From Maribacter polysaccharolyticus (GTDB taxonomy: Bacteria > Bacteroidota > Bacteroidia > Flavobacteriales > Flavobacteriaceae), in assembly GCF_028882255.1 (NCBI RefSeq), contig NZ_JARBUY010000001.1:681975-745974 (forward strand): a stretch of 64,000 bases of DNA, written 5' to 3'. The notes under the pieces were generated by a model. The model was not told the DNA's origin. It searched no databases and saw only the letters and a list, made by a program, of their open reading frames with translations. A program made the translations under genes and the position numbers. This document shows, piece by piece, positions 1 to 64,000 of the stretch (positions within the stretch are counted from its first letter, which is position 1; each line of letters begins with the position of its first letter).

Positions 1-218
1 AGCAAAATTCCGAAAACCCCATTTCCTTGGACCAACTTTCCGAAAAGACCCTTCGACAAGTCAAAGGTGTAGTCGGTTTCCAGATCACTATAAACAGCAT
101 ACAGGCCGCTTATAAACTCTCCCAAGGCAGGAAAGCTGACCATCCCAAGATCATTGCTGAATTGGAAAAGACCGAAAATCCCCTTTCCCGGGATATTGCC
201 AATCGAATGAAGGAATGA
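1..218 (+). CDS. PaiB-like FMN-binding protein, C-terminal end only
   Basis: The open frame runs in from the left edge without a start, so only about the last 71 residues are present. The visible part contains VKGVVGFQI, then YKLSQGR and a tail IAELEKTENPLSRDIANRM. The KLSQN/GR element followed by a short helix that ends a few residues later is typical of the C-terminus of the PaiB family, described as FMN-binding negative transcriptional regulators with a split-barrel flavin-reductase-like fold. Its stop lies two bases from the end of the convergent SDR gene. The family call rests on this tail alone. Confidence 0.7.
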   Translation, partial: QNSENPISLDQLSEKTLRQVKGVVGFQITINSIQAAYKLSQGRKADHPKIIAELEKTENPLSRDIANRMKE

Positions 219-220
219 CC

Positions 221-1210
221 CTATGCATCCGTACTTTTATAGAGCTTCAGGATATGTTCGATCTTTTGATTCGTTTCCGGATTGACAAATTTCCTTTCCG
301 GATTCCCATCCAACCACTTCAATGTCCTTTTAATACCTGTAGCAAAGGGAATCGTAGCTTTAAAACCAGGCACGAAGGTCTTGATTTTGGAATTATCGAA
401 AATAACGCTTTCCGCCTTATCGGCCAGGAGGGTGCCAGTAAACGAAGGTTCTGCTTTACAGATAAAGTCCGAGGCGATATGTACGACCTTGGCCTCTTTA
501 CCAAGACTATCGGCCAGAATGGAGTAAATCATGTTCCAACTCAAAATTTCATCCGAGGTAATGTGGAAAGCATGCCCAATGGCCTGTGTAAGTCCCAACA
601 AACCAACGAACCCCTTGGCAAAATCATCGGAATGGGTCACCGTCCACAACGAGGTACCATCCCCATGTATTATGATTTCCTTGCCTTTTTGGATCCTATC
701 TGCGGTAGTATACTCCTTAAATCCGCCTATGGCAATGGGTATTACGGTATCGTAGGTCAATGATGGGCGTACAATGGTCATCGGAAAACCTTCTTCACGA
801 TAGGCCTGTTGCAAGCGGTCTTCACATTTGATTTTATTTGCGGAATAATCCCATAAGTTGTTGTAAAGTGGGGTCGATTCGGTAATTACGGGATAGCTCA
901 AAGGCGTTTGATAACAAGATGCCGAGCTGATGAAAATGTATTGCTTAGTCCTGCCTTTAAAAAAGTGGATATCCCTTTCTATATCCTCTGGGGTAAACGC
1001 GATCCAGTTGACCACGACATCCCAATGGTGCTTGGTCAATTCCGATACCCCTCTAGTATCATGGATATCCCCGACTATCTTCCTTACCCCCTTAATTTGG
1101 AGGGTTGAGTTTCCCCGGTTCAAATGGTAAAGGTCGATACCTTTAAGAATTGCCAAACGACTCGAGGCCGCACTGATATTTCCCGTCCCCCCTATGAATA
1201 ATACCTTCAT
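221..1210 (-). CDS. Extended-SDR NAD-dependent epimerase/reductase
   Basis: 329 residues, ATG start. A Rossmann-fold nucleotide-binding motif GGTGNIS sits at residues 7-13 near the N-terminus, followed by the acidic GDIHD segment (47-51). The catalytic region has FISSAS (93-98) and the YxxxK pair as Y122-S-A-N-K126, so the enzyme should be active. Length and layout match extended short-chain dehydrogenases that act on nucleotide sugars or related substrates. The third glycine of the usual GxxGxxG is Ser here, as in atypical members. No neighbour indicates a substrate; the gene stands alone, converging on the PaiB-like gene. Fold is confident, substrate unknown. Confidence 0.85.
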   Translation of the reverse strand: MKVLFIGGTGNISAASSRLAILKGIDLYHLNRGNSTLQIKGVRKIVGDIHDTRGVSELTKHHWDVVVNWIAFTPEDIERDIHFFKGRTKQYIFISSASCYQTPLSYPVITESTPLYNNLWDYSANKIKCEDRLQQAYREEGFPMTIVRPSLTYDTVIPIAIGGFKEYTTADRIQKGKEIIIHGDGTSLWTVTHSDDFAKGFVGLLGLTQAIGHAFHITSDEILSWNMIYSILADSLGKEAKVVHIASDFICKAEPSFTGTLLADKAESVIFDNSKIKTFVPGFKATIPFATGIKRTLKWLDGNPERKFVNPETNQKIEHILKLYKSTDA

Positions 1211-1560
1211 GTCCTATCCTTTTTTCAAATAGGGTATGAAGTTAAAAATAAAAGACCAGAAAGACCCTCCGATTCAATTGGATATTGTCATCCCAAATAT
1301 CAGCTTAGTGTATGGATGGAGGAATTTTTCCCTTTAAGCCACAAAAAGGAGAATGACGATAATCCAATATAAAAAGCAGTGGAATATATCCCATGACTCG
1401 AATGAAAAAAAGGTGGAAAGCCTTCCGAAATCGGCACCCTACGCGATTTCTGAAAAACATGCGAAAACCGGTCATAAAAATGGCATTGGGGTACCTTCGC
1501 AAAGGATAAAAAACCCTATTTTTATAATCGTTTAAAATTTACCACCTAAATAACTACCAC
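1211..1560. other. 350-bp intergenic region without a recognised gene
   Basis: This gap separates the leftward SDR gene from the rightward MFS gene and should hold both promoters. Two overlapping 60-65-codon open frames on opposite strands have low-complexity products with no recognisable family and are taken as chance. No hairpin or clear dyad was found. Confidence 0.5.
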
Positions 1561-2904
1561 ATGGCTCAAGTCTCTATCAGTTCTAAAAAACCCAAGTTAT
1601 CATTTTGGCAAATCTGGAATATGAGCTTCGGTTTTTTGGGGATTCAATTCGGTTTTGCGTTACAAAATGCAAATGTGAGTCGAATTTTCGAAACCTTGGG
1701 TGCCTCAAAGGATGAACTCCCCATTCTCTGGCTCGCTGCACCTGTAACTGGACTTTTGGTACAACCCATCATTGGATATTACAGCGACCGTACTTGGCAT
1801 AAAAAATGGGGTCGCCGTAGGCCTTTTTTTGCTATCGGGGCTATTTTGGCCACGATCGCCTTATTTGCCATGCCCAATTCAACAGCCTTGTGGATGGCAG
1901 TGATCATGCTATGGTTAATGGATGCATCAATAAACATAAGTATGGAACCTTTTCGTGCTTTTGTGGGCGACATGTTGCCCAACGAACAACGTACGAGCGG
2001 TTTTGCGATGCAAAGCTTCTTTATCGGTTTAGGAGCCATCATAGCCTCTGCCCTGCCGTATATCTTCACCAATTGGTTTGGAATCAGCAATATTGCTTCC
2101 GACGGTGGGATACCCGATGCGGTAAAATGGTCATTCTATGTTGGGGGTATCGCTTATTTCAGTGCAGTCATGTGGACGGTCCTCAATACCGAGGAATATC
2201 CACCGGATGATGTGGAAAAGCTGAAACTCGAAAATGCCGAAACCGGTGTTTTTACGGGTCTAAAGGAATCTTTTATGGGCATTTTCAATATGCCGAAGAC
2301 GATGGTGCAATTGGCCTTTGTACAGTTCTTTTCATGGTTTTCCTTGTTCGCGATGTGGATTTATACGACTTCAGCCGTCACCAGCCATGTCTATGGCACA
2401 TCGGATACCACTTCGGTCTTGTACAATGAAGGTGCCGACTGGGTAGGTATTTGTTTCGCCATCTACAATGGAATAGCCGCCATTGTTGCATTTTTACTAC
2501 CCGTAATCGCAAAACGGACCAGTAGACGGATCACGCACTTAATGGCATTGTTCATTGGAGGTTTAGGCCTTGTATCCATATATTTTATCACCGACCCCAA
2601 TATGCTCTTGGTTTCGATGATCGGTGTCGGAATAGCCTGGGCCAGTATCCTATCTATGCCTTATGCGATGCTTTCCAGTATCTTACCGGCAAATAAAATG
2701 GGTTATTATATGGGGGTTTTCAACTTCTTCATCGTAATTCCCCAAATCGTTGCCGCCGGTATCCTAGGTTTTATGCTCAAGACCTTTTTTGAAAACGATG
2801 CGATTTATGCCATGATGATTGGCGGTGTTTCATTTTTTATAGCCGGTTTGCTATGCTTGATCGTACAGGACAATGAAGACAAAGATGAACCTGCCGATAA
2901 ATAG
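1561..2904 (+). CDS. MFS sugar transporter, SLC45/GPH-like
   Basis: 447 residues, mostly hydrophobic, with the pattern of 12 membrane helices. The loop between helices 2 and 3 carries the major-facilitator signature as S75-D76-R77 followed by W83-G-R-R-R-P88, a form common in the SLC45/sucrose:proton symporter branch and in Bacteroidota maltose/maltodextrin transporters. The charged loop near residues 215-235 fits the central cytoplasmic loop, and the C-terminus is acidic. It probably imports a di- or oligosaccharide with protons across the inner membrane. There is no adjacent glycoside hydrolase; the GH13 genes lie 60 kb away. Substrate is inferred only from family. Confidence 0.8.
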   Translation: MAQVSISSKKPKLSFWQIWNMSFGFLGIQFGFALQNANVSRIFETLGASKDELPILWLAAPVTGLLVQPIIGYYSDRTWHKKWGRRRPFFAIGAILATIALFAMPNSTALWMAVIMLWLMDASINISMEPFRAFVGDMLPNEQRTSGFAMQSFFIGLGAIIASALPYIFTNWFGISNIASDGGIPDAVKWSFYVGGIAYFSAVMWTVLNTEEYPPDDVEKLKLENAETGVFTGLKESFMGIFNMPKTMVQLAFVQFFSWFSLFAMWIYTTSAVTSHVYGTSDTTSVLYNEGADWVGICFAIYNGIAAIVAFLLPVIAKRTSRRITHLMALFIGGLGLVSIYFITDPNMLLVSMIGVGIAWASILSMPYAMLSSILPANKMGYYMGVFNFFIVIPQIVAAGILGFMLKTFFENDAIYAMMIGGVSFFIAGLLCLIVQDNEDKDEPADK

Positions 2905-3062
2905 GTGTTCCTTTGATATTACGCCTCCCGGCGTCTGAACCGTTCACCTCCTGAATTACTTTTGTGCCCATTGGATCGGATGTATTCGGCAAGCAAAAAA
3001 ATACTTTTATATTTCATTAAAAATCAGTAACTTATAGTGTAATCCATTAAATACAAATCGCT

Positions 3063-3485
3063 ATGGGAACTGTAAAAACATTGAATAAATGGGCAAATGC
3101 CCATTCGTACTATCTTTTTGATTTGATCCGGGTTGCCCTTGGCGTCTTCCTCTTTGCCAAAGGTGTTGATTTTATGTCGAACCATGTTCAAATGGCCGAA
3201 GTGTTAAAACCATTTGAAAATATGCCCGGAGGCATGTTGATCATACATTATGTGGCACCCGCCCATTTTGTGGGTGGATTTTTAATTGTAATCGGTTTAT
3301 TGACCCGTTGGGCCGTAATAGCACAATTACCTATATTGGTAGGGGCCATACTGGTCAATTTCTTAGGGGAAATGAATATGAACAACCTGATACTTGCAAC
3401 TGTAGTTCTGATCAGTTGTATGTTTTTCATATTCTTCGGTTCCGGTAAACATTCGGCGGACTATTACCTTAAAATGCAACAATAA
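3063..3485 (+). CDS. DoxX family membrane protein
   Basis: 140 residues with four predicted membrane helices (about 18-35, 58-80, 85-105 and 108-128). The pattern LIRVALGVFLFAKGVDF, then HYVAP and GGFLIVIGLLTRW, is that of DoxX/DoxD small membrane proteins. In this family members have been linked to quinone-associated redox reactions and to resistance to thiol or oxidative stress, but most are uncharacterised. It is a single gene followed by a strong hairpin shared with dps. The neighbouring dps and oxyR genes make an oxidative-stress link plausible but unproven. Confidence 0.8.
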   Translation: MGTVKTLNKWANAHSYYLFDLIRVALGVFLFAKGVDFMSNHVQMAEVLKPFENMPGGMLIIHYVAPAHFVGGFLIVIGLLTRWAVIAQLPILVGAILVNFLGEMNMNNLILATVVLISCMFFIFFGSGKHSADYYLKMQQ

Positions 3486-3575
3486 GCCAAAACCGCTCCC
3501 TACAACGCCCCCCTACTTAGGGACAAATTAAGGCTAAAGGAAGCTACGTCGGTACCCTATAGCCCTAAAATAAAA

Positions 3576-3604
3576 AAGGCTTCAATTAAGAAGCCTTCTT
3601 TATA
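3576..3604. terminator. Bidirectional intrinsic terminator between DoxX and dps
   Basis: Perfect 8-bp stem AAGGCTTC (3576-3583) / GAAGCCTT (3590-3597) with loop AATTAA. It is followed by CTTTATAT on the plus strand and by TTTTTTA on the minus strand, so it can end both convergent transcripts. Confidence 0.8.
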
Positions 3605-3620
3605 TTTACACTTTCGTGGC

Positions 3621-4100
3621 CTAAATTTCCTCGGCCAACCAAGCTTTCATCATCCAAACCGTCTTTTCCTGTTCGGAAATAAAATCGCTCATCATGGAAT
3701 TTGTTCCTTCGTCTTCCGCATCGTCGGAAGCATTTAAGATCTTACGTTCGGTTACCAATAATTGTGTCAATGATTCAACAATAAGGCGTATGGCTTCCTC
3801 ATCCTTGGTGATATCCTTACCCACGGGAACCTTGGAATTGATTTTATAATCCTCAAACGTGTGTAAAGGAACTCCCCCTAGGGTCAAGATACGTTCTGCA
3901 ATCTCATCAACCTTAACATTCGCGTCGTTATACAGCTCCTCGAACTTAACATGAAGATCAAAAAAACGTTTCCCTTTGATATTCCAGTGAATACCCCTTA
4001 AATTTTGGTAATACGTTTGGAAGTTTGCCAATAATTCATTCAAATCCTCGCTTAACGCCAAGGATTTTTCTGCATTTAAACCTATACTATTGTAAGACAT
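3621..4100 (-). CDS. dps: Dps-family ferritin-like DNA-protection protein
   Basis: 159 residues from the ATG at 4100. A longer frame would start at a GTG seven codons upstream, inside the promoter. The Dps ferroxidase residues are visible: H38 in GIHWN, H50 in FFDLH, D65 and E69 in DEIAERI, followed by the GGVPLHT turn. Dps forms a 12-subunit shell that oxidises ferrous iron with peroxide and stores it, protecting DNA in the cytoplasm. It is divergent from oxyR across a 102-bp intergenic region with a 13-bp palindrome 21 bp from a TAATTTTA -7 element, which suggests peroxide-dependent activation by OxyR. Confidence 0.95.
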   Translation of the reverse strand: MSYNSIGLNAEKSLALSEDLNELLANFQTYYQNLRGIHWNIKGKRFFDLHVKFEELYNDANVKVDEIAERILTLGGVPLHTFEDYKINSKVPVGKDITKDEEAIRLIVESLTQLLVTERKILNASDDAEDEGTNSMMSDFISEQEKTVWMMKAWLAEEI

Positions 4101-4122
4101 AATGTTTGTTTTTATTATCACG

Positions 4123-4183
4123 TAAAATTAATGAATATTCAGGTCATTGAAGATCATTTTGATCGTTAGTTTTTATACTTTTA
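4123..4183. promoter_or_regulatory. Divergent dps/oxyR promoter with candidate OxyR operator
   Basis: A perfect inverted repeat GATCA-TTT-TGATC lies at 4152-4164. Towards dps it is 21 bp from a minus-strand -7-like TAATTTTA (4123-4130), an activator-like position. Towards oxyR it is 11 bp from TACTTTTA (4176-4183), where it would overlap the -33 region and could autorepress. The assignment to OxyR is from position only. Confidence 0.5.
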
Positions 4184-4202
4184 TAGGCCAAAATTATACG
4201 AC

Positions 4203-5141
4203 ATGACCATTACTCAACTACAATATGTATTGGCCGTTGCCGAGTACAAAAACTTCACTTTGGCCGCCCAAAAAAGCTTCGTTACACAACCTACTTTGAG
4301 TATGCAGGTTCAAAAACTTGAAGACGAATTGGATGTTTTGATTTTTGACCGAGCCAAAAAACCCATAGCAGTTACCGAGGTAGGTAAAAAGATTGTTGAG
4401 CAAGCCAAGAATATTGTGAATGAGGCCGACCGTATAAAAGATATCGTAGACCAAGAAAAAGGGTTTATTGGCGGGGATTATACCTTAGGGATCATACCTA
4501 CCATTATGCCGACTTTATTGCCCATGTTCCTGAAAACGTTCATCAAGAAATATCCCAAAGTCAATCTAATCATAAAGGAACAGCATACCGAAAGCCTTAT
4601 CCGCAACCTTCAGGACGGCCATTTGGACGGTGCCATTGCCGCTACCCCGTTGGAAATTGAGTATATCAGGGAACGACCTTTATATTATGAGCCTTTTGTT
4701 GGTTATATCCCTCCCAGCCATAGATTGGCCGGTAAGGAGAAATTGGAGCCTAACGACCTCGACATAACCGATATTCTTTTGCTAAAGGACGGGCACTGTT
4801 TTAGGGAAGGCATCATCAACCTTTGCAACGCTACCAAAAATTATGGGGAAGAACACTTTCAAATTCAAAGTGGCAGTTTCGAAACCCTAGTGAATTTATC
4901 CAATGAAGGACTCGGGATGACCCTTTTGCCCTATCTAAATACCCTTGATCTTGACGGGGACAAAAAAAAATACCTAAAACATTTCAATGCACCTTCCCCA
5001 GCCCGTGAAGTCAGTTTGATCTATCACAAAAGTGAGTTGAAAATTCAGATTACCAATGCCTTAAGGGAAGTAATTTCAGGTATTGTCAGGGGAGCAATCG
5101 CCTTTCAGGACGTGAAGATCATAAGTCCGTTGGGTAAATAA
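4203..5141 (+). CDS. oxyR: LysR-type peroxide-responsive regulator OxyR
   Basis: 312 residues. The N-terminal winged helix-turn-helix (about 1-60) has MTITQLQYVLAVAE and TQPTLSMQVQKLE. The effector domain contains the OxyR redox pair at exactly the Escherichia coli numbering: C199 in KDGHCFRE and C208 in INLCN. Peroxide oxidises these to a disulfide, switching the tetramer to an activator. It is divergent from dps, a usual OxyR target in Bacteroidota. katG, another usual target, lies 3 kb downstream but has its own PerR-like regulator. The two cysteines and the neighbourhood make this call firm. Confidence 0.95.
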   Translation: MTITQLQYVLAVAEYKNFTLAAQKSFVTQPTLSMQVQKLEDELDVLIFDRAKKPIAVTEVGKKIVEQAKNIVNEADRIKDIVDQEKGFIGGDYTLGIIPTIMPTLLPMFLKTFIKKYPKVNLIIKEQHTESLIRNLQDGHLDGAIAATPLEIEYIRERPLYYEPFVGYIPPSHRLAGKEKLEPNDLDITDILLLKDGHCFREGIINLCNATKNYGEEHFQIQSGSFETLVNLSNEGLGMTLLPYLNTLDLDGDKKKYLKHFNAPSPAREVSLIYHKSELKIQITNALREVISGIVRGAIAFQDVKIISPLGK

Positions 5142-5144
5142 GAT

Positions 5145-5579
5145 TCAATCCATTCGTTTATACCTGTACAAACACCCCTCGATACAACCGAGGAATCCCA
5201 AAATCAGTTTATTTTCTTCGAATGAAACGGTATAAACAGGTTCATAGGGTTCGGAATTACATAGAAAAAACAGCTTCAGTATTTCCTCCGTTACGGTAAA
5301 GGTGCCTTCAACAGGCGATTTACAACCTTCCCATTTTGATAGCCCGAAAGTACCATCCTGTCTAAAAACGTATGTTTCCCCATCTTCAACAGAGACCCAA
5401 TCCACTATTCCGCCTGGGCTAATTTTGGTCGCTTCCAATTGCCATTTGCCAACAATAGCATAACCGACGTCGTTATCGGAAAGGTCATTATCGACACAAC
5501 CAAAAACCATTAGGCATAAAAATGGTAATAACCACCTAATAAACTTGTTACAACAATTTATATGCAGCATATAAACCAT
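5145..5579 (-). CDS. Lipocalin-like lipoprotein, hypothetical
   Basis: About 145 residues from the ATG at 5579; an in-frame ATG at 5570 is equally possible and the frame can be opened by a GTG at 5588. A basic N-terminus, a hydrophobic stretch and FLCLMVFGC form a lipoprotein signal with the lipidated Cys near residue 27 to 28. The mature part begins VGKWQLEATK and ends with paired strands, including YVFRQDGTFG and CIEGCLYRYK, the layout of the small lipocalin-like proteins frequent in Bacteroidota. Four mature-domain cysteines may form disulfides. Role unknown. Tail-to-tail with oxyR, four bases apart. Confidence 0.7.
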   Translation of the reverse strand: MVYMLHINCCNKFIRWLLPFLCLMVFGCVDNDLSDNDVGYAIVGKWQLEATKISPGGIVDWVSVEDGETYVFRQDGTFGLSKWEGCKSPVEGTFTVTEEILKLFFLCNSEPYEPVYTVSFEENKLILGFLGCIEGCLYRYKRMD

Positions 5580-5614
5580 ATACGGCACAAAAGTAGTTGT
5601 GGTTTACAAGAGTC

Positions 5615-5646
5615 CAAAAAAAACCACCCATGAGGGTGGTTTTTTG
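5615..5646 (-). terminator. Intrinsic terminator after the 65-residue gene
   Basis: Stem ACCACCC (5623-5629) / GGGTGGT (5634-5640) with loop ATGA, flanked by A8 on the left and T6 on the right. On the minus strand the run of T follows the hairpin, ending the small gene that stops at 5650. The hairpin is also symmetric enough to work on the plus strand. Confidence 0.75.
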
Positions 5647-5649
5647 GTT

Positions 5650-5847
5650 TTATGCTTTTAATAAAATAAGACTATCCTTTAATTGCGGTTTGTCGGTTAT
5701 GAACTGTACTAACCAGTATTTCAGTTCTTCAATTTCGGCAGGCAGTAGTCTTCTTACAGCCTTTTCCAACTCCTTACAGAAGAGTTTGGTGTCAAAACTA
5801 ACTTTTTTAAGTACCGTTTTAGTGTACTCAAACATAGCTCTAGCCAT
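5650..5847 (-). CDS. Small conserved flavobacterial protein, unknown function
   Basis: 65 residues, ATG start, own terminator. The sequence begins MARAMFEYTKTVLKKVSFD and continues LFCKELEKAVRRLLPAEIEELKYWL, an amphipathic all-helical pattern with no signal peptide or membrane helix. From memory, near-identical short proteins occur widely in Flavobacteriaceae, which is why I keep it as a real gene; function is not known. The upstream 144-bp region, AT-rich, should carry its promoter and that of the divergent PBP4 gene. Confidence 0.75.
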   Translation of the reverse strand: MARAMFEYTKTVLKKVSFDTKLFCKELEKAVRRLLPAEIEELKYWLVQFITDKPQLKDSLILLKA

Positions 5848-5991
5848 ACTTCAAAATGTTTATTAGTTGTTGTATACCCAAATTTAACTATAAAACGAGT
5901 TACAATATTGTTTGTTACTAGTTAAATAATCAATAATTTCCTGTTAAAATAGGAAACAAAAAACAAAAGGGATAAAATCCACGTCAAAAGT

Positions 5992-7260
5992 ATGAAAAAA
6001 TTCGTTGTCCTACTTCTTATAACCACCTTATTCACAGGATGTTCCAGTACCAAAAGACAGATTTTCAAAAAAATAGGCACCCAAGTGGAAACAGGAGCAT
6101 ACGACAAACAATTTACCGGAATCCTTATGGTCGATGCCGTTACAAAAGACACCCTTTATAAAAAAAACAGTACCAAATACTTTACGCCCGCCAGCAATAC
6201 CAAGATATTTACGCTGTTTACCGCGTTACAATTGATCCCCGACAGCATTCCCGCTTTAAAGTATACCACACAAAACGACACACTTTATATTGAAGGTACC
6301 GGAGATCCTTCTGCCCTACATCCTTTTTTCAAAGACAGTACGATCGTTCATTTTCTACGCTCCCACGATAATATTGCCCTTTACCTAAATAATTTCAAGG
6401 ATGAAAAATATGGTCCTGGTTGGTCATGGGACGATTATCACTATTACTATTCCCCTGAACGAAACGGTCTTCCGCTATATGGGAATGTACTTACCATTGA
6501 AAATAATGGACCCCTTAAGGTTCTTCCGGAATATTTCAAGGACAGTGTCCTTCCCTTTAAGCATACGGTGCAACGGGAACCTGAAAAAAACCTGTTCTAT
6601 TTTAATCCTTCTGAAAAAGACACCCTTGAGATTCCCATGATGGTCGACAGTAGCCTCACCCGGAAATTGTTGGAAAAAGCACTGGACAAAAAGTTACGGA
6701 TAACCCTTACCATGCCTACTACCGAAAAAAAGGCCCTATATGGGATACCTGCCGATTCGGTATATAAAAGAATGATGGAAGTTAGCGATAACTTCCTGGC
6801 CGAACAGTTGTTGTTCGTAGCTTCCTCAACCCTTTCGGACACCCTGAACAGCGCCAAGACCCGAAAATTCATTATCGAGAACTTTTTGTCCGATCTAAGA
6901 CAACCGCCAAGATGGGTCGATGGTTCCGGACTCTCGCGGTATAATCTGTTCACTCCGGAATCAATGGTACATGTATTAAGCAAATTGTATACTGAAATAC
7001 CCACGGAAAGATTGTTCGGTTTTTTTCCTACCGGAGGAATAGCCGGTACTTTGGAAAATTGGTACCCTGGTGATCCCGAACCCTATATACATGCTAAAAC
7101 AGGAAGTTTAAGCAATAATCATTGCCTAAGTGGCTACTTGCTTACAAAATCGGGTAAAACAGTGATTTTCAGCTTTATGAACAACCACTTTATGGCGAAT
7201 TCTTCCGAAGTCAAAAAAAGGATGCAAACTATTTTTGAGAACATCCGTGACAATTATTGA
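5992..7260 (+). CDS. dacB: D-alanyl-D-alanine carboxypeptidase/endopeptidase, PBP4 type lipoprotein
   Basis: 422 residues. Signal MKKFVVLLLITTLFTGC gives a lipobox with Cys17, so the enzyme is a periplasmic lipoprotein. Serine-acyltransferase motifs are in order: S68-N-T-K71 (SxxK with nucleophilic Ser), VSDN near residue 265 (SxN), and HAKTGS near 366 (KTG). DGSGLSRYN follows the PBP4/S13 pattern. It trims or cleaves peptidoglycan cross-links. It is somewhat shorter than E. coli PBP4 (about 477 residues), common in Bacteroidota. It appears monocistronic. Confidence 0.9.
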   Translation: MKKFVVLLLITTLFTGCSSTKRQIFKKIGTQVETGAYDKQFTGILMVDAVTKDTLYKKNSTKYFTPASNTKIFTLFTALQLIPDSIPALKYTTQNDTLYIEGTGDPSALHPFFKDSTIVHFLRSHDNIALYLNNFKDEKYGPGWSWDDYHYYYSPERNGLPLYGNVLTIENNGPLKVLPEYFKDSVLPFKHTVQREPEKNLFYFNPSEKDTLEIPMMVDSSLTRKLLEKALDKKLRITLTMPTTEKKALYGIPADSVYKRMMEVSDNFLAEQLLFVASSTLSDTLNSAKTRKFIIENFLSDLRQPPRWVDGSGLSRYNLFTPESMVHVLSKLYTEIPTERLFGFFPTGGIAGTLENWYPGDPEPYIHAKTGSLSNNHCLSGYLLTKSGKTVIFSFMNNHFMANSSEVKKRMQTIFENIRDNY

Positions 7261-7576
7261 AATTCGAAGTTTTTACCATAATACCTTTTAAAAAACCCTC
7301 ATTTCAACATCGGAATTTAAGGTGTACTGCGCTAACCGCCCTATGCCATCATAACAACCGTGACCATGGTTATCATCCCATTGATGGCCAGAAATCGGAT
7401 TGCAAAGTCCTCAAGTAAGCTATTAATATACACGAGTATTTTTTCAAATTCACAATACAACGTGTATAAAATAATTATATTCTTAAAATTTCTTTAAAAC
7501 GATAGTATTCTCACCTTTCAATTCGTAATTTTAAACATAATACTAAAAGATAATTATTCCTATTTAGTAATGATTG
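7261..7576. promoter_or_regulatory. 316-bp regulatory gap upstream of the perR-like/katG operon
   Basis: No gene is seen. A -7-like TAATTTTA lies at 7526-7533. Two AT-rich dyads resemble Fur/PerR boxes: ATAATTAT at 7471-7478 within a longer AT tract, and a second ATAATTAT at 7550-7557 enclosed by the inverted repeat TACTAAA (7541-7547) / TTTAGTA (7563-7569), immediately before the ATG at 7577. The second would cover the transcription start and leader, a position for autorepression. Binding by the PerR-like protein is inferred. Confidence 0.4.
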
Positions 7577-10166
<2,590 letters not shown>

Positions 10167-10185
10167 GAATAGTTAATAGGTGTAG

Positions 10186-10237
10186 GCCCCATCAATCCAT
10201 AGTATTATCCACTATGGATTATGGGGCTTATTTTTTT
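10186..10237 (+). terminator. Terminator after katG
   Basis: Two stacked stems: GCCCCAT (10186-10192) / ATGGGGC (10221-10227) and AATCCATAGT (10194-10203) / ACTATGGATT (10211-10220), one bulged C and a 7-base loop, followed by TTATTTTTTT. Confidence 0.85.
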
Positions 10238-10338
10238 GGCACCTATTTAGAGAGGAAAACTTTGACCTGGACCCTTGCCGGTATGATGTTACCTAATCCG
10301 GTACAAAATATGGGGTCATTAGGGCATTGGTCTATAGA

Positions 10339-10923
10339 CTACCCCAACAACTTGTTGATTTTGGCATACTGCAAAAGCATAATGGTCTTGGCATCCTTGA
10401 TTTCACCGGTTTCGATCATTTTAAATGCCTCTTCAAAGGGCATCTCCAACACCTCGATATTTTCTGTTTCATCATCGGCACCCCCACCTTCGCTTATTTT
10501 CATCGCATCTTCATAGGCTGCCGTGAAATAATGTAAAACTTCGGTAACGGATCCAGGGGACATATAGGATTCAAAAACCTTTCGTACATTTTCGATCTTA
10601 TAACCCGTTTCTTCCTCCACTTCCTTTTTGATACAGTCCTCAGGACGATCCCCCTCCAACACTCCCGCACAGACTTCAACCATCATTCCGTCTTTATTAC
10701 CGTTTACGTAGGTAGCCATTCTAAACTGTTTCGTAAGGACCACGGTTCCTTTTTTTAGATTGTATAGTAAGATAGCTGCCCCATTGCCCCGATCATAGAC
10801 CTCCCGGATCTGGGTTTCCCAAGTGCCGTCTTCTTTTTCGTATTCGAATGTCAATTTATTGAGAGTGTACCAATTATCGGATAACAACTCGGTTTTAATA
10901 TTCTTTACGCGCCCTTTTTCCAA
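10339..10923 (-). CDS. nudK: Nudix hydrolase, NudK (GDP-mannose pyrophosphatase) type
   Basis: 194 residues opened by a TTG at 10923. That start is preferred because the N-terminus then matches E. coli NudK in length (SDNWYTLNK against SDNYFTLHN) and no ATG lies nearby. REVYDRGNGAAILLYN and KQFRMATYVNGN are NudK hallmarks. The Nudix helix reads GVLEGDRPEDCIKKEVEEETGY in shortened form G-x6-P-x5-KEVEEETG; the metal-binding EVEEE core is intact, while an Arg sits where NudK has the first Glu. It hydrolyses GDP-mannose or similar nucleotide sugars in the cytoplasm. Confidence 0.85.
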   Translation of the reverse strand: MEKGRVKNIKTELLSDNWYTLNKLTFEYEKEDGTWETQIREVYDRGNGAAILLYNLKKGTVVLTKQFRMATYVNGNKDGMMVEVCAGVLEGDRPEDCIKKEVEEETGYKIENVRKVFESYMSPGSVTEVLHYFTAAYEDAMKISEGGGADDETENIEVLEMPFEEAFKMIETGEIKDAKTIMLLQYAKINKLLG

Positions 10924-11118
10924 GATCGATCAGGTTTTAGTTATGATTAGGTCCCGGCCATGTTCAACCTTCAGCTTTATATCGTCTTGCGGTTTAAGGC
11001 CAATATACCGGAATCGTAAATGAAATTTAAATATTACTTTTAGCCAATGGCCAAAACGTTATCAATTATTTCCTTGGACAAATTTCAAGGATTTTAACCA
11101 AACCAAAGAATAAACTGC

Positions 11119-12693
11119 ATGAAAAAATCGCTTGCCTTTCTAACAATTTCATTTTTATTGATATTTAGCTGTAAACAAATAAAAAAAGAAGCCCAAGACA
11201 CCCAAAAACTTCCCCGGGTAGCGATAGCAGGTCTGGGCATCGAATCGAGTACCTTCTCCCCTGCCCAGAGTCATGAAGAAGCATTCCATGCCCGCATCGG
11301 GGATTCCATTTTTGGAAGATATCCTTTTTTTGCAGCAGATAGTGATATCCGCAAGAGGGCCGATTGGGTACCTATCCTCTTGGGTAAAGCCATACCTGGG
11401 GGTATAGTTACCAAGGAAGCCTATGAAAGCATGGTTGGCAAAACCTTGAAAATGTTGGAAGAAAATGGTCCCTATGACGGGTTGTTTTTTGATATTCATG
11501 GGGCAATGAGCGTTGTTGGACTGCAAGATGCTGAAGGTGACCTGATCAAACGAATTCGAGCGGTCGTAGGACCTAATGTGCTGATTTCCACTTCAATGGA
11601 TTTACACGGGAACGTAACCGAAACATTGGCAGGACATAGCGATCTGATTACCTGTTACCGAATGGCCCCCCATGAAGATGCCTTGGAATCCAAGGCCAGG
11701 GCAATCACCAATTTATTGGACCGCTTGGAAAATGGCATGGGCAAGCCCAAATACAAGGCTTGGATACCCGTACCCATATTATTGCCAGGGGAAAAGACCA
11801 GTACACGCATTGAACCCGGTAAAAGTCTTTATGCAAAAATACCAGCCATAGAAAAACAAGAGGGCGTAATAGATGCCGCCATATGGATCGGCTATGCTTG
11901 GGCCGATGAACCCAGAAACCATGCAGTTGTCATGGTCACCGGTGATGACAAGGAACAAGTTACACATGGGGCGGAAAAATTGGCCAAGGCTTTTTGGGAT
12001 GTTCGGAACGAATTTAAATTCGTAGCTCCCGTTGCAACGTTGGAAGAGAGTTTGGAGAAGGCACTGAACAGTGCTAAAAAACCCTTTATGATCAGTGATA
12101 TGGGAGACAATCCCACCGCTGGTGGTGCAGGCGATGTTACCTGGACCTTAAAACAACTTTTGGACCGCCCTGAGTTTAAAACCGAAAATGGCCCTTCTTT
12201 GATCTATGCCTCCATTCCAGGTCCCGAATTGGTCAATGAGGCCATAAAGGTTGGAGTGGGCGGTAAAGTCTCTGCCATGGCAGGTGCCGCTATTGACAAT
12301 CGATTTGCCCCTCCCTTGAAACTTACGGGAACGGTAACCGCCATAAAAGAAGGCGACCGTGATGCCGAAGTGGAAGTAGTGGTACAGATCGGCAGTATTC
12401 GGGTAATCGTAACCAAAAAGAGAAAACCCTACCACTATAAGGCCGATTTTACCGATTTGAACCTGGATCCGGAAAAAACGGATATCGTAGTAGTCAAAAT
12501 CGGGTATTTGGTTCCCGAACTTTATGAAATGCGGGGCGATTGGATCATGGCCTTGACCCCTGGTGGCGTGGACCAAGATTTGGAACGTTTGGGCCATAAA
12601 CATATAAAACGTCCGATGTTCCCATTGGACAAGGACATGGCCACTCCCGATTTAAGCGCACGTTTGATCGAGGCTTCGGACCAATTAAACTAA
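11119..12693 (+). CDS. M81-family metallopeptidase, MlrC-like lipoprotein
   Basis: 524 residues. A lipoprotein signal MKKSLAFLTISFLLIFSC places Cys18 at the lipidation site. The mature protein has the MlrC N-terminal domain (about 35-330) with GIESSTFSP, DIHGAMS and the metal-site segment STSMDLHGN, then CYRMAPHED, and the MlrC C-terminal domain (about 345-510) starting at SDMGDNPTAGGAGD. MlrC is the zinc peptidase that completes microcystin degradation in Sphingomonas; homologues elsewhere have unknown peptide substrates. No other mlr genes are near, so it is not evidence for microcystin use. Export as a lipoprotein is unusual for this family but seen in Bacteroidota. Confidence 0.88.
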   Translation: MKKSLAFLTISFLLIFSCKQIKKEAQDTQKLPRVAIAGLGIESSTFSPAQSHEEAFHARIGDSIFGRYPFFAADSDIRKRADWVPILLGKAIPGGIVTKEAYESMVGKTLKMLEENGPYDGLFFDIHGAMSVVGLQDAEGDLIKRIRAVVGPNVLISTSMDLHGNVTETLAGHSDLITCYRMAPHEDALESKARAITNLLDRLENGMGKPKYKAWIPVPILLPGEKTSTRIEPGKSLYAKIPAIEKQEGVIDAAIWIGYAWADEPRNHAVVMVTGDDKEQVTHGAEKLAKAFWDVRNEFKFVAPVATLEESLEKALNSAKKPFMISDMGDNPTAGGAGDVTWTLKQLLDRPEFKTENGPSLIYASIPGPELVNEAIKVGVGGKVSAMAGAAIDNRFAPPLKLTGTVTAIKEGDRDAEVEVVVQIGSIRVIVTKKRKPYHYKADFTDLNLDPEKTDIVVVKIGYLVPELYEMRGDWIMALTPGGVDQDLERLGHKHIKRPMFPLDKDMATPDLSARLIEASDQLN

Positions 12694-12699
12694 AAACAA

Positions 12700-12735
12700 A
12701 ATGGGATAGGGTGCCCACACCCTATCCCATTGATA
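12700..12735. terminator. Bidirectional terminator between mlrC-like and AIM24 genes
   Basis: A perfect 14-bp stem AATGGGATAGGGTG (12700-12713) / CACCCTATCCCATT (12718-12731), loop CCCA. The minus side runs into TTTTGTTTTTAG, the plus side into GATAATATTTT, so it is strongest for the leftward AIM24 transcript. Confidence 0.8.
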
Positions 12736-12789
12736 ATATTTTCGTGTAAAAACCATTCGATGGTTCGAAGAACGATTGGCTACTCCCGA

Positions 12790-13587
12790 CTAAAATCGGT
12801 TATCCCCACCTACAATATCGCCCAAGGTACCTAAAATACTGCCTTCCCCTTTATCCTTACCCCCTCGTGGTAGTGAAGCCAGTATCCTTCCTGCCAATCG
12901 ACTAAAGGGTAATGATTGGATATAAACCGTCCCCGGACCACGTAAGGTTGCAAAGAACAATCCCTCTCCCCCAAAGATGGTATTCTTGATTCCCCCCACA
13001 AACTCAATATCATAATCAACATCCTTGGTAAAACCGACAATGCAACCTGTATCTACCTTTAGGACTTCCCCCGGTGCCAATACTTTTTTTGCCATGGTTC
13101 CACCTGCATGTACAAAAGCCATTCCGTCGCCTTCGAGCTTTTGCATAATGAATCCTTCGCCCCCGAAAAGTCCCCTTCCCAGTCGTTTTGAGAATTCAAT
13201 CCCTACGGAAACCCCCTTTGCCGCACATAGGAAGGCATCTTTTTGGCAAATAAACTTCCCCTCCTTTTCGGACAGATCGATGGGTAAGATCTTTCCTGGA
13301 TAGGGAGAGGCAAAACTCACCTGTTTTTTCCCTTGTCCGGCATTTAAAAAGGCTGTCATAAATAGGCTCTCACCCGTAAGTACCCGTTTACCTGCGGAAA
13401 AAATCTTTCCCAGAACACTATTGTCCTGATTGGAGCCATCACCGAAAATGGTATCCATCTTTATATCGGAATCCATCATCATAAAACTACCCGCCTCAGC
13501 CACAACGGCTTCCTGTGGGTCGAGCTCTATCTCGACATATTGCATTTCTTCCCCGTAAATTTCATAGTCTATTTCGTGTGCGTTCAT
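12790..13587 (-). CDS. AIM24/TIGR00266 family protein
   Basis: 265 residues, no signal peptide or membrane helix. The sequence follows TIGR00266: YGEEMQYVEIELDPQEAVVAEAGSF in outline, then SGKRVLTGESLFM-type loops, GGEGFIMQKLEG, TGCIVGFT, VGGIKNTIFGGEGLF and QSLPFSRLAGRI. The family forms a repeated beta-sandwich fold related to tryptophan-RNA-binding attenuators; the yeast relative AIM24 is mitochondrial. Bacterial function is not established. The glycine-rich C-terminus (GGKDKGEGS) is usual. Single gene. Confidence 0.85.
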   Translation of the reverse strand: MNAHEIDYEIYGEEMQYVEIELDPQEAVVAEAGSFMMMDSDIKMDTIFGDGSNQDNSVLGKIFSAGKRVLTGESLFMTAFLNAGQGKKQVSFASPYPGKILPIDLSEKEGKFICQKDAFLCAAKGVSVGIEFSKRLGRGLFGGEGFIMQKLEGDGMAFVHAGGTMAKKVLAPGEVLKVDTGCIVGFTKDVDYDIEFVGGIKNTIFGGEGLFFATLRGPGTVYIQSLPFSRLAGRILASLPRGGKDKGEGSILGTLGDIVGGDNRF

Positions 13588-13734
13588 TTTTTGAATGTTT
13601 TGATCAATGCCTATTAGTTATAACTTCATGGCTTTTGTTACAACATATCAGAAAATTTAAATTACCCAAGGGCATATGGAATTTAAGGATATCGAATACC
13701 AGTGGAAAGACACATTGCCTTGTATCCTAACGGA

Positions 13735-13771
13735 AAAAGCGTATCACCATCAGTACTTAATGGTGATACGC
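13735..13771 (-). terminator. Terminator after the DUF6268 gene
   Basis: A 12-bp perfect stem GCGTATCACCAT (13739-13750) / ATGGTGATACGC (13760-13771) with a 9-base loop. On the minus strand it is followed by TTTTTCC, ending the gene that stops at 13817. The 229-bp gap 13588-13816 otherwise contains the AIM24 promoter and no gene. Confidence 0.8.
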
Positions 13772-13816
13772 TGTATATGTTAAAATCAAAGGGGGTAACG
13801 GCCTTTATCAACAAGC

Positions 13817-14710
13817 CTAATAAGGACTTTTGACCTTTGTCTTTTTCTTTAGATTATACTTGAGTCCAAAATTGTAATATGCCCCATTTTTCATATCAAA
13901 ATCGTAAATCCGATCGGCATCATAATCTTGGACTTCCATCGTATTGAAGGCAGAATAACCGGCTTGGACATTGAATTCGAAATTGCTGAAGAAGGTGATG
14001 TTATACCCCAATCCCCCCACCAAATAGGTGTTTTTTAAGAAACCGGTATAATCTTCCTTATAAATCTCGAGGTCATCGTTTATATTTCCTGCAAAACCAT
14101 CCAAGGTGGTAAAGGCTTCAAAATAATGATTGTCATTTATGGTCCACTTTATCCTCGCATCGGGGAAACCTATTTTATAAGCCCATTGATCATTCAATCT
14201 TTTTGTATAAGCAACAACGGGAATCGGGTATTCCAAACCGTTTTGGGAATCATAATCCACCCCGAAACTCCACATGGTTTGCTTTTCTTCATTCAATTTA
14301 TCGAAAATCAAACTCCCACCAATGAAAAGATCTTCACTATTGAACTCGTTGGTATCATAATTTGATGATAATTGTGGGGTCACTTTTAGCGAAAACCCCC
14401 AGCCATTGTTAAGAATCCTATTATACGCAAGACCTAAACCTATGGTATTGAAATTTTCGATTTGACCAGTTTCAAAAGGCACATCCTCATCCACAAAATT
14501 TATGTTCATATTCTGGAATTCCCCAATCAAACTGATACTCTCCTTGTCCGAAAATGTTTTTAACGGATAATCAAATCCAAGGCTGTTCTTTTTAATGGTT
14601 GCCACATCGGAATTCGGTAAAACTTGAGATTCAACATACACACTTCCCGTTTCCTGTGCCAAACCTAAACTTGCCGAACCAAGAATTAAGATAATTACCA
14701 ACTTACGCAT
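13817..14710 (-). CDS. DUF6268-type outer-membrane beta-barrel protein
   Basis: 297 residues. A signal peptide ending SLGLAQ is followed by alternating amphipathic strands with aromatic ends: SISLIGEFQNMNINF, WGFSLKVTPQLSS, WSFGVDYDSQNG, then AGYSAFNTMEV and YYNFGLKYNL. This is the layout of DUF6268 beta-barrels of Bacteroidota, presumed outer-membrane proteins of unknown function. The C-terminus KKTKVKSPY does not end in the classic aromatic residue, Tyr being the last. Single gene with its own terminator. Confidence 0.7.
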   Translation of the reverse strand: MRKLVIILILGSASLGLAQETGSVYVESQVLPNSDVATIKKNSLGFDYPLKTFSDKESISLIGEFQNMNINFVDEDVPFETGQIENFNTIGLGLAYNRILNNGWGFSLKVTPQLSSNYDTNEFNSEDLFIGGSLIFDKLNEEKQTMWSFGVDYDSQNGLEYPIPVVAYTKRLNDQWAYKIGFPDARIKWTINDNHYFEAFTTLDGFAGNINDDLEIYKEDYTGFLKNTYLVGGLGYNITFFSNFEFNVQAGYSAFNTMEVQDYDADRIYDFDMKNGAYYNFGLKYNLKKKTKVKSPY

Positions 14711-14884
14711 TTTTCATTTCTGTTTTAAAGGTTATTAATGTTGGTCTCGGTTATTAGACCCTTTAAAGACCAATCAGAAACGAAATTGGTGATTATGGCA
14801 AAAAGTGACAAGGTAAATAGATATGCAGGGGTATTAAGCATACCAATGAGCGGTATTTATCTATGGAATTCTTTAGGGATGTAA

Positions 14885-15343
14885 TTAATCGCCTTTTAAC
14901 TTAATGGTCCATTCAAACTCAAAAGTGGAGACTACTACACCATCTTCGTTGACACCGACGGATTTCATCCATACGGTCTGTCCTTCACCCGTGGCAATGG
15001 TTTTATCCAACGCTTCCTTTATTTTATGGCCATCTTCACAGGTAAACGTAATTCTCCCTGTGGCCTTTTTGGAAAAGTTGGCGGTGTTGTTGGCTACCAA
15101 CATGGAAATATTCTTTCCCGTGGCCCTGATTTGATCGATCATCATAGTGCCCGTGGCAAATTCCGCAGCCATGCCTTGAACGGCCCAAAACAAAGATCTA
15201 AATGGATTTTGATTGAACCATTTATGCTTTACGGTTACTATGGCTTTTTGCTTATCCAGGTATTTTAAACGTACACCACACCACCAGGCAGATGGTAATT
15301 TAAAAAAAGCGAACGTATTGTATTTTCGTACGGAAACCCCCAT
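14885..15343 (-). CDS. DUF4442 protein, hotdog-fold thioesterase-like
   Basis: 152 residues, soluble. It contains WWCGVRLKYLDKQKAIVTV, then NQNPFRSLFWAVQGMAAEFATG, the DUF4442 signature in which the helix carrying A-E-F replaces the catalytic segment of PaaI/YiiD-type hotdog thioesterases. The final strands (STFEFEWTIKLK) complete the fold. A role in acyl-CoA turnover is inferred from fold only. It is divergent from the DUF4870 gene across a region with a 9-bp inverted repeat. Confidence 0.75.
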   Translation of the reverse strand: MGVSVRKYNTFAFFKLPSAWWCGVRLKYLDKQKAIVTVKHKWFNQNPFRSLFWAVQGMAAEFATGTMMIDQIRATGKNISMLVANNTANFSKKATGRITFTCEDGHKIKEALDKTIATGEGQTVWMKSVGVNEDGVVVSTFEFEWTIKLKGD

Positions 15344-15382
15344 AATTGGTCTTATTTCAGCTAAATGTAGCTAAAATAATCG

Positions 15383-15407
15383 AACTTATAAATGTTAATT
15401 ATAAGTT
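15383..15407. promoter_or_regulatory. Inverted repeat in divergent DUF4442/DUF4870 promoter
   Basis: Perfect dyad AACTTATAA (15383-15391) / TTATAAGTT (15399-15407) with 7-bp spacer ATGTTAA. Just before it is a direct repeat AGCTAAA-TGT-AGCTAAA (about 15359-15375). Size and spacing suit a dimeric repressor; the binding protein is unknown. Confidence 0.4.
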
Positions 15408-15476
15408 AATTTTTAGTACTATGCTTTGCAAAGTACCTTCTTTTAGATATATATTTGTATAAGAAAATAATAGGCC

Positions 15477-15959
15477 ATGACAGACACCATCTCAAAACAC
15501 GAGCGAAATTTATCCGCGATCATACATGCTTCGACCTTCAGCAGGTTCTTTATCCCTTTTGGTAATTTCATTATTCCGTTGGTCCTATGGACCGCCAATA
15601 AGAAGGATTATGAATTTGTGGACTATAATGGAAAGCAGGCCCTGAACTTTCAGATCAGCATGCTTTTGTATTCATTGATCCTTGGCATGGTAAGCATCCC
15701 GTTCTTCCTTGGATTCCTACCCCATCTTTTCGATCACGGTTTTTTTGGTTTCGACGGCCTGAACAGTTATAACAATTTCAGGATCGATCTTGACTTCGAC
15801 GGTTTCCCTTTCAATCGATGGATTTTTCCTATCGGAATCGCAGGGGTACTGCATGGTGCGCTCTTTGTGATAAATGTGGTCTATACCATTTTGGCAACCA
15901 TGAGGACCAATGAGGGACAGACTTTTAGCTATCCTTTCACCATAAACTTCATAAAATAA
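15477..15959 (+). CDS. DUF4870 family membrane protein
   Basis: 160 residues with about three membrane helices (roughly 20-38, 60-80 and 118-145). Opening with HERNLSAIIHASTFSRFFIPFGNFIIPLVLW-type sequence and YNGKQALNFQISMLLYS is the DUF4870 pattern (KEYVDYHGKQALNFQ). Unusual is a Phe/Asp/Gly-rich periplasmic-side loop of about 35 residues (residues 80-115). Its stop overlaps the ATG of the next gene (TAATG), indicating translational coupling. Function unknown. Confidence 0.8.
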   Translation: MTDTISKHERNLSAIIHASTFSRFFIPFGNFIIPLVLWTANKKDYEFVDYNGKQALNFQISMLLYSLILGMVSIPFFLGFLPHLFDHGFFGFDGLNSYNNFRIDLDFDGFPFNRWIFPIGIAGVLHGALFVINVVYTILATMRTNEGQTFSYPFTINFIK

Positions 15960-16414
15960 TGGGAACGGCAAAAAACATCGCACTTTTTCTGGGTTTGGTC
16001 ATGGTGGCCCAACTAACAATGGCGCAAGAGGCCATGGATTCTGAATTGTACAAAACAATAAAGGCCTTGGACAACGAATATTTTACGGCTTACAATACCT
16101 GTGATATGAAGACACAGGAAATGCTATTGGCCGAGGATTTGGAATTCTACCATGATCAGGGAGGGTTGTCCACTTCAAGAGAAACGGTTTTGGAAAGTAT
16201 AGAAAAAAATATTTGTGGCAAGGTAACCCGAGAATTGCTAAAGGATAGTTTTGAGGTATATGAAATAAAAGGTTTTGGGGCTGTGGCCATGGGACTCCAT
16301 AAGTTTTACAATAACCAGGAGCCGGATGCCATTTCAAAACCCAGCAAATTCATTGGGATTTGGGCCCAAAATAACGGTCAATGGCAGATGAAAAGAATTA
16401 TCAGCCTGCATTAA
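15959..16414 (+). CDS. Secreted NTF2-like (DUF4440) protein
   Basis: 151 residues. A signal peptide ends near TMAQ-EAM (cleavage about residue 22). The mature domain has DNEYFTAYNTCDMKTQEMLLAEDLEF in outline, then HDQGG, followed by strands with GAVAMGLHKFY and WQMKRIISLH, the cone-shaped NTF2/DUF4440 fold. Related periplasmic proteins are often annotated as nuclear transport factor 2 family; ligand unknown. Translationally coupled to the upstream DUF4870 gene. Confidence 0.75.
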   Translation: MGTAKNIALFLGLVMVAQLTMAQEAMDSELYKTIKALDNEYFTAYNTCDMKTQEMLLAEDLEFYHDQGGLSTSRETVLESIEKNICGKVTRELLKDSFEVYEIKGFGAVAMGLHKFYNNQEPDAISKPSKFIGIWAQNNGQWQMKRIISLH

Positions 16415-16581
16415 AAACGATAAGGTACATCGTGTACCCATGATGTGGAAGAAAGGAGTTTAATCATCAATCAAAACCTGTACCGGATCTGTTTCAGGAC
16501 ACCTTAATCACGTGTCGCAAATTTTGAAAGGGGTCGGGTACAGGAACAAACGAACAGTTAAATTAATAGAATCATGAAATT

Positions 16582-16920
16582 ATGAATGTAGAAAACACAA
16601 AAGCACAAATGCGCAAGGGGGTTTTGGAATACTGCATACTGTCCATTCTTAACGGAGAGGACAAATATGCATCGGAAATCCTAAGTACCCTTAAAGACGC
16701 TAAGATGCTCGTCGTAGAAGGTACCATTTACCCTTTATTGACAAGGCTTAAGAATGCCGGCTTGCTCAACTACCGTTGGGAAGAGTCGACCTCAGGCCCG
16801 CCAAGAAAATATTACACGTTGACCGAAACAGGAAAATTATTCCTGAAGGAATTAGATACTACCTGGGACGAATTAAGAATGGCCACCAATGTGGTAACCA
16901 ACAAAAAAAATAAAAAATAA
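16582..16920 (+). CDS. PadR-family transcriptional regulator
   Basis: 112 residues. The PadR winged helix is complete: MRKGVLEYCILSILNGEDKYASEI in outline, the wing with EGTIYPLLTRLKNAGLL, and GPPRKYYTLTETGK. It lacks the long C-terminal dimerisation helix of larger PadR proteins (s-PadR type). Its stop codon shares a base with the start of the pspC gene (TAATG), so it heads the padR-pspC-DUF2807 operon and probably controls it in response to envelope stress. Ligand unknown. Confidence 0.9.
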   Translation: MNVENTKAQMRKGVLEYCILSILNGEDKYASEILSTLKDAKMLVVEGTIYPLLTRLKNAGLLNYRWEESTSGPPRKYYTLTETGKLFLKELDTTWDELRMATNVVTNKKNKK

Positions 16921-18746
16921 TGAACAAGACAGTAAACATAAATCTCGCAAATAGGCTTTTTCATATGGATGAAGAGGCATACGATAAAATGCGTCGATAT
17001 TTGGAAGCTATTAAACGTTCTTTCGCCAACACCCCGGGCAGTGATGAAATACAAGCTGATATCGAAGCAAGAATTGCCGAACTTTTCTACGAAAAGTTGG
17101 AAAATGAACGTCAGGTCATCACCTTAAAGGAAGTCGATGCCATTATCTCGGTCATGGGCCAGCCAGAGGATTATATGATCGATGAGGACATCTTCGAGGA
17201 TGAACCGGTCAACAAATCGAAATCCACATCGCGTACGGCCTCCAGGGTCAAAAAACTCTATCGGGACATGGAGCACAAATACATTGGTGGGGTTTGCGCC
17301 GGTTTGGAACATTATCTCGGTATCGATGCCCTATGGATACGTATCATATTCATTATCCTAGCCCTTACCACCGGTTTCGGTTTTATCGCCTATATTCTTC
17401 TATGGATCCTGGTACCAGAAGCAGTAACCACCGCCCAAAAGTTGGATATGACGGGAAAGCCCGTGAATATCAGCAACATAGAACGTAAAGTGAAAGAAGG
17501 GTTTGATGACGTTGCTGATAGGGTAAAAAGTGTGGACTACGAAAAAGTAGGGAACAAAGTCAAAAATGGTACCAAGACTTTTTTCGATACCATAGGCGAA
17601 ATATTCATGTTCGTTTTTAAAGTCTTTGGTAAATTCATAGGTATTATACTGATCCTCATAGGGGCCGCTACCCTCATTGGCTTGTTTGTAGGTCTTTTTA
17701 CCGTCGGCCTCCTGGATATGATCCATATTCCCGGCGTGGATTTTTACAATATGGTGAACTCGACCAATGCCCCCGTTTGGTTGGTATCGTTATTGGCCTT
17801 CTTTGTGGTGGGTATACCGTTTTTCTTCGTCCTCTATTTAGGGTTGAAGATCTTGGTGAACAACCTAAAATCCATTGGCAACATCGCCAAATTCTCTTTG
17901 CTGGGCCTTTGGTTGATTTCCCTGATTACCTTAGTGGTACTAGGAATTCGTCAGGCAGCCGCACATGCCTATTCCGATAGTATAACCGTAGAACAAAACA
18001 TATTGTTCGAGGTCCCCAACGACACCCTGTTGATTGGCATGCAACCTTCGGAATATTATGAAAAGAGAAGGAACATGGCCATTGATGGCGTCATGGTCAC
18101 GGCGACCGATGAGGGAGAGGAAATATTGGTTTCGGATGATGTTCGCCTGTCCCTTAAAAAATCAAAGGACAGCATTGTACGTGTTAAAATACGAAAAGAC
18201 GCCAACGGAAGTTCCTTTAGCGAGGCCAAGGAAATTGCCCGAAATATCGAATATGCCTATAAGGTAGAGGGTAATTCGATGGTTTTCAATGATTTTCTCA
18301 CAACCGCTTTGCACTATAAATTCAGGGACCAAGAGGTATGGATCACCTTATATATACCCGAGGGCAAAGCGATTCAATTTGATAGCGAATCGAGAAGATG
18401 CTTGCCCATTAGCACAAGGAACGATCGGGATATGGGGCGTTGCAGTATTACCGAACACCTATGGTCTATGGGATCCGACGGGGAACTGAAATGTCAGGAC
18501 TGTCCTGAAATCATTGAAGATGAAGAAGGAAATGACCGTATCATCATCAATAAGGAGGGTATCGATATCGACATTAAGGATAATGGGGATTCCTTTAAAA
18601 TGAAAATCGATGAAAACGGGGTCAAGATCAAAGCAGATGACAGTAATGACGGGGAGGTACTGAACATTGACCTGAACGATCAAGGGGAGGGACTTAAATT
18701 GAATATTGACGAAGATGGTGTGGCCATCAAGAACAAGGATAGTTAG
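16920..18746 (+). CDS. PspC-domain envelope-stress membrane protein
   Basis: 608 residues. The N-terminal 100 residues are soluble and helical (INLANRLFHMDEEAYDKM), followed by the PspC domain at about 115-175 with KKLYRD, YIGGVCAGLEHYLGID and a membrane helix. Four further helices lie between about 225 and 365. The C-terminal 230 residues are acidic and repetitive, with D/N/G-rich strands such as DENGVKIK and DEDGVAIK, probably a periplasmic beta-structure. PspC proteins sense inner-membrane stress. Coupled to padR upstream; the DUF2807 lipoprotein follows after 135 bp. Confidence 0.85.
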   Translation: MNKTVNINLANRLFHMDEEAYDKMRRYLEAIKRSFANTPGSDEIQADIEARIAELFYEKLENERQVITLKEVDAIISVMGQPEDYMIDEDIFEDEPVNKSKSTSRTASRVKKLYRDMEHKYIGGVCAGLEHYLGIDALWIRIIFIILALTTGFGFIAYILLWILVPEAVTTAQKLDMTGKPVNISNIERKVKEGFDDVADRVKSVDYEKVGNKVKNGTKTFFDTIGEIFMFVFKVFGKFIGIILILIGAATLIGLFVGLFTVGLLDMIHIPGVDFYNMVNSTNAPVWLVSLLAFFVVGIPFFFVLYLGLKILVNNLKSIGNIAKFSLLGLWLISLITLVVLGIRQAAAHAYSDSITVEQNILFEVPNDTLLIGMQPSEYYEKRRNMAIDGVMVTATDEGEEILVSDDVRLSLKKSKDSIVRVKIRKDANGSSFSEAKEIARNIEYAYKVEGNSMVFNDFLTTALHYKFRDQEVWITLYIPEGKAIQFDSESRRCLPISTRNDRDMGRCSITEHLWSMGSDGELKCQDCPEIIEDEEGNDRIIINKEGIDIDIKDNGDSFKMKIDENGVKIKADDSNDGEVLNIDLNDQGEGLKLNIDEDGVAIKNKDS

Positions 18747-18881
18747 ATTCCTTGACGATCCAGCAGCTTTCAACGACAACTGGGTAACTATTATTGGCTA
18801 AAACCCCAAGCGATTACGAAGTTTATTCATCAATTAACAACAATCAACTTGTCCTATCAAGGACATTAAATCAACACGATC

Positions 18882-19613
18882 ATGACAACATTAGTACGCA
18901 TTACAATCGCATTGATATTGACTTTATTCCTGTCTTCATGTGGACTCGACATTAACTTCGGGAACTTTGGAAGTGGCAAAAAGGGTAATGGAAACATTAC
19001 CTCGGAAACAAGGGAAATTACAGGTAATTTTACCGAGGTTTCGGCCTCTGAAGGCCTTGATGTATTCGTCACCGAAGGCACTGAATTCGAAATCACCGTT
19101 GAAGCGGACGATAATATCATCGACCTTATCGCCACCGACATCAGAAATGACCGATTACGTATCCATACCGAAGAAAATATCGGAAGGGCCACCAAGAAAA
19201 TATTCGTTACCCTACCAGAGGTAACGGGATTGAAAAGCTCCAGTGGGGCCCATTTAAGTACCGAAAACAGGATTACTTCCGACAAATTGGAAATAGATGC
19301 CAGCAGTGGGGCCAATGTACATATTGAACTGGAGGCGAACGAAGTGGATATCGATGCCAGCAGTGGGGCCAACCTCAGTATTTCCGGCGATGCCGGTTCG
19401 GTCTATGTCGATGCCAGTTCGGGGGCGAACATCAATGCCAAAAAATTGATGGCTAAAATATGCAGTGCCGAAGCCAGTAGCGGTGGCAATGTATCGGTAA
19501 ATGTTTCCGATGCATTGACCGCAGATGCCAGTAGTGGCGGCAACATTTCCTATTCCGGGGATGCCAAGGTCACCAAAAAGAAATCGGTATCGGGAAGTGT
19601 ACATAAAAATTAA
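18882..19613 (+). CDS. DUF2807 (head-GIN) lipoprotein
   Basis: 243 residues. Signal MTTLVRITIALILTLFLSSC gives lipidation at Cys20. The mature part is a DUF2807 right-handed beta-helix: EVSASEGLDVFVTEG, ITVEADDN, then at least four copies of a DASSGAN/DASSGGN rung repeat at roughly 17-24 residue spacing between residues 120 and 230. DUF2807 proteins are often encoded with PadR and PspC genes in Bacteroidota, as here, and probably sit at the envelope surface; function is not established. It ends with a strong terminator. Confidence 0.85.
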   Translation: MTTLVRITIALILTLFLSSCGLDINFGNFGSGKKGNGNITSETREITGNFTEVSASEGLDVFVTEGTEFEITVEADDNIIDLIATDIRNDRLRIHTEENIGRATKKIFVTLPEVTGLKSSSGAHLSTENRITSDKLEIDASSGANVHIELEANEVDIDASSGANLSISGDAGSVYVDASSGANINAKKLMAKICSAEASSGGNVSVNVSDALTADASSGGNISYSGDAKVTKKKSVSGSVHKN

Positions 19614-19640
19614 TCCTCCCGAACCAAAAACGCATAAAAA

Positions 19641-19671
19641 GCCATCAAAATATTGATGGCGTTTTTAATTT
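19641..19671 (+). terminator. Terminator of the padR-pspC-DUF2807 operon
   Basis: Stem GCCATCAA (19641-19648) / TTGATGGC (19653-19660) with loop AATA, followed by GTTTTTAATTT. Confidence 0.8.
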
Positions 19672-19714
19672 ATAGTCCCTCCGCTTTATTTATATTAGCA
19701 CAAACATTTTCTAC

Positions 19715-20725
19715 ATGCAGCTCCAATTAAAAAAGTACACTTTACCCTTAAAACATACCTTTAGCATATCCCGGGAATCACATGATTTTCAAGACACTAT
19801 CATCGTTTGTCTTTCTTTGGACGGACATACGGGCTATGGTGAAGCCACTTCCAACCCTTATTACGGCATCACCGTCGAAAGCATGATGGGTGAAATCGAA
19901 GCGATCATTGGCGAAATCGAAGCTTTCGATTTTACGGTTCCCGAAGTTTTCCATCAGTTTCTTGTCGCTAAAGGAGTAAGCAACTTTACCTGCTGTGCCT
20001 TGGATCTTGCGGCACATGATCTTTATGGCAAATTATTGGGAAAACCCCTATATAAAATTTGGAATACCACGACCGACCACTACCCTACCTCGAATTATAC
20101 GATCGGTATAGCCGATATACCAACCATGGTCAATAAAATGGAAGAAAAGCCATGGCCTATTTACAAAATCAAGTTAGGTACCGAAAATGATGTGGAGATC
20201 GTACGCGAATTGCGAAAACATACCGATGCCCTATTTCGAATAGATGCCAATTGCGCCTGGTCTGCCGAGGAGACTTTAGCCAATGCGCCCCTGCTAAAGG
20301 ATTTGGGGGTCGAATTTTTGGAACAGCCCTTAAAAGCAGCGGATTGGGAAGGCATGAAAATAGTATCGCAAAATTGTGTTTTACCCATAATAGCCGATGA
20401 AAGCTGCATCGTTGAATCGGATGTTGAAAAATGCGGGGCTTATTTCAATGGTATCAACATTAAACTGACCAAGTGTGGGGGGTTAACTCCAGCGCTGCGT
20501 ATGATCCAAAAAGGGAAAGCCTTAGGGCTTAAAGTCATGGTTGGTTGTATGACCGAATCTACCGTAGGTATCTCGGCCATTGCCCAATTGACCCCACAAT
20601 TGGATTATGTTGACATGGACGGGGCCATGTTATTAAAAGAAGATATTGCCGACGGTATTAGCATTAATGATGATGCGACCCTGGTTTTCCCAACTTTGGG
20701 CGGCAGTGGAATAACCTTAAAATAA
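19715..20725 (+). CDS. Dipeptide epimerase, enolase superfamily
   Basis: 336 residues. The capping domain occupies the first 115 residues, then the barrel. Catalytic and metal residues of the muconate-lactonising subgroup are visible: K151-I-K153 in the KxK motif, D178 in RIDANCAW, E203 in LEQPL, D228 in ADES, and a lysine at 250-253 in IKLTKCGG. Together with GCMTES this matches L-Ala-D/L-Glu epimerases, which convert murein-derived L-Ala-D-Glu. Cytoplasmic. Its stop overlaps the start of the PLP enzyme gene (TAATG), implying a shared pathway. Confidence 0.88.
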   Translation: MQLQLKKYTLPLKHTFSISRESHDFQDTIIVCLSLDGHTGYGEATSNPYYGITVESMMGEIEAIIGEIEAFDFTVPEVFHQFLVAKGVSNFTCCALDLAAHDLYGKLLGKPLYKIWNTTTDHYPTSNYTIGIADIPTMVNKMEEKPWPIYKIKLGTENDVEIVRELRKHTDALFRIDANCAWSAEETLANAPLLKDLGVEFLEQPLKAADWEGMKIVSQNCVLPIIADESCIVESDVEKCGAYFNGINIKLTKCGGLTPALRMIQKGKALGLKVMVGCMTESTVGISAIAQLTPQLDYVDMDGAMLLKEDIADGISINDDATLVFPTLGGSGITLK

Positions 20726-21771
20726 TGGCACATTACATTGATCGTTTTCCAGGTCGTGAATTAACCATAAACGGGTCAAAGTATGTCTATTTTGGAGGAA
20801 CCTCCTATTTAGGACTCCAAACCGACAAGGAATATCAAGATCTGTATATCGATAACATTAGAAAGTACGGTACAAACTACGGGGCTTCGAGAAAATCGAA
20901 TGTACGACTATCGGTATATGAAGAGACCGAATCCCTTTTGTCCAAAATCGTAGGTAGTGAGGCCGCCCTGACCTTATCTTCCGGATATTTGGCAGGCCAA
21001 TTCATTGCCCAAAATTTCAATAAACCACAATACAGGCTTTTTTATGCCCCCAATACCCATTCGGCACTCTACAATAATTACAATAAACCGTATGCCGACT
21101 TTCAAACACTTCATAATGCCATAAAGGCCTATGTAAACAAAAAAGAAAAGACGATTCCTGTTTTGTTTCTGGATTCCATTGATTTCAATGGCCAAAATTA
21201 CCCCGATTTCAAAGCATTGGAAAGTCTTCCGTTAGATGAGGTCATTGTGGTGGCCGATGATTCCCATGGTATCGGTATCGTGGGGAATAACGGGGAAGGC
21301 GTATACAGGACAATACAAGCATTAAAGCCAAAAGAACTCATTGTATGTTGCTCGTTGGGAAAAGGTTTTGCCATACAGGCGGGGGCCGTATTCGGAACCA
21401 AGGAAAGAATAGGGCAACTTAGCAATACGGCTTTTTTTGGAGGGGCCAGTCCAGCCGCACCATCAAGTTTGGCTACCTTCTTGGACGGACAAACCATTTA
21501 TTCAAAAAAAAGAATCCAATTGCTCCAAAATATGGCCTACTTTGAAAAATCGATCACTGACATTGATTTTTTCGGTCATATGAAGGGCCATCCGACGTAC
21601 AGTTTCAATACTCCCGAATTAACGGATTACCTTGAAAAAAACGGATATATCATCACCAATTTCAATTACCCGGCGGAAAGTTCCTCTGTAATGAGCCGTA
21701 TCGTTTTGTCTAGCCATCATACCCAGGAGGATATTCAAGACTTATGCCGACACATCAATCCTTTTATTTGA
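20725..21771 (+). CDS. PLP-dependent alpha-oxoamine synthase-like enzyme
   Basis: 348 residues of fold-type I. It shows the KAPA synthase/KBL-type pattern: TNYGASRKSN (50-59), aspartate and histidine near the cofactor in ADDSHGIGIVG (177-187), and K213 in SLGKGFAIQAG as the Schiff-base lysine. Family members condense an amino acid with an acyl-CoA. It is about 40 residues shorter than BioF and lacks the usual long N-terminal helix. Translational coupling to a dipeptide epimerase suggests use of a murein-peptide amino acid, but the substrate is unknown; it is unlikely to be BioF because no bio genes are present. Confidence 0.8.
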   Translation: MAHYIDRFPGRELTINGSKYVYFGGTSYLGLQTDKEYQDLYIDNIRKYGTNYGASRKSNVRLSVYEETESLLSKIVGSEAALTLSSGYLAGQFIAQNFNKPQYRLFYAPNTHSALYNNYNKPYADFQTLHNAIKAYVNKKEKTIPVLFLDSIDFNGQNYPDFKALESLPLDEVIVVADDSHGIGIVGNNGEGVYRTIQALKPKELIVCCSLGKGFAIQAGAVFGTKERIGQLSNTAFFGGASPAAPSSLATFLDGQTIYSKKRIQLLQNMAYFEKSITDIDFFGHMKGHPTYSFNTPELTDYLEKNGYIITNFNYPAESSSVMSRIVLSSHHTQEDIQDLCRHINPFI

Positions 21772-21891
21772 TACTATCACAATAAAAACCGAATTTATTT
21801 ATTATATACCCAATAATAGCTTTTTTTCATTATGTTTTTAACATATTTATTTGTAACTTTTAGATGATTTAAACTCCTAAAACTAATACAT

Positions 21892-22362
21892 ATGAAAAAA
21901 TTGCTTGGTGCTGTCTTTTTGATGGCAATCTTTATAACGATGGTAGCTTTTACAAGCTCTAAACCGGAACCATATCATACAATCGAAGGTACATGGGAAC
22001 TTCAAAGTTTTTATCAATTTGACGGCGAACACATTACCGACACCTTACCTACAAGCGAAGGGTATAGACAGGTGAAAATGTATTACAATGGAAAGGTCAT
22101 GTGGTCCAGAACTACGAAAAAGTATGTTAAGGATGCTGATGGGAACAATGTAAAAGGTAGGTTTGGCTATGGCACTTATAAGCTAATGGATACTTTTTTA
22201 ATTGAAAATATCGAATATGGTGATATTGGTATGATGACCAACTTGGATACCTTAAGAACCTTCAAATTTGAACTATGGCTCGAAGATGACAAATACAGCC
22301 AAATCACAATCGATGAGGAGGGAAACAGGACATTCTCTGAAAACTATATAAGAATCGATTAA
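21892..22362 (+). CDS. Secreted lipocalin-like protein, hypothetical
   Basis: 156 residues with a signal peptide (MKKLLGAVFLMAIFITMVAFTSS; no lipobox cysteine). The mature part begins YHTIEGTWELQSFYQFDG and alternates short strands, the pattern of small lipocalin-like Bacteroidota proteins with a conserved G-T/K-W near the N-terminus. No cysteine and no catalytic motif. Monocistronic, sharing a terminator hairpin with the convergent trxB. Function unknown. Confidence 0.7.
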   Translation: MKKLLGAVFLMAIFITMVAFTSSKPEPYHTIEGTWELQSFYQFDGEHITDTLPTSEGYRQVKMYYNGKVMWSRTTKKYVKDADGNNVKGRFGYGTYKLMDTFLIENIEYGDIGMMTNLDTLRTFKFELWLEDDKYSQITIDEEGNRTFSENYIRID

Positions 22363-22381
22363 AACCCATTTTACATTAAAC

Positions 22382-22419
22382 AAAAAAAATCCGCTGTAAT
22401 TGTACAGCGGATTTTTTTT
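22382..22419. terminator. Bidirectional terminator between the lipocalin-like gene and trxB
   Basis: Stem CCGCTGTA (22391-22398) / TACAGCGG (22403-22410), loop ATTG. A8 precedes and T8 follows, so each strand has a long T run after the hairpin. Confidence 0.9.
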
Positions 22420-22440
22420 GTCCCTACTACTTTTAGGTAT

Positions 22441-23409
22441 CTAAACGGTTTCTTCCTTGGTAGATTCAACCATGGCCAAATAACGTTCAGCGTCCAAGGC
22501 GGCCATACATCCCGTACCAGCTGCAGTAACTGCCTGCCTGTATTCCTTATCCTGTGCATCGCCACAGGCAAATACACCAGGTAGATTTGTTTTCGTGGAT
22601 TTTCCCTGGGTAATAATATAACCGGTTTCATCCATATTTACCTGTCCCTTGAAAATATCGGTATTCGGTTTATGACCAATGGCTATGAATAGACCCGTAA
22701 TCGCTATTTCTTCCTTTTCATTGGTTTGGTTGTTAACCATTCTTAAACCCTCGACCACTTGATCACCCAATACCTCATCAACCTCCGTATTATACCTGAT
22801 TTCCAAATTGGGAAGGCTGTTCACCCGATGTTGCATGGCTTTGGAAGCCCTCATATAATCTTTACGAACGAGCATGGTAACCTTGTTACAGATATTGGCC
22901 AAGTATGAGGCCTCTTCCGCCGCAGTATCACCGGCACCAACGATGGCAACATCCTGTCCTTTATAGAAAAAACCGTCACAAACGGCACAGGCGGAAACGC
23001 CCCCGCCCCTTAATCGTTGTTCACTTGGAATGTTCAAATATTTCGCGGTAGCACCTGTCGAAATGATAATGGTCTGTGCTTCAATGGTCTTTTCATTATC
23101 AACCGTAACCTTATGGATACCTCCCAATTCCTTGCTCAATTCCACTGCTGTGACCATCCCGATACGTACATCTGTCCCAAATCGCTCGGCTTGCTGTTGC
23201 AACTGCATCATCATTGTTGGGCCGTCAATGCCTTCAGGGTACCCTGGAAAGTTATCGACTTCAGTGGTAGTCGTCAACTGCCCGCCAGGTTCCATACCTG
23301 TATAAAGAACAGGCTTTAAATCTGCACGTGAGGCATAAATGGCCGCAGTATACCCTGCAGGTCCTGAACCAATGATCAATGTTTTTACTTGTTCTACTTT
23401 GTCAGACAT
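22441..23409 (-). CDS. trxB: Thioredoxin-disulfide reductase
   Basis: 322 residues from the ATG at 23409; the frame extends to a TTG at 23424, which is less likely. The FAD-binding motif GSGPAGYTAAIYA, the redox CxxC in SACAVCDGFF (near residue 140), the NADP motif GAGDTAAEEA and the C-terminal FACGDAQD are all intact. It transfers electrons from NADPH to thioredoxin in the cytoplasm. A thioredoxin gene lies 12 kb to the right in the stress island. It is divergent from cls; the operator between them is placed to serve cls, not trxB. Confidence 0.97.
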   Translation of the reverse strand: MSDKVEQVKTLIIGSGPAGYTAAIYASRADLKPVLYTGMEPGGQLTTTTEVDNFPGYPEGIDGPTMMMQLQQQAERFGTDVRIGMVTAVELSKELGGIHKVTVDNEKTIEAQTIIISTGATAKYLNIPSEQRLRGGGVSACAVCDGFFYKGQDVAIVGAGDTAAEEASYLANICNKVTMLVRKDYMRASKAMQHRVNSLPNLEIRYNTEVDEVLGDQVVEGLRMVNNQTNEKEEIAITGLFIAIGHKPNTDIFKGQVNMDETGYIITQGKSTKTNLPGVFACGDAQDKEYRQAVTAAGTGCMAALDAERYLAMVESTKEETV

Positions 23410-23544
23410 ATTCAAATTCTTCAAATGAAATTAATACGACAAAAGTAGGTTTTTTGTAAAAACCTTACAGATAAAGTTATTAAAAATTGTTGAACCCCTT
23501 TTGCATCTAACAACGACCGCTAAGGAACGACCGACAATTCCTTT

Positions 23545-23587
23545 ATGATCCGTATCATAAAAAAATCCACGGTGTTTTGTAATTTTA
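23545..23587 (+). promoter_or_regulatory. Crp/FNR-type operator and -7 box upstream of cls
   Basis: Perfect ATGAT-CCGT-ATCAT at 23545-23558, extended to 7-bp arms (TTATGAT/ATCATAA). A -7-like TAATTTTA at 23580-23587 follows after 21 bp, and the cls ATG is at 23610. The spacing fits class II activation. Confidence 0.65.
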
Positions 23588-23609
23588 ACATCTATTTCAA
23601 AAATCCGCT

Positions 23610-25037
23610 ATGTACTGGAAAATTGCCCTAATAATTTATGTGTTCATAGCCATCGGAATGGTGCTGAGTTTATTGGTCAATGGTATAAAACCTGCAAAAA
23701 CATTGGCATGGTTATTAGCGATTTTCACCATTCCGGTTGCTGGTATCCTTCTTTACTGGATGATCGGAAGAAACCGGAAAAAATATTCTTGGAAAGAAAT
23801 CCATGAGGACATTGCCATTCATGATTACCTAGAGAAGGTCCAACAAAAACAGGATACGGTGGAACCTACCGAAATGGATTTCAAGGAATTTTCCAAAATC
23901 ACCCGAATGGTTGAAAAAAACAATGGATTCAAGCCCACGAAAAACAATGAGGTCAAGTTATTGAAAGATGGCAAGGCAACATTTGACGCTATTTTTGATG
24001 CCTTGGAGTCCGCTGAGGAGTACATTTATCTGCTCTATTACATTTTTGAGGAAGGCGAGCTTGCCAATCGTTTGATTTCACTTTTCGAAGAAAAGGTAAA
24101 AAAAGGGGTTAAGATAAAGATCATTTATGATGGGGTCGGCAGTTATACCCTGAGTAAAAAGTATATTGCCAAACTCAAATCGATTGGTGTGGAGGTAAAT
24201 CCGTTCCTGCCGTTTAAATTAGGCCGGTTTTTATCTTCCGTCAACTATAGGAACCATAGAAAAATCATTATTGTAGATGGTAAGATAGCTTTTACGGGAG
24301 GCATAAATATTTCCGATAAATACTTGAAAGGTGATTTGGTCCTGGGCAAATGGCACGATATGCATATTCAGTTGAAGGGAGCTTCGGTCCTAGAACTGAA
24401 AGTGGTGTTTGAAATAGATTGGTTCCTGGTTTCCGGGGATAATTCAGAATTTAAACGTGAATTGCCCTCCTTAAAAGAAAAAATCGGCAACCAGATCGTA
24501 CAAATCGTTTATGGCGGACCCGATCATTACTTCTCCCCTATCGGACAAACGTATTTTGCACTGATCAATAATGCCCAAAAATATATCTATATCACCAACC
24601 CCTATATTATTCCCGGAACGACTATCCTACATTCACTCGAAGTGGCAGCACTTAGTGGTGTGGATGTACGCCTTATGTTATCGGACAAGGCAGACAGCGC
24701 ACTGGTCAATTGGAGTGTTAGGTCCTATTTTGAGTCCCTCCTTAAGGCCGGGGTAAAGATATACCTGTTCCCGAAAGGTTTTTTACATAGTAAGATCATC
24801 GTCATTGACGATCACCTAGTTTCCATTGGAACGGCCAATATGGACATACGAAGCTTTGAACAGAATTATGAGGTAAATGCCTTGGTTTTTAACCAAGAAA
24901 CGGCTCTTATACTAAAACAGGATTTTTTGAACGAGATAGACCAAAGCATTCCGTTGGATTATGAAACCTTCAAAAACAGATCCTATCTTGAGAAGTTAAA
25001 AGAAGGTTTTGCTAAAATATTCAGCCCTATATTATAG
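23610..25037 (+). CDS. cls: Cardiolipin synthase, phospholipase D family
   Basis: 475 residues. Two N-terminal membrane helices (about 3-22 and 33-50), then two phospholipase-D HKD motifs: HRKIIIVDGKIAFTGG and HSKIIVIDDHLVSIGT, each with the expected H-x-K-x4-D. It joins two phosphatidylglycerol molecules into cardiolipin at the inner membrane. The preceding Crp/FNR-type operator suggests induction with the nearby stress island. The stop overlaps by six bases the end of the convergent ldhA gene (25032-25037). Confidence 0.93.
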   Translation: MYWKIALIIYVFIAIGMVLSLLVNGIKPAKTLAWLLAIFTIPVAGILLYWMIGRNRKKYSWKEIHEDIAIHDYLEKVQQKQDTVEPTEMDFKEFSKITRMVEKNNGFKPTKNNEVKLLKDGKATFDAIFDALESAEEYIYLLYYIFEEGELANRLISLFEEKVKKGVKIKIIYDGVGSYTLSKKYIAKLKSIGVEVNPFLPFKLGRFLSSVNYRNHRKIIIVDGKIAFTGGINISDKYLKGDLVLGKWHDMHIQLKGASVLELKVVFEIDWFLVSGDNSEFKRELPSLKEKIGNQIVQIVYGGPDHYFSPIGQTYFALINNAQKYIYITNPYIIPGTTILHSLEVAALSGVDVRLMLSDKADSALVNWSVRSYFESLLKAGVKIYLFPKGFLHSKIIVIDDHLVSIGTANMDIRSFEQNYEVNALVFNQETALILKQDFLNEIDQSIPLDYETFKNRSYLEKLKEGFAKIFSPIL

Positions 25038-26039
25038 GACGAGGGTTTCAAAACCCAATTCATTTGCACAGGGTTCACCTTGCTCCCAACAATCCAAATT
25101 ATAGAAGGTTATTTCCGCGATATTGGTAAGGGCCTCTTTTGTCACATAAGCCTGGTGGGGGGTTAGCAAGACATTGGGAAAAGACAACAAGGCAATTAAG
25201 GTCTCATCCTTTATACCATTCGGTGAATTGTCTTTAAAAAACAATCCTTTTTCCTTTTCATAAACGTCAGCGGCATAAAAGCCCAACTTTTTATCCCTTA
25301 AGGCATTGATAAGGGCTTTGGTATCGACAACAGCTCCCCTCGCGGTATTCAAGAGAAAGACATTCGGTTTCATCTTTCCAAAAGCTTTCCCATCGACCAT
25401 GTGATGGGTCGCTGCGGTCAACGGTACGTGTAGACTAATGATATCGGCTTGCTTATACAGTTGGGGAAGGTCAACGTATTCGACCCCATATTCGGCAATC
25501 AAATTGTCATCCATGTGTATATCGTTTGCGATAATCTTGCAGCCAAATCCATGCATGATCCTCGACATTATGGAACCTATACGCCCCGTACCGATGATCC
25601 CCATGGTTTTGCCTACCAAATCAAAACCCAACAACGCTTCCTGTCTAAAGTTATATTGGCGTACCTGACGATCCGCCACATGAATTTTTCTGTTTGCCGC
25701 CAATAGTAAGGCAACGGCATGCTCGGCAATGGCATTGGGCGAATAATCCGGTGCATTGGCCACCTTAAACCCGAGCCTTTTGGCAGATTTCACCTGTATA
25801 TTGTTATAGCCGGCCGATCGCAAAGTAATGTACTTAACCCCAAGATCCCTTAATTTTTCGAGTACGATCAAACTGGCATCATCTGCCGAAAAGATACTGA
25901 TGGCATCAAAGCCCATGGCTTTTATGGCGGTATTCGTATCCAAGGCCTCCTTAATGAAAGTGGTCTTATGCCGCTCCCTATTTGCCTTTTTAAGAAAAGG
26001 AACCTCAAAATCCTGTGCGCTATAGACCAGTAACTTCAT
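25032..26039 (-). CDS. ldhA: Fermentative D-lactate dehydrogenase
   Basis: 335 residues of the D-2-hydroxyacid dehydrogenase family. NAD-binding GTGRIGSIMSRI, the substrate arginine in NTARGAVVDT, the glutamate of the E-H pair in the DVYEKEKGLFF region, and H in LTPHQAYVT are present; the latter two segments are LdhA hallmarks. It reduces pyruvate to D-lactate in the cytoplasm, regenerating NAD when respiration is limited. Its start lies inside the end of the upstream lipoprotein gene (20-bp overlap), so it is the third gene of an operon headed by a helical stress protein and a Crp/FNR-type operator. Confidence 0.92.
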   Translation of the reverse strand: MKLLVYSAQDFEVPFLKKANRERHKTTFIKEALDTNTAIKAMGFDAISIFSADDASLIVLEKLRDLGVKYITLRSAGYNNIQVKSAKRLGFKVANAPDYSPNAIAEHAVALLLAANRKIHVADRQVRQYNFRQEALLGFDLVGKTMGIIGTGRIGSIMSRIMHGFGCKIIANDIHMDDNLIAEYGVEYVDLPQLYKQADIISLHVPLTAATHHMVDGKAFGKMKPNVFLLNTARGAVVDTKALINALRDKKLGFYAADVYEKEKGLFFKDNSPNGIKDETLIALLSFPNVLLTPHQAYVTKEALTNIAEITFYNLDCWEQGEPCANELGFETLVL

Positions 26040-26682
26040 TTTTTGTTTTTTTTCTGAAAATCAGATCTTGATCTTCCATTGCCATTATGACCAACTTGAT
26101 GTAATCATCTATGGTTTCTTCAATATCAACGGGATCTGAGATATCTATTGATCCCCTCCAGATCAATTCCATATCCTTCCCGGGACAGATACAGTATAAG
26201 GACGTTTCTGCATGATATACCGGAAAAGTACCATATTCATCCGGTTCATAATAAATTCTTTGGTTATTGATATAATCCTCTTCAAAGCCACCGGTATAAC
26301 GATCTATGTTGGTCAAAAGCCTTCTATGGTTCTCGATATTCTCGACCCCGATGATCTTTGAAAAAAGTATCGCATCGAAGTCCTTGTCCAACAATTGCTG
26401 CTCTACATCAGACAGCTCTTCTTCCGATCGTTCAGCCGATGTGAACTCCACATCGAACACGTCTATGCTGCGCATGGCTTCAACGCCTCGCGCCTCAAAC
26501 TGATCGCGTAACCTTGTTTCATAGAGTACCCGGGCATCTTCATTATGGGTCAAACCCACAATCAACACCTTACTTGCATCGAAAATCACGATATCCGGAT
26601 TCTTCCAATTTTCGACCAATTCGGCCGAGGAACACCCCAATACCAATAAAACCAACACGACATACCAACCGATTTTTTTCAT
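26020..26682 (-). CDS. Lipoprotein of unknown function
   Basis: 220 residues. Signal MKKIGWYVVLVLLVLGC places the lipidated Cys at 17. The mature domain opens VENWKNPD and then FDASKVLIVGLTHNEDAR, followed by an alternating helix/strand region and an acidic C-terminal half ending in MAMEDQDLIF. VLIVGLT..E..R and the next helix recall DUF4136-like periplasmic lipoproteins, but I cannot assign it firmly. Middle gene of the operon helical protein - lipoprotein - ldhA (22-bp gap before, 20-bp overlap after). Confidence 0.75.
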   Translation of the reverse strand: MKKIGWYVVLVLLVLGCSSAELVENWKNPDIVIFDASKVLIVGLTHNEDARVLYETRLRDQFEARGVEAMRSIDVFDVEFTSAERSEEELSDVEQQLLDKDFDAILFSKIIGVENIENHRRLLTNIDRYTGGFEEDYINNQRIYYEPDEYGTFPVYHAETSLYCICPGKDMELIWRGSIDISDPVDIEETIDDYIKLVIMAMEDQDLIFRKKTKNEVTGL

Positions 26683-26704
26683 GGTATTTACTTTATAGGT
26701 GACG

Positions 26705-27148
26705 TTAGTTCAATAACCTTTTCTGCTTTTCCTTTTTCATGACCTTTGAGATCATCTGGAACAAACTCCCCTTAAGTTTCCTATATTCCACCAAATAGTT
26801 ATCAATAGTAAAAATCATGTCCTTATGGGATTCGGTATACGCCTTTTCCATTTTGGGTTGATCGACATCATCGATCATGATCGACAATTGATTTTCGTGC
26901 ACTTGGGCTTTTTTCAATAGTTTTTCAGCCTCCAGTTCCGAATTGGATATGGCCGTGACCAGCTCCTTACTTTCATCATACATCCCTAAACCGGTAATTT
27001 GCAGGGTATAGGATCTCACTAATTCATTAAGGAACAATTGCTCATCGATAACAAATTTCAATGCCGAAATCCACTCCAATGAAGTTTGATGCATTTCATC
27101 CGGACTTTTCCACTCCAAATACCTGTAAATCTTATCTTTATCTTTCAT
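26705..27148 (-). CDS. Helical stress-island protein, family member A
   Basis: 147 residues, no signal or membrane segment, almost entirely helical. It belongs to a four-member paralogous family in this window (other members at 28199, 38782 and 43788). Shared features: an N-terminal helix L24-E-W26-x3-L-x-F with DEQLFLNELVRSY (D35 to Y47), a histidine in the third helix (H84, AQVHENQL) and one in the fourth (H108, ESHKDM), then EYRKLKGSLFQM and a basic end. H20 in DEMH is identical in position in member B. Function unknown. First gene of the operon leading to ldhA. Confidence 0.8.
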   Translation of the reverse strand: MKDKDKIYRYLEWKSPDEMHQTSLEWISALKFVIDEQLFLNELVRSYTLQITGLGMYDESKELVTAISNSELEAEKLLKKAQVHENQLSIMIDDVDQPKMEKAYTESHKDMIFTIDNYLVEYRKLKGSLFQMISKVMKKEKQKRLLN

Positions 27149-27475
27149 GGCCTACATTTTTAATACACTTCCATTACTATATTGCCGCAGTATTTCAGCG
27201 GTTCCCAAACCAATAACAAGATATCTTTTTTATTGTCGAAGAAAAATGATTTAGATCAGTCACCCTACTGGCCATTACACTGATTTGGATAAAGTAATGT
27301 AGGTTTTATCCTAGGTATTGTCCTATTTTTTAGACAGTTTTAATTTAGTATTCCTATTTTTGAAGGTAGTTTCATTTTTGGAAGTTAGGTATCCTTGGAT
27401 GCATATACAACATTGCAGGACACGATACCCAAATGCCATGTAGAATTTAAGTCAACATAATTGTTCGTCCCCAAA
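27149..27475. other. Regulatory gap between helical protein A and the LytTR regulator
   Basis: 327 bp, no gene. It must hold divergent promoters. The recognisable element is the operator at 27246-27259 described separately. Several T-rich stretches (27331-27390) precede the LytTR gene without a clear -7 box. Confidence 0.5.
27216..27259 (-). promoter_or_regulatory. Crp/FNR-type operator upstream of the helical A/lipoprotein/ldhA operon
   Basis: ATGAT-TTAG-ATCAG at 27246-27259, one mismatch from the perfect palindrome. On the minus strand, 22 bp later, lies TATCTTGT (27216-27223), a degenerate -7 box. The start codon at 27148 would have a leader of about 60 bases. Confidence 0.5.
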
Positions 27476-28183
27476 ATGACCAAAAAAACATTGAACACCG
27501 TAGTCGTTGAGGACTCTGAAACTCAGAGGGCCCTTATTACCCAATTAGCCAAAGCGAATCCCAATTTAAATGTTTTGGGGGACTACCCCAATGGCATCCT
27601 TGCTTTGAATGCCATTCGCAAAAGCAAGGTAGACTTAATTTTACTCGACATCGTTATGCCCGTGGTCAATGGTTTTGATTTACTCGATGCTTTGGAGACC
27701 CCACCCCAGATTATCCTTATTTCGGATAGCAGCGATTATGCACTAAAGGCTTTTGAATACAATAACATAACCGATTATCTGCAAAAACCGGTAGCGAAAG
27801 CCCGTTTTACAACGGCAATCGATCGGGCCGTAAAAACACAGAACCAATTAAACAAGGAAAAGGATGAGAGCGAGTTTATACTTGTGACTGTTGACCTACA
27901 AAGGAAAAAAATCTATATTAATTCCATTTTATGGGTCGAAGCCATGGGAGACTATATTAAGATCGTTACATCCGAAGGCCATTTTGTCGTCCTCTCTACC
28001 ATGAAGGCCTTTTTGGCACAGATGACAGGAAACAAACTGATCCGGATACACAAATCCTTCATTGTCAATGTGAACAAGGTCGACAATTGGACCAGCTCCA
28101 AGGTAGAGGTTGCCGGCGTTAAGCTCCCTATGAGCAGAACCCATAAAGATGAGCTGGAAAAAATACTGATCACTATCGATTAA
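27476..28183 (+). CDS. LytTR-type response regulator
   Basis: 235 residues from the ATG at 27476; the frame opens five codons earlier at a TTG. The receiver domain (about 5-120) has acidic V-E-D near the N-terminus, the phospho-acceptor Asp in DLILLDIVMP and the conserved lysine in YLQKPVAKA. The LytTR DNA-binding domain (about 135-235) has ILWVEAMGDYIKI and KLIRIHKSFIVNVNKV. No partner histidine kinase is adjacent, unlike LytS/LytT pairs. It stands alone on the plus strand, converging on helical protein B (15-bp gap). Targets unknown. Confidence 0.9.
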   Translation: MTKKTLNTVVVEDSETQRALITQLAKANPNLNVLGDYPNGILALNAIRKSKVDLILLDIVMPVVNGFDLLDALETPPQIILISDSSDYALKAFEYNNITDYLQKPVAKARFTTAIDRAVKTQNQLNKEKDESEFILVTVDLQRKKIYINSILWVEAMGDYIKIVTSEGHFVVLSTMKAFLAQMTGNKLIRIHKSFIVNVNKVDNWTSSKVEVAGVKLPMSRTHKDELEKILITID

Positions 28184-28198
28184 TACCTTTCAACTGCA

Positions 28199-28630
28199 TC
28201 AAAAATCGGGTTTGCGTTTCTTTAAAATCCCCCCGGCATATTCAAATATCTCGTATTTCAGATCTTTGAACATTTCCAGATAGGCCACCGTTTCCGCTTT
28301 GAGTTTTTCATGTTTTTGATGATAAAAGGTATCACAAACCGTATCGGTACATTCGAGCAATCCGCTTATGCTGTGCTCATGGTTTCCGATCTTTTCGGTA
28401 ATAACGTCCAAATTGGTATTGGATTTTTTTATTTGGGCCTTATAATCCTGTAAACGCTCAAATAAATTCGGGGTATTGGGCTCAAAAACATAGGAGTTGA
28501 GAAGTTGTTTGATAAAAGTGAGTTCATCCTGGATAAATTGTAGGCAAGATTTCCAATGAAGTACTTCCCGGTGCATCTCATCTACTTTTACCGACACCGC
28601 CTTTTTTGTCAATTTTCCCTGATAGTCCAT
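28199..28630 (-). CDS. Helical stress-island protein, family member B
   Basis: 143 residues, soluble and helical. It aligns with member A over its length: DEMH at 17-20, then VLHWKSCLQF with DELTFIKQLLNSY (D35 to Y47), histidines H84/H86 (GNHEHSI) in helix three and H104/H107 (YHQKHEKL) in helix four, then MFKDLKYEIFEYA and a basic tail. The identical spacing argues for a common four-helix fold with possible metal or ligand binding by the paired histidines. Last gene of the minus-strand run that follows the beta-CASP nuclease (70-bp gap). Confidence 0.8.
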   Translation of the reverse strand: MDYQGKLTKKAVSVKVDEMHREVLHWKSCLQFIQDELTFIKQLLNSYVFEPNTPNLFERLQDYKAQIKKSNTNLDVITEKIGNHEHSISGLLECTDTVCDTFYHQKHEKLKAETVAYLEMFKDLKYEIFEYAGGILKKRKPDF

Positions 28631-28700
28631 AGCTTTTATTTTTAACCATTAAAATTATCCATGGCCAACAAAATTTACAATGACGAAGATCAGCCGGCAT

Positions 28701-30071
28701 CTATACCATTAGTTCAATGGTCTCATAAAGTTTGGGGATATGCACATGCCAATGGTACGTATACACCAATTTACTTCTAAAAGTATCAAGTGCAGTAGGT
28801 TCGCCATGCACCAAAAAAACCTGTTCCGGTATGTTTTTCAACGCTTCGGTCCAATGCAACAGTTCCGATTGGTCGGCATGGGCCGAAAGGCTCTCCAAAT
28901 GTCTTATTTCGGCCTTTACCGGGTAATATTTACCAAAAAGCTTAAGTTCATGGGCTCCTTCCAAAAGCTGCTTTCCCCGTGTTCCTTCTGCTTGATAGCC
29001 TACCAAAAGAACAATCGTATTTTTAAGATCCACCAATTGTTTTAAATAAGTGAGCACCCTCCCACCGGTTACCATACCACTACCCGCAATAACGATTTTA
29101 GGTCGAGGGTCATCTATGGTTTCCCATGTTTCTTTATACGAACTGATGATATTCACGTGCTCGCACATGGCACGATATTCCTGTAATGACAGTTTGTGCC
29201 ATTTCGGAAACCGTTCAAAAACCGATAATACGTTATTTCCCATAGGACTATCGATAAAAATAGGAATGTTGGGAATTTTGTTCTTTTTATAGAGCATCCA
29301 CAATTGGTACATCAGCGATTGTAAACGTTCTACGGCAAATGATGGGATTATAAGCGTACCTTGTTGATGGATCGTCTTGATTACCAATTGTGTCAAGATA
29401 GCCTCGACATCCTCTTCAGGATGGTTTTTATTGCCGTAGGTACTCTCTATAAAAAGGTAATCTGCCCATTCGGGGCGTTCCGGCGGCTCCAATAACAGAT
29501 CTGCCCTTCGACCTATGTCCCCCGAAAACACGAACCGCTTCCCGAAAATCTCCAGTTCAATGAACGTCGCCCCAATAATATGACCGTTGTATTGGGTTCT
29601 GAACCGTATATTCGATGACAGGCTCGTCCATTCGTTGTTTTCTATAGCCGAAAAAAGTGCAATGGTCCTTTCCGCTTCCCGCAGGGTATAGAACGGCAAG
29701 GCGGGATCATGTTTGGAATACCCTTCTTTGTTCGCTTTTTCTGCCTCCTCTTCATGGATTTTCGCACTATCCTTCAATATGATCGCTGTTATGGCCAAGG
29801 TGGGCGACGTACCTAAAATCTGTCCCTTAAAGCCTTCTTTCAGCAATCTGGGTAAATAACCCGTATGATCCAAGTGCCCATGGGTAAGCAAAACGAAATC
29901 GAGTTTTTCTACATGGATCGGGAGCGGCTCCCAATTCATTTGACGCAGCTCTTTTAAACCTTGGAACATGCCACAATCGACCATAAGGTTCAATTCCGGT
30001 GTTTCCAAATGGTATTTAGACCCTGTTACGGTACCCGAAGCCCCTAAAAATTGAATCTTTACAGTATCCAT
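28701..30071 (-). CDS. Metallo-beta-lactamase/beta-CASP RNA-processing nuclease
   Basis: 456 residues. The metallo-beta-lactamase motif 2 is H64-G-H66-x-D68-H69 in LLTHGHLDHTGYLP; a further metal aspartate lies in FSGDIGRR. The beta-CASP domain (about 205-330) begins IESTYGNKNH, and the RMMBL tail carries VGYQAEGTRGKQLLEG and SLSAHADQSELLHW. This is the CPSF-73/RNase J-like group lacking an RNase J C-terminal domain. It probably cleaves RNA in the cytoplasm. It follows an ATP-cone/endonuclease gene by only 12 bp, so the two should be co-expressed and may act on the same nucleic acid. Confidence 0.9.
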   Translation of the reverse strand: MDTVKIQFLGASGTVTGSKYHLETPELNLMVDCGMFQGLKELRQMNWEPLPIHVEKLDFVLLTHGHLDHTGYLPRLLKEGFKGQILGTSPTLAITAIILKDSAKIHEEEAEKANKEGYSKHDPALPFYTLREAERTIALFSAIENNEWTSLSSNIRFRTQYNGHIIGATFIELEIFGKRFVFSGDIGRRADLLLEPPERPEWADYLFIESTYGNKNHPEEDVEAILTQLVIKTIHQQGTLIIPSFAVERLQSLMYQLWMLYKKNKIPNIPIFIDSPMGNNVLSVFERFPKWHKLSLQEYRAMCEHVNIISSYKETWETIDDPRPKIVIAGSGMVTGGRVLTYLKQLVDLKNTIVLLVGYQAEGTRGKQLLEGAHELKLFGKYYPVKAEIRHLESLSAHADQSELLHWTEALKNIPEQVFLVHGEPTALDTFRSKLVYTYHWHVHIPKLYETIELMV

Positions 30072-30083
30072 ATGATGATTTTT

Positions 30084-30929
30084 CTAACAGCCACACAATT
30101 GATGTAATTCTTTCATGATCCTTTTCTTCCTAGGTTCCTTGACCTCTAAATGATCTAGAAAAAAACTGTCATTCAACAATTCCCGGCACAATACAATATC
30201 GCGACTCAACAAAAATTGCTTCTCACGCTGGCTTAACAAGGTTGAAACGGTTATGGGGTACAATCCCAATCTATCGATCCGATCCCTTAATCCATCCCCA
30301 TGGGGAACATCCCAGCTTAGTAGAAAAAGGTCAACACATTTTCCGTAGGCAAGGGCATCTTCGGTGAAACGGGTATTCGTGACTACCCACCCTTTATCCA
30401 GTTCGCCATTATCATGGCTCTTGCGCTCCCAATGTTGTTTGATATCGTTGTATCTGGAATTGATATACAGGGGGATTTTTACGTTACAATTGCGTCCTTC
30501 ATCACTATGGAACTTACATTCGATTACCGCTATAAGTCCATTTTTCCTGGCCAAAACATCAACTTCATGGCTAACGCAATGACCTTGTAGCACTTTACCC
30601 ACCTCTGTAGTATATCCGGAATAGCGCAATATCGCGGCAACGAATTTTTCAAAGGGAAAACCTGTAGGTCCCAATTCGTAAATGGCTTTTTTCAACTTGT
30701 ATTTAGAAGCCAAGACCGATTTATTCTTCTTTAACAAGGCGAAAGCCCTATTGTATATTTCCCGGGTTGAAATGCCCTGATATAGTTCATCCCGGACTTG
30801 ATCCACGATTTGTTCCACCAAAGCATCTTCGGCTCCACTGCGTTGCAACGACCTTCGAAGTTTGGAAAGTGAGAATTTCATCTTATCGCCCGATGATTTA
30901 ATGACCTCTATGGCTTCTTGTTCTTTCAT
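30084..30929 (-). CDS. ATP-cone domain fused to a PD-(D/E)xK endonuclease-like domain
   Basis: 281 residues. Residues 5-90 form an ATP-cone, the nucleotide-sensing domain of ribonucleotide reductases and NrdR (IKSSGDKMKFSLSKLRRSL, ISTREIYNRAFALL). Residues 90-200 resemble a restriction-endonuclease/Mrr-type fold with GFPFEKFVAAILRYSGY and an intact active-site pattern E122-x-D124 ... E137-C-K139. The C-terminal 80 residues are helical and end in CGC. ATP or dATP sensing might gate nuclease activity. It is followed after 12 bp by the beta-CASP nuclease and preceded after 71 bp by mscS, in the stress island's leftward operon. Confidence 0.85.
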   Translation of the reverse strand: MKEQEAIEVIKSSGDKMKFSLSKLRRSLQRSGAEDALVEQIVDQVRDELYQGISTREIYNRAFALLKKNKSVLASKYKLKKAIYELGPTGFPFEKFVAAILRYSGYTTEVGKVLQGHCVSHEVDVLARKNGLIAVIECKFHSDEGRNCNVKIPLYINSRYNDIKQHWERKSHDNGELDKGWVVTNTRFTEDALAYGKCVDLFLLSWDVPHGDGLRDRIDRLGLYPITVSTLLSQREKQFLLSRDIVLCRELLNDSFFLDHLEVKEPRKKRIMKELHQLCGC

Positions 30930-31000
30930 TTGACAATATTTTCAGTTTAAGTTCAATACAAAAGTTGCCATCGCTAAGGCACTTTTAAATACACAGGATA

Positions 31001-31906
31001 TCAATGCCCTGAATGCACACGTACATCCATTTCGGGAATTTTCAATAATTGTAAGGTAGTCGAAGCCAACTTGACTTTTCCGTCTGTAAGGGAAATACCT
31101 TGCGCTATGTTATCAAACAATCTATTCTTTGTGATCCTTCTTAATTTGTAATCGGTGATGTACCTTAGGTTGACAGTGATCCAATTATCGGTTAATCCGA
31201 TGGCCAGTGTAGGATCTAATTTCGCGTCTTCCAAATAATACCGTTCTACCATCTTGGCCCATCTCGATTTCGATTTATCGGTATAGTCCGATAACAATTC
31301 GGAAGCTTTTTCGAGTATTATTTTTTTGGCCATTTCAAGGTTCGAATCAAAAGTCACAAGAATGTTGAGTTCATCCCAAACAAACGGGAAATCCATGGAG
31401 TAGTTCTTTATGGGTCCCTTGAATACGAATGCATTACTGATCTTAACGATCCTGCCCGAGTAATTATCACTGCTGACCCACTCCCCCATTTCCATGATAG
31501 TGGTATAAATACTATCGATATCGATAACATCCCCTTTGATATTGTTGATCTCAATACGATCCCCCGGTTTATACACCCGAACGAAAAAAATATAAAATGA
31601 ACCCGCGACACTGAGTATTAATTCTTGAAGGGTAAAGGTCAATCCTGCGGTAAAAAGCCCAATAATAACGGTATAATCCTTAACACTCTCCATGGTAAAT
31701 GATATGATGAAAAGTGAAATGATAAGCAAGTATCCAATAACCTCGATACCTTTTTGGGCCTTATACCTTAGATTAATGTTCTCTATTCGTTTTTTGGCCA
31801 ATTTTCGAAGAAAACCAATGCAAAGAACTATGAAGACGATCCATATCAACAACCGTATTCCTTTCAGGACGAAGGGATCCTTTAGGAAATCTTCAAATAC
31901 TTGCAT
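31001..31906 (-). CDS. Mechanosensitive ion channel, MscS family
   Basis: 301 residues. Three membrane helices at about 15-35, 53-70 and 76-98, then the MscS beta-domain (about 115-175) with FFVRVYKPGDRIEINNIKGDVIDID. The pore-lining helix (TAGLTFTLQELILSVAGSFYIF region) has few of the Gly/Ala pairs of E. coli MscS. The C-terminal domain includes FDSNLEMAKKIILEKA. It should release solutes on hypo-osmotic shock at the inner membrane. It follows the release-factor-like gene by 17 bp within the usp operon. Confidence 0.88.
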   Translation of the reverse strand: MQVFEDFLKDPFVLKGIRLLIWIVFIVLCIGFLRKLAKKRIENINLRYKAQKGIEVIGYLLIISLFIISFTMESVKDYTVIIGLFTAGLTFTLQELILSVAGSFYIFFVRVYKPGDRIEINNIKGDVIDIDSIYTTIMEMGEWVSSDNYSGRIVKISNAFVFKGPIKNYSMDFPFVWDELNILVTFDSNLEMAKKIILEKASELLSDYTDKSKSRWAKMVERYYLEDAKLDPTLAIGLTDNWITVNLRYITDYKLRRITKNRLFDNIAQGISLTDGKVKLASTTLQLLKIPEMDVRVHSGH

Positions 31907-31923
31907 ATTCAGGGGGTTTAAAC

Positions 31924-32331
31924 CTATTTAGTGAAAAAATCACGCACCAATTTTTTTACTTGGTTGTCGGTCATACTATCCACTTTGGTTACCGTTTTCA
32001 CCTTGGCTGCCATTTTCGGATAGTTCTCATCCAACTCTTTCTTGAATCTTGAAGCCGTTTCGGCCGGACCGAACAATGCAATACTATCCGCTGACCCCAG
32101 GACTTTCACTAAATTCTTGAAATATGCCTTGTATTGGTGATTTTCGCGTTCCAGGAACTTACTGTCCTGTACCACATCTTGAGGGCCCCATTTGGCGGTT
32201 TTTGTACCTGAACCCCCTACGGGCCTATACGTTTCAATTTCTGAATGCAGTGTTTCAAATTTTTCCGAATCATTGTCCAACGTAACAATGTGGGCCTTTT
32301 CCTTGTCGAGCCAAATACCAATATTATCCAT
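31924..32331 (-). CDS. Archaeo-eukaryotic release-factor-like (Baeri/eRF1 domain) protein, tentative
   Basis: 135 residues from the ATG at 32331; a TTG nine codons earlier would overlap promoter sequence. It opens MDNIGIWLDKEKAHIVTL, a strand pattern often seen in small bacterial proteins related to the eRF1/Pelota and Baeri ribosome-rescue families, and its centre YKAYFKNLVKVLGSADSIALFGPAE-type segment resembles eRF1 domain 3 (LFGPAETASRFKKEL). No GGQ motif is present, so any peptide-release role is doubtful. Soluble. Lies in the usp-mscS operon of the stress island. Confidence 0.6.
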   Translation of the reverse strand: MDNIGIWLDKEKAHIVTLDNDSEKFETLHSEIETYRPVGGSGTKTAKWGPQDVVQDSKFLERENHQYKAYFKNLVKVLGSADSIALFGPAETASRFKKELDENYPKMAAKVKTVTKVDSMTDNQVKKLVRDFFTK

Positions 32332-32384
32332 AACACGTATTTTGATTAGTATGCTCAATATGATTAAAAATCAGCCCCGAAACA

Positions 32385-32398
32385 ATGATGCAAATCAG
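32385..32398 (-). promoter_or_regulatory. Weak Crp/FNR-type operator candidate before the release-factor-like gene
   Basis: ATGAT-GCAA-ATCAG, one mismatch. It overlaps the stop codon of the upstream usp gene and lies 53 bp before the start at 32331, but the sequence 22 bp downstream (CATATTGA) is not a -7 box. Kept as a low-confidence internal promoter candidate. Confidence 0.25.
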
Positions 32399-33255
32399 GT
32401 CTTCCCCGGTATAACCAAAAATGGAATAGCTATTTTACATGCCAATTTTTGTATGATCGGTTCTTTTACCAAATTCTCGAAAAAATTATGATCGTAATTG
32501 ACCATGGCTACCATACCGATATTGAGTTCTTCCAAAAAAACCTCAATGGCTCTCGTTTTACTGGCAAAATCGGGCATCCAATGTAAAGAATGTCCTATGG
32601 GATTTAAATATGTCTTCAATGTTTCCAGATTACTTTCCTGTTGCTTCGATAAAATTTCCTCTTCATTGATATGTGCTATGCGTATGGCCGAACCACAATG
32701 GGCAGCCATTTCTTTTAAGGGATGAAGCACTTCGGCATCAAAAGTCCTTTTAAACCCCGTGATAAAAGCGATTTCATAAGGCATCTTAAATTCGGCATCC
32801 ATTGGAACGGAAAGAATGGGGCACTTCTTGATCGATGCTATCGCTTTGGTGGTCGAACTTCCCAAAAACAACCCAAAACCATTTGTTTCCCCTTTATTGC
32901 CCATCACGATCAAATCTATATGGCGATCATCGACCGTCTTCGAAATCGCTTCGATAAGATTTTCTCTCTTGGAAATCAATTCATAGGTATGGTTACGGCA
33001 TTTATTGTCTAGATTGATTTTGTGGAAGGTACGCTTCAATTCTTCACAAGATTCGTCTTTCAGTTGTTCTAACAAGCCTTTGCGATTTCCATTTCCTTCA
33101 CCTCTTTCCAAATTCCTACTCAGTATGGGGGTGCGCTCACTATAGGCATTCAAAAGATAAAAATTACAGGTTTTCGTTTTAAAAAGATTGGAGGCATAAA
33201 AAAGGGCATTATACGCATCATTCGAAAAATCAGTAGGTATCAATATATTTTTCAT
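32395..33255 (-). CDS. Tandem universal stress protein 1
   Basis: 286 residues from the ATG at 33255 (a TTG two codons earlier is less likely and would overlap the upstream gene). Two Usp domains in tandem: the first opens MKNILIPTDFSNDAYNAL and carries an ATP-loop-like VMGNKGETNGFGLFLGSSTT (approximate G-2x-G-9x-G-S); the second (about 150-286) is degenerate, opening EIAFITGFKRT and ending FLVIPGK. Usp proteins bind ATP or act as stress adaptors; targets unknown. The upstream usp stop is two bases away, so translation is coupled. Confidence 0.9.
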   Translation of the reverse strand: MKNILIPTDFSNDAYNALFYASNLFKTKTCNFYLLNAYSERTPILSRNLERGEGNGNRKGLLEQLKDESCEELKRTFHKINLDNKCRNHTYELISKRENLIEAISKTVDDRHIDLIVMGNKGETNGFGLFLGSSTTKAIASIKKCPILSVPMDAEFKMPYEIAFITGFKRTFDAEVLHPLKEMAAHCGSAIRIAHINEEEILSKQQESNLETLKTYLNPIGHSLHWMPDFASKTRAIEVFLEELNIGMVAMVNYDHNFFENLVKEPIIQKLACKIAIPFLVIPGKT

Positions 33256-33257
33256 CC

Positions 33258-34106
33258 TCAATTATTTTCGTGTGGTGGAATGACCAAAAAGGGTATGGTT
33301 TCATGAAAACCCAATTTCTTGATCACTGGCTCAATGAACAACCGCTCTAAAAAAGTGTGTTTATTTTGTATCATTGCCAAGATATTGGTACGGTTTTTTT
33401 GCTGAAATGAATTAATGGCGGTAATGATTTCCTGATTGGGCTCCTCGTGGAATAGATGTGCCGTCTTACCTAGAATATTGTCCAGTTTGGCCTTGTTTTC
33501 CAATTGTGGACCCGTCAAATCGTAACCAGAGGATACGTGCATTACATTGATTTTGGATTTGTACTTTTCTGCCCATCCGATTACTTCTTTTAATTGCTCC
33601 GATTGATAATCGATCTCAAAATCGGTGGGGAACAATATCCCTTTTGGTGCTTCGAATTCGGTATTTGGCGGAATGGCCAAAATCTGGCAGCATCCCCTTT
33701 TAATGACATGTACGGTATTTGTTCCTATGAATATCTCTTTGGCACCCGTGGCACCTTGGGTACCCATGACCACTAAATCGGCTTTTTCTTTTTTAGCGGT
33801 TTCCACGATCTCATCCACGAGTATATTGAAAGCCGAGTGCACCATGAACGTATGGTTCTTATTGTTGAACTCCGCAATCAATTGCTTTTTCAAATCATTC
33901 AATCGATTCAATGAATTTTCCTGATAAATATCCCCTAGACCGATCTGCCCTGGACTGTGCAACAGGTATTCTGCCTGATAGATGGCCGGGGTATACGTAT
34001 TCAGGAGATAAAACGTACATGCTACATCCTTGTAAAGATTTAGGGCATAAGAAATGGCATTATAGGCATTGTTTGAAAAGTCTGTAGGAAGGATTATACG
34101 TTTCAT
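33258..34106 (-). CDS. Tandem universal stress protein 2
   Basis: 282 residues, two Usp domains. The first starts MKRIILPTDFSNNAYNAI and has the complete ATP-binding loop VMGTQGATG followed by IGTNT (G-2x-G-9x-G-T-N). The second begins GILFPTDFEIDYQS near residue 152 and ends FLVIPPHE. The N-terminal loop intact and the C-terminal loop eroded is the same asymmetry seen in the other four copies. Middle of the three-usp operon: 15 bp after usp 3 and two bases before usp 1. Confidence 0.9.
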   Translation of the reverse strand: MKRIILPTDFSNNAYNAISYALNLYKDVACTFYLLNTYTPAIYQAEYLLHSPGQIGLGDIYQENSLNRLNDLKKQLIAEFNNKNHTFMVHSAFNILVDEIVETAKKEKADLVVMGTQGATGAKEIFIGTNTVHVIKRGCCQILAIPPNTEFEAPKGILFPTDFEIDYQSEQLKEVIGWAEKYKSKINVMHVSSGYDLTGPQLENKAKLDNILGKTAHLFHEEPNQEIITAINSFQQKNRTNILAMIQNKHTFLERLFIEPVIKKLGFHETIPFLVIPPHENN

Positions 34107-34121
34107 GGTTGTTGTTTTTAA

Positions 34122-34967
34122 TTATCTAAACAGATTTTGCATTACCAAAAATGGAATCTTTACATGGAGTCCTATTTTGTCCAAAGTGGACTGTACCAAC
34201 ATATCTTCAAGGAAAGAATGCCTGGTGTTTATCAACACCAGCATGTCAATTTTATAATGGACGATATATTTCGTTATGGCGATGGCCTTGTCTTTTTCCT
34301 TTGAGGTCTCAAAAACCAATTTTGCCTTGGGTAAACAATCCCTAAGGAATTGTTGATTGTCTTCTTGCCTTAGGGTCAGTTTTTTTATGGGATCGATGTA
34401 AAGCATATGTATGGTCGACCTGAACGATCCCGACATTTCACAGAGTAATTTCAATTCCCTCCTATTATAGGGTACCAAATAATTGGTAGGAAACAGCACA
34501 TTCTTGGGAGGGTGGTAGGTATACCCTTCAGGAATGGCCAATACCGGACAACTTATGTATTTCAACACCTGTAAGGTATTACTTCCGAAGGTAAGGCTGC
34601 GGTCATTTGTTTCTCCCCTCGTGGCCATGACAACAATATCCATATTCTCCAGGTTGACCATATCGTTCACTTCATCGATCAAGCTCCCAAATGCGGATAC
34701 CTGTTTATATTTATGCTGGGGATTGGGGTATTCAAGGCTTATTTTCTTTTTAATCGAATTCAGCTTTTCTTCTGATTTCCTTAAGGCCTTTTCCTTCAAT
34801 TCCTCAAGAAGGCTTCTTTTTGTAAGTTTGTCTTGTTGGTATACCTCATCGGCATAGGCATGCATGATGAAAATCTCACTTTTTTCATACTTGAATACAT
34901 GACAGGCATATTTTAAAGCATTGTAAGCATTATCGGAAAAGTCGGTCGGGACCAAAATCTTTCTCAT
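34122..34967 (-). CDS. Tandem universal stress protein 3
   Basis: 281 residues from the ATG at 34967; the frame extends to a TTG at 34994, but the -7 box at 34992-34999 excludes that start. The first domain opens MRKILVPTDFSDNAYNAL; the ATP loop reads VMATRGETNDRSLTFGSNT, in which the first Gly is Ala. The second domain begins NVLFPTNYLVPYN. First gene of a leftward operon that may extend through usp 2, usp 1, the release-factor-like gene, mscS, the ATP-cone nuclease, beta-CASP nuclease and helical protein B. Its promoter has a perfect TAAATTTG box. Confidence 0.9.
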   Translation of the reverse strand: MRKILVPTDFSDNAYNALKYACHVFKYEKSEIFIMHAYADEVYQQDKLTKRSLLEELKEKALRKSEEKLNSIKKKISLEYPNPQHKYKQVSAFGSLIDEVNDMVNLENMDIVVMATRGETNDRSLTFGSNTLQVLKYISCPVLAIPEGYTYHPPKNVLFPTNYLVPYNRRELKLLCEMSGSFRSTIHMLYIDPIKKLTLRQEDNQQFLRDCLPKAKLVFETSKEKDKAIAITKYIVHYKIDMLVLINTRHSFLEDMLVQSTLDKIGLHVKIPFLVMQNLFR

Positions 34968-34991
34968 CTCGGACAATTTATTCGTTATAAT

Positions 34992-35065
34992 CAAATTTAA
35001 CTTTTAACACTTGTTAAAACCATGATTTTAGTCAGTTTGAAAATCAGTGTATTTTTATAATTTGC
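34992..35065. promoter_or_regulatory. Divergent usp3/thioredoxin promoter with Crp/FNR-type operator
   Basis: ATGAT-TTTA-GTCAG at 35022-35035 (two mismatches). Leftward, a perfect minus-strand -7 TAAATTTG (34992-34999) lies exactly 22 bp away; rightward TAATTTG begins 22 bp away at 35058. Between operator and left -7 box is an 18-bp palindrome TTTTAACA-CT-TGTTAAAA (35002-35019), spanning the -33 region and perhaps bound by a second regulator. Confidence 0.55.
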
Positions 35066-35083
35066 ATTCACAAATGATTCCTT

Positions 35084-35383
35084 ATGAAAAGTAGTTTTAA
35101 GAATATCATAAATTCGGAAACCCCGGTCTTGGTAGATTTTTTCGCTGATTGGTGCGGTCCTTGTAAAATGCTGGCCCCCATTCTGAAAGAGGTGAAAAAT
35201 GAACTGGGCGATGGTATTAAAATAGTAAAGATCGATGTGGACAAAAACCCATCGGTAGCCTCAAAATATCAGGTAAGGGGTGTACCGACCATGCTCTTGT
35301 TCAAAAATGGCCAACAGCTTTGGAGACAATCGGGCGTTCTTCAGAAAAAAGACATAATCCAAATGGTACGATCACAAACCTGA
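35084..35383 (+). CDS. Thioredoxin
   Basis: 99 residues, a single thioredoxin domain. The active site is DWCGPCKMLAP (W23-C24-G-P-C27), with the cis-proline in RGVPTMLLF. No signal peptide, so cytoplasmic; it should be reduced by TrxB encoded at 22441. Divergent from usp 3 and sharing its operator region. Ends seven bases before the convergent usp 4. It is probably a stress-induced extra thioredoxin rather than the housekeeping TrxA, judged from context. Confidence 0.92.
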   Translation: MKSSFKNIINSETPVLVDFFADWCGPCKMLAPILKEVKNELGDGIKIVKIDVDKNPSVASKYQVRGVPTMLLFKNGQQLWRQSGVLQKKDIIQMVRSQT

Positions 35384-35389
35384 TCGATA

Positions 35390-36229
35390 TTACTCGTGCA
35401 ATACAAGGAAAGGTATATCGGTATGGTAGCTGATTTTCTCCACTTTTGGACGAAATAGGATACGTTGAAAGAAGTTAAGGTTTTTGGCTACCATGGCAAT
35501 CATGTCGATATCACGTGATTCGGTAAAACATTGCACCGATGTTTCGAGATCAATGCCGGTAAGGGAATGAAAACTGTGTTTTACATCTTGTAAATAATCA
35601 TTCAGGAATTCTTTGTTCTCCTTTTGTTCTTCGGTTAACCCCGCTCCTTTTTTGGAAATATGCAACACCCGTAAATCCGATTGGTGCAGGTTGACCATAT
35701 CAATAAGGGTGTTCAACACTTTTAGGTCATAGTTTATGTAATAGTCCGTAGGAAACGCAATTTCCCTCGGGGGATTGAACACCGTATTTTCAGGTACGGC
35801 CAAAAGCGGGCATTTCACTTTGGTGAGCACATCCCCGGTATTACTGCCCATGGCAACTTCTTTTAACCCCGATGCCCCTTTTGTCCCCATAATGATCAAA
35901 TCGATCTTTCTTTTGGCCACCTGTCGTTTGATCGATTCGACAAAAAAATTATGTGAGGAGATGGTCGTGAAATTATGTTTGGTGTTCGGGTCTGTTTTTT
36001 CAACTTTTGCCAATAAATGTTCCAAACCGATTTTACTCTGTTCCAACATATCACCTTCGGCCAATTTCGACGAATACCTTACAGACGATTCGGCTCCTGA
36101 ATAAGGGGGAATTGGGTTTATATGCAAAAGATAAAAGGTACATGCAACATTCTTATACAACTGAATGCCATATTTAAGTGCATTCCAAGCATTATCCGAA
36201 AAGTCGGTCGGGACCAATATGTGCATCAT
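35390..36229 (-). CDS. Tandem universal stress protein 4
   Basis: 279 residues (two ATGs, at 36229 and 36226, are possible). The first domain opens MHILVPTDFSDNAWNAL and has the full ATP loop IMGTKGASG followed by MGSNT. The second domain starts EIAFPTDYYINYD near residue 155 and ends DIPFLVLHE. Monocistronic with its own promoter: a perfect Crp/FNR-type operator and -7 box directly upstream. The neighbouring gene on the right is the response regulator that is the candidate activator. Confidence 0.9.
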   Translation of the reverse strand: MMHILVPTDFSDNAWNALKYGIQLYKNVACTFYLLHINPIPPYSGAESSVRYSSKLAEGDMLEQSKIGLEHLLAKVEKTDPNTKHNFTTISSHNFFVESIKRQVAKRKIDLIIMGTKGASGLKEVAMGSNTGDVLTKVKCPLLAVPENTVFNPPREIAFPTDYYINYDLKVLNTLIDMVNLHQSDLRVLHISKKGAGLTEEQKENKEFLNDYLQDVKHSFHSLTGIDLETSVQCFTESRDIDMIAMVAKNLNFFQRILFRPKVEKISYHTDIPFLVLHE

Positions 36230-36254
36230 TTTATATTGATTTTTACTTTAGCCT

Positions 36255-36298
36255 TAAAAATAGCATGTAGTAACAAACCGGTAAATGATTCCCATCAT
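36255..36298 (-). promoter_or_regulatory. Crp/FNR-type operator and -7 box upstream of usp 4
   Basis: Perfect ATGAT-TCCC-ATCAT at 36285-36298. On the minus strand TATTTTTA (36255-36262) follows after exactly 22 bp; the start codon at 36229 leaves a leader of about 20 bases. Confidence 0.65.
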
Positions 36299-36321
36299 GT
36301 GCCGCACGACTTTAAAATACA

Positions 36322-37374
36322 CTAATAGATGCGACTTAACGTTTCTTGATCAAGTATCCTGATATTATGGTCTTCCATGGCAATCAAGCCCTCCTTTCTA
36401 AAACTGGAAAGGGTGCGGATCAAGGTTTCCGTGGCCATACCGGCAACACTGGCCAGATCACTACGCAGAATATGGATGTTACCTTGTTTGTCCCGCTCTA
36501 ATTTGTCGGCAAACTTCAATAACGTACTTGCCGTCTTTTTGCGTACGGAACCATAGGCCATTTCCAACAATTGTTTTTTGGCCTCGGTGAGGTTCTCTGC
36601 CAATACATGCATCAATTCTATGGCGAGATCATGGTTTTCCTTGACCACGGTCCTCAGTTCATCCTTACAGACCCCCACTAGTTTCGTATCTTCGATAGCC
36701 AAGGCATATTCCTCATATACCTCCTGTGCTGTCAATGAGGTAAATCCAAAGAATTCATCCGCATTATAAATGGCGGTGATCAATTCCTTACCATTCTCAT
36801 CCAATTTATAGGTTTTTACCACCCCTTTGATGATCAGATAGACCATATGCACATGGCCCCCTTCCCTAAAGATCTCTTCGCCTTGGGAAAATTCGAATTC
36901 CTGTCCGTTATCATCCAAATAATTCTTGAATTCGTGTATGGTTCGCACCCCGACTTCGGTTTCTTGCCCATTACCGGACTTGGAGCTTTGGATTTCCTTT
37001 AAAATAGCGGCCCTTGCGAGCCTACTTTCTATGGCACTGATAAGATCCGATTCTTCAAAAGGTTTGGTTAAATAATCATCTGCACCAAGGTTCATTCCTT
37101 TTCGGATATCCTTTCGTTCTGTTTTCGCCGACAAGAATATAAAAGGAATGTATTTGGTTTCCAGATCCTCGCCCAATTGTTCAAGCACCCCATAACCGTC
37201 CAACTCCGGCATCATGATATCGCAGATGATCACATCGGGCAATTTTTCTTTTGCTATGGCCACCCCCCGCGCTCCGTTTGAAGCCGTATAAACCTCATAA
37301 TCCGAAAGCTCCAAAAGTTCAGCGGTGTTTTCCCTAAGTACAGGGTCATCCTCTATCAGTAGTACTTTGTTCAT
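36322..37374 (-). CDS. Response regulator fused to a Crp/FNR-family DNA-binding module
   Basis: 350 residues in three parts. A receiver domain (1-120) with phospho-acceptor D52 in IICDIMMPELDG and lysine in YLTKPFEES. A cyclic-nucleotide-binding-like beta-roll (about 145-260) with QGEEIFREGGHVHMVYLIIKG-type sequence. A Crp-type helix-turn-helix (about 275-345) with SDLASVAGMATETLIRTLSSF. The recognition helix keeps Glu and Arg in E-T-L-I-R, as FNR has E-T-I-S-R, consistent with reading TGA half-sites. No N-terminal Fe-S cysteine cluster. Six bases after the histidine kinase gene: a two-component pair, and the likely activator of the operator family in this window. Confidence 0.92.
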   Translation of the reverse strand: MNKVLLIEDDPVLRENTAELLELSDYEVYTASNGARGVAIAKEKLPDVIICDIMMPELDGYGVLEQLGEDLETKYIPFIFLSAKTERKDIRKGMNLGADDYLTKPFEESDLISAIESRLARAAILKEIQSSKSGNGQETEVGVRTIHEFKNYLDDNGQEFEFSQGEEIFREGGHVHMVYLIIKGVVKTYKLDENGKELITAIYNADEFFGFTSLTAQEVYEEYALAIEDTKLVGVCKDELRTVVKENHDLAIELMHVLAENLTEAKKQLLEMAYGSVRKKTASTLLKFADKLERDKQGNIHILRSDLASVAGMATETLIRTLSSFRKEGLIAMEDHNIRILDQETLSRIY

Positions 37375-37380
37375 TATTAT

Positions 37381-38625
37381 CTAGTTTATCACTGAATGAA
37401 GTCGATCTCCTATTGGAAGCTCGACCGTAAATTTGGTTCCTATATGCTCAATACTCTTAAAATAAACTTTTCCCCCAAGATTATTGATATGTTCCCTTAT
37501 TATATTAAGTCCAATTCCCGTTCCTTGGTTCAACAACGCATTTTCGGCCCTAAAATAGCGTTCAAAAATATGTTTTTGGTCTTTTTCGGGTATACCGATG
37601 CCTTGATCTTCAATATTCAAATGCAACATATCATCCAACACATTGATGGTTATAGCTATTTCAGAATCCTCTGGGGAATACTTCACAGCGTTATAGAGCA
37701 AATTCGTCAATATTAAGGTCACTATTTTTTCATCTTGGTAAATGACCAAATCATTAATATTATGGGGATAATCGATCCGCTGTCCCATTTTTAACAACAT
37801 ATTCGCGTTATAGACTACCTCGTTGACCACTTTACTTAAAGAAAACAGGGTGAAATCATATATTTCTTTTCCTTTTTCAAGCTTTTCAATGGAGAGGAAA
37901 TCGGTCAAAATACCATTAAGGTACCTAACCTCCCCTATTATGGTCGATAAATGCTTGTCCCGTTTCTCTTGGTCCGTGGTCTTTTTATACTTACCGACCA
38001 ATGTGGCCGAAGTCAATATCCCACTAAGTGGGGTCTTGAATTCATGCGATACTAAAGATAAGAATTTTGTCTTCAATTCACTTAATTCCCGCTCTTTTTG
38101 AAGGGCCGATTTCATCTTGCTTTCAGCTACTTCCCTTCTTTTGATCTCACTTTTGAGCTTAGCAACGGTCTCCCTTAATTCAAGGGTACGACCCAATATC
38201 TTTTTTTCGAGATATTCATTCAACTCTTTGATCTGATGGTCCCTTTCGTTAAGACCTGTCTTATCCACAATAAGGACGAGTATATAATCCGCTTCCCCAA
38301 AATTAAAAGGGTTGAGTTTGATTTTTATCGGGAACCCGCCTTTCGTCCTATGATGGCCGAATAATAGGCGATCCACCATCATTCTTTCCGATAACCTGGT
38401 ATTGGAAAAATCGGTCAAATGATCTTCAAGTTCCCTGTCATAAGGAGCGGGAACCAAAACAGTGACCGGTTTCCCTACAAGTTCACGTTCGTTGTAACCG
38501 AACATGGCTTCCGCTTTGTTGTTCGTCGCCACAATGCGGTGTTCCTTGTCCACTACCAATAATCCTTCGTAAACCGTTTCTGAGAGTAGGTTAAAAATGT
38601 AGTTGTCCTTCGCAAAAACCATCAT
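37381..38625 (-). CDS. Soluble PAS-domain histidine kinase, FixL-like
   Basis: 414 residues with no membrane helix. The PAS domain (about 10-120) has VVDKEHRIVATNNKAEAMFGY, VLVPAPYDRELEDHL and RLLFGHHRTKGGFPIKI in order, resembling the FixL PAS domain including a conserved Arg where FixL uses R220; a heme-ligand His cannot be identified with certainty. A coiled coil (125-185) leads to HisKA with phospho-acceptor His in SLVSHEFKTPLSG, then an HATPase with NLLYNAVKYS, DQGIGIPEKD and GTGIGLNII. It should phosphorylate the adjacent RR-Crp fusion. Shares an operator-bearing intergenic region with helical protein C. Confidence 0.92.
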   Translation of the reverse strand: MMVFAKDNYIFNLLSETVYEGLLVVDKEHRIVATNNKAEAMFGYNERELVGKPVTVLVPAPYDRELEDHLTDFSNTRLSERMMVDRLLFGHHRTKGGFPIKIKLNPFNFGEADYILVLIVDKTGLNERDHQIKELNEYLEKKILGRTLELRETVAKLKSEIKRREVAESKMKSALQKERELSELKTKFLSLVSHEFKTPLSGILTSATLVGKYKKTTDQEKRDKHLSTIIGEVRYLNGILTDFLSIEKLEKGKEIYDFTLFSLSKVVNEVVYNANMLLKMGQRIDYPHNINDLVIYQDEKIVTLILTNLLYNAVKYSPEDSEIAITINVLDDMLHLNIEDQGIGIPEKDQKHIFERYFRAENALLNQGTGIGLNIIREHINNLGGKVYFKSIEHIGTKFTVELPIGDRLHSVIN

Positions 38626-38721
38626 ATTGTATAGAATTGCATTAAGTTCCCATAAGGCATAAGCACATATTAAAATGGTTGGAAATTAAAGGTAAGTTAA
38701 TTCATTAGTAACAGTGGCCTT

Positions 38722-38765
38722 ATGATAAAAATCATTTTATGAAAGCATGGATAAGGCTAATTTTA
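38722..38765 (+). promoter_or_regulatory. Crp/FNR-type operator and -7 box upstream of helical C/dnaJ/cbpM
   Basis: Perfect ATGAT-AAAA-ATCAT at 38722-38735; TAATTTTA (38758-38765) starts exactly 22 bp later and the ATG is at 38782. In the other direction TAACTTAC lies 22 bp away, a weak box for the kinase gene, so the pair could be autoregulated. Confidence 0.65.
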
Positions 38766-38781
38766 GTCAAAATCATCGATC

Positions 38782-39240
38782 ATGAAAAAAGTGATTACTA
38801 CTTCCAATATAGATATATCTTACATTGTCGAGGCTTTGCAGAGCTATATTGAGGACTGCGAAAAATCCAAATTCGATATCGCATTGAAAATGAAGGATAT
38901 ACGATTTTTGCAAGAACTTCTTGATCGCTATTTCGACAACATCGTCCAGGTTGGAAATTTGGATGAAATACGTGAAAGCCTTATGCGTTTTCAGGATCTT
39001 TGTTATGATTGTTCCCGTTTAAAAAAACGTATTAAAGACCACCAACGCCTATTGGTCGATATCCTCAAGGGGTATGAAGGTTTAAATATAAAGGTATTGT
39101 ACGATGAACAAGCTTGGATAGAAAAACACAGGAATACCCTTACACATGATCTAATATCCGTTGAAAAGGAGATTTTGGTGATTGCCGACAACGTAATACG
39201 GTTAGACCAGGACCATAGAAACACCATGTTACACTGTTAG
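38782..39240 (+). CDS. Helical stress-island protein, family member C
   Basis: 152 residues, all-helical, soluble. The most divergent member of the four-gene family: the N-terminal helix reads FDIALKMKDIRFLQELLDRYF (residues 31-51, shortened here to its key pattern F-x2-L-x5-RFLQELLDRY), the third helix carries H87 in IKDHQRLL and the fourth H116 in IEKHRNTL. The Trp of the other members is missing. Three cysteines (C26, C74, C77) and a final Cys152 are additional. It lies 50 bp before dnaJ and probably heads that operon. Function unknown. Confidence 0.75.
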   Translation: MKKVITTSNIDISYIVEALQSYIEDCEKSKFDIALKMKDIRFLQELLDRYFDNIVQVGNLDEIRESLMRFQDLCYDCSRLKKRIKDHQRLLVDILKGYEGLNIKVLYDEQAWIEKHRNTLTHDLISVEKEILVIADNVIRLDQDHRNTMLHC

Positions 39241-39290
39241 GGCCCACAATGACCTCAAAGTATTCATAACCAATTAAGTTACCCTGTATA

Positions 39291-40193
39291 ATGGATTACA
39301 TTGACTATTATAGCGTATTGGGGATTTCAAAAAACGCCACACCCAACGAGGTGAAGAAGGCATACCGAAAACTTGCCAGAAAATACCATCCGGATGTCAA
39401 CCCGAATGATGCAGAGGCCGAACGAAAATTCAAACAGGTCAATGAGGCCAATGAGGTATTGGGGAATCCTGAAAACAGAAAAAAATACGACGAATACGGT
39501 AAAGATTGGCAACATGCCGAAGAGATAGAAAAAGCCCGGAAAGCCCAACAACAGCAGCGGCAAAACTACCAATACCAATCTTCAGGTGGATTCGGGGAGC
39601 AGGATTTTTCCGATTTTTTCGAATCCATGTTCGGAGGGAGGACTTCCGGTGGTTTTTCCAGCGGCAGAAAAGTAAAGTATCGGGGTCAAGATTTCAATGC
39701 CGAACTACAATTGACATTGAAGGATGTGTACCAAACCCATAAACGAACACTAACGATCAATGGAAAGAACATCCGCATAACCATTCCCGCGGGAATTGAG
39801 AACGGACAAACCATAAAAATCAAAGGACATGGCGGTCCCGGAAGTAACGGTGGCCCCAATGGCGATCTGTTCATTACCTTCTCGATAATAAACAACACCC
39901 CTTTTAAACGTGATGGGAACAACTTACATAAAACCGTTGACCTGGATTTATATACCGCTGTTCTTGGCGGTGAGATAACGGTCAATACCTTCGACGGTAA
40001 GGCCAAACTTAAGGTAAAGCCAGAGACCCAAAACGGAACCAAGGTAAAATTAAAATCGAAAGGGTTTCCCGTGTATAAGAAAGAAGGGCAATTCGGAGAT
40101 CTGTTCATTACCTACAGTGTAAAGACACCTACAAAGCTATCGGCTAGGGAAAAAGAACTTTTCAAGGAATTAGCCGCACTAAAAAAGACCTGA
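39291..40193 (+). CDS. cbpA: DnaJ-family co-chaperone, CbpA type
   Basis: 300 residues. The J-domain (3-70) has the H33-P34-D35 tripeptide in [11 protein letters not shown] Gly/Gln/Phe-rich linker (80-125) follows, then the C-terminal substrate-binding domains (about 130-295) with [16 protein letters not shown] and [12 protein letters not shown]. The zinc-finger domain of DnaJ is absent, as in CbpA. It stimulates DnaK in protein refolding in the cytoplasm. The next gene, three bases away, encodes the CbpM modulator, which supports the assignment. Confidence 0.93.
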
Positions 40194-40195
40194 AG

Positions 40196-40486
40196 ATGGA
40201 AAAGTACAATTATATAGCGGTCAGTGAATTTTGTGCCAGCCATGGAATCTCTTCGGAATTCATCCTTGAACTGCATGAATACGGATTAATAGAAATCATC
40301 GAAGAGAAAGATGCCCATTATCTCTTGTACACAGAGCTTCCAAAGGCAGAGAAAATCATCCGTCTTTATTCGGATCTCGATATCAATCTCGAGGGTATCG
40401 AGGTCATCCACGACTTATTGGACCGTATTGAACGAATGCAGAATGAAATCATATCATTAAAGAATAAACTGCGGTTTTATGAATGA
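40196..40486 (+). CDS. cbpM: CbpM-like chaperone modulator
   Basis: 96 residues. It resembles MerR-fold CbpM: YIAVSEFCASHGISSEFILELHEYGLIEI, then a helix with RLYSDLDINLEGIEVIHDLLDRIE and a terminal coiled coil MQNEIISLKNKLRFY. CbpM binds the J-domain of CbpA and blocks its interaction with DnaK. Located two bases after cbpA. Gene length matches the family (about 100). Confidence 0.88.
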   Translation: MEKYNYIAVSEFCASHGISSEFILELHEYGLIEIIEEKDAHYLLYTELPKAEKIIRLYSDLDINLEGIEVIHDLLDRIERMQNEIISLKNKLRFYE

Positions 40487-40655
40487 TATCCCCTAGTGGG
40501 CCATACCGGCAAAAGAGTAGGATGCACTGCACCTACCCTTAAAAGTTGATAATGACCACAAAGGCATGAAAAACATACTGACCAAGGTAACGGACCTGTA
40601 TGGCTGAACAAGGGTTATAGTGGGTTTCATACTTTTAACACACAAGACATATCGC

Positions 40656-41741
40656 ATGGTTTATAGAACTTTAATCTTGATCTTAACGTTATTCCTGACT
40701 TCCTGTGGGTCGGAATCAGAAAAAATACTTCCTTCCAAAACAGCAATGACCGAATCGGTATACTCCTCGGTAACCGTTCAACCGGATAGCCTATACTTGG
40801 CCTATGCGGCTGTAGGGGGCATCCTTGATAAAAATCTTCTTGAAGAAGGGGATTTGGTGGAGAAAGGACAACCGATCCTTCAGATCATCAATACCACGCC
40901 AAAATTGAACACCGAAAATGCCAAGCTTGCCTTGCAACTGGCCAAGGAAAATTATGAAGGAAGTGCGGCGGTCCTAAGTGGCATACAAGACGAGATCAGG
41001 GCCGTACAATTAGCTTTGAAAAGCGATTCGATCAACTATTTTCGACAAAAAAACCTTTGGAAACAGCAAATAGGCTCCAAGATCGATTATGATAACAGAA
41101 AACTGGCCTATGAGCTTTCGCAGAATAAGCTACTCTTGCTCCAAAACAAATATAAGCGTACCAAAAATGAATTGGAGACCCAAGTGAAGCAGGCCCAAAA
41201 TAACCTTAGAACCTCCCAGGTTGCGACCAAGGACTTTACCGTAACCTCTAAAATCAATGGTAGGGTCTACGCCTTATTCAAAAATCCAGGGGAAATCGTG
41301 ACCACTTTGGAGCCTTTGGCCTCGGTAGGTAGCAAAGATATCTTTGTGGTCGAAATGCTGGTAGACGAAGTGGATATCGTAAGGATAAAAATAGGGCAAA
41401 AGGCATTGATTGTCCTTGATGCCTATAACACGACCGTATTCGAAACGACCATCAGTAAAATTTACCCCAGTAAGGATGAACGTTCCCAGACCTTTAAGGT
41501 AGAGGCAGTATTCGATGTCCCCCCAAGAATACTTTACCCAGGCCTAGCCGGGGAAGGGAACATCATCATCGCACAAAAGGACAGTGTTTTAACCATTCCG
41601 AAAGAATATCTCATTGATGGGAATAAAGTTCGAACCGAAAATGGGGAAGTACCTGTAACCATTGGCCTGCAGAGTTTGGACAAAGTCGAGATCCTCTCGG
41701 GCCTGGACCCCGAGACCTTCATTTACAAACCCGAGGAATGA
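40656..41741 (+). CDS. HlyD-type periplasmic adaptor lipoprotein of an ABC exporter
   Basis: 361 residues from the ATG at 40656, chosen because a lipoprotein signal follows directly (MVYRTLILILTLFLTSC, Cys17); the frame opens 12 codons upstream without one. Lipoyl half-motifs (ILDKNLLEEGDLVEKGQPIL and SKINGRVYALFKNPGE) flank a long coiled-coil hairpin (about 95-200). Membrane-proximal strands follow. The gene overlaps the permease start (ATGA), and the ATPase follows, giving a DevBCA/MacA-like tripartite exporter that would work with an outer-membrane TolC. A -7-like TACTTTTA is at 40630-40637 without the island operator. Confidence 0.9.
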   Translation: MVYRTLILILTLFLTSCGSESEKILPSKTAMTESVYSSVTVQPDSLYLAYAAVGGILDKNLLEEGDLVEKGQPILQIINTTPKLNTENAKLALQLAKENYEGSAAVLSGIQDEIRAVQLALKSDSINYFRQKNLWKQQIGSKIDYDNRKLAYELSQNKLLLLQNKYKRTKNELETQVKQAQNNLRTSQVATKDFTVTSKINGRVYALFKNPGEIVTTLEPLASVGSKDIFVVEMLVDEVDIVRIKIGQKALIVLDAYNTTVFETTISKIYPSKDERSQTFKVEAVFDVPPRILYPGLAGEGNIIIAQKDSVLTIPKEYLIDGNKVRTENGEVPVTIGLQSLDKVEILSGLDPETFIYKPEE

Positions 41742-43000
41742 TCAACTGGAAAGTCATATTGGGCATTGCCAAAACCCATCTTGTCACCAAGATGAAATCG
41801 ACCATAACGGCTTCCCTTGGGGTTACCTTCGGCATAGGCGCCTATATTACCTTGGTAAGTTTTATGACCGGCTTGAATAAAATGCTCGATGACCTGGTAT
41901 TGAACCAAACCCCGCACATTCATCTGTACAACGAAATAGAACCTTCCGAAGACCAGCCTATTGCCTTATACGAAGAGTTTGAGGAAGCCTGGAATGTGGT
42001 ACATTCCATAAAACCAAAACAGAGTCAAAAAAAAATCCATAATGCGCTACCCATCTTAAAGTATCTAAAGGATGACGATCAGGTAAAAGGGGCTACCCCC
42101 CAATTAAGGGCTCAAATATTCTATCTATCGGGTTCTATCGAATTGGGCGGCAATCTTGTCGGAGTGGATATCTTGGAAGAAGTGCGTATGTCGAACATCC
42201 AGGATTATATTGTTGAAGGCACCCCAGAAGCATTGAAAAATAACGATAACGGAATATTATTGGGTGCCGGTTTGGCAGATAAAACCTCATTAAACGTTGG
42301 GGATAGGATCCAGATCAGTACGGTGAAAGGCGATATTTTCCCTTTAAAAATCGTTGGGATTTATCAAAGTGGTATCGCCGATATCGATAATGTCCAGAGC
42401 TTCGCCAACCTCAAAACCGTACAACGGATCTTAGGGGAGGCCGAAAGCCATATTACCGACATTAATGTAAAACTCAATGATATAGAAGCGGCAGGCCCCA
42501 TGTCAAAACGGTTGGAACGCCAATTTAACGTAAAGGCCATTGACATCAATGAGGCCAATGCCCAATTTGAGACCGGAAGCAATATCAGGAATTTAATTAC
42601 GTATTCCGTTTCCATCACCCTGCTTATCGTGGCAGGTTTTGGGATCTACAACATTTTGAATATGTTGATTTATGAGAAAATGAAGGATATCGCCATTTTA
42701 AAGGCAACCGGTTTTTCCGGTACCGATGTACAATTGATCTTTATGAGCCAAGCCATGATCATCGGTGCCATCGGTGGTGTTTTTGGATTGCTCGTCGGAT
42801 ACATCCTATCAAGGCTAATCGACAATGTCGCCTTTGAAACCGAAGCCCTACCTACCATCTCTACCTACCCTATTGAATATAACACCATGTACTATATCAT
42901 TGGCATCTCATTTGCGCTTCTTTCTACTTTCATCGCAGGATACCTGCCCTCCAGAAAAGCAAAAAGGATCGATCCGGTAAAAATAATACGTGGAACTTAA
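41738..43000 (+). CDS. ABC transporter permease, FtsX/MacB-LolE type
   Basis: 420 residues. One N-terminal membrane helix (about 25-45), a periplasmic MacB-like domain (50-280) and three C-terminal helices (about 285-310, 330-360 and 385-405). The FtsX signature appears as LIVAGFGIYNILNMLIYEKMKDIAILKATGFS in outline. DevC-like size. It transmits force for exporting an unknown, probably lipidic or peptide substrate. Start overlaps the adaptor stop; the ATPase follows after nine bases. Confidence 0.88.
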   Translation: MINWKVILGIAKTHLVTKMKSTITASLGVTFGIGAYITLVSFMTGLNKMLDDLVLNQTPHIHLYNEIEPSEDQPIALYEEFEEAWNVVHSIKPKQSQKKIHNALPILKYLKDDDQVKGATPQLRAQIFYLSGSIELGGNLVGVDILEEVRMSNIQDYIVEGTPEALKNNDNGILLGAGLADKTSLNVGDRIQISTVKGDIFPLKIVGIYQSGIADIDNVQSFANLKTVQRILGEAESHITDINVKLNDIEAAGPMSKRLERQFNVKAIDINEANAQFETGSNIRNLITYSVSITLLIVAGFGIYNILNMLIYEKMKDIAILKATGFSGTDVQLIFMSQAMIIGAIGGVFGLLVGYILSRLIDNVAFETEALPTISTYPIEYNTMYYIIGISFALLSTFIAGYLPSRKAKRIDPVKIIRGT

Positions 43001-43009
43001 ACCAAAAGC

Positions 43010-43687
43010 ATGTCATTGGTCCTGGAAGCGAAACATATCGATAAATATTTCAAAAAACCCGTGCTTTTCCATGTGTTGAAAGACCTGAATTTTACCATTA
43101 AGAAAGGGGAATTCGCTTCGATAATGGGAAAATCGGGCTCCGGTAAATCCACATTGTTGTACATCCTCTCCACCATGGATACGGACTATGAAGGTAAATT
43201 GTACCTTGATGGAGCCTTGGTAACCGGAAAACCCAATAAACAATTATCCCGAATCCGGAACGAGCATATAGGATTTGTATTTCAGTTTCATTACCTATTG
43301 TCAGAATTCAGTGTTTTGGAAAATGTAATGCTTCCGGCAAAAAAATTAGCCGTAAAAACAGTTGCTGAAATTGAGCACGATGCCATGGAGAAACTAAGAA
43401 TGCTGAATATAGATCAATTGGCCAAAAAACGGGCTTCCAGAATTTCCGGGGGCGAAAAACAACGTGTGGCCATTGCCAGGGCCTTGATAAACAACCCTTC
43501 AATACTTATGGGCGATGAGCCTACGGGCAACTTGGACAGCCATAATGCCGAAAATGTCTTTCAAATCTTCAAACAACTTAAGGATGAACAAGGGCTCTCC
43601 CTTTTGGTGGTCACCCATGACATGGACTTCGCACAGCGTACCGACCGGATAATCCAAATGGAAGACGGGCGGATAGTAGCCCAATGA
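43010..43687 (+). CDS. ABC transporter ATP-binding protein, LolD/MacB/DevA type
   Basis: 225 residues. Walker A GKSGSGKST (near 40), Q-loop in FVFQFHYLLSEF, signature RISGGEKQRVAIARAL, Walker B ILMGDEPTGNLD and the switch His in VVTHDMDFA are all intact. The LLxEFSVLENVMLP segment is typical of MacB/LolD proteins. Energises the preceding permease. Last gene of the three-gene exporter operon; helical protein D follows with its own promoter. Confidence 0.95.
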   Translation: MSLVLEAKHIDKYFKKPVLFHVLKDLNFTIKKGEFASIMGKSGSGKSTLLYILSTMDTDYEGKLYLDGALVTGKPNKQLSRIRNEHIGFVFQFHYLLSEFSVLENVMLPAKKLAVKTVAEIEHDAMEKLRMLNIDQLAKKRASRISGGEKQRVAIARALINNPSILMGDEPTGNLDSHNAENVFQIFKQLKDEQGLSLLVVTHDMDFAQRTDRIIQMEDGRIVAQ

Positions 43688-43706
43688 TCCGATATGCAGT
43701 AGGACA

Positions 43707-43750
43707 ATGACATAAATCATAAATATCAAGATAGGTATGGGGTACCTTTA
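43707..43750 (+). promoter_or_regulatory. Crp/FNR-type operator and -7 box upstream of helical protein D
   Basis: ATGAC-ATAA-ATCAT at 43707-43720 (one mismatch); TACCTTTA (43743-43750) starts exactly 22 bp later; the ATG is at 43788. Confidence 0.55.
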
Positions 43751-43787
43751 TAAGACAGGATGACTGTTGAATTTAAAAAGCGGCACG

Positions 43788-44231
43788 ATGGAAAATTATA
43801 GAATTAGACCTAAAGGAGATTATATTCAGCAAACCGATTGGAACGAATTGTTCGTTTTGACGAAACATTGGAAATCCGATTTGATGTTTTATAAACAAGA
43901 CCTGGATTTCTTACATGGATTATTGAAAAAATATTTTATTTGGATTACCAAGGAGGAAAATCTTGATGTCGTAAAAGAAATAGGGAAAGGAATCTTAAAC
44001 GATAAGAAGACCGGTGACATCCTATTGCAACGTGTTGAAGAACATCTGACCCATATCGCACAAACCATTGAGGATCCCTTTAAATATGACACCCGGTTAT
44101 TTCGAAAAGAACATCAGCAACTTGAAGATGATATCGCCGCATATTATAAAACGGTTCGCCAAAACAGGAAAAAGGTCTTTGCCATAACTTCGTATATCGT
44201 GGATAGTGAAAGCCTGCAACATTTACTCTAG
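43788..44231 (+). CDS. Helical stress-island protein, family member D
   Basis: 147 residues from the ATG at 43788; an upstream TTG at 43767 is in frame but less likely. All-helical and soluble. It shares with A and B the segment KHWKSDLMF and then QDLDFLHGLLKKYF, histidines H86/H89 (EEHLTHI) in helix three and H109 (RKEHQQL) in helix four, and a following YKTVRQNRKKVFAI like the R-x-LK motif. Function unknown. The last nine bases overlap the end of the convergent glucokinase gene. Confidence 0.8.
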   Translation: MENYRIRPKGDYIQQTDWNELFVLTKHWKSDLMFYKQDLDFLHGLLKKYFIWITKEENLDVVKEIGKGILNDKKTGDILLQRVEEHLTHIAQTIEDPFKYDTRLFRKEHQQLEDDIAAYYKTVRQNRKKVFAITSYIVDSESLQHLL

Positions 44232-45191
44232 GCCAGAGGTTTCGGAAATATGTTCCCATGCCAATGCTGCCGGTCCCAGGATGGCTGCATTTCGTGGAGC
44301 GTCGGATAAATACACTTTTATCTTACCCTTATAGGCTACAAACAGGTTTTTTTCCATACTGGCCTTTACCGGTTTTAATAGAATATCCCCGGCCTTACTG
44401 AGTCCGCCTCCCAAAATAAAGGCTTCGGGATCTAAATGTGCGACCGTATCGGCCATTTTACGACCTAAAATATCGGCAGTAATATCGAATGCCCTACGTG
44501 CCAAAAGATCGCCGTCAATAGCAGCTTTGGCGATATCCTCACCGGTCAAGTCCTCAAAACCGATCCTGCGTAAGGGCGATGCTTCCCGCATTTCTGCGAT
44601 CAATTCAAAAACCGTTCTCTTTATTCCGGTAACCGAAGCGTAGGTTTCCAAACACCCTTGCAGGCCACAATTGCAATACCTACCCATGGGATCTACGTTG
44701 ACATGACCGATCTCCCCAGCTTGGGCATGTGCTCCCAACAAAAGCCTGCCATTTACGATAATACCGCTTCCCAATCCCGTTCCCAAGGTCAAAACCACAA
44801 AATTCCGCATGCCTTTTCCCAAACCGAACTTCAACTCCCCCAACGCGGAAGCGTTGGCGTCGTTTGCAATAAATACCGGTAACCCAAAGGCCTTGGAAAT
44901 AACGTCGACAATCGGCGTTTCCTTTCCCCAATTCAGATTTGGGGGATTCTCGATGTTACCGGTCAATGAATTGGCATTGGGTGCCCCTATCCCTATGGCC
45001 TGTGGCTGAGCGGCCTTATCAAGGCGACCCAGCAATCCATTGATATTGTACAGCAGGTCTTTTTGAAAATCCGTGAATGGTCTTTTCGCCTTTGTATCAA
45101 ATACCTTTGACCCCAGTATTTCCCCTTGTTCGCCAACGATACCGACCTTGGTATATGTTCCTCCGATATCAATCGCCAATACAGTGTTCAT
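44223..45191 (-). CDS. ROK-family glucokinase-like sugar kinase
   Basis: 322 residues from the ATG at 45191 (a longer in-frame start at 45221 is unlikely). The ATP-binding phosphate-1 motif is AIDIGGTYTKVGI, the catalytic segment FIANDANASALGE, and the ROK zinc motif is GHVNVDP then YCNCGLQGCLETYAS with the H-C-C-C ligands. It phosphorylates glucose or a related sugar in the cytoplasm. It is the one metabolic gene in this part of the stress island; the operator upstream is better placed for the divergent TerB-like gene. Confidence 0.9.
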   Translation of the reverse strand: MNTVLAIDIGGTYTKVGIVGEQGEILGSKVFDTKAKRPFTDFQKDLLYNINGLLGRLDKAAQPQAIGIGAPNANSLTGNIENPPNLNWGKETPIVDVISKAFGLPVFIANDANASALGELKFGLGKGMRNFVVLTLGTGLGSGIIVNGRLLLGAHAQAGEIGHVNVDPMGRYCNCGLQGCLETYASVTGIKRTVFELIAEMREASPLRRIGFEDLTGEDIAKAAIDGDLLARRAFDITADILGRKMADTVAHLDPEAFILGGGLSKAGDILLKPVKASMEKNLFVAYKGKIKVYLSDAPRNAAILGPAALAWEHISETSGLE

Positions 45192-45239
45192 GATACATGG
45201 TTTAAACAACAAAGGACACAAAAAATATTATTTTAAGGA

Positions 45240-45283
45240 CTGATGCAAATCATCCTGTACCACAATATTTAAGGCTATACTTA
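45240..45283 (+). promoter_or_regulatory. Crp/FNR-type operator upstream of the TerB-like gene
   Basis: CTGAT-GCAA-ATCAT at 45240-45253 (one mismatch). TATACTTA (45276-45283), one base from TAnnTTTA, begins exactly 22 bp later. Transcription would then start near 45290, past the ATG at 45286, which favours the start codon at 45313. Confidence 0.5.
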
Positions 45284-45312
45284 ACATGGAAAAAACGACT
45301 ACTTCGGAAATC

Positions 45313-45714
45313 ATGAATACGAGTAAGGAGCAACTTTATTATCACCTGGGGTTACTATTTTACGCCATTGCGATCGCGGACAAAAAAATCCATGAAAAAG
45401 AATTTGAAAAATTCAAAACCCTTTTAAGGCAAAAGTGGTTGCACTATCCCGGATATGATAAAACTACGAACAAAAACAACGCTTTGGAATTGTATAATGC
45501 CTTTATCAAAATGCAAGACCTGGAAACCGGGAGCACTGAAAGCTTTGAGCGTTTTCGAAAATACTTTCTTAAGAACACACCGCTCTTTACGCAAGAACTA
45601 AGGGCCTTTATTTGGGAAACCGCCCAAGCGATAGCTACCTCCAATGCCCAGAAAAACAAATCGGAATTGATGGTTTTGGCCAAGCTGGGGATGCTATTGC
45701 AAAGCACCACCTAA
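45313..45714 (+). CDS. TerB-like helical protein
   Basis: 133 residues if started at the ATG at 45313, or 142 from the ATG at 45286. The later start is preferred because the inferred -7 box (45276-45283) would put the transcript start beyond 45286. YHLGLLFYAIAIADKKIHEKEFEKFKTLL resembles the first TerB helix pair, with acidic residues in I-A-D-K-x-I-H-E-K-E, and the end SELMVLAKLGMLL matches the last TerB helix. TerB-type proteins occur in tellurite/stress operons and may bind metals. Four bases overlap the end of convergent usp 5. Confidence 0.65.
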   Translation: MNTSKEQLYYHLGLLFYAIAIADKKIHEKEFEKFKTLLRQKWLHYPGYDKTTNKNNALELYNAFIKMQDLETGSTESFERFRKYFLKNTPLFTQELRAFIWETAQAIATSNAQKNKSELMVLAKLGMLLQSTT

Positions 45715-46550
45715 ACTTTGAACGTGATCACCGGAAGGTCTGCGTGATTGGCAATATCTTCCCCGATACTCCCTTTAAAAAAGTGCGCAAGTCCTTTTCT
45801 TCCCTGTGTGGGCAAGGCAATGATATCGGCCCCTATGGTTTCGGCATAATTATAGATCCCCTGTTCGATACTATAGTCATTCAAAATAACGATATTATCC
45901 TTTGCAGGAACCTTATTAAGGTGGGCCTTACCCATGAAACCGGCTATTTGGCCTTCTATCTCCTCAGTACTCTTGAAATATTGATTAGGACGGTTAATGT
46001 AGACTTTATGGACTTCCACATCCAACCTATTAAAGAATTTCATGGCTTTTTTATACACCTCTATATGGTCTAGGCTAAAATCACTCGCAAATACCGCTTT
46101 CTTTAAATTAAAATCGGCTCTCTTCTTTTTTATGACAAGAACCGGGACCACACAATTACGGATTACCTTTTCGGTATTGGAACCAACAAAAAGACCGCTA
46201 AGGCCCGATGTCCCATGGGAACCCATTACCACAAGGTCTATGTCGTGCTCTTTTACGATATTGTTTATTTCATAAAAATCCTTGTAATTCTGAACAATCT
46301 CATTCTTTTTTATCCCTTTAAGGTAGGGCTTGTCCAAAAAATCCATAAATCTTTTCTTCGCCAATTTCATGTAGTATTGGGCTTCCATGAATTCTTGGGC
46401 ATCATCTTTTGTCAAAAATGCTTCAGAAAGGCCCAGCATGTGCAATAAGATCAGATCCGCTTTGAATTTATGGGCCAACTGGGCCGCAACTTCCAGAGCA
46501 TTTTCAGAAAATTCAGAAAAGTCGACAGGTACAAGTATTTTGTTCATCAT
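45711..46550 (-). CDS. Tandem universal stress protein 5
   Basis: 279 residues. Two Usp domains; the first opens MNKILVPVDFSEFSENAL and carries a complete ATP loop VMGSHGTSG followed by VGSNT; the second starts KAVFASDFSLDHIEVY near residue 150 and unlike the other copies has a recognisable LPTQGRKGLAHFFKGS loop. It differs more from the other four, which are closer to each other. It lies 30 bp after hpf and should be co-transcribed with it from the operator-bearing promoter. Confidence 0.92.
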   Translation of the reverse strand: MMNKILVPVDFSEFSENALEVAAQLAHKFKADLILLHMLGLSEAFLTKDDAQEFMEAQYYMKLAKKRFMDFLDKPYLKGIKKNEIVQNYKDFYEINNIVKEHDIDLVVMGSHGTSGLSGLFVGSNTEKVIRNCVVPVLVIKKKRADFNLKKAVFASDFSLDHIEVYKKAMKFFNRLDVEVHKVYINRPNQYFKSTEEIEGQIAGFMGKAHLNKVPAKDNIVILNDYSIEQGIYNYAETIGADIIALPTQGRKGLAHFFKGSIGEDIANHADLPVITFKV

Positions 46551-46580
46551 TTACCGGTTTTATGTCCAAGTAACCAATAC

Positions 46581-46880
46581 TCAGCGTTTGTTCATAATGG
46601 CTTTTCGCTTGTTCAATTGTTTTTCAAGATCCTTGATCGTATTCGCCGCGGCCTTTTCAAAATCATCTTCATTGGAACGTGCAAAAATCCTGGGACCGGG
46701 GGCACTGAGTTCCATTTCACATATTTTACCCTTTCCTGAAGGATCATTCTCTTTTTTAAAATGGACTTCTGCCCTAATGACCCATTCGAATTTACCGGCG
46801 AGCCGATTTAATTTGGAAGTTATTAGATCATTCATCGCTTCACTTGTAGGCATTTGAACATATTGAATGTTGATCGTCAT
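46581..46880 (-). CDS. hpf: Short ribosome hibernation promoting factor/RaiA family
   Basis: 99 residues, the short form of the family. It begins MTINIQYVQMPTSEAMNDLI, has AEVHFKKENDPSGKGKICEMEL in outline and ends with the helix FEKAAANTIKDLEKQLNKRK, the beta-alpha-beta-beta-beta-alpha pattern of HPF/YfiA. It binds the 30S decoding centre and idles ribosomes in stress or stationary phase. First gene of the hpf-usp5 operon with a perfect upstream operator. Confidence 0.9.
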   Translation of the reverse strand: MTINIQYVQMPTSEAMNDLITSKLNRLAGKFEWVIRAEVHFKKENDPSGKGKICEMELSAPGPRIFARSNEDDFEKAAANTIKDLEKQLNKRKAIMNKR

Positions 46881-46904
46881 ATTATTCTAGTTTAAGATTT
46901 AACA

Positions 46905-46948
46905 TAAAGCTATTGTTATTCATTACGTAAAACCATGATAAATATCAT
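46905..46948 (-). promoter_or_regulatory. Crp/FNR-type operator and -7 box upstream of hpf-usp5
   Basis: Perfect ATGAT-AAAT-ATCAT at 46935-46948. On the minus strand TAGCTTTA (46905-46912) begins exactly 22 bp later; the hpf ATG is at 46880, giving a leader of about 20 bases. Confidence 0.65.
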
Positions 46949-47028
46949 TAGATAATCCTTATTTAATAATAGTATTCAAAGACATTCATCCTAATGGTCC
47001 TATGGTTAATTTGATATGGTCTTGTGTA

Positions 47029-47877
47029 TTACCCCTTCTCGCTTACCATATCGGGTTGGGTATCCGTATGTACCTTTTGATATAAGAACGGAACTTTCAT
47101 TTGATACCCTATATCATTGGCCTTCTCCTTATCCAAAATATCCAGGCCATAGACGATATTTTTCGTATCGTGATAGACGAAGGTTCCAAAAACCCTATCC
47201 CAGAGAGAGAAAATATTCCCATAATTGGTATCGGTCCATGGCATTTCGTGATGGTGGTGGAACTTATGTGTGTTCGGAGAAATAAACACCAAACTAATGG
47301 CCTTGTCCAACGCATGGGGCAATCGGATATTGGCATGTGAAAAATAGGTGAACAGTATGGTCATTACGCGATACACCAGATAATAGGCCAATGGCAAGCC
47401 TGCGATTACGATGGCAAACAGCGCAAAGATTTCCCTTATCAAATAGTCGATAGGATGATGACGTGTACCCGACGTTACATCTACATGGGTATCGCTATGG
47501 TGCACCATGTGAAAACGCCACATGAACTTCACTTTGTGCAACATGAAATGTACCACATATTGGGCCATAAAATCCAATACCATTATGGCCACAATCAGTT
47601 CTATCCATACCGGCCAATCGATGAGGTTCAACAAACCGAACTTACTTATTTCGAGCCAATGGAATATCCCTACCGTAGCCAGACCGAACAGGACGTTTAT
47701 TGCAATGGAGGTAGCAAGTAATATTAAATTCGGCCGGGCATGTTCCCATTTCCCATAATTGAATTTCCGAAGGGGATAAACCCCTTCCAACAACCAAAAA
47801 ACCATTAGGAGACCAACAATCCAAATCAGTTTTTGAATACTGGTCAGGTGGGCAAAAAAGTCAATGAATGCATCCAT
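47029..47877 (-). CDS. Sterol desaturase/fatty-acid hydroxylase family membrane protein
   Basis: 282 residues with about five membrane helices. The histidine boxes for a di-iron centre are present: H-F-M-L-H in VVHFMLHKVKFMW, RFHMVHHSD (HxxHH type), and NTHKFHHHHEMPW. The family oxidises lipid acyl chains, sterols or carotenoids in the membrane using oxygen. The gene lies at the right border of the stress island; no island operator was seen upstream. Substrate unknown. Confidence 0.88.
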   Translation of the reverse strand: MDAFIDFFAHLTSIQKLIWIVGLLMVFWLLEGVYPLRKFNYGKWEHARPNLILLATSIAINVLFGLATVGIFHWLEISKFGLLNLIDWPVWIELIVAIMVLDFMAQYVVHFMLHKVKFMWRFHMVHHSDTHVDVTSGTRHHPIDYLIREIFALFAIVIAGLPLAYYLVYRVMTILFTYFSHANIRLPHALDKAISLVFISPNTHKFHHHHEMPWTDTNYGNIFSLWDRVFGTFVYHDTKNIVYGLDILDKEKANDIGYQMKVPFLYQKVHTDTQPDMVSEKG

Positions 47878-48034
47878 ACTCCATTTCCTGTTTTTTTTAA
47901 CGAATAACTAAATTTTAACGTCAATATACATCAAAATAACAAAAAACGACACGATTTACCACATCATTAACAACTACCCTTAAATGTCCCCAAAAATATA
48001 CCGGCCACGACAGAAAGGACCCAGATCAAAATAA

Positions 48035-48067
48035 AAAGCGGTTTGGGTACCTGACCCAAACCGCTTT
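48035..48067 (-). terminator. Terminator after transketolase
   Basis: A 14-bp perfect stem AAAGCGGTTTGGGT (48035-48048) / ACCCAAACCGCTTT (48054-48067) with loop ACCTG; TTTTTAT follows on the minus strand. Confidence 0.85.
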
Positions 48068-48091
48068 ATTTTAAAATCATTCAATTCTCGG

Positions 48092-50125
48092 TTACTTGTT
48101 CAAAAAGTCGAGGACTTCATGGTACACTTTCTCTCCCGTGAACCCGAATTTATCGTCCAACACCTTTGCCGGTGCAGAATATCCGAAATGATCCAATCCG
48201 AAAACCTTACCATTTTCCCCTACCAAAGCCTCTAAGTTCACCGGCAATCCTGCAGTAAGTCCAAAAACAGGAACTCCTTCAGGAATCACACTGGTTTGGT
48301 ACGCTTTTGATTGCAATCTGAAGACTCCTTCGGAAGGAATTGAAGCAATACTGATTTTCAAATCCTGTTTTTCTTCCAGCAATTCGGCAGCCTCTATCAA
48401 GGTGGATACTTCCGACCCATTGGCTACGAAGACCACATCCGGATTTGGGGTTTCCTTTACGAGATATCCTCCCTTTTCAGCCCCTAAAGCTTCGGCATAC
48501 CTAGATCCCGATTTTGCAGGTACATCTTTGATGCCCTGTCTTGAAAGTATCAAGCCGGTCGGGGTCTTTTTATTTTCCATAGCCATTTTCCAAGCCACAC
48601 TTGTTTCTTGGGAATCAGCAGGGCGCAATGCAACAAAACTCGAATCCCCACTGTGGTTTTTCAATTTTTCCAACAAACGTATTTGCGCCTCTTGTTCGAT
48701 GGGCTGGTGCGTTGGTCCGTCTTCCCCTACCCTAAAGGCATCATGGGTCCATACGAACTTAACCGGCAATTCTTGGATACAGCTCAACCTGATGGCCGGT
48801 TTCATATAATCGGAGAAAACAAAGAACGTTGCTACCACAGGGATTACACCCCCGTGAAGGGCAATACCGTTGGCAATCGACGCCATGGTCAATTCCGCTA
48901 CCCCGGCCTGTAAAAAGGCTCCCGAGAAATCCCCTTTTTTCAAGGCTTTTGATTTCTTTAGGAAACCATCGGTTTTATCACTATTGGATAAATCCGCAGA
49001 GGACACGATCATATTCTCCACATTCTCTGCCAGATAGGCCAAGACATTTGAAGAAGCCGCCCTCGTGGCCAATCCGTCTTTATGGACAACAGATCCAAAA
49101 TCGAGCGCTGGCAATTCACCGGAAAGGAAAAGATCCAATTTATCGGCCAATTCACTATGTTCTTTTCTCCAGGCATCGATCTCACTCTTTTTCACTTTGG
49201 CATCGGCTTTCTTCTTTTCCAGAATATCCGAATAGAACGCTTTTACCTCTGGTAGTATCTCAAAAGGTTCGCTGGGGTTTACACCCAAGTTCAGAAGTGT
49301 CTTTTCATAATCCGCACCGGTATGCCCGATAGGCTGGCCGTGCAGTTCGCAATGACCTTCGAACATACTGCCGTCTGCCGTTACGCAACCTTTACCCATT
49401 ATGGTTTTTCCTATGATCAACGTGGGTTTTTCGGTCTCGGCGTTTGCCTCGGTCAATGCCTTTCTAATCGCATCGTGGTCATGACCATCGATAGTGATTA
49501 CCTTCCATCCCCAAGCCTTATATTTCATTTCGGTATCCTCAGTGGTCACCTCATCGGTCATTGTGGATAATTGTACATCATTGGAATCATAGAACATGAT
49601 GAAATTATTCAACCCTAAATGCCCGGCAATCCTACCTGCTCCTTGTGAAATCTCCTCTTGTACGCCTCCATCGGAAATGAACCCATATACTTTATGGTTC
49701 ATCCAATCCCCAAAACGGGCCTGAAGGAATTTTGAAGCTATAGCCGCCCCAATACCCATGGTATGGCCTTGTCCTAACGGACCGGACGTATTTTCGATAC
49801 CTCTAGCCACATCCACTTCTGGGTGGCCAGGGGTATTGGAACCCCATTGTCTAAAGTTGGAAACGTCGTCTTTCGAATAATTCCCCAACAAATAATATTG
49901 TGCATACATCAAAGTGGACAAATGACCGGCATCCATAAAGAAACGGTCCCTGAACGGCCAAGTCATATCACTTGGGTCAAAGTTGAAAAATTCTGAATAT
50001 AAAATGTGCATGAAATCGGCACCTCCCATTGGCCCTCCAGGATGGCCAGAATTCGCCTTTTCAACCATTGCTACTGCCAAAGCCCTAATATTATCAGCCG
50101 ATTGCAGATTAATTTCTTTGTTCAT
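48092..50125 (-). CDS. tkt: Transketolase
   Basis: 677 residues, full length. The thiamine-diphosphate domain begins IRALAVAMVEKANSGHPGGPMGGADF in outline, with GPLGQGHTMGIGAAIA, and the cofactor region around FISDGGVQEEIS and FYDSNDVQLS. The pyrimidine domain has H in RPADSQETSVAW context and the transketolase signature GEDGPTHQPIEQEA. It moves two-carbon units between sugar phosphates in the pentose phosphate pathway (cytoplasm). Stands alone with its own terminator. Confidence 0.97.
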   Translation of the reverse strand: MNKEINLQSADNIRALAVAMVEKANSGHPGGPMGGADFMHILYSEFFNFDPSDMTWPFRDRFFMDAGHLSTLMYAQYYLLGNYSKDDVSNFRQWGSNTPGHPEVDVARGIENTSGPLGQGHTMGIGAAIASKFLQARFGDWMNHKVYGFISDGGVQEEISQGAGRIAGHLGLNNFIMFYDSNDVQLSTMTDEVTTEDTEMKYKAWGWKVITIDGHDHDAIRKALTEANAETEKPTLIIGKTIMGKGCVTADGSMFEGHCELHGQPIGHTGADYEKTLLNLGVNPSEPFEILPEVKAFYSDILEKKKADAKVKKSEIDAWRKEHSELADKLDLFLSGELPALDFGSVVHKDGLATRAASSNVLAYLAENVENMIVSSADLSNSDKTDGFLKKSKALKKGDFSGAFLQAGVAELTMASIANGIALHGGVIPVVATFFVFSDYMKPAIRLSCIQELPVKFVWTHDAFRVGEDGPTHQPIEQEAQIRLLEKLKNHSGDSSFVALRPADSQETSVAWKMAMENKKTPTGLILSRQGIKDVPAKSGSRYAEALGAEKGGYLVKETPNPDVVFVANGSEVSTLIEAAELLEEKQDLKISIASIPSEGVFRLQSKAYQTSVIPEGVPVFGLTAGLPVNLEALVGENGKVFGLDHFGYSAPAKVLDDKFGFTGEKVYHEVLDFLNK

Positions 50126-50553
50126 TCGATGTTTTTTCTAAGAGTTATCAGTTTGTCTTTTAAATTAAATTTTCGCTAAAAAAAATTCAGACAAATCTAC
50201 CTTTTTTTATTGTTTTTTAGTTTACCAAGACCGGAAAAACTATTTACAAAGATATCCACATCAAAAACCTCATAGTGCCACTTTAGGGATAGCCCTTGTT
50301 TTTATTGTATTTCCGATCTTTCTTCCTGGGTTTTTACGATCATATAACGATTTCGTATTTATGGAAACACAGGCTCTGGAAAGGAATAAACGATACCTTT
50401 TCAAAATGACATAAATAACGGCAAACATGGTTGTTATGGCATTTGTAAACGGTTTGGACACACCCCTTACTGGGGTTCAAAAATTATCATGAACGCTAAT
50501 TCTTGAACTCCGAAAACGTAGTTGATTTTCGCTAGATCCGAAAAAGTAGGGAC
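50126..50553. other. 428-bp intergenic region upstream of tkt
   Basis: Holds the tkt promoter and the end of the TonB-receptor transcript. An AT-rich stretch (50140-50220) is adjacent to the tkt start. A 63-codon minus-strand frame (50270-50461) has no recognisable product and is not called. No strong hairpin seen. Confidence 0.45.
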
Positions 50554-53370
50554 TCAGAACTTATAATCCAAAGTCAAATAGGAGCCTCTCGGCAGTACGG
50601 GAAATACTATAAAACTTGCATCAGGGTTGGCTTGAATATATGCTGCAGTAGCGGAATTGGCACTCGCACCAAAACTATTCGGCCCAGCGAAATTGGCAAG
50701 CCCCGCTGAATTGAACAGATTGGTCACTTCCAGGTTCGCTGAAAGGTTCTCGATGATCTCAACACCGATCCCCATATTAAAAATACTATAGGCCGGTAAT
50801 TGAAACGTATTTGCAACATTTCCTTGCCGTTCGCCCATAAACTGCCATTTGTAAAAGCCACTCCATCGTTCCTTATGATAGTTAACCCCTAAATTGAACC
50901 TTAGGGCCGGATTAAATGCCAATTCGTTATCGGAATAATCCAAAATACCATCATCGGCCATATCCACGGTACCTGCAGCATCATAGACCGTCCATTTCGT
51001 GGCTTTTGCATTTTGGACCACCCCATTAAAGGTAAAGGCCAAATTCAATAAAGGTGAATAGGCACTTTCCCATTCCATACCAATGGTACGCGTATCATTG
51101 ACTTGGACCGGGGCATAAAATACGCTTCCCGCTTCGGAGTCAAATTGAAAATCCGCAATTCCCACATTCTTTAATTGGCTCCAGAAAACCGTTCCAATGG
51201 CAGAAAATTGTCGGGTATGTCCTTTAAAACCCAGTTCGAGTTGGTTTATTTTCTGAACTTCCCCTTTTTGATTTATGGGCACCCCTGAAAAATTATTGAA
51301 ATAGTAATTCATTTCCGGAGCCTTGTTGCCCGATGAAAAACGGCTAAAAACATCCATCTGTTCATTTACCGTATAATTCAATGCCGTAGAAAAAGATAGG
51401 TAGTCATATTTAAAATCGAAGGAGTCCCGTTCTCCGGAGGACATTAGAATACCGTTATCGTATTCGGTAGTTGCATTACCATCATATCCTCCTTCATTTT
51501 CATAAGGGATTGCTTGATCCTTTCCTCCCTTATGCGCGATATATTCATATCGAATCCCCAAATCCAATTGCATATGTTCACTGAATTCCCAGAGATCATT
51601 CACGAAAAATGCCGTCTGATCAATATCGGCCTGGGCGTTGTCAAAGAACAACCCCCCGTAATTGCTCAACCCATTTGAATCCGACAAATCGAGCACAGGT
51701 TGGTCCGGATTTTCAAGGGTTACCTGCAACATACGTGGATTGGCCTCATAGGTCACAAAACCAAAGCTGCCTTGTGTAAATAGGGAAGTGCTCGCCCTTC
51801 CGAAATCCATCCCAAAATTAAGGTCATGATCCTCCATTACCTTTCTGAGGGTAAAATTGTTCATCCATTCATCGCTACGGTTCTGTTTTAACCAAGCCGC
51901 TATCCCCATGATCCCATCATAGGGCAATGTACCCGACCCAACATATTGAAAAGGCTCCCCAATTAAGATCCAGCTATTGTCCACACGTGCCATTTCAACC
52001 CCCGAAACCGCATCTTTGAAAACCACTTCACCAATAGGAAATTGGGCTCCGGAAATAAAATAAGCCAATGGATCGTTCAAAGAGACATAAGCATTACTGA
52101 TGGAAGTCTGCCAATTCGCATTCTTGTGTGAATATTTCAGATTGAAGCTGAAAGACCATTCTTTACCCAAATCCTGTAACAAAGCCGCTCCGAAGGCCTT
52201 ATCCTGGGCATGAACCCCTTGTGAAGGGTCGAAAAGGTTCGTTCCCCCACCATCCAAATTCCTCCCGTCGGGTACATTTGCCGTAAATGCAGGCATAAGT
52301 AAAGCCGTTGTATTGAAATCCTGACCAAAGGCCGCTACGGGATCGTCCCAATTGGTCGCAGCCACCCCTGTATATCTATTCGTAAAATCATCCAGGAATT
52401 TTCCATAAAACTTGACAAACCCCTTTTTGTGTTTCTTCAGTAGGTTGAACCTCAATTGTCCACCCTTGCTAAACGTGAAATCGGTATTGCGGGCCCCTTC
52501 ATCCTTTCGATAATGTCCACCCACATTATAAAACCAATCCTTCCCCAACGGACCGCTAACCCGACCATCAATTCTGGCCATTGGATTATTTTCCCCCTGG
52601 AGTCCCCCTTGAAGCCTGACTTCCCCTCCAAAAATATCGTTAGGGCCTTTGGATATGAAATTATATATTCCTCCAGGCGCATTGGGTGCCGTAATTGCCG
52701 CACTACCCCCCCGAATAGCCTCGACCCTTGCCGTAAAAATATCGGTCCTATGAAAAATATCGGGGGCATAATACGAATGTTGCACCAAACCTATGGGCAG
52801 ACCGTCTTCTTGAAGCGAAACATAGTACCAGCCCATGTCATCCTCAGCGGAAGCGGATATGCCCCGCGAATGGACTCTGGTAAACACTTCTCCCGCCGAT
52901 GCATCGGTAAAAGTACCTGGAATGGAATTCAATAAATCTGCCGTACCCCTAAAATAGCCTTTTCCCAACCCATTTGTTTCCATGGTACTTATAGAGGTAG
53001 CAGATGAAAGCTTGCTTCGGGGTTCGAAAGAGCCGGTTACGACAACGGACTGTAAGGCCAGCACATCATCCTTCAATAATACCTGCAGTTGGACATCTTC
53101 CCCTTTTAAAACAACCGTTTCCGAATGGTTCTTTGTTCCCAAATAAGTTATGGTCAAAAGATATTCCGCAGCTTCCAGATCGGCAAATTCAAATCTACCT
53201 TGATCATCGGTGGAGGTCGAATACCCTTTCGGAAAAAGAAGAACATGTGCCCCTACATAAGGCTCCCCGTTCTCATTTTCCACTGTTCCGTTTATGCTAG
53301 ACTGGCCCACTGAACTATTGTAGGCCAATAGTGATGCGAATAAAAAAAGGAGTCGTAATACCTTGGACAT
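50554..53370 (-). CDS. TonB-dependent outer-membrane receptor
   Basis: 938 residues. Signal peptide ending near NSSVGQ; a carboxypeptidase-D-like regulatory domain (about 25-105: INGTVENENGEPYVGAHV in outline); the TonB plug domain starting SVVVTGSFEPRS (about 110-240) with EAIRGGSAAITAPNAPGG; and a C-terminal 22-strand barrel ending in an aromatic residue (LTLDYKF). No SusD gene follows, so it is not a standard Sus pair. With the aldose epimerase upstream it might take up a sugar or a siderophore; ligand unknown. Confidence 0.93.
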   Translation of the reverse strand: MSKVLRLLFLFASLLAYNSSVGQSSINGTVENENGEPYVGAHVLLFPKGYSTSTDDQGRFEFADLEAAEYLLTITYLGTKNHSETVVLKGEDVQLQVLLKDDVLALQSVVVTGSFEPRSKLSSATSISTMETNGLGKGYFRGTADLLNSIPGTFTDASAGEVFTRVHSRGISASAEDDMGWYYVSLQEDGLPIGLVQHSYYAPDIFHRTDIFTARVEAIRGGSAAITAPNAPGGIYNFISKGPNDIFGGEVRLQGGLQGENNPMARIDGRVSGPLGKDWFYNVGGHYRKDEGARNTDFTFSKGGQLRFNLLKKHKKGFVKFYGKFLDDFTNRYTGVAATNWDDPVAAFGQDFNTTALLMPAFTANVPDGRNLDGGGTNLFDPSQGVHAQDKAFGAALLQDLGKEWSFSFNLKYSHKNANWQTSISNAYVSLNDPLAYFISGAQFPIGEVVFKDAVSGVEMARVDNSWILIGEPFQYVGSGTLPYDGIMGIAAWLKQNRSDEWMNNFTLRKVMEDHDLNFGMDFGRASTSLFTQGSFGFVTYEANPRMLQVTLENPDQPVLDLSDSNGLSNYGGLFFDNAQADIDQTAFFVNDLWEFSEHMQLDLGIRYEYIAHKGGKDQAIPYENEGGYDGNATTEYDNGILMSSGERDSFDFKYDYLSFSTALNYTVNEQMDVFSRFSSGNKAPEMNYYFNNFSGVPINQKGEVQKINQLELGFKGHTRQFSAIGTVFWSQLKNVGIADFQFDSEAGSVFYAPVQVNDTRTIGMEWESAYSPLLNLAFTFNGVVQNAKATKWTVYDAAGTVDMADDGILDYSDNELAFNPALRFNLGVNYHKERWSGFYKWQFMGERQGNVANTFQLPAYSIFNMGIGVEIIENLSANLEVTNLFNSAGLANFAGPNSFGASANSATAAYIQANPDASFIVFPVLPRGSYLTLDYKF

Positions 53371-53538
53371 TATACGTTTGTCGGTTTACCCAAATATATA
53401 ACATTTTGTTAATTTACCAACATCCTTCTAAAAGTAGGTCTCCTGGGTAAAAACCATGTGCCCACGTCATGGTGTAGCCGTTAGACAACTTCGACTATCG
53501 CTGTTTAAAATTAACCCTCGGCAATACGTTTACACCCC

Positions 53539-54615
53539 TTATTTCACATTGAATTTGAAGGAAGTCACCGTGGTATAATTTTCCCCTGGGTTCAATACGG
53601 TGGTCGGAAAATCAGGCCGATTCGGGGAATCGGGATAATGTTGTGTCTCCAAACAAAACCCACTTCTTTTGCCATATACGCCCCCACCCGGGATAGGGAG
53701 GGTGCCATCCAAAAAATTACCGGTATACAATTGCACTCCGGGTTCCGTTGTGGCTACTTCCATGGTTCTCCCCGTTTTGGGTTCAGAAACGGTCGCTACG
53801 GTACGCAATCCGGAATCTTGATCGTTCAATACCCAACAATGATCATAGCCCCCACCTTTTTCCAACTGGCCATGGTCTGCATCGATATCCTTCCCGATGG
53901 CCTTAGGCGACCTAAAATCGAACGGGGTCCCGGCTACTTTCATGAATTCGCCTGTCGGAATCAAATTTTCATCAACAGGAACAAGTTTGTCCGCATCCAA
54001 GGTAACCTCATGTTGAAGAACGGGGGTTAAAAAATCACCGGAAAGATTAAAGTAACTATGTTGTGTGAGGTTTACAACGGTAGGTTTATCCGTGATGGCC
54101 CCATAGGCTACCTCCAGGGCATTATCCTCGGTAAGTGTATACGTAACGTTACAGGTTAGATTCCCGGGAAAACCCTCTTCCATATCCTTACTAAAACAGC
54201 TAAGTTGCAATGAAACGCCCCCTCCTTTTTCACCTTCCGTCGCTTGCCATACTTTTCTATCGAAACCCTTTATACCCCCATGTAAACAATTGGGGCCATT
54301 ATTGGCCGCCAAGGTATATGTAGTGCCGTTCAATTTAAATTCGGCATTCGCTATCCTATTCCCATAACGGCCCACCAAGGCACCAAAAAACGGATTCTCA
54401 TTTTCATACTGTTCCAAGGTATCGAAGCCCAAGACCACATTATTGAAATCCCCATTATTATCAGGAACGGATATCCTGGTAATACGCCCTCCATAGGTTA
54501 TGATATCCACTTCCATCCCGTTTTTGTTCCTTAAGGTATAAAGATCCACGGATTTATCGTCCGAAGTAATGCCGTATACCCGTTTTACAAGCGTTGCCTC
54601 CTTTTGTGCGGCCAT
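53539..54615 (-). CDS. galM: Aldose 1-epimerase (mutarotase)
   Basis: 358 residues, ATG start, no obvious signal peptide. GalM motifs: GGRITRISVPD, NRIANAEFKLNG, the NGPNCLHGG loop with its catalytic His, LTQHSYFNLSG with the second catalytic His, DHCWVL, and the catalytic Glu in GFCLETQHYPDSPN. It interconverts alpha- and beta-anomers of galactose, glucose or other aldoses. Transcribed in the same direction as the TonB receptor, 168 bp apart, with no partner genes for galactose metabolism nearby. Confidence 0.95.
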   Translation of the reverse strand: MAAQKEATLVKRVYGITSDDKSVDLYTLRNKNGMEVDIITYGGRITRISVPDNNGDFNNVVLGFDTLEQYENENPFFGALVGRYGNRIANAEFKLNGTTYTLAANNGPNCLHGGIKGFDRKVWQATEGEKGGGVSLQLSCFSKDMEEGFPGNLTCNVTYTLTEDNALEVAYGAITDKPTVVNLTQHSYFNLSGDFLTPVLQHEVTLDADKLVPVDENLIPTGEFMKVAGTPFDFRSPKAIGKDIDADHGQLEKGGGYDHCWVLNDQDSGLRTVATVSEPKTGRTMEVATTEPGVQLYTGNFLDGTLPIPGGGVYGKRSGFCLETQHYPDSPNRPDFPTTVLNPGENYTTVTSFKFNVK

Positions 54616-55065
54616 AGTAAAGATGTTTTTTATATTCCTGATTATTCCCTGCCAACAGGCAAGACCAAAGATCGCCCCAATGGTTCACTTATAAAAGCCA
54701 TTGTATGGCAAATTTCATATAATTTTGTTTTCAATATCCGCATTTTACTTAAAAACCAGTGAAAATAGGTTGTATAAACCTTTATACCGACTAATTGTAT
54801 TACCCTTTGGGGCCATAATGCGACGACCCTATCCGAAAAGTCAAATTGTTTCCACTTTCTAAAAATTCCAATGAAAAAGGTAGGATTAAATACCATAGGT
54901 TCTTTAGTTGGTTACGTGTAGGATCATTCGGTTTTTTTGACAAAGGCCGAGTCATGATCCTATGGTATTTTATACTCAAAATATTATGACATAAGTCATG
55001 AATATTATTTACTTATCGTCTGATCTTTGAAAGCGAAAATCGTAATTTCACATTTTTATATTCCA
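54616..55065. other. 450-bp intergenic region between galM and the efflux operon
   Basis: Contains divergent promoters. An 84-codon minus-strand frame (54642-54896) gives a Phe/Trp-rich product without family resemblance and is not called. The right end carries the operator at 54986-54999. Confidence 0.5.
54986..55029 (+). promoter_or_regulatory. Crp/FNR-type operator upstream of the tolC efflux operon
   Basis: ATGAC-ATAA-GTCAT at 54986-54999 is a perfect palindrome with two symmetric changes from the ATGAT form. GATCTTTG (55022-55029), one base from TAnnTTTG, begins exactly 22 bp later; the ATG is at 55066. Confidence 0.55.
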
Positions 55066-56547
55066 ATGAATCGTTGCATAAAGAAATTATCCCACCCCCA
55101 ATTCACAACAATTCTGTATTTATTGGTCATGGTTGCATTTACAACTCATGTAAACGGACAGGAACAGGAAATAAGTATTGCAGAGGCATTAGACTTAAGC
55201 TACAGGAACAACGAGCAGATCAAGCGTTATTCGGAACGTGTAAAACAGAAAATCTACGAGGACAAGGCAGCAAAAGGAAATTTTCTTCCTTCCATCAGCC
55301 TGATGGGGGGATACACCTATTTTAGTGAAAACATTGAGATGAACTCTTCCCAAATGTCAAGTTCATTAGACGAATTAGGAGGTCTGTACAGTGCGGCATT
55401 TGTGGAGGCTTATGGGGATCAGATCGGATTATCGGACGTGAGTGCCGAAAGCGCCTATAGCACAATGGTCAGTGTCCTAGGGCAATTTCCGGATTATTCC
55501 AATATGGTCATAGACAACCAGGAATTCCTTACGGCAGCCCTTACCGCCACGCAACCCTTGTTCACGGGTGGAAAGATCATTGCTGCAAAAAAGTACGCCA
55601 AAGCGGAACTACAATCGGCAGACATAGCGCTTAATCAGGTAAAGGATGAAATTGCCAACGAACTCATTGAACGGTATTTGAACGTCGTGCTATTGCAACA
55701 GGTCATTAAAGTACGGCAACAAATTTATGAAGGCATGCTTAAACATAAGGAACAGGCCGAACGGGCCATCCAATTGGAGATCCTACCCAAACATGTCCTA
55801 TTACGGGCACAAGTGGCGGTTGCCGATGCTGAAAAGGATCTTGACAATGAGCGTAATAAAATGCAATTGGCAGAAATGGCTTTGCGGGCTACCATGAATC
55901 TACCGGACTCAATTCAGTTCAAGGTAATGGACAGTCTGGCATACCGGGACGTTTACCTTGATTTTGATGCCCTACTCAACAAAGCCTATACACAGCAGCC
56001 CATACTCGAGTTGATAGAACAGAAAGAGGTAATGGCCAAACAAGCCCATGCCATTGAGAAAGCGAAGTTCATGCCCAATGTCGCGGCTTTCGGCAGTTAT
56101 AATATGTTTCGGGAAGACTTAACCGTAATTCCCCCTAAATTCATTGTAGGGGTACAAGCGGAAATCAATATTTTCAATGGTTTTAAGGATGTGAACAATT
56201 TAAAGGCCAGTAAGCATTTACAAAAGGAAGTGGAAAATGCAAAAGAATATGCCAACCAGCAAATTCTCCTTTTGGTCAAGAGCAACTATACCAATGCCCT
56301 GAACCAACAGAAATTATATAAAAGCCATATGACCACTGTTGCACTGGCCAAGGAAAACCTTAGAATAAACAAGCGACGCTTTGAAGAAGGCCTTGGCAAA
56401 TCCATCGATGTTATCGATGCTTCCCTATTATTTGAAAAATCGAAAGTAGAGCAATTGGTAGCCTTGGACGGTTATTATAAAGCCATCGCCAACCTATATA
56501 CCGCGATTGGGGAACCAGAAAATATAATTCAAATCTTAAGTAAATAA
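55066..56547 (+). CDS. TolC-family outer-membrane efflux protein
   Basis: 493 residues from the ATG at 55066; the frame extends to a TTG at 55027 that overlaps the inferred -7 box. The signal peptide ends near THVNGQ. The mature protein has the TolC repeat: ISIAEALDLSYRNNEQIKRY then long coiled-coil helices, and a second repeat near residues 280-470 with AEINIFNGFKDVNNLKASK. It forms the outer-membrane channel of the export system encoded by the next three genes (8-bp gap). Full length for the family. Confidence 0.93.
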   Translation: MNRCIKKLSHPQFTTILYLLVMVAFTTHVNGQEQEISIAEALDLSYRNNEQIKRYSERVKQKIYEDKAAKGNFLPSISLMGGYTYFSENIEMNSSQMSSSLDELGGLYSAAFVEAYGDQIGLSDVSAESAYSTMVSVLGQFPDYSNMVIDNQEFLTAALTATQPLFTGGKIIAAKKYAKAELQSADIALNQVKDEIANELIERYLNVVLLQQVIKVRQQIYEGMLKHKEQAERAIQLEILPKHVLLRAQVAVADAEKDLDNERNKMQLAEMALRATMNLPDSIQFKVMDSLAYRDVYLDFDALLNKAYTQQPILELIEQKEVMAKQAHAIEKAKFMPNVAAFGSYNMFREDLTVIPPKFIVGVQAEINIFNGFKDVNNLKASKHLQKEVENAKEYANQQILLLVKSNYTNALNQQKLYKSHMTTVALAKENLRINKRRFEEGLGKSIDVIDASLLFEKSKVEQLVALDGYYKAIANLYTAIGEPENIIQILSK

Positions 56548-56555
56548 GTTCGACC

Positions 56556-57530
56556 GTGAAAAAATCATCCATAACCTTAGGTATACCTTTACTGATCATC
56601 CTGTTTTCAATTGTATTCTTTATCGTTCGTGCCAATATCCCCAAACCCGAAATTTACTCGGGGATACTGGAAACCACAGAGGTCAATGTGTCTTCGGAGA
56701 TTGCCGGCAGGGTGCATACCATCGTAATTGAAAAAGGACAGACCGTAGAAAAGGGACAGGTATTGGCCACTCTGGAGCCCGATATACTCGATGCGAAAAA
56801 AGGGCAGGCAGAAGGCATGGTCAAAGCAGCCCGCTCCTTGGTCGACAAAGCCGAATTCGGCGCGCGGACGGAGGAAATAAATGCCCTGAAAAACCAATAC
56901 CAAATGGCGAAAAGCCAGTTCGACTTTGCCGAAAAAACATATCAAAGGTATCAAGCCTTATATGCCGACCACATCATTTCAAAACAGGAGATGGACGAGC
57001 TCCAATTTAAATATGACGCAGCAAAAGAACAGATGAATGCGGCGAAATCCATTTGGGAAATGGCAAAAAGTGGGGCAAGAAAGGAAGATATCAAAGCGGC
57101 CTATGGCAGTTATGAAAGTGCAAAAGGGGCTTATAAAGAAGTTGAGGCCTTTTACGATGAACTGCAAATTACCGCCCCAACTTCCGGAATAATAAGCAAT
57201 CAAATAGCCGAGGAGGGAGAAGTGATGGCTGCCGGGTATCCTATCGTTACCATACAAAGGCCGGAAAAAATATATGCCATCTTCAATATTAGGGAAGATA
57301 AACTGGCAGATTTCAAAATGGATCAAACGCTTAAGGCCAAGGTACCCGGATTGGGTAATGAGGAAGTAACATTTAAAGTAACCTTTATCTCCCCAATGGC
57401 CGATTTCGCCACCTGGGTACCCGTAAAGGCCAAAGGCCAATATGAGCTAAAGACCTTTGAAGTGCACCTTAAACCCCAAGAGCGTATAGCGGAATTGCGT
57501 CCTGGCATGTCCATTCAGATATACAAATAA
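56556..57530 (+). CDS. HlyD/YbhG-type membrane-fusion protein
   Basis: 324 residues opened by a GTG at 56556. An N-terminal membrane helix (about 6-25), lipoyl halves with VSSEIAGRVHTIVIEKGQTVEKG in outline and ITAPTSGIISNQIAEEGE, and a coiled-coil hairpin (about 90-185). It bridges inner and outer membrane for the two ABC-2 permeases that follow. This resembles E. coli YbhG. Six bases separate it from the first permease gene. Confidence 0.92.
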   Translation: MKKSSITLGIPLLIILFSIVFFIVRANIPKPEIYSGILETTEVNVSSEIAGRVHTIVIEKGQTVEKGQVLATLEPDILDAKKGQAEGMVKAARSLVDKAEFGARTEEINALKNQYQMAKSQFDFAEKTYQRYQALYADHIISKQEMDELQFKYDAAKEQMNAAKSIWEMAKSGARKEDIKAAYGSYESAKGAYKEVEAFYDELQITAPTSGIISNQIAEEGEVMAAGYPIVTIQRPEKIYAIFNIREDKLADFKMDQTLKAKVPGLGNEEVTFKVTFISPMADFATWVPVKAKGQYELKTFEVHLKPQERIAELRPGMSIQIYK

Positions 57531-57536
57531 GCCGTT

Positions 57537-58724
57537 ATGCTAAAGACATGGCCTGTATATCGTGTATTTAAGCGGGAGTTGCTGCGATTGGCTCAGCAAA
57601 AATCGATAAGGAACCTTTTTATAATCATCCCTATCGTGGTATTCCTGGTTTTGGGGGCCATTTACTATAAAGGAGCTTTAAGGGAGGTCCCAATAGCCGT
57701 TTACGATAACGACAACAGTACCCTAAGCCGTACTTATATTCGATTTTTGGAGTCCTCCCCCAACCTTAAGGTCACTACCTATTTATCGGCTACCGATGCC
57801 ATTGAGAATGCCTTTGTGGAGAAAGATGTACAAGGGGTGTTTTATATCCCAAAGGATTTCTATAAGGATATTCTAAAAAACGCACCGACACAGGTTCGGA
57901 TTTATACGAATTCGACCAATATTGTATTCGGAAACCTTTTATATAAATCCGCGGTGGAAGTAACACAAAGTCTGAGCGGTGCCATCGTTGCGAAAAGAAT
58001 GGCCCCTCTAGGCATCAATCCGAACAAAATTTTGGGAACGGTCCTCCCCATAGCCATCAATACCAGGGTATTGGGAAATCCCCAATACAACTATGTTTAT
58101 TATTTACTTCCCGGATTGACGACCGTTTTGCTACAAATGATCCTATTTCTTGCCGCATCCAGGGCTTTCAACCATGAATGGAAAAAAAATACCTACTCCC
58201 AATTATTCTCCCTCTCCGAAGGTAGCATTACTGCGATGTTATTGGGTAAATATTTTGCTTTTATGGTCTATGGCCTAAGTCTGTGTGGTTTGATATTCGC
58301 TATTATTTTTCCGATTTTCGGAATTCCCATATACGGAAACCTTATGCACCTATTGGCCTTGGTATTGCTTTTTATCAGTGCCAATATCTTACTGGGATTC
58401 GGACTTTCACTGATTGTCAAGGATGAGATAATTGCCCTCGATGCTGCCATTTTCTACAATTCCCCTGCTTTTATATTCAGTGGTTTCACATTTCCTATTT
58501 GGGCCATGCCTTGGTTGAATACCCTATACGCCCAAATCATACCCTATACCCATTTTTTAACGGCCTTTCTCAAACTCTATCAGATAGATACGCCTTTGAG
58601 CTTTATTTGGCCCGAAGTATGGAAACTCCTGCTATTCCTTTTATTAGGATTACTGATGATATCGATCGGACTCATTATCAATAAGAACAAAATTTTCATT
58701 TCCCAAAAGACAACCGTAGCATGA
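57537..58724 (+). CDS. ABC-2 type permease 1
   Basis: 395 residues. One N-terminal membrane helix (about 25-45), a periplasmic domain (50-180: EVPIAVYDNDNSTLSRTYI in outline), then five helices in the C-terminal half. This is the ABC2_membrane_3 (YbhS/YbhR, YhgE-like) layout. The gene overlaps permease 2 by four bases (ATGA). No ATP-binding subunit is encoded in the operon, so the pair must borrow one or work differently. Substrate unknown. Confidence 0.9.
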   Translation: MLKTWPVYRVFKRELLRLAQQKSIRNLFIIIPIVVFLVLGAIYYKGALREVPIAVYDNDNSTLSRTYIRFLESSPNLKVTTYLSATDAIENAFVEKDVQGVFYIPKDFYKDILKNAPTQVRIYTNSTNIVFGNLLYKSAVEVTQSLSGAIVAKRMAPLGINPNKILGTVLPIAINTRVLGNPQYNYVYYLLPGLTTVLLQMILFLAASRAFNHEWKKNTYSQLFSLSEGSITAMLLGKYFAFMVYGLSLCGLIFAIIFPIFGIPIYGNLMHLLALVLLFISANILLGFGLSLIVKDEIIALDAAIFYNSPAFIFSGFTFPIWAMPWLNTLYAQIIPYTHFLTAFLKLYQIDTPLSFIWPEVWKLLLFLLLGLLMISIGLIINKNKIFISQKTTVA

Positions 58725-59920
58725 ATCCAAGGCTTATATGGAAATCAGTGAAAAAGGAAGCCGAACTGGTCGTCAACGACCATAGTATCTTATTGGTACT
58801 ATTGGCCGCCCCATTACTCTATTTTATATTGATGGGTTCTACCTATATAAAAAAGGATGAGGAAAAAGTAAGCATAGGGGTTGTAGATCTAGACTTGACG
58901 AAGAGCAGTAAGTCGTTTTTAAACAAGATCGATGCGACACAAAAAGTCGCTATTACGCATGCGTACACCGATCTTTCCGAAGCTAAGGACGGTTTATCCA
59001 AATTTGAAGTGCAAGGGATCGTGAGTATTCCCAAGGATTTTGAAAAAAAGCTCAAGAAAAATGAAAGCTCCCCTATTGGACTTATCTTGAACAATACAAA
59101 GTTCTTATCTTCCAATGACATCAACAAGGCGGTTAACTTGGTCGCCATGGAGTATGCCTTGGATTCACGCCAAAAGTACTTTGAATCGAATGGGATCAAT
59201 CCTTCCCTTGCGGAATTAAAGGCCAATCCCATTGTTTCACAAGTGAATGCGGTGTATAACCCGACCAATAATTACGGGAACTTTTTATTACCCGTCCTAT
59301 TGCTTCTTATCCTGCATCAAACCTTGCTCATTGGGCTCTCGGAAAGCGTGGCTTCGGACCGAAAAAAGCAGGTCATGCAAATTGCGTTTAAAGAAAGTAA
59401 TCAAAACTTCCTTAACTATATCGTGGGTAAACTGGGCTTTTATCTATTCCTATATGCGGCCTATATGCTGTTCACTTTTTCGGTGGCTTTTCCTTATTTT
59501 GATTTACCCATACATGGCAATTTCATTACCTTATTGGCAGTATCATCAATATTCTTGACCACAACCCTTTTATATGGCTGGTTTATTTCTTCTTTTTTCA
59601 GTTCCCAAGTCATAGCCATGGAAATCATGGCCTTTACTTCGTATCCGGTATTTCTGATTACAGGGGTAACATGGTCGCTTGATCAAATGCCATTACTATT
59701 ACAGTTGGTTTCCAAACTTATTCCGCTACAGCCTTTTTTCGAATTTATCAAAAGACATGCCATCATGGGAGTCGACCATCACTTGTACTCGGATTTGATC
59801 GTTCACCTACTGGTCTTATTGCTCCTAGGGTATGTCGTTGCCTTCCTTCGATTCAGTTACCTACAAAAGAAATACATGACATCGGTTAAGGATATTCCAA
59901 ATTCCATCCAAGAGGGATAA
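58721..59920 (+). CDS. ABC-2 type permease 2
   Basis: 399 residues, paralogous to permease 1: N-terminal helix (about 22-42), periplasmic domain with SIGVVDLDLTKSSKSFLNK, and five C-terminal helices. Together the two proteins would form a heterodimeric transmembrane unit. Last gene of the tolC-hlyD-permease-permease operon. No clear terminator follows. As for the partner gene, an ATPase is missing nearby. Confidence 0.9.
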   Translation: MNPRLIWKSVKKEAELVVNDHSILLVLLAAPLLYFILMGSTYIKKDEEKVSIGVVDLDLTKSSKSFLNKIDATQKVAITHAYTDLSEAKDGLSKFEVQGIVSIPKDFEKKLKKNESSPIGLILNNTKFLSSNDINKAVNLVAMEYALDSRQKYFESNGINPSLAELKANPIVSQVNAVYNPTNNYGNFLLPVLLLLILHQTLLIGLSESVASDRKKQVMQIAFKESNQNFLNYIVGKLGFYLFLYAAYMLFTFSVAFPYFDLPIHGNFITLLAVSSIFLTTTLLYGWFISSFFSSQVIAMEIMAFTSYPVFLITGVTWSLDQMPLLLQLVSKLIPLQPFFEFIKRHAIMGVDHHLYSDLIVHLLVLLLLGYVVAFLRFSYLQKKYMTSVKDIPNSIQEG

Positions 59921-60108
59921 TCCTTTTACGCTAACGGTAAACACCCCTACCTAATTCACTGCCCAATATATAGTACAGCGCTGTTTAGAGCGATAAACAA
60001 ACCATTTCCTGAAATAAATGGCCCTTCACCATATCGCAAATCAAGGAACTGGCCATGTTGAAACCGATGCTTTACTTAAAGTATGGCAACCTTTTAAAAA
60101 TCGTTCTT

Positions 60109-61011
60109 TTAGAATGAATAACGAACTCCCAAGTTAAATCCCATTCCACTCGCATTAACATACTGGGTAGGAATTTCCCTAGGTTCGTCCTCATTGGGTT
60201 CCGTTGTTAAGCTTTCGGTATAGCTATCACTGAAAATGAATTCCTTTTCATATGTGGTAAGATCCTCCAACTGTTCACCCGAAACAAGTGATGATTGCCC
60301 ATCGGTTACGGCAAAAGTGGTGTACTTCTTGATTTCTGCCGATTTACTTTTAATCGTAAAACTTTTAAACTCCCATTCCCCGAAAATGCTGAATTTATCA
60401 TTGATGGGATAGGTAACTCCAAAGGCTCCCGTATATCCGACACTGAATTTGGATTTGACCTCGGATTCCGCATTTACCAGGATATCGGTACCATCACCAC
60501 CCCCATCGATCTGCAACACCTCTGTATCTATGGTCAAAGTACCCCCTACGGTCAATAAAAAACCGGCCCGTAAATACGGATTCAGTTTCGGGAATTTCGG
60601 CGTTAAGTAAATGCCCGGATTTAAATCGACCCCTTCGATATAAGTAGTTGCCTTGGACTGTACCGAGGAAGTGGTCAATTGACCTACCGACGTTTCATCC
60701 CCCTTAAAATAATTAAGCCCCATCTCGGCACCAAAATAATCATTGAACATATAGCCCCCGGTCACAAAAAACTTATACCCGGCCCCTACGGTACCATTCA
60801 AAGATTCAATAGTCGCGGTACCATCGTCATTCACGGTAACTTTTGTGGATTGTTCGATTCCTGTGATACCGTTTGGATCGGTATTGTTGAATTCGGTTTT
60901 TGCAAACTCTCCGGAATAGCCACCTCCGGCCCGCACATACCAACGCTGTGCAAACATATTCGTGGTAAAAAGAAGTAAGAAAATTGTGGTGATTGGTAAT
61001 AACTTTTTCAT
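60109..61011 (-). CDS. Outer-membrane beta-barrel protein
   Basis: 300 residues. Signal peptide ending TNMFAQ, then WYVRAGGGYSGEFAKTEF, EMGLNYFKGDE, LNPYLRAGFLLTVGG and a final GMGFNLGVRYSF, the strand pattern and terminal Phe of an eight-to-ten-strand OmpA/OmpW-like porin-family barrel. Extracellular loops are long and acidic (about 40-70 and 215-270). Ligand unknown. Single gene. Confidence 0.8.
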   Translation of the reverse strand: MKKLLPITTIFLLLFTTNMFAQRWYVRAGGGYSGEFAKTEFNNTDPNGITGIEQSTKVTVNDDGTATIESLNGTVGAGYKFFVTGGYMFNDYFGAEMGLNYFKGDETSVGQLTTSSVQSKATTYIEGVDLNPGIYLTPKFPKLNPYLRAGFLLTVGGTLTIDTEVLQIDGGGDGTDILVNAESEVKSKFSVGYTGAFGVTYPINDKFSIFGEWEFKSFTIKSKSAEIKKYTTFAVTDGQSSLVSGEQLEDLTTYEKEFIFSDSYTESLTTEPNEDEPREIPTQYVNASGMGFNLGVRYSF

Positions 61012-61317
61012 GGATTTCCTATTCAGTATTATTGATTGTTTATAACAGCATTTTATTTTGACTGCTATCTTTGGTCGGTTAAAATTTCAAGGCGCGAAAG
61101 TATTATAATTATTTCATAACGCTACCCTTTACACCATGTTTTTAACCCTTTGGAAATAATGCGCCAATTGAAAAAAAAAAGCCCATTGACATCCAAAAAC
61201 AATGCTAACCCAACCTAAAAACCTAAATACCAAACCATTGCACCTTTCAAGAAATAAAATACGGACTATGTGATTTTTCTTTTAGGCTATTCGCCATACC
61301 AAGGAAATTTGGAAGAA
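61012..61317. other. 306-bp intergenic region
   Basis: AT-rich, with the barrel-protein promoter at the left end and the downstream region of the debranching enzyme at the right. No gene, hairpin or operator recognised. Confidence 0.45.
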
Positions 61318-63417
61318 TCAAATCCTAGCATAAAAATCGGTTAGCCAAGAATCGGAAGGGGCAATGAGAAAAACCACGGATCTTGCCTTCACGGGATAAG
61401 TGTCCCCTTCAACAATTTCCGCATTTTCCAAACGGACAATATCATTTGGGGAAGGCAGGGAAGTATCGATAATGCGAAACCAATTCATCTGGTTGAAATC
61501 ATTGGTGTCCGGAATCTCAAAATCCAGCTCTTCAGTATGGGCATTACATACCAGGAATAAAACGGTATCTTTTTTATCGGACCATACGGTACCTGCCAAA
61601 CTATGCGATGTAAAACTCCAATCAGGCTGTCCCAAACGTACACCACTCCAATTTATTCGTCGTTTGGTCCGTAGAAATTCCATTAAAGAAAGTGTCCTAT
61701 CATCCACGCTCAATTCGGTATTTAACCTAAACCCGTTCAAAACCTTGACAAATCGGTACAGGGATTCGTTTTTTTTAAGTAGGTCCCAATCGAACCAACT
61801 GATTTCATTGTCTTGGCAATAGGCATTGTTATTGCCCTTTTGCGTTCGGCGTAGCTCATCGCCCATCAAAATCATCGGCGTACCGTAGGAAAGAAGCGTA
61901 ACCGCCAAATAATTCTTTATCTGCTGTTCCCTTTGCCGCTCAATGATTGGATCATCGGACGGCCCTTCTACGCCAAAATTATAACTGAGATTGTGGTCTG
62001 TGCCGTCACGGTTACCTTCCCCGTTTTCCCAATTGTGTTTTTCATTATAACTGACCAGATCATTTAAGGTAAACCCGTCGTGACAGGTAATAAAATTAAT
62101 ACTGGTATCTGCCGGTAGGTTCCTTTGGCCAAAAAGATCCGGGCTGGCCAGTATTCTAGAAGCAAAATTGGATATCGTTCCTTGATCTCCCCGAATAAAA
62201 CTCCTTACATCGTCCCTGAACTTACCATTCCACTCTTTCCATTTGTCCCCTACAAAACTTCCCACCTGATACAGACCTGCCGCATCCCAAGCTTCGGCGA
62301 TCAATTTGGTCCCAGCCAAAATGGGATCCGATTGGATTTCCCATAGAATGGGTGGATTCTGTTGGGGGTTTCCGAACTCATCCCTTGACAATACGGAGGC
62401 AAGATCGAAACGGAATCCGTCAACATGCATTTCAGAAACCCAAAAACGCAGGCTATCCAAAATCATGCGACGTGCTATGGAATGATTGGCATTGATCGTA
62501 TTTCCACAACCCGAATAATCCTTATAAGCCCCTTCGGAACCAAGGATATAATAAGCCTTGTTCTCTATTCCCTTAAAGCACAACGTGGGCCCCTCCTGCC
62601 CCCCTTCAGCGGTATGGTTGTATACCACGTCGAGGATGACCTCTATGCCGGCCTTGTGCAAGGCCTTGACCATATCCCGGAATTCATCCAAAGGCCCCAT
62701 AATGTCTTTTCGGGAACTATAGGCCCTATGGGGGGCAAAAAAGGAAACCGGACTATAGCCCCAATAGTTTTTTTTACCCAGTGGTGCATCTTGGTCATCA
62801 AACTGGAAGACAGGTAAGAATTCCAAAGCAGTGATCCCCAAATCTTTTAAATAGGGTATTTTTTCAATCAACCCCGCATAGGTTCCCCGCTTCTCCCCTA
62901 CTATTCCTGAATTGGGATGTTGGGTAAACCCTTTGACATGCAATTCATAGATAATGGTATGTGTAAAGGAATGTCTTGGAAAGACATCATCTTCCCAGTC
63001 ATAGGTACCGGTATCGACCACCACATTTTTAAGGGCACTACTTACATTGTTTCCGGGTCGGGTTGCATATTCCCGTTTATAGGCCTTAGGGATAATAACG
63101 AGCTTGCCATAAGGGTCTAGCAACACTTTTTGGGAATCAAAACGATAGCCCCGTTCCGGATTGAACGGACCATACATCCGATAGGCATAAATTTGCCCGG
63201 CTTTAAGACCTGGAACGAAAACGTGCCAATACGATTCCGTTCGATTGATTTCTTTATCGAGCGTTATCGTTTCATTGGGTTGGGCATCATCAGGATCATT
63301 GAACAACAACAGCTCCACCGCCGTACTGTTCTTTGAAAAGATACTGAAGTTGACCCCATCGGCCATGACGGATGATCCGATCGGGAAAGTCGAACCTTTT
63401 AAAATTTGCCTATTCAT
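61318..63417 (-). CDS. glgX: Glycogen debranching enzyme, GlgX/isoamylase type (GH13_11)
   Basis: 699 residues from the ATG at 63417 (a TTG two codons earlier is less likely). An N-terminal carbohydrate-binding domain (CBM48, about 10-120: VNFSIFSKNSTAVELLLF), then the GH13 barrel with region I DVVYNHTAEG, region II GFRFDLASVL containing the nucleophile Asp, region III LIAEAWDAAG with the acid Glu, and region IV NFITCHDGF. It hydrolyses alpha-1,6 branches of limit glycogen or maltodextrins in the cytoplasm. Sixteen bases after the neighbouring alpha-amylase gene, so co-transcribed. Confidence 0.94.
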   Translation of the reverse strand: MNRQILKGSTFPIGSSVMADGVNFSIFSKNSTAVELLLFNDPDDAQPNETITLDKEINRTESYWHVFVPGLKAGQIYAYRMYGPFNPERGYRFDSQKVLLDPYGKLVIIPKAYKREYATRPGNNVSSALKNVVVDTGTYDWEDDVFPRHSFTHTIIYELHVKGFTQHPNSGIVGEKRGTYAGLIEKIPYLKDLGITALEFLPVFQFDDQDAPLGKKNYWGYSPVSFFAPHRAYSSRKDIMGPLDEFRDMVKALHKAGIEVILDVVYNHTAEGGQEGPTLCFKGIENKAYYILGSEGAYKDYSGCGNTINANHSIARRMILDSLRFWVSEMHVDGFRFDLASVLSRDEFGNPQQNPPILWEIQSDPILAGTKLIAEAWDAAGLYQVGSFVGDKWKEWNGKFRDDVRSFIRGDQGTISNFASRILASPDLFGQRNLPADTSINFITCHDGFTLNDLVSYNEKHNWENGEGNRDGTDHNLSYNFGVEGPSDDPIIERQREQQIKNYLAVTLLSYGTPMILMGDELRRTQKGNNNAYCQDNEISWFDWDLLKKNESLYRFVKVLNGFRLNTELSVDDRTLSLMEFLRTKRRINWSGVRLGQPDWSFTSHSLAGTVWSDKKDTVLFLVCNAHTEELDFEIPDTNDFNQMNWFRIIDTSLPSPNDIVRLENAEIVEGDTYPVKARSVVFLIAPSDSWLTDFYARI

Positions 63418-63433
63418 TTCCAAGATAAAAATG

Positions 63434-64000
63434 CTATCGATTTCGATATTTTGCCACCAAATTCCTGAACCCGTCTACGAATTCCATATTAATGGCGTTC
63501 CAATCGAATGGCGCCCTAACCGCTAGGTCGGAATGGGGAATTGCCGCGTTGACGGGGATTTTATTGTATTGACAATTTTCGGTCCCATAATAGAGAACTA
63601 CGGGAAGATCGAGGGAAAACAACAGTTCAAAAGCCTGTAACATAACCCGGACATCCCCATTACAGAGCAATAGGAACCGATCCATGTCGTGATTATCCAA
63701 AAACGTCACCATAAAATAATCGGATGATATTTTCCCAATATGTTTTTCTATTTTAGTGTTCAGGTTTTTGTCCGATAACAGGTCGACTCCATTCCCTACC
63801 GCTTCCACGACCAAATTCCTCAACGCAAAGTCCAACACCCCATCCAATTCACGACCATATTCAAGTTGGATTTTTTCTTGGGATATCCCAAACCTTCTTT
63901 TCAGTGTTTTATGTCTCAATCCCGTGGTCTTAATCAGTTTTTTATCCAACCCTTCACACCAAACTTCCCCGATAAACACGCCTTGTGGATAACGTGCCTT
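63434..64000 (-). CDS. GH13 alpha-amylase-family enzyme, C-terminal part only
   Basis: The frame runs out of the window at the right end, so the N-terminus and catalytic regions I and II are missing. The visible 188 residues contain region III FIGEVWCEG with the acid/base Glu and region IV FMVTFLDNHDMDRF with the transition-state Asp, plus ALRNLV and LYYGTENCQ. The sequence ends soon after, without the all-beta C-terminal domain, unless that is unusually small. Probably acts on alpha-1,4-glucans along with the debranching enzyme that follows in the same operon. Confidence 0.85.
   Translation of the reverse strand, partial: KARYPQGVFIGEVWCEGLDKKLIKTTGLRHKTLKRRFGISQEKIQLEYGRELDGVLDFALRNLVVEAVGNGVDLLSDKNLNTKIEKHIGKISSDYFMVTFLDNHDMDRFLLLCNGDVRVMLQAFELLFSLDLPVVLYYGTENCQYNKIPVNAAIPHSDLAVRAPFDWNAINMEFVDGFRNLVAKYRNR

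Follow-up and report, generated by a model that had tools for sequence, protein, structure and literature searches.

Introduction

Activators of class II in the Crp/Fnr superfamily bind, in E. coli, with the dyad centred near −41.5, which leaves 29.5 bp to the first T of the −10 box; repressors usually allow varied operator positions. CRP has TGTGA-N6-TCACA as its operator and binds the phosphate of cAMP through Glu, Arg and Ser/Thr residues, while FNR sensu stricto carries the four-cysteine signature of a [4Fe-4S] cluster. Oxygen sensors of the FixL type have a heme-binding histidine in the PAS domain, and in mycobacteria the response regulator DevR/DosR governs a hypoxic dormancy programme that includes universal stress proteins. 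The genes hemN and ccoS and that for PFOR are low-oxygen genes. Promoters of the Bacteroidota take the form TTTG/TAnnTTTG at −33/−7, with TAnnTTTR as the −7 box of this type; to our knowledge, activator-dependent promoters of the phylum have been little studied. In excerpts of PMC1274295, the DNR box is given as TTGATnnnnATCAA, a 5-4-5 dyad with a TGAY core, the HcpR2 motif as GTAACnnnnGTTAC, and hcp as the sole target in most Bacteroides. Excerpts of PMC11841059 describe NmpRSTU of Myxococcus xanthus, a kinase system that controls genes for universal stress protein, cbb3 oxidase and HemN.

What, then, reads a 14-letter dyad that recurs in a flavobacterial genome? Titles and abstract openings of the literature matches listed contain no description of the motif HTGAY-N4-RTCAT or of a receiver-Crp fusion in Flavobacteriia. 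Here we examine the window (the whole 64-kb stretch of DNA analysed), its own genome and relatives. We propose, with a probability of roughly three in four, that the element is an operator-promoter bound in class II fashion by a Crp/Fnr dimer, most probably the window's own receiver-Crp fusion, and that it serves a low-oxygen and energy-limited regulon.

The dyad and its spacing

The initial annotation had described an ATGAT-N4-ATCAT operator 22 bp before the −7 boxes of stress genes, and our analysis supports this core interpretation. All four perfect copies (23545, 36285, 38722 and 46935) were recovered, as were those with one mismatch (27246, 43707 and 45240) and with two (35022 and 54986). 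Perfect boxes stand at gap 22 from 36285 (−), 38722 (+), 46935 (−), 43707 (+) and 35022 (−), and at gap 21 from 23545 (+); boxes with one change lie at exactly 22 bp from 54986 (GATCTTTG) and 45240 (TATACTTA). The list of sites was thus sound as far as it went; it had missed a strong site at 28693 (−). Likewise the exact copies are real, but the true consensus is broader, with C or A as distal outer base and Y/R at the inner positions.

Taken by itself, the loose dyad is weak evidence, because its 74 matches in the window (two mismatches or fewer) compare with a shuffle mean of 56.9, and 1 of 100 shuffles reached 74. Since these counts barely exceed shuffles, the loose dyad without a box was dropped as a test. 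Exact ATGAT-N4-ATCAT dyads number 31 in the whole genome, four of them in the window, against 3 for the reversed pattern. The claim that exact copies are intergenic requires qualification: by eye, and untallied, several boxless exact dyads elsewhere in the genome lie inside long open reading frames. The composite of HTGAY-N4-RTCAT, exactly 22 bp and TAnnTTTR occurs 41 times in the genome and once in reversed form. Dyad and box at a fixed gap are far beyond chance.

How strict is the spacing? In 80 named loci, mostly from Flavobacteriaceae, there are 469 [AC]TGAY-N4-RTCAT dyads, of which 247 are followed by the box at gap 22, two at gap 21 and none at gap 23; the remaining gaps from 0 to 60 hold a mean of 1.0 dyads and a maximum of 6. 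Gap 22 is also the commonest by far in wider relatives (77 of 150 listed places), where gap 23 is occupied in 7 of the 150. The distal outer base in the 80 loci is C in 53% and A in 32%, the inner bases are mainly Y/R, and the promoter-proximal outer base is T in 98% of 305 sites. Dyads with distal T and proximal RTCAT peak at gap 22 too (23 of 60), and those with distal G fall there in 8 of 15 cases. Spacers of N3 or N5 and swapped inner bases gave no dyad at gap 22 in these loci. With G as proximal outer base ([AC]TGAY..RTCAG), three dyads lie at gap 22 and eight at gap 23; only 13 of the 225 dyads of this form are within open frames, because most of them are true sites read on the other strand.

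A gap of 22 places the dyad centre 29.5 bp from the first T of the box, the value of class II activators in E. coli, and this supports the class II geometry near −41.5 that the initial annotation had proposed. Might the dyads instead serve a repressor, either from a different family or of the Crp/Fnr type itself? Sequence alone does not distinguish activation from repression. However, a centre-to-box distance with almost no spread is what contact between activator and polymerase would lead one to expect, and we give little credence to repression. That the dyads are a repeat which has spread, or arose by chance in AT-rich sequence, we regard as scarcely credible: they are self-complementary and AT-rich, and the loose dyad hardly rises above shuffles, but there is almost no conservation in the letters separating dyad from box, in contrast to the fixed box and gap, and reversed controls are low.

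Comparing intergenic with coding density, and looking for conservation in relatives, had both been suggested at the outset, and both favour the element. Only 7 of the 247 composite sites are inside open reading frames (called mechanically, at least 100 aa), which cover 81% of locus bases; four control patterns (N3, N5, TTGAY..RTCAA and swapped inner bases) are in frames at 67–92%. Downstream, 194 of 241 sites have an open reading frame within 150 bp, with a median leader of 23 bp from box to start. All 12 genomes of the genus have sites (7–38 each; reversed control 0–3), and across the class the strict form is present in 109 genomes out of 247 and absent from 138. We conclude that the repeated 14-letter dyad is a real element, lying at a fixed distance before the predicted start signals of genes for stress, respiration and dormancy-type functions in many flavobacteria.

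Sites in the window and their probable targets

The window holds six strong sites and several weaker ones, besides an exact dyad whose box stands at gap 21; scores were compared with 10 Markov samples of the window, the best of which reached 14.1. Two strong sites precede genes for universal stress proteins. The first, CTGACTAAAATCAT-22-TAAATTTG (34992..35035, −; score 29.9), is upstream of 34122-34994 (−), a gene judged by eye from its sequence; the second, ATGATGGGAATCAT-22-TATTTTTA (36255..36298, −; 20.2), lies between the regulator gene discussed below and 35390-36229 (−). The site ATGATATTTATCAT-22-TAGCTTTA (46905..46948, −; 26.6) is upstream of the gene for an HPF/YfiA ribosome hibernation factor (46581-46880, −). 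Three more precede putative target genes of one uncharacterized helical family: CTGATCTTCGTCAT-22-TAATTTTA (28650..28693, −; 26.2) before 28199-28630 (−), ATGATAAAAATCAT-22-TAATTTTA (38722..38765, +; 28.7) before 38782-39240 (+), which is followed by a DnaJ-type chaperone gene (39291-40193), and ATGACATAAATCAT-22-TACCTTTA (43707..43750, +; 23.5) before 43767-44231 (+). Read leftward (38692-38735, −; 15.9), the dyad at 38722 has a weak box, TAACTTAC, upstream of the kinase-regulator operon.

The exact dyad with box TAATTTTA (23545..23587, +), upstream of a cardiolipin synthase gene (23610-25037), ranks as weaker because gap 21 is rare elsewhere. At 27246 the dyad has its box, TATCTTGT, at gap 22 leftward; this weaker site, CTGATCTAAATCAT-22-TATCTTGT (27216..27259, −), scores 16.8, above the best Markov sample, and makes 26705-27148 (−), of the same helical family, a probable target. 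Three further sites have scores that overlap with those of the best Markov samples: CTGATGCAAATCAT-22-TATACTTA (45240..45283, +; 10.1), ATGACATAAGTCAT-22-GATCTTTG (54986..55029, +; 13.2) and CTGATTTGCATCAT-22-CATATTGA (32355..32398, −; 8.5), upstream of 45286-45714 (+), 55027-56547 and 31924-32358, respectively. The first of these genes belongs to a second uncharacterized helical family and is a target by conservation, a homologue standing downstream of 32 of the 273 sites in the 80 loci. By eye, the product of 55027-56547 resembles an outer-membrane efflux protein. Fold searches with the two uncharacterized families returned no match at E ≤ 0.001.

The description of the targets as stress genes was correct and incomplete: behind sites are genes for universal stress proteins, HPF, HemN, CcoS, PFOR, PPDK and a RIC-like protein. 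An apparent nos operon, seen by eye, is also in the genome-wide set. From the kinds of gene involved we infer that the sites control a low-oxygen regulon besides stress genes. It seems improbable that they are read by a carbon-source-sensing (MalR-like) Crp/Fnr protein and not by one responding to oxygen or redox, since the targets include hemN, ccoS and PFOR genes. In excerpts of a meta-regulon study (PMC8510549), a Flavobacteriales Crp/Fnr homologue is grouped loosely with Bacteroides MalR, but the scan used the MalR matrix, not HTGAY-N4-RTCAT.

The candidate regulator and the adjacent kinase

Which protein might read the sites? Between two of them, at 36322..37374 (−), is a gene encoding a fusion of receiver, cNMP_binding and HTH_Crp_2 domains with the recognition helix GMATETLIR; directly upstream, at 37381..38625 (−), is a gene for a PAS histidine kinase. 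Matches above cut-off to PF00027 and PF13545 place the fusion in the Crp/Fnr superfamily, and PF00072 together with a phospho-acceptor Asp, an acidic pair and a Lys marks it as a response regulator. The predicted phospho-acceptor is intact: E8, D9, D10, D52 and K104, along with E316, I319 and R320 of the helix, are found in at least 97% of 76 regulator sequences. The fusion is not FNR sensu stricto, for it has just two cysteines, of which the receiver contains one, and no four-cysteine cluster; nor is it a CRP of the cAMP type, for its cAMP-contact positions are Phe, Tyr and Glu in an alignment to mycobacterial 3h3u. The PAS position of the heme histidine is Leu in the window kinase; His occupies it in 62 of 68 aligned kinases, the window kinase and its paralogue being counted among the 68, and His need not mean heme.

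A related kinase is upstream of the regulator in 73 of 75 relatives. Of 78 loci, 59 have a site immediately behind the regulator gene and 19 do not. Around this gene the 80 loci have 194 sites per Mb, compared with about 8 per Mb in the genome of the window, a figure based on 4.76 Mb and on those sites that begin with A or C (39 out of 41); the comparison is between different genomes. The fusion is the best candidate and most likely the reader of the sites.

Three of the six Crp-type proteins of the genome have an E..IR recognition helix. One is a stand-alone FNR-like protein (L061) encoded beside cbb3-oxidase-type genes, with sites behind its own gene (C15:622403) and before ccoS (C15:619074); its best score is to Fnr, though below cut-off. 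The kinase gene adjoining a paralogous fusion is preceded by a perfect site (L225). Because the helix of the FNR-like protein, TATESAIR, is similar to that of the window regulator, fusion and FNR-like paralogue may share sites. Could the FNR-like protein be the main or only reader, leaving the fusion with other targets or as a modulator? Its helix, score and two nearby sites would fit, as would G285, which has sites and only a non-receiver HTH match. But sites concentrate around the receiver-Crp gene across many genera, and a search with a 54-aa HTH query at E ≤ 1e-3 matched nothing but a receiver fusion in G065, G191 and G223, all three of which have sites. We therefore judge this alternative rather unlikely and retain the fusion as the leading candidate.

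Across the class, motif and helix pattern appear only moderately associated (odds ratio 3.0, p = 3.7e-5, uncorrected for relatedness): of 119 genomes positive for the helix, 50 are without a strict site, and of 109 with the motif, 40 are without the strict helix pattern. That pattern is too narrow, being absent from 22 genomes that have at least two sites. A wider look took in 16 of those 22 and six siteless genomes, with 30 of the matches covered as loci. All 16 site-bearing genomes have a Crp-type HTH match and 14 an E..IR helix; in G138 and G139 a scan of one locus each found none. Of the six siteless genomes, two lack an HTH match, two have an E..SR helix and two (G104 and G063) an E..IR helix. 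Only these very few cases suggest a link between the helix residue (I or S) and the outer operator base.

Proposed mechanism and significance

The element would be an activator operator, HTGAY-N4-RTCAT, joined at 22 bp to a Bacteroidota-type promoter, TAnnTTTR. A Crp/Fnr superfamily dimer would sit on the dyad, whose centre, near −41.5, precedes the first T of the −7 box by 29.5 bp; the proximal half-site would therefore overlap the −33 region and permit class II contact with RNA polymerase, with activation as the probable outcome. The fusion would be phosphorylated by the adjoining PAS kinase and might act together with the paralogous fusion and the stand-alone FNR-like protein, whose recognition helices match, the presumed signal being low oxygen and the regulon's likely role low-oxygen and energy-limited survival.

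At somewhat less than even odds, the arrangement is a rigid class II module, its proximal half-site merged with the −33 element, that serves both a fusion driven by phosphorylation and an FNR-like paralogue that responds to a ligand or to redox state. If so, inputs of two kinds would meet at shared promoters in a low-oxygen and dormancy regulon found throughout the Flavobacteriia, with a receiver replacing cNMP or Fe-S sensing. A rigid set of sites, with a candidate regulator among its own targets, offers a handle on an activator at a −33/−7 promoter; it also bears on the way in which flavobacteria make ready for a loss of oxygen and on the receiver-Crp architecture, and assigns several Pfam-less protein families to what is likely a regulon for low oxygen and hibernation.

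Comparison with known systems

The system resembles FNR, ANR and DNR in superfamily, in a 5-4-5 dyad with TGAY core, in the −41.5 geometry, and in its targets (hemN, cbb3-oxidase and probably nos genes). It differs in the outer bases, T and A in TTGAY-N4-RTCAA as against C/A and T here, in a TAnnTTTR −7 box in place of TATAAT, and in a candidate regulator with a receiver domain and without the four-cysteine cluster. The E. coli FNR box was accordingly rejected as the operator: TTGAY-N4-RTCAA with a box at gap 22 is absent from the window's own genome and from the 32 such dyads in the 80 loci, while elsewhere in the class one or more such composites occur in 54 of the 247 genomes. The CRP box was likewise set aside, with two dyads in the 80 loci, neither having a box at gap 22.

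FixLJ-FixK of rhizobia is alike in its PAS kinase, receiver, Crp/Fnr output and microoxic targets, but here receiver and output are fused in one protein, the operator is another, and the window kinase has Leu at the presumed position of the FixL heme histidine. DevR/DosR has a different output domain and operator, so that the likeness is one of functional analogy only. HcpR of Bacteroides is, as the candidate here, a Crp/Fnr protein of the Bacteroidota, but differs in its HcpR2 motif and, in most Bacteroides, in having hcp as its sole target. NmpRSTU is a multi-component kinase system like that proposed here; in the excerpts of PMC11841059 its kinase senses oxygen and its response regulator is NtrC-like, whereas that of the present system would be a Crp/Fnr protein.

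The composite site and its spacing

The composite site, a dyad followed at a fixed gap by a TAnnTTTR −7 box, appears to be a real, conserved class II Crp/Fnr-type operator–promoter module, and the window encodes a candidate regulator of it. How constant is the gap? Among the matches listed for 60 scanned relatives (150 places; 52 relatives with a match), 77 had a gap of 22 bp, and no other gap between 8 and 36 bp was found more than seven times. A second set consisted of the best 80 loci of 582 regulator relatives, mostly Flavobacteriaceae by title, two being from one genome. Here ATGAY-N4-RTCAT stood at a gap of 22 bp 96 times. For [AC]TGAY-N4-RTCAT the gap was 22 bp in 247 of 469 cases, 21 bp in two and 23 bp in none; the other gaps between 0 and 60 bp averaged 1.0, with a maximum of 6. 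Variants with N3 or N5, with swapped inner bases, or of the form TTGAY..RTCAA never occurred at a gap of 22 bp in these loci.

All the dyads listed in the initial annotation were found in the window. Of these nine, five have a perfect TAnnTTTR box at a gap of 22 bp, one has such a box at 21 bp, and three have imperfect boxes at 22 bp. Taken by themselves, loose dyads in the window occur not far above chance (74 vs a shuffle mean of 57). Exact dyads number 31 in the whole genome, four of them in the window, and the reversed pattern three. The window was scored with a fixed-gap matrix from the 80 loci; ten Markov samples of it reached at most 14.1. Scores of 20 or more were obtained at 38722 and 43707 (rightward) and at 28693, 35035, 36298 and 46948 (leftward). 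The leftward sites 27259 (16.8) and 38735 (15.9), with imperfect boxes, also exceed the Markov best, as does a leftward match at 15405 (15.5) that lacks a good dyad. Below it, each before a gene, lie the rightward sites 54986 (13.2) and 45240 (10.1) and the leftward site 32398 (8.5). With this matrix, whose gap is fixed, the site at 23545 (gap 21 bp) has a score close to zero.

Conservation and placement

The recurrence that the initial annotation had noticed extends to other genomes. Within the genus, sites of the W-type pattern are present in 12 of 12 genomes (7 to 38 each; reversed pattern, 0 to 3). Across the class, the strict form is found in 109 of 247 genomes, with 329 sites against seven, counted by eye, in the control columns. 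Nor is the intergenic placement peculiar to the window: in the 80 loci, 7 of 247 composite sites lie inside open reading frames (mechanically called, 100 aa or more), which cover 81% of the sequence. For the four control patterns, the N3, N5, swapped-inner-base and TTGAY..RTCAA variants, the share inside frames is 67–92%. Of 138 dyads that lack a perfect box, just 13 fall inside frames, so some of them may be working sites with imperfect boxes. A downstream frame was found for 241 composite sites; its start lies a median of 23 bp from the box, and for 194 of them the separation is at most 150 bp.

Genes behind the sites

The 80 loci contain 273 sites. The gene that follows is similar to window gene 35390 at 68 of them, to 34122 at 35 and to 45286 at 32; at 79 it has no match in the window set, and at 15 no gene was called. 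The window set omits the HPF gene (99 aa, below the 100-aa limit), and the listed genes among the 79 include HPF, HemN, CcoN and Hsp20-like starts, recognised by eye. The genome that contains the window has 41 sites. Genes downstream include universal stress proteins (by eye, except 35390), HPF, HemN, CcoS, pyruvate:ferredoxin oxidoreductase, PPDK, RseC, a DUF4405 protein, an AhpD-like protein, a CBS-like protein (by eye) and a RIC-like protein (ScdA_N above the Pfam cut-off, RIC below that of NCBIfam), among others. A cytochrome c gene behind one site is followed, two genes on, by a NosZ-like start (by eye). At some sites the next called gene is more than 150 bp away, for example 287 bp at L207, 313 bp at L217 and 191 bp at L223. 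Because of this target content, low oxygen is the likely signal for the predicted regulon.

In the window, four paralogues of one family of about 150 aa without a Pfam match (26705–27148, 28199–28630, 38782–39240 and 43767–44231) each have a strong or weaker operator upstream. The model of 43767 has long helices (mean pLDDT 85), and a PDB fold search with it gave no match at E ≤ 0.001. A second family without a Pfam match, 45286–45714, has 43 homologous frames in the 80 loci; its all-helical model (pLDDT 85) is TerB-like by eye, and Foldseek ranks Porphyromonas PG1108 (2h5n) fifth (E 1.1, probability 0.89). The stress-gene island also contains a beta-CASP metallo-hydrolase (28701–30071; Cas14 (type VII CRISPR) and aCPSF1 model scores below cut-off) and a fusion of an ATP-cone with an Mrr-type nuclease domain (30084–30929). 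Two more dense islands of such sites lie elsewhere in the genome, at C15:543000–623000 and C14:687000–708000, the former containing a paralogous receiver–Crp fusion and an FNR-like gene.

Which protein reads the site?

By domain matches, the candidate regulator (36322–37374, leftward) is a receiver–cNMP_binding–HTH_Crp_2 fusion, and its closest named relative is from Maribacter luteus (91% identity). An alignment of 76 regulators, the window's and 75 from the 80 loci, shows at least 97% conservation of the acidic pair, of D52 and K104, and of E316, I319 and R320 in the helix. The window regulator does not retain the cAMP-contact residues and has two cysteines only. Directly upstream lies a PAS kinase gene (37381–38625); of 75 relatives, 73 have a related kinase in this position, and one of the two exceptions is at a locus edge. 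Among the aligned PAS kinases whose genes precede the regulator (L096–L175), 62 of 68 have His at what we take to be the FixL heme position; the window kinase has Leu. Two of the 80 loci were too short to score for a site behind the regulator gene; of the other 78, 59 have one no more than 260 bp away.

Six Crp-type HTH proteins are encoded in the genome, and three have the E..IR helix: the window regulator, the paralogous fusion at C15:543329 and the stand-alone FNR-like protein L061. A perfect site (L225) precedes the kinase gene that appears to abut the paralogous fusion, and in front of the window operon the dyad at 38722, read leftward, is followed by a weak box; autoregulation is thus plausible. 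Among the 247 genomes, 69 have both the strict helix pattern and the strict motif, 40 the motif only, 50 the helix only and 88 neither (p = 3.7e-5, uncorrected for relatedness). In G065, G191 and G223 a receiver fusion is the sole HTH match, in G285 a stand-alone protein, and sites are present in all four. Each type may therefore read the element.

Geometry of the module

The motif was refined from 305 non-identical sites, in each of which TGA, TCA and TAnnTTT were required. The distal outer base of the dyad is C, A, T or G in 53, 32, 10 and 4 percent, the proximal one T in 98 percent; the inner bases are T/C and A/G, and the flanks are A-rich upstream and T-rich just downstream. The strict proximal T may arise because the proximal half-site would coincide with the −33 region. 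With a gap of 22 bp, 29.5 bp separate the dyad centre from the first T of the box. This fits the class II Crp/FNR geometry first proposed for these sites: positions −41.5 and −12 of E. coli class II promoters are likewise 29.5 bp apart.
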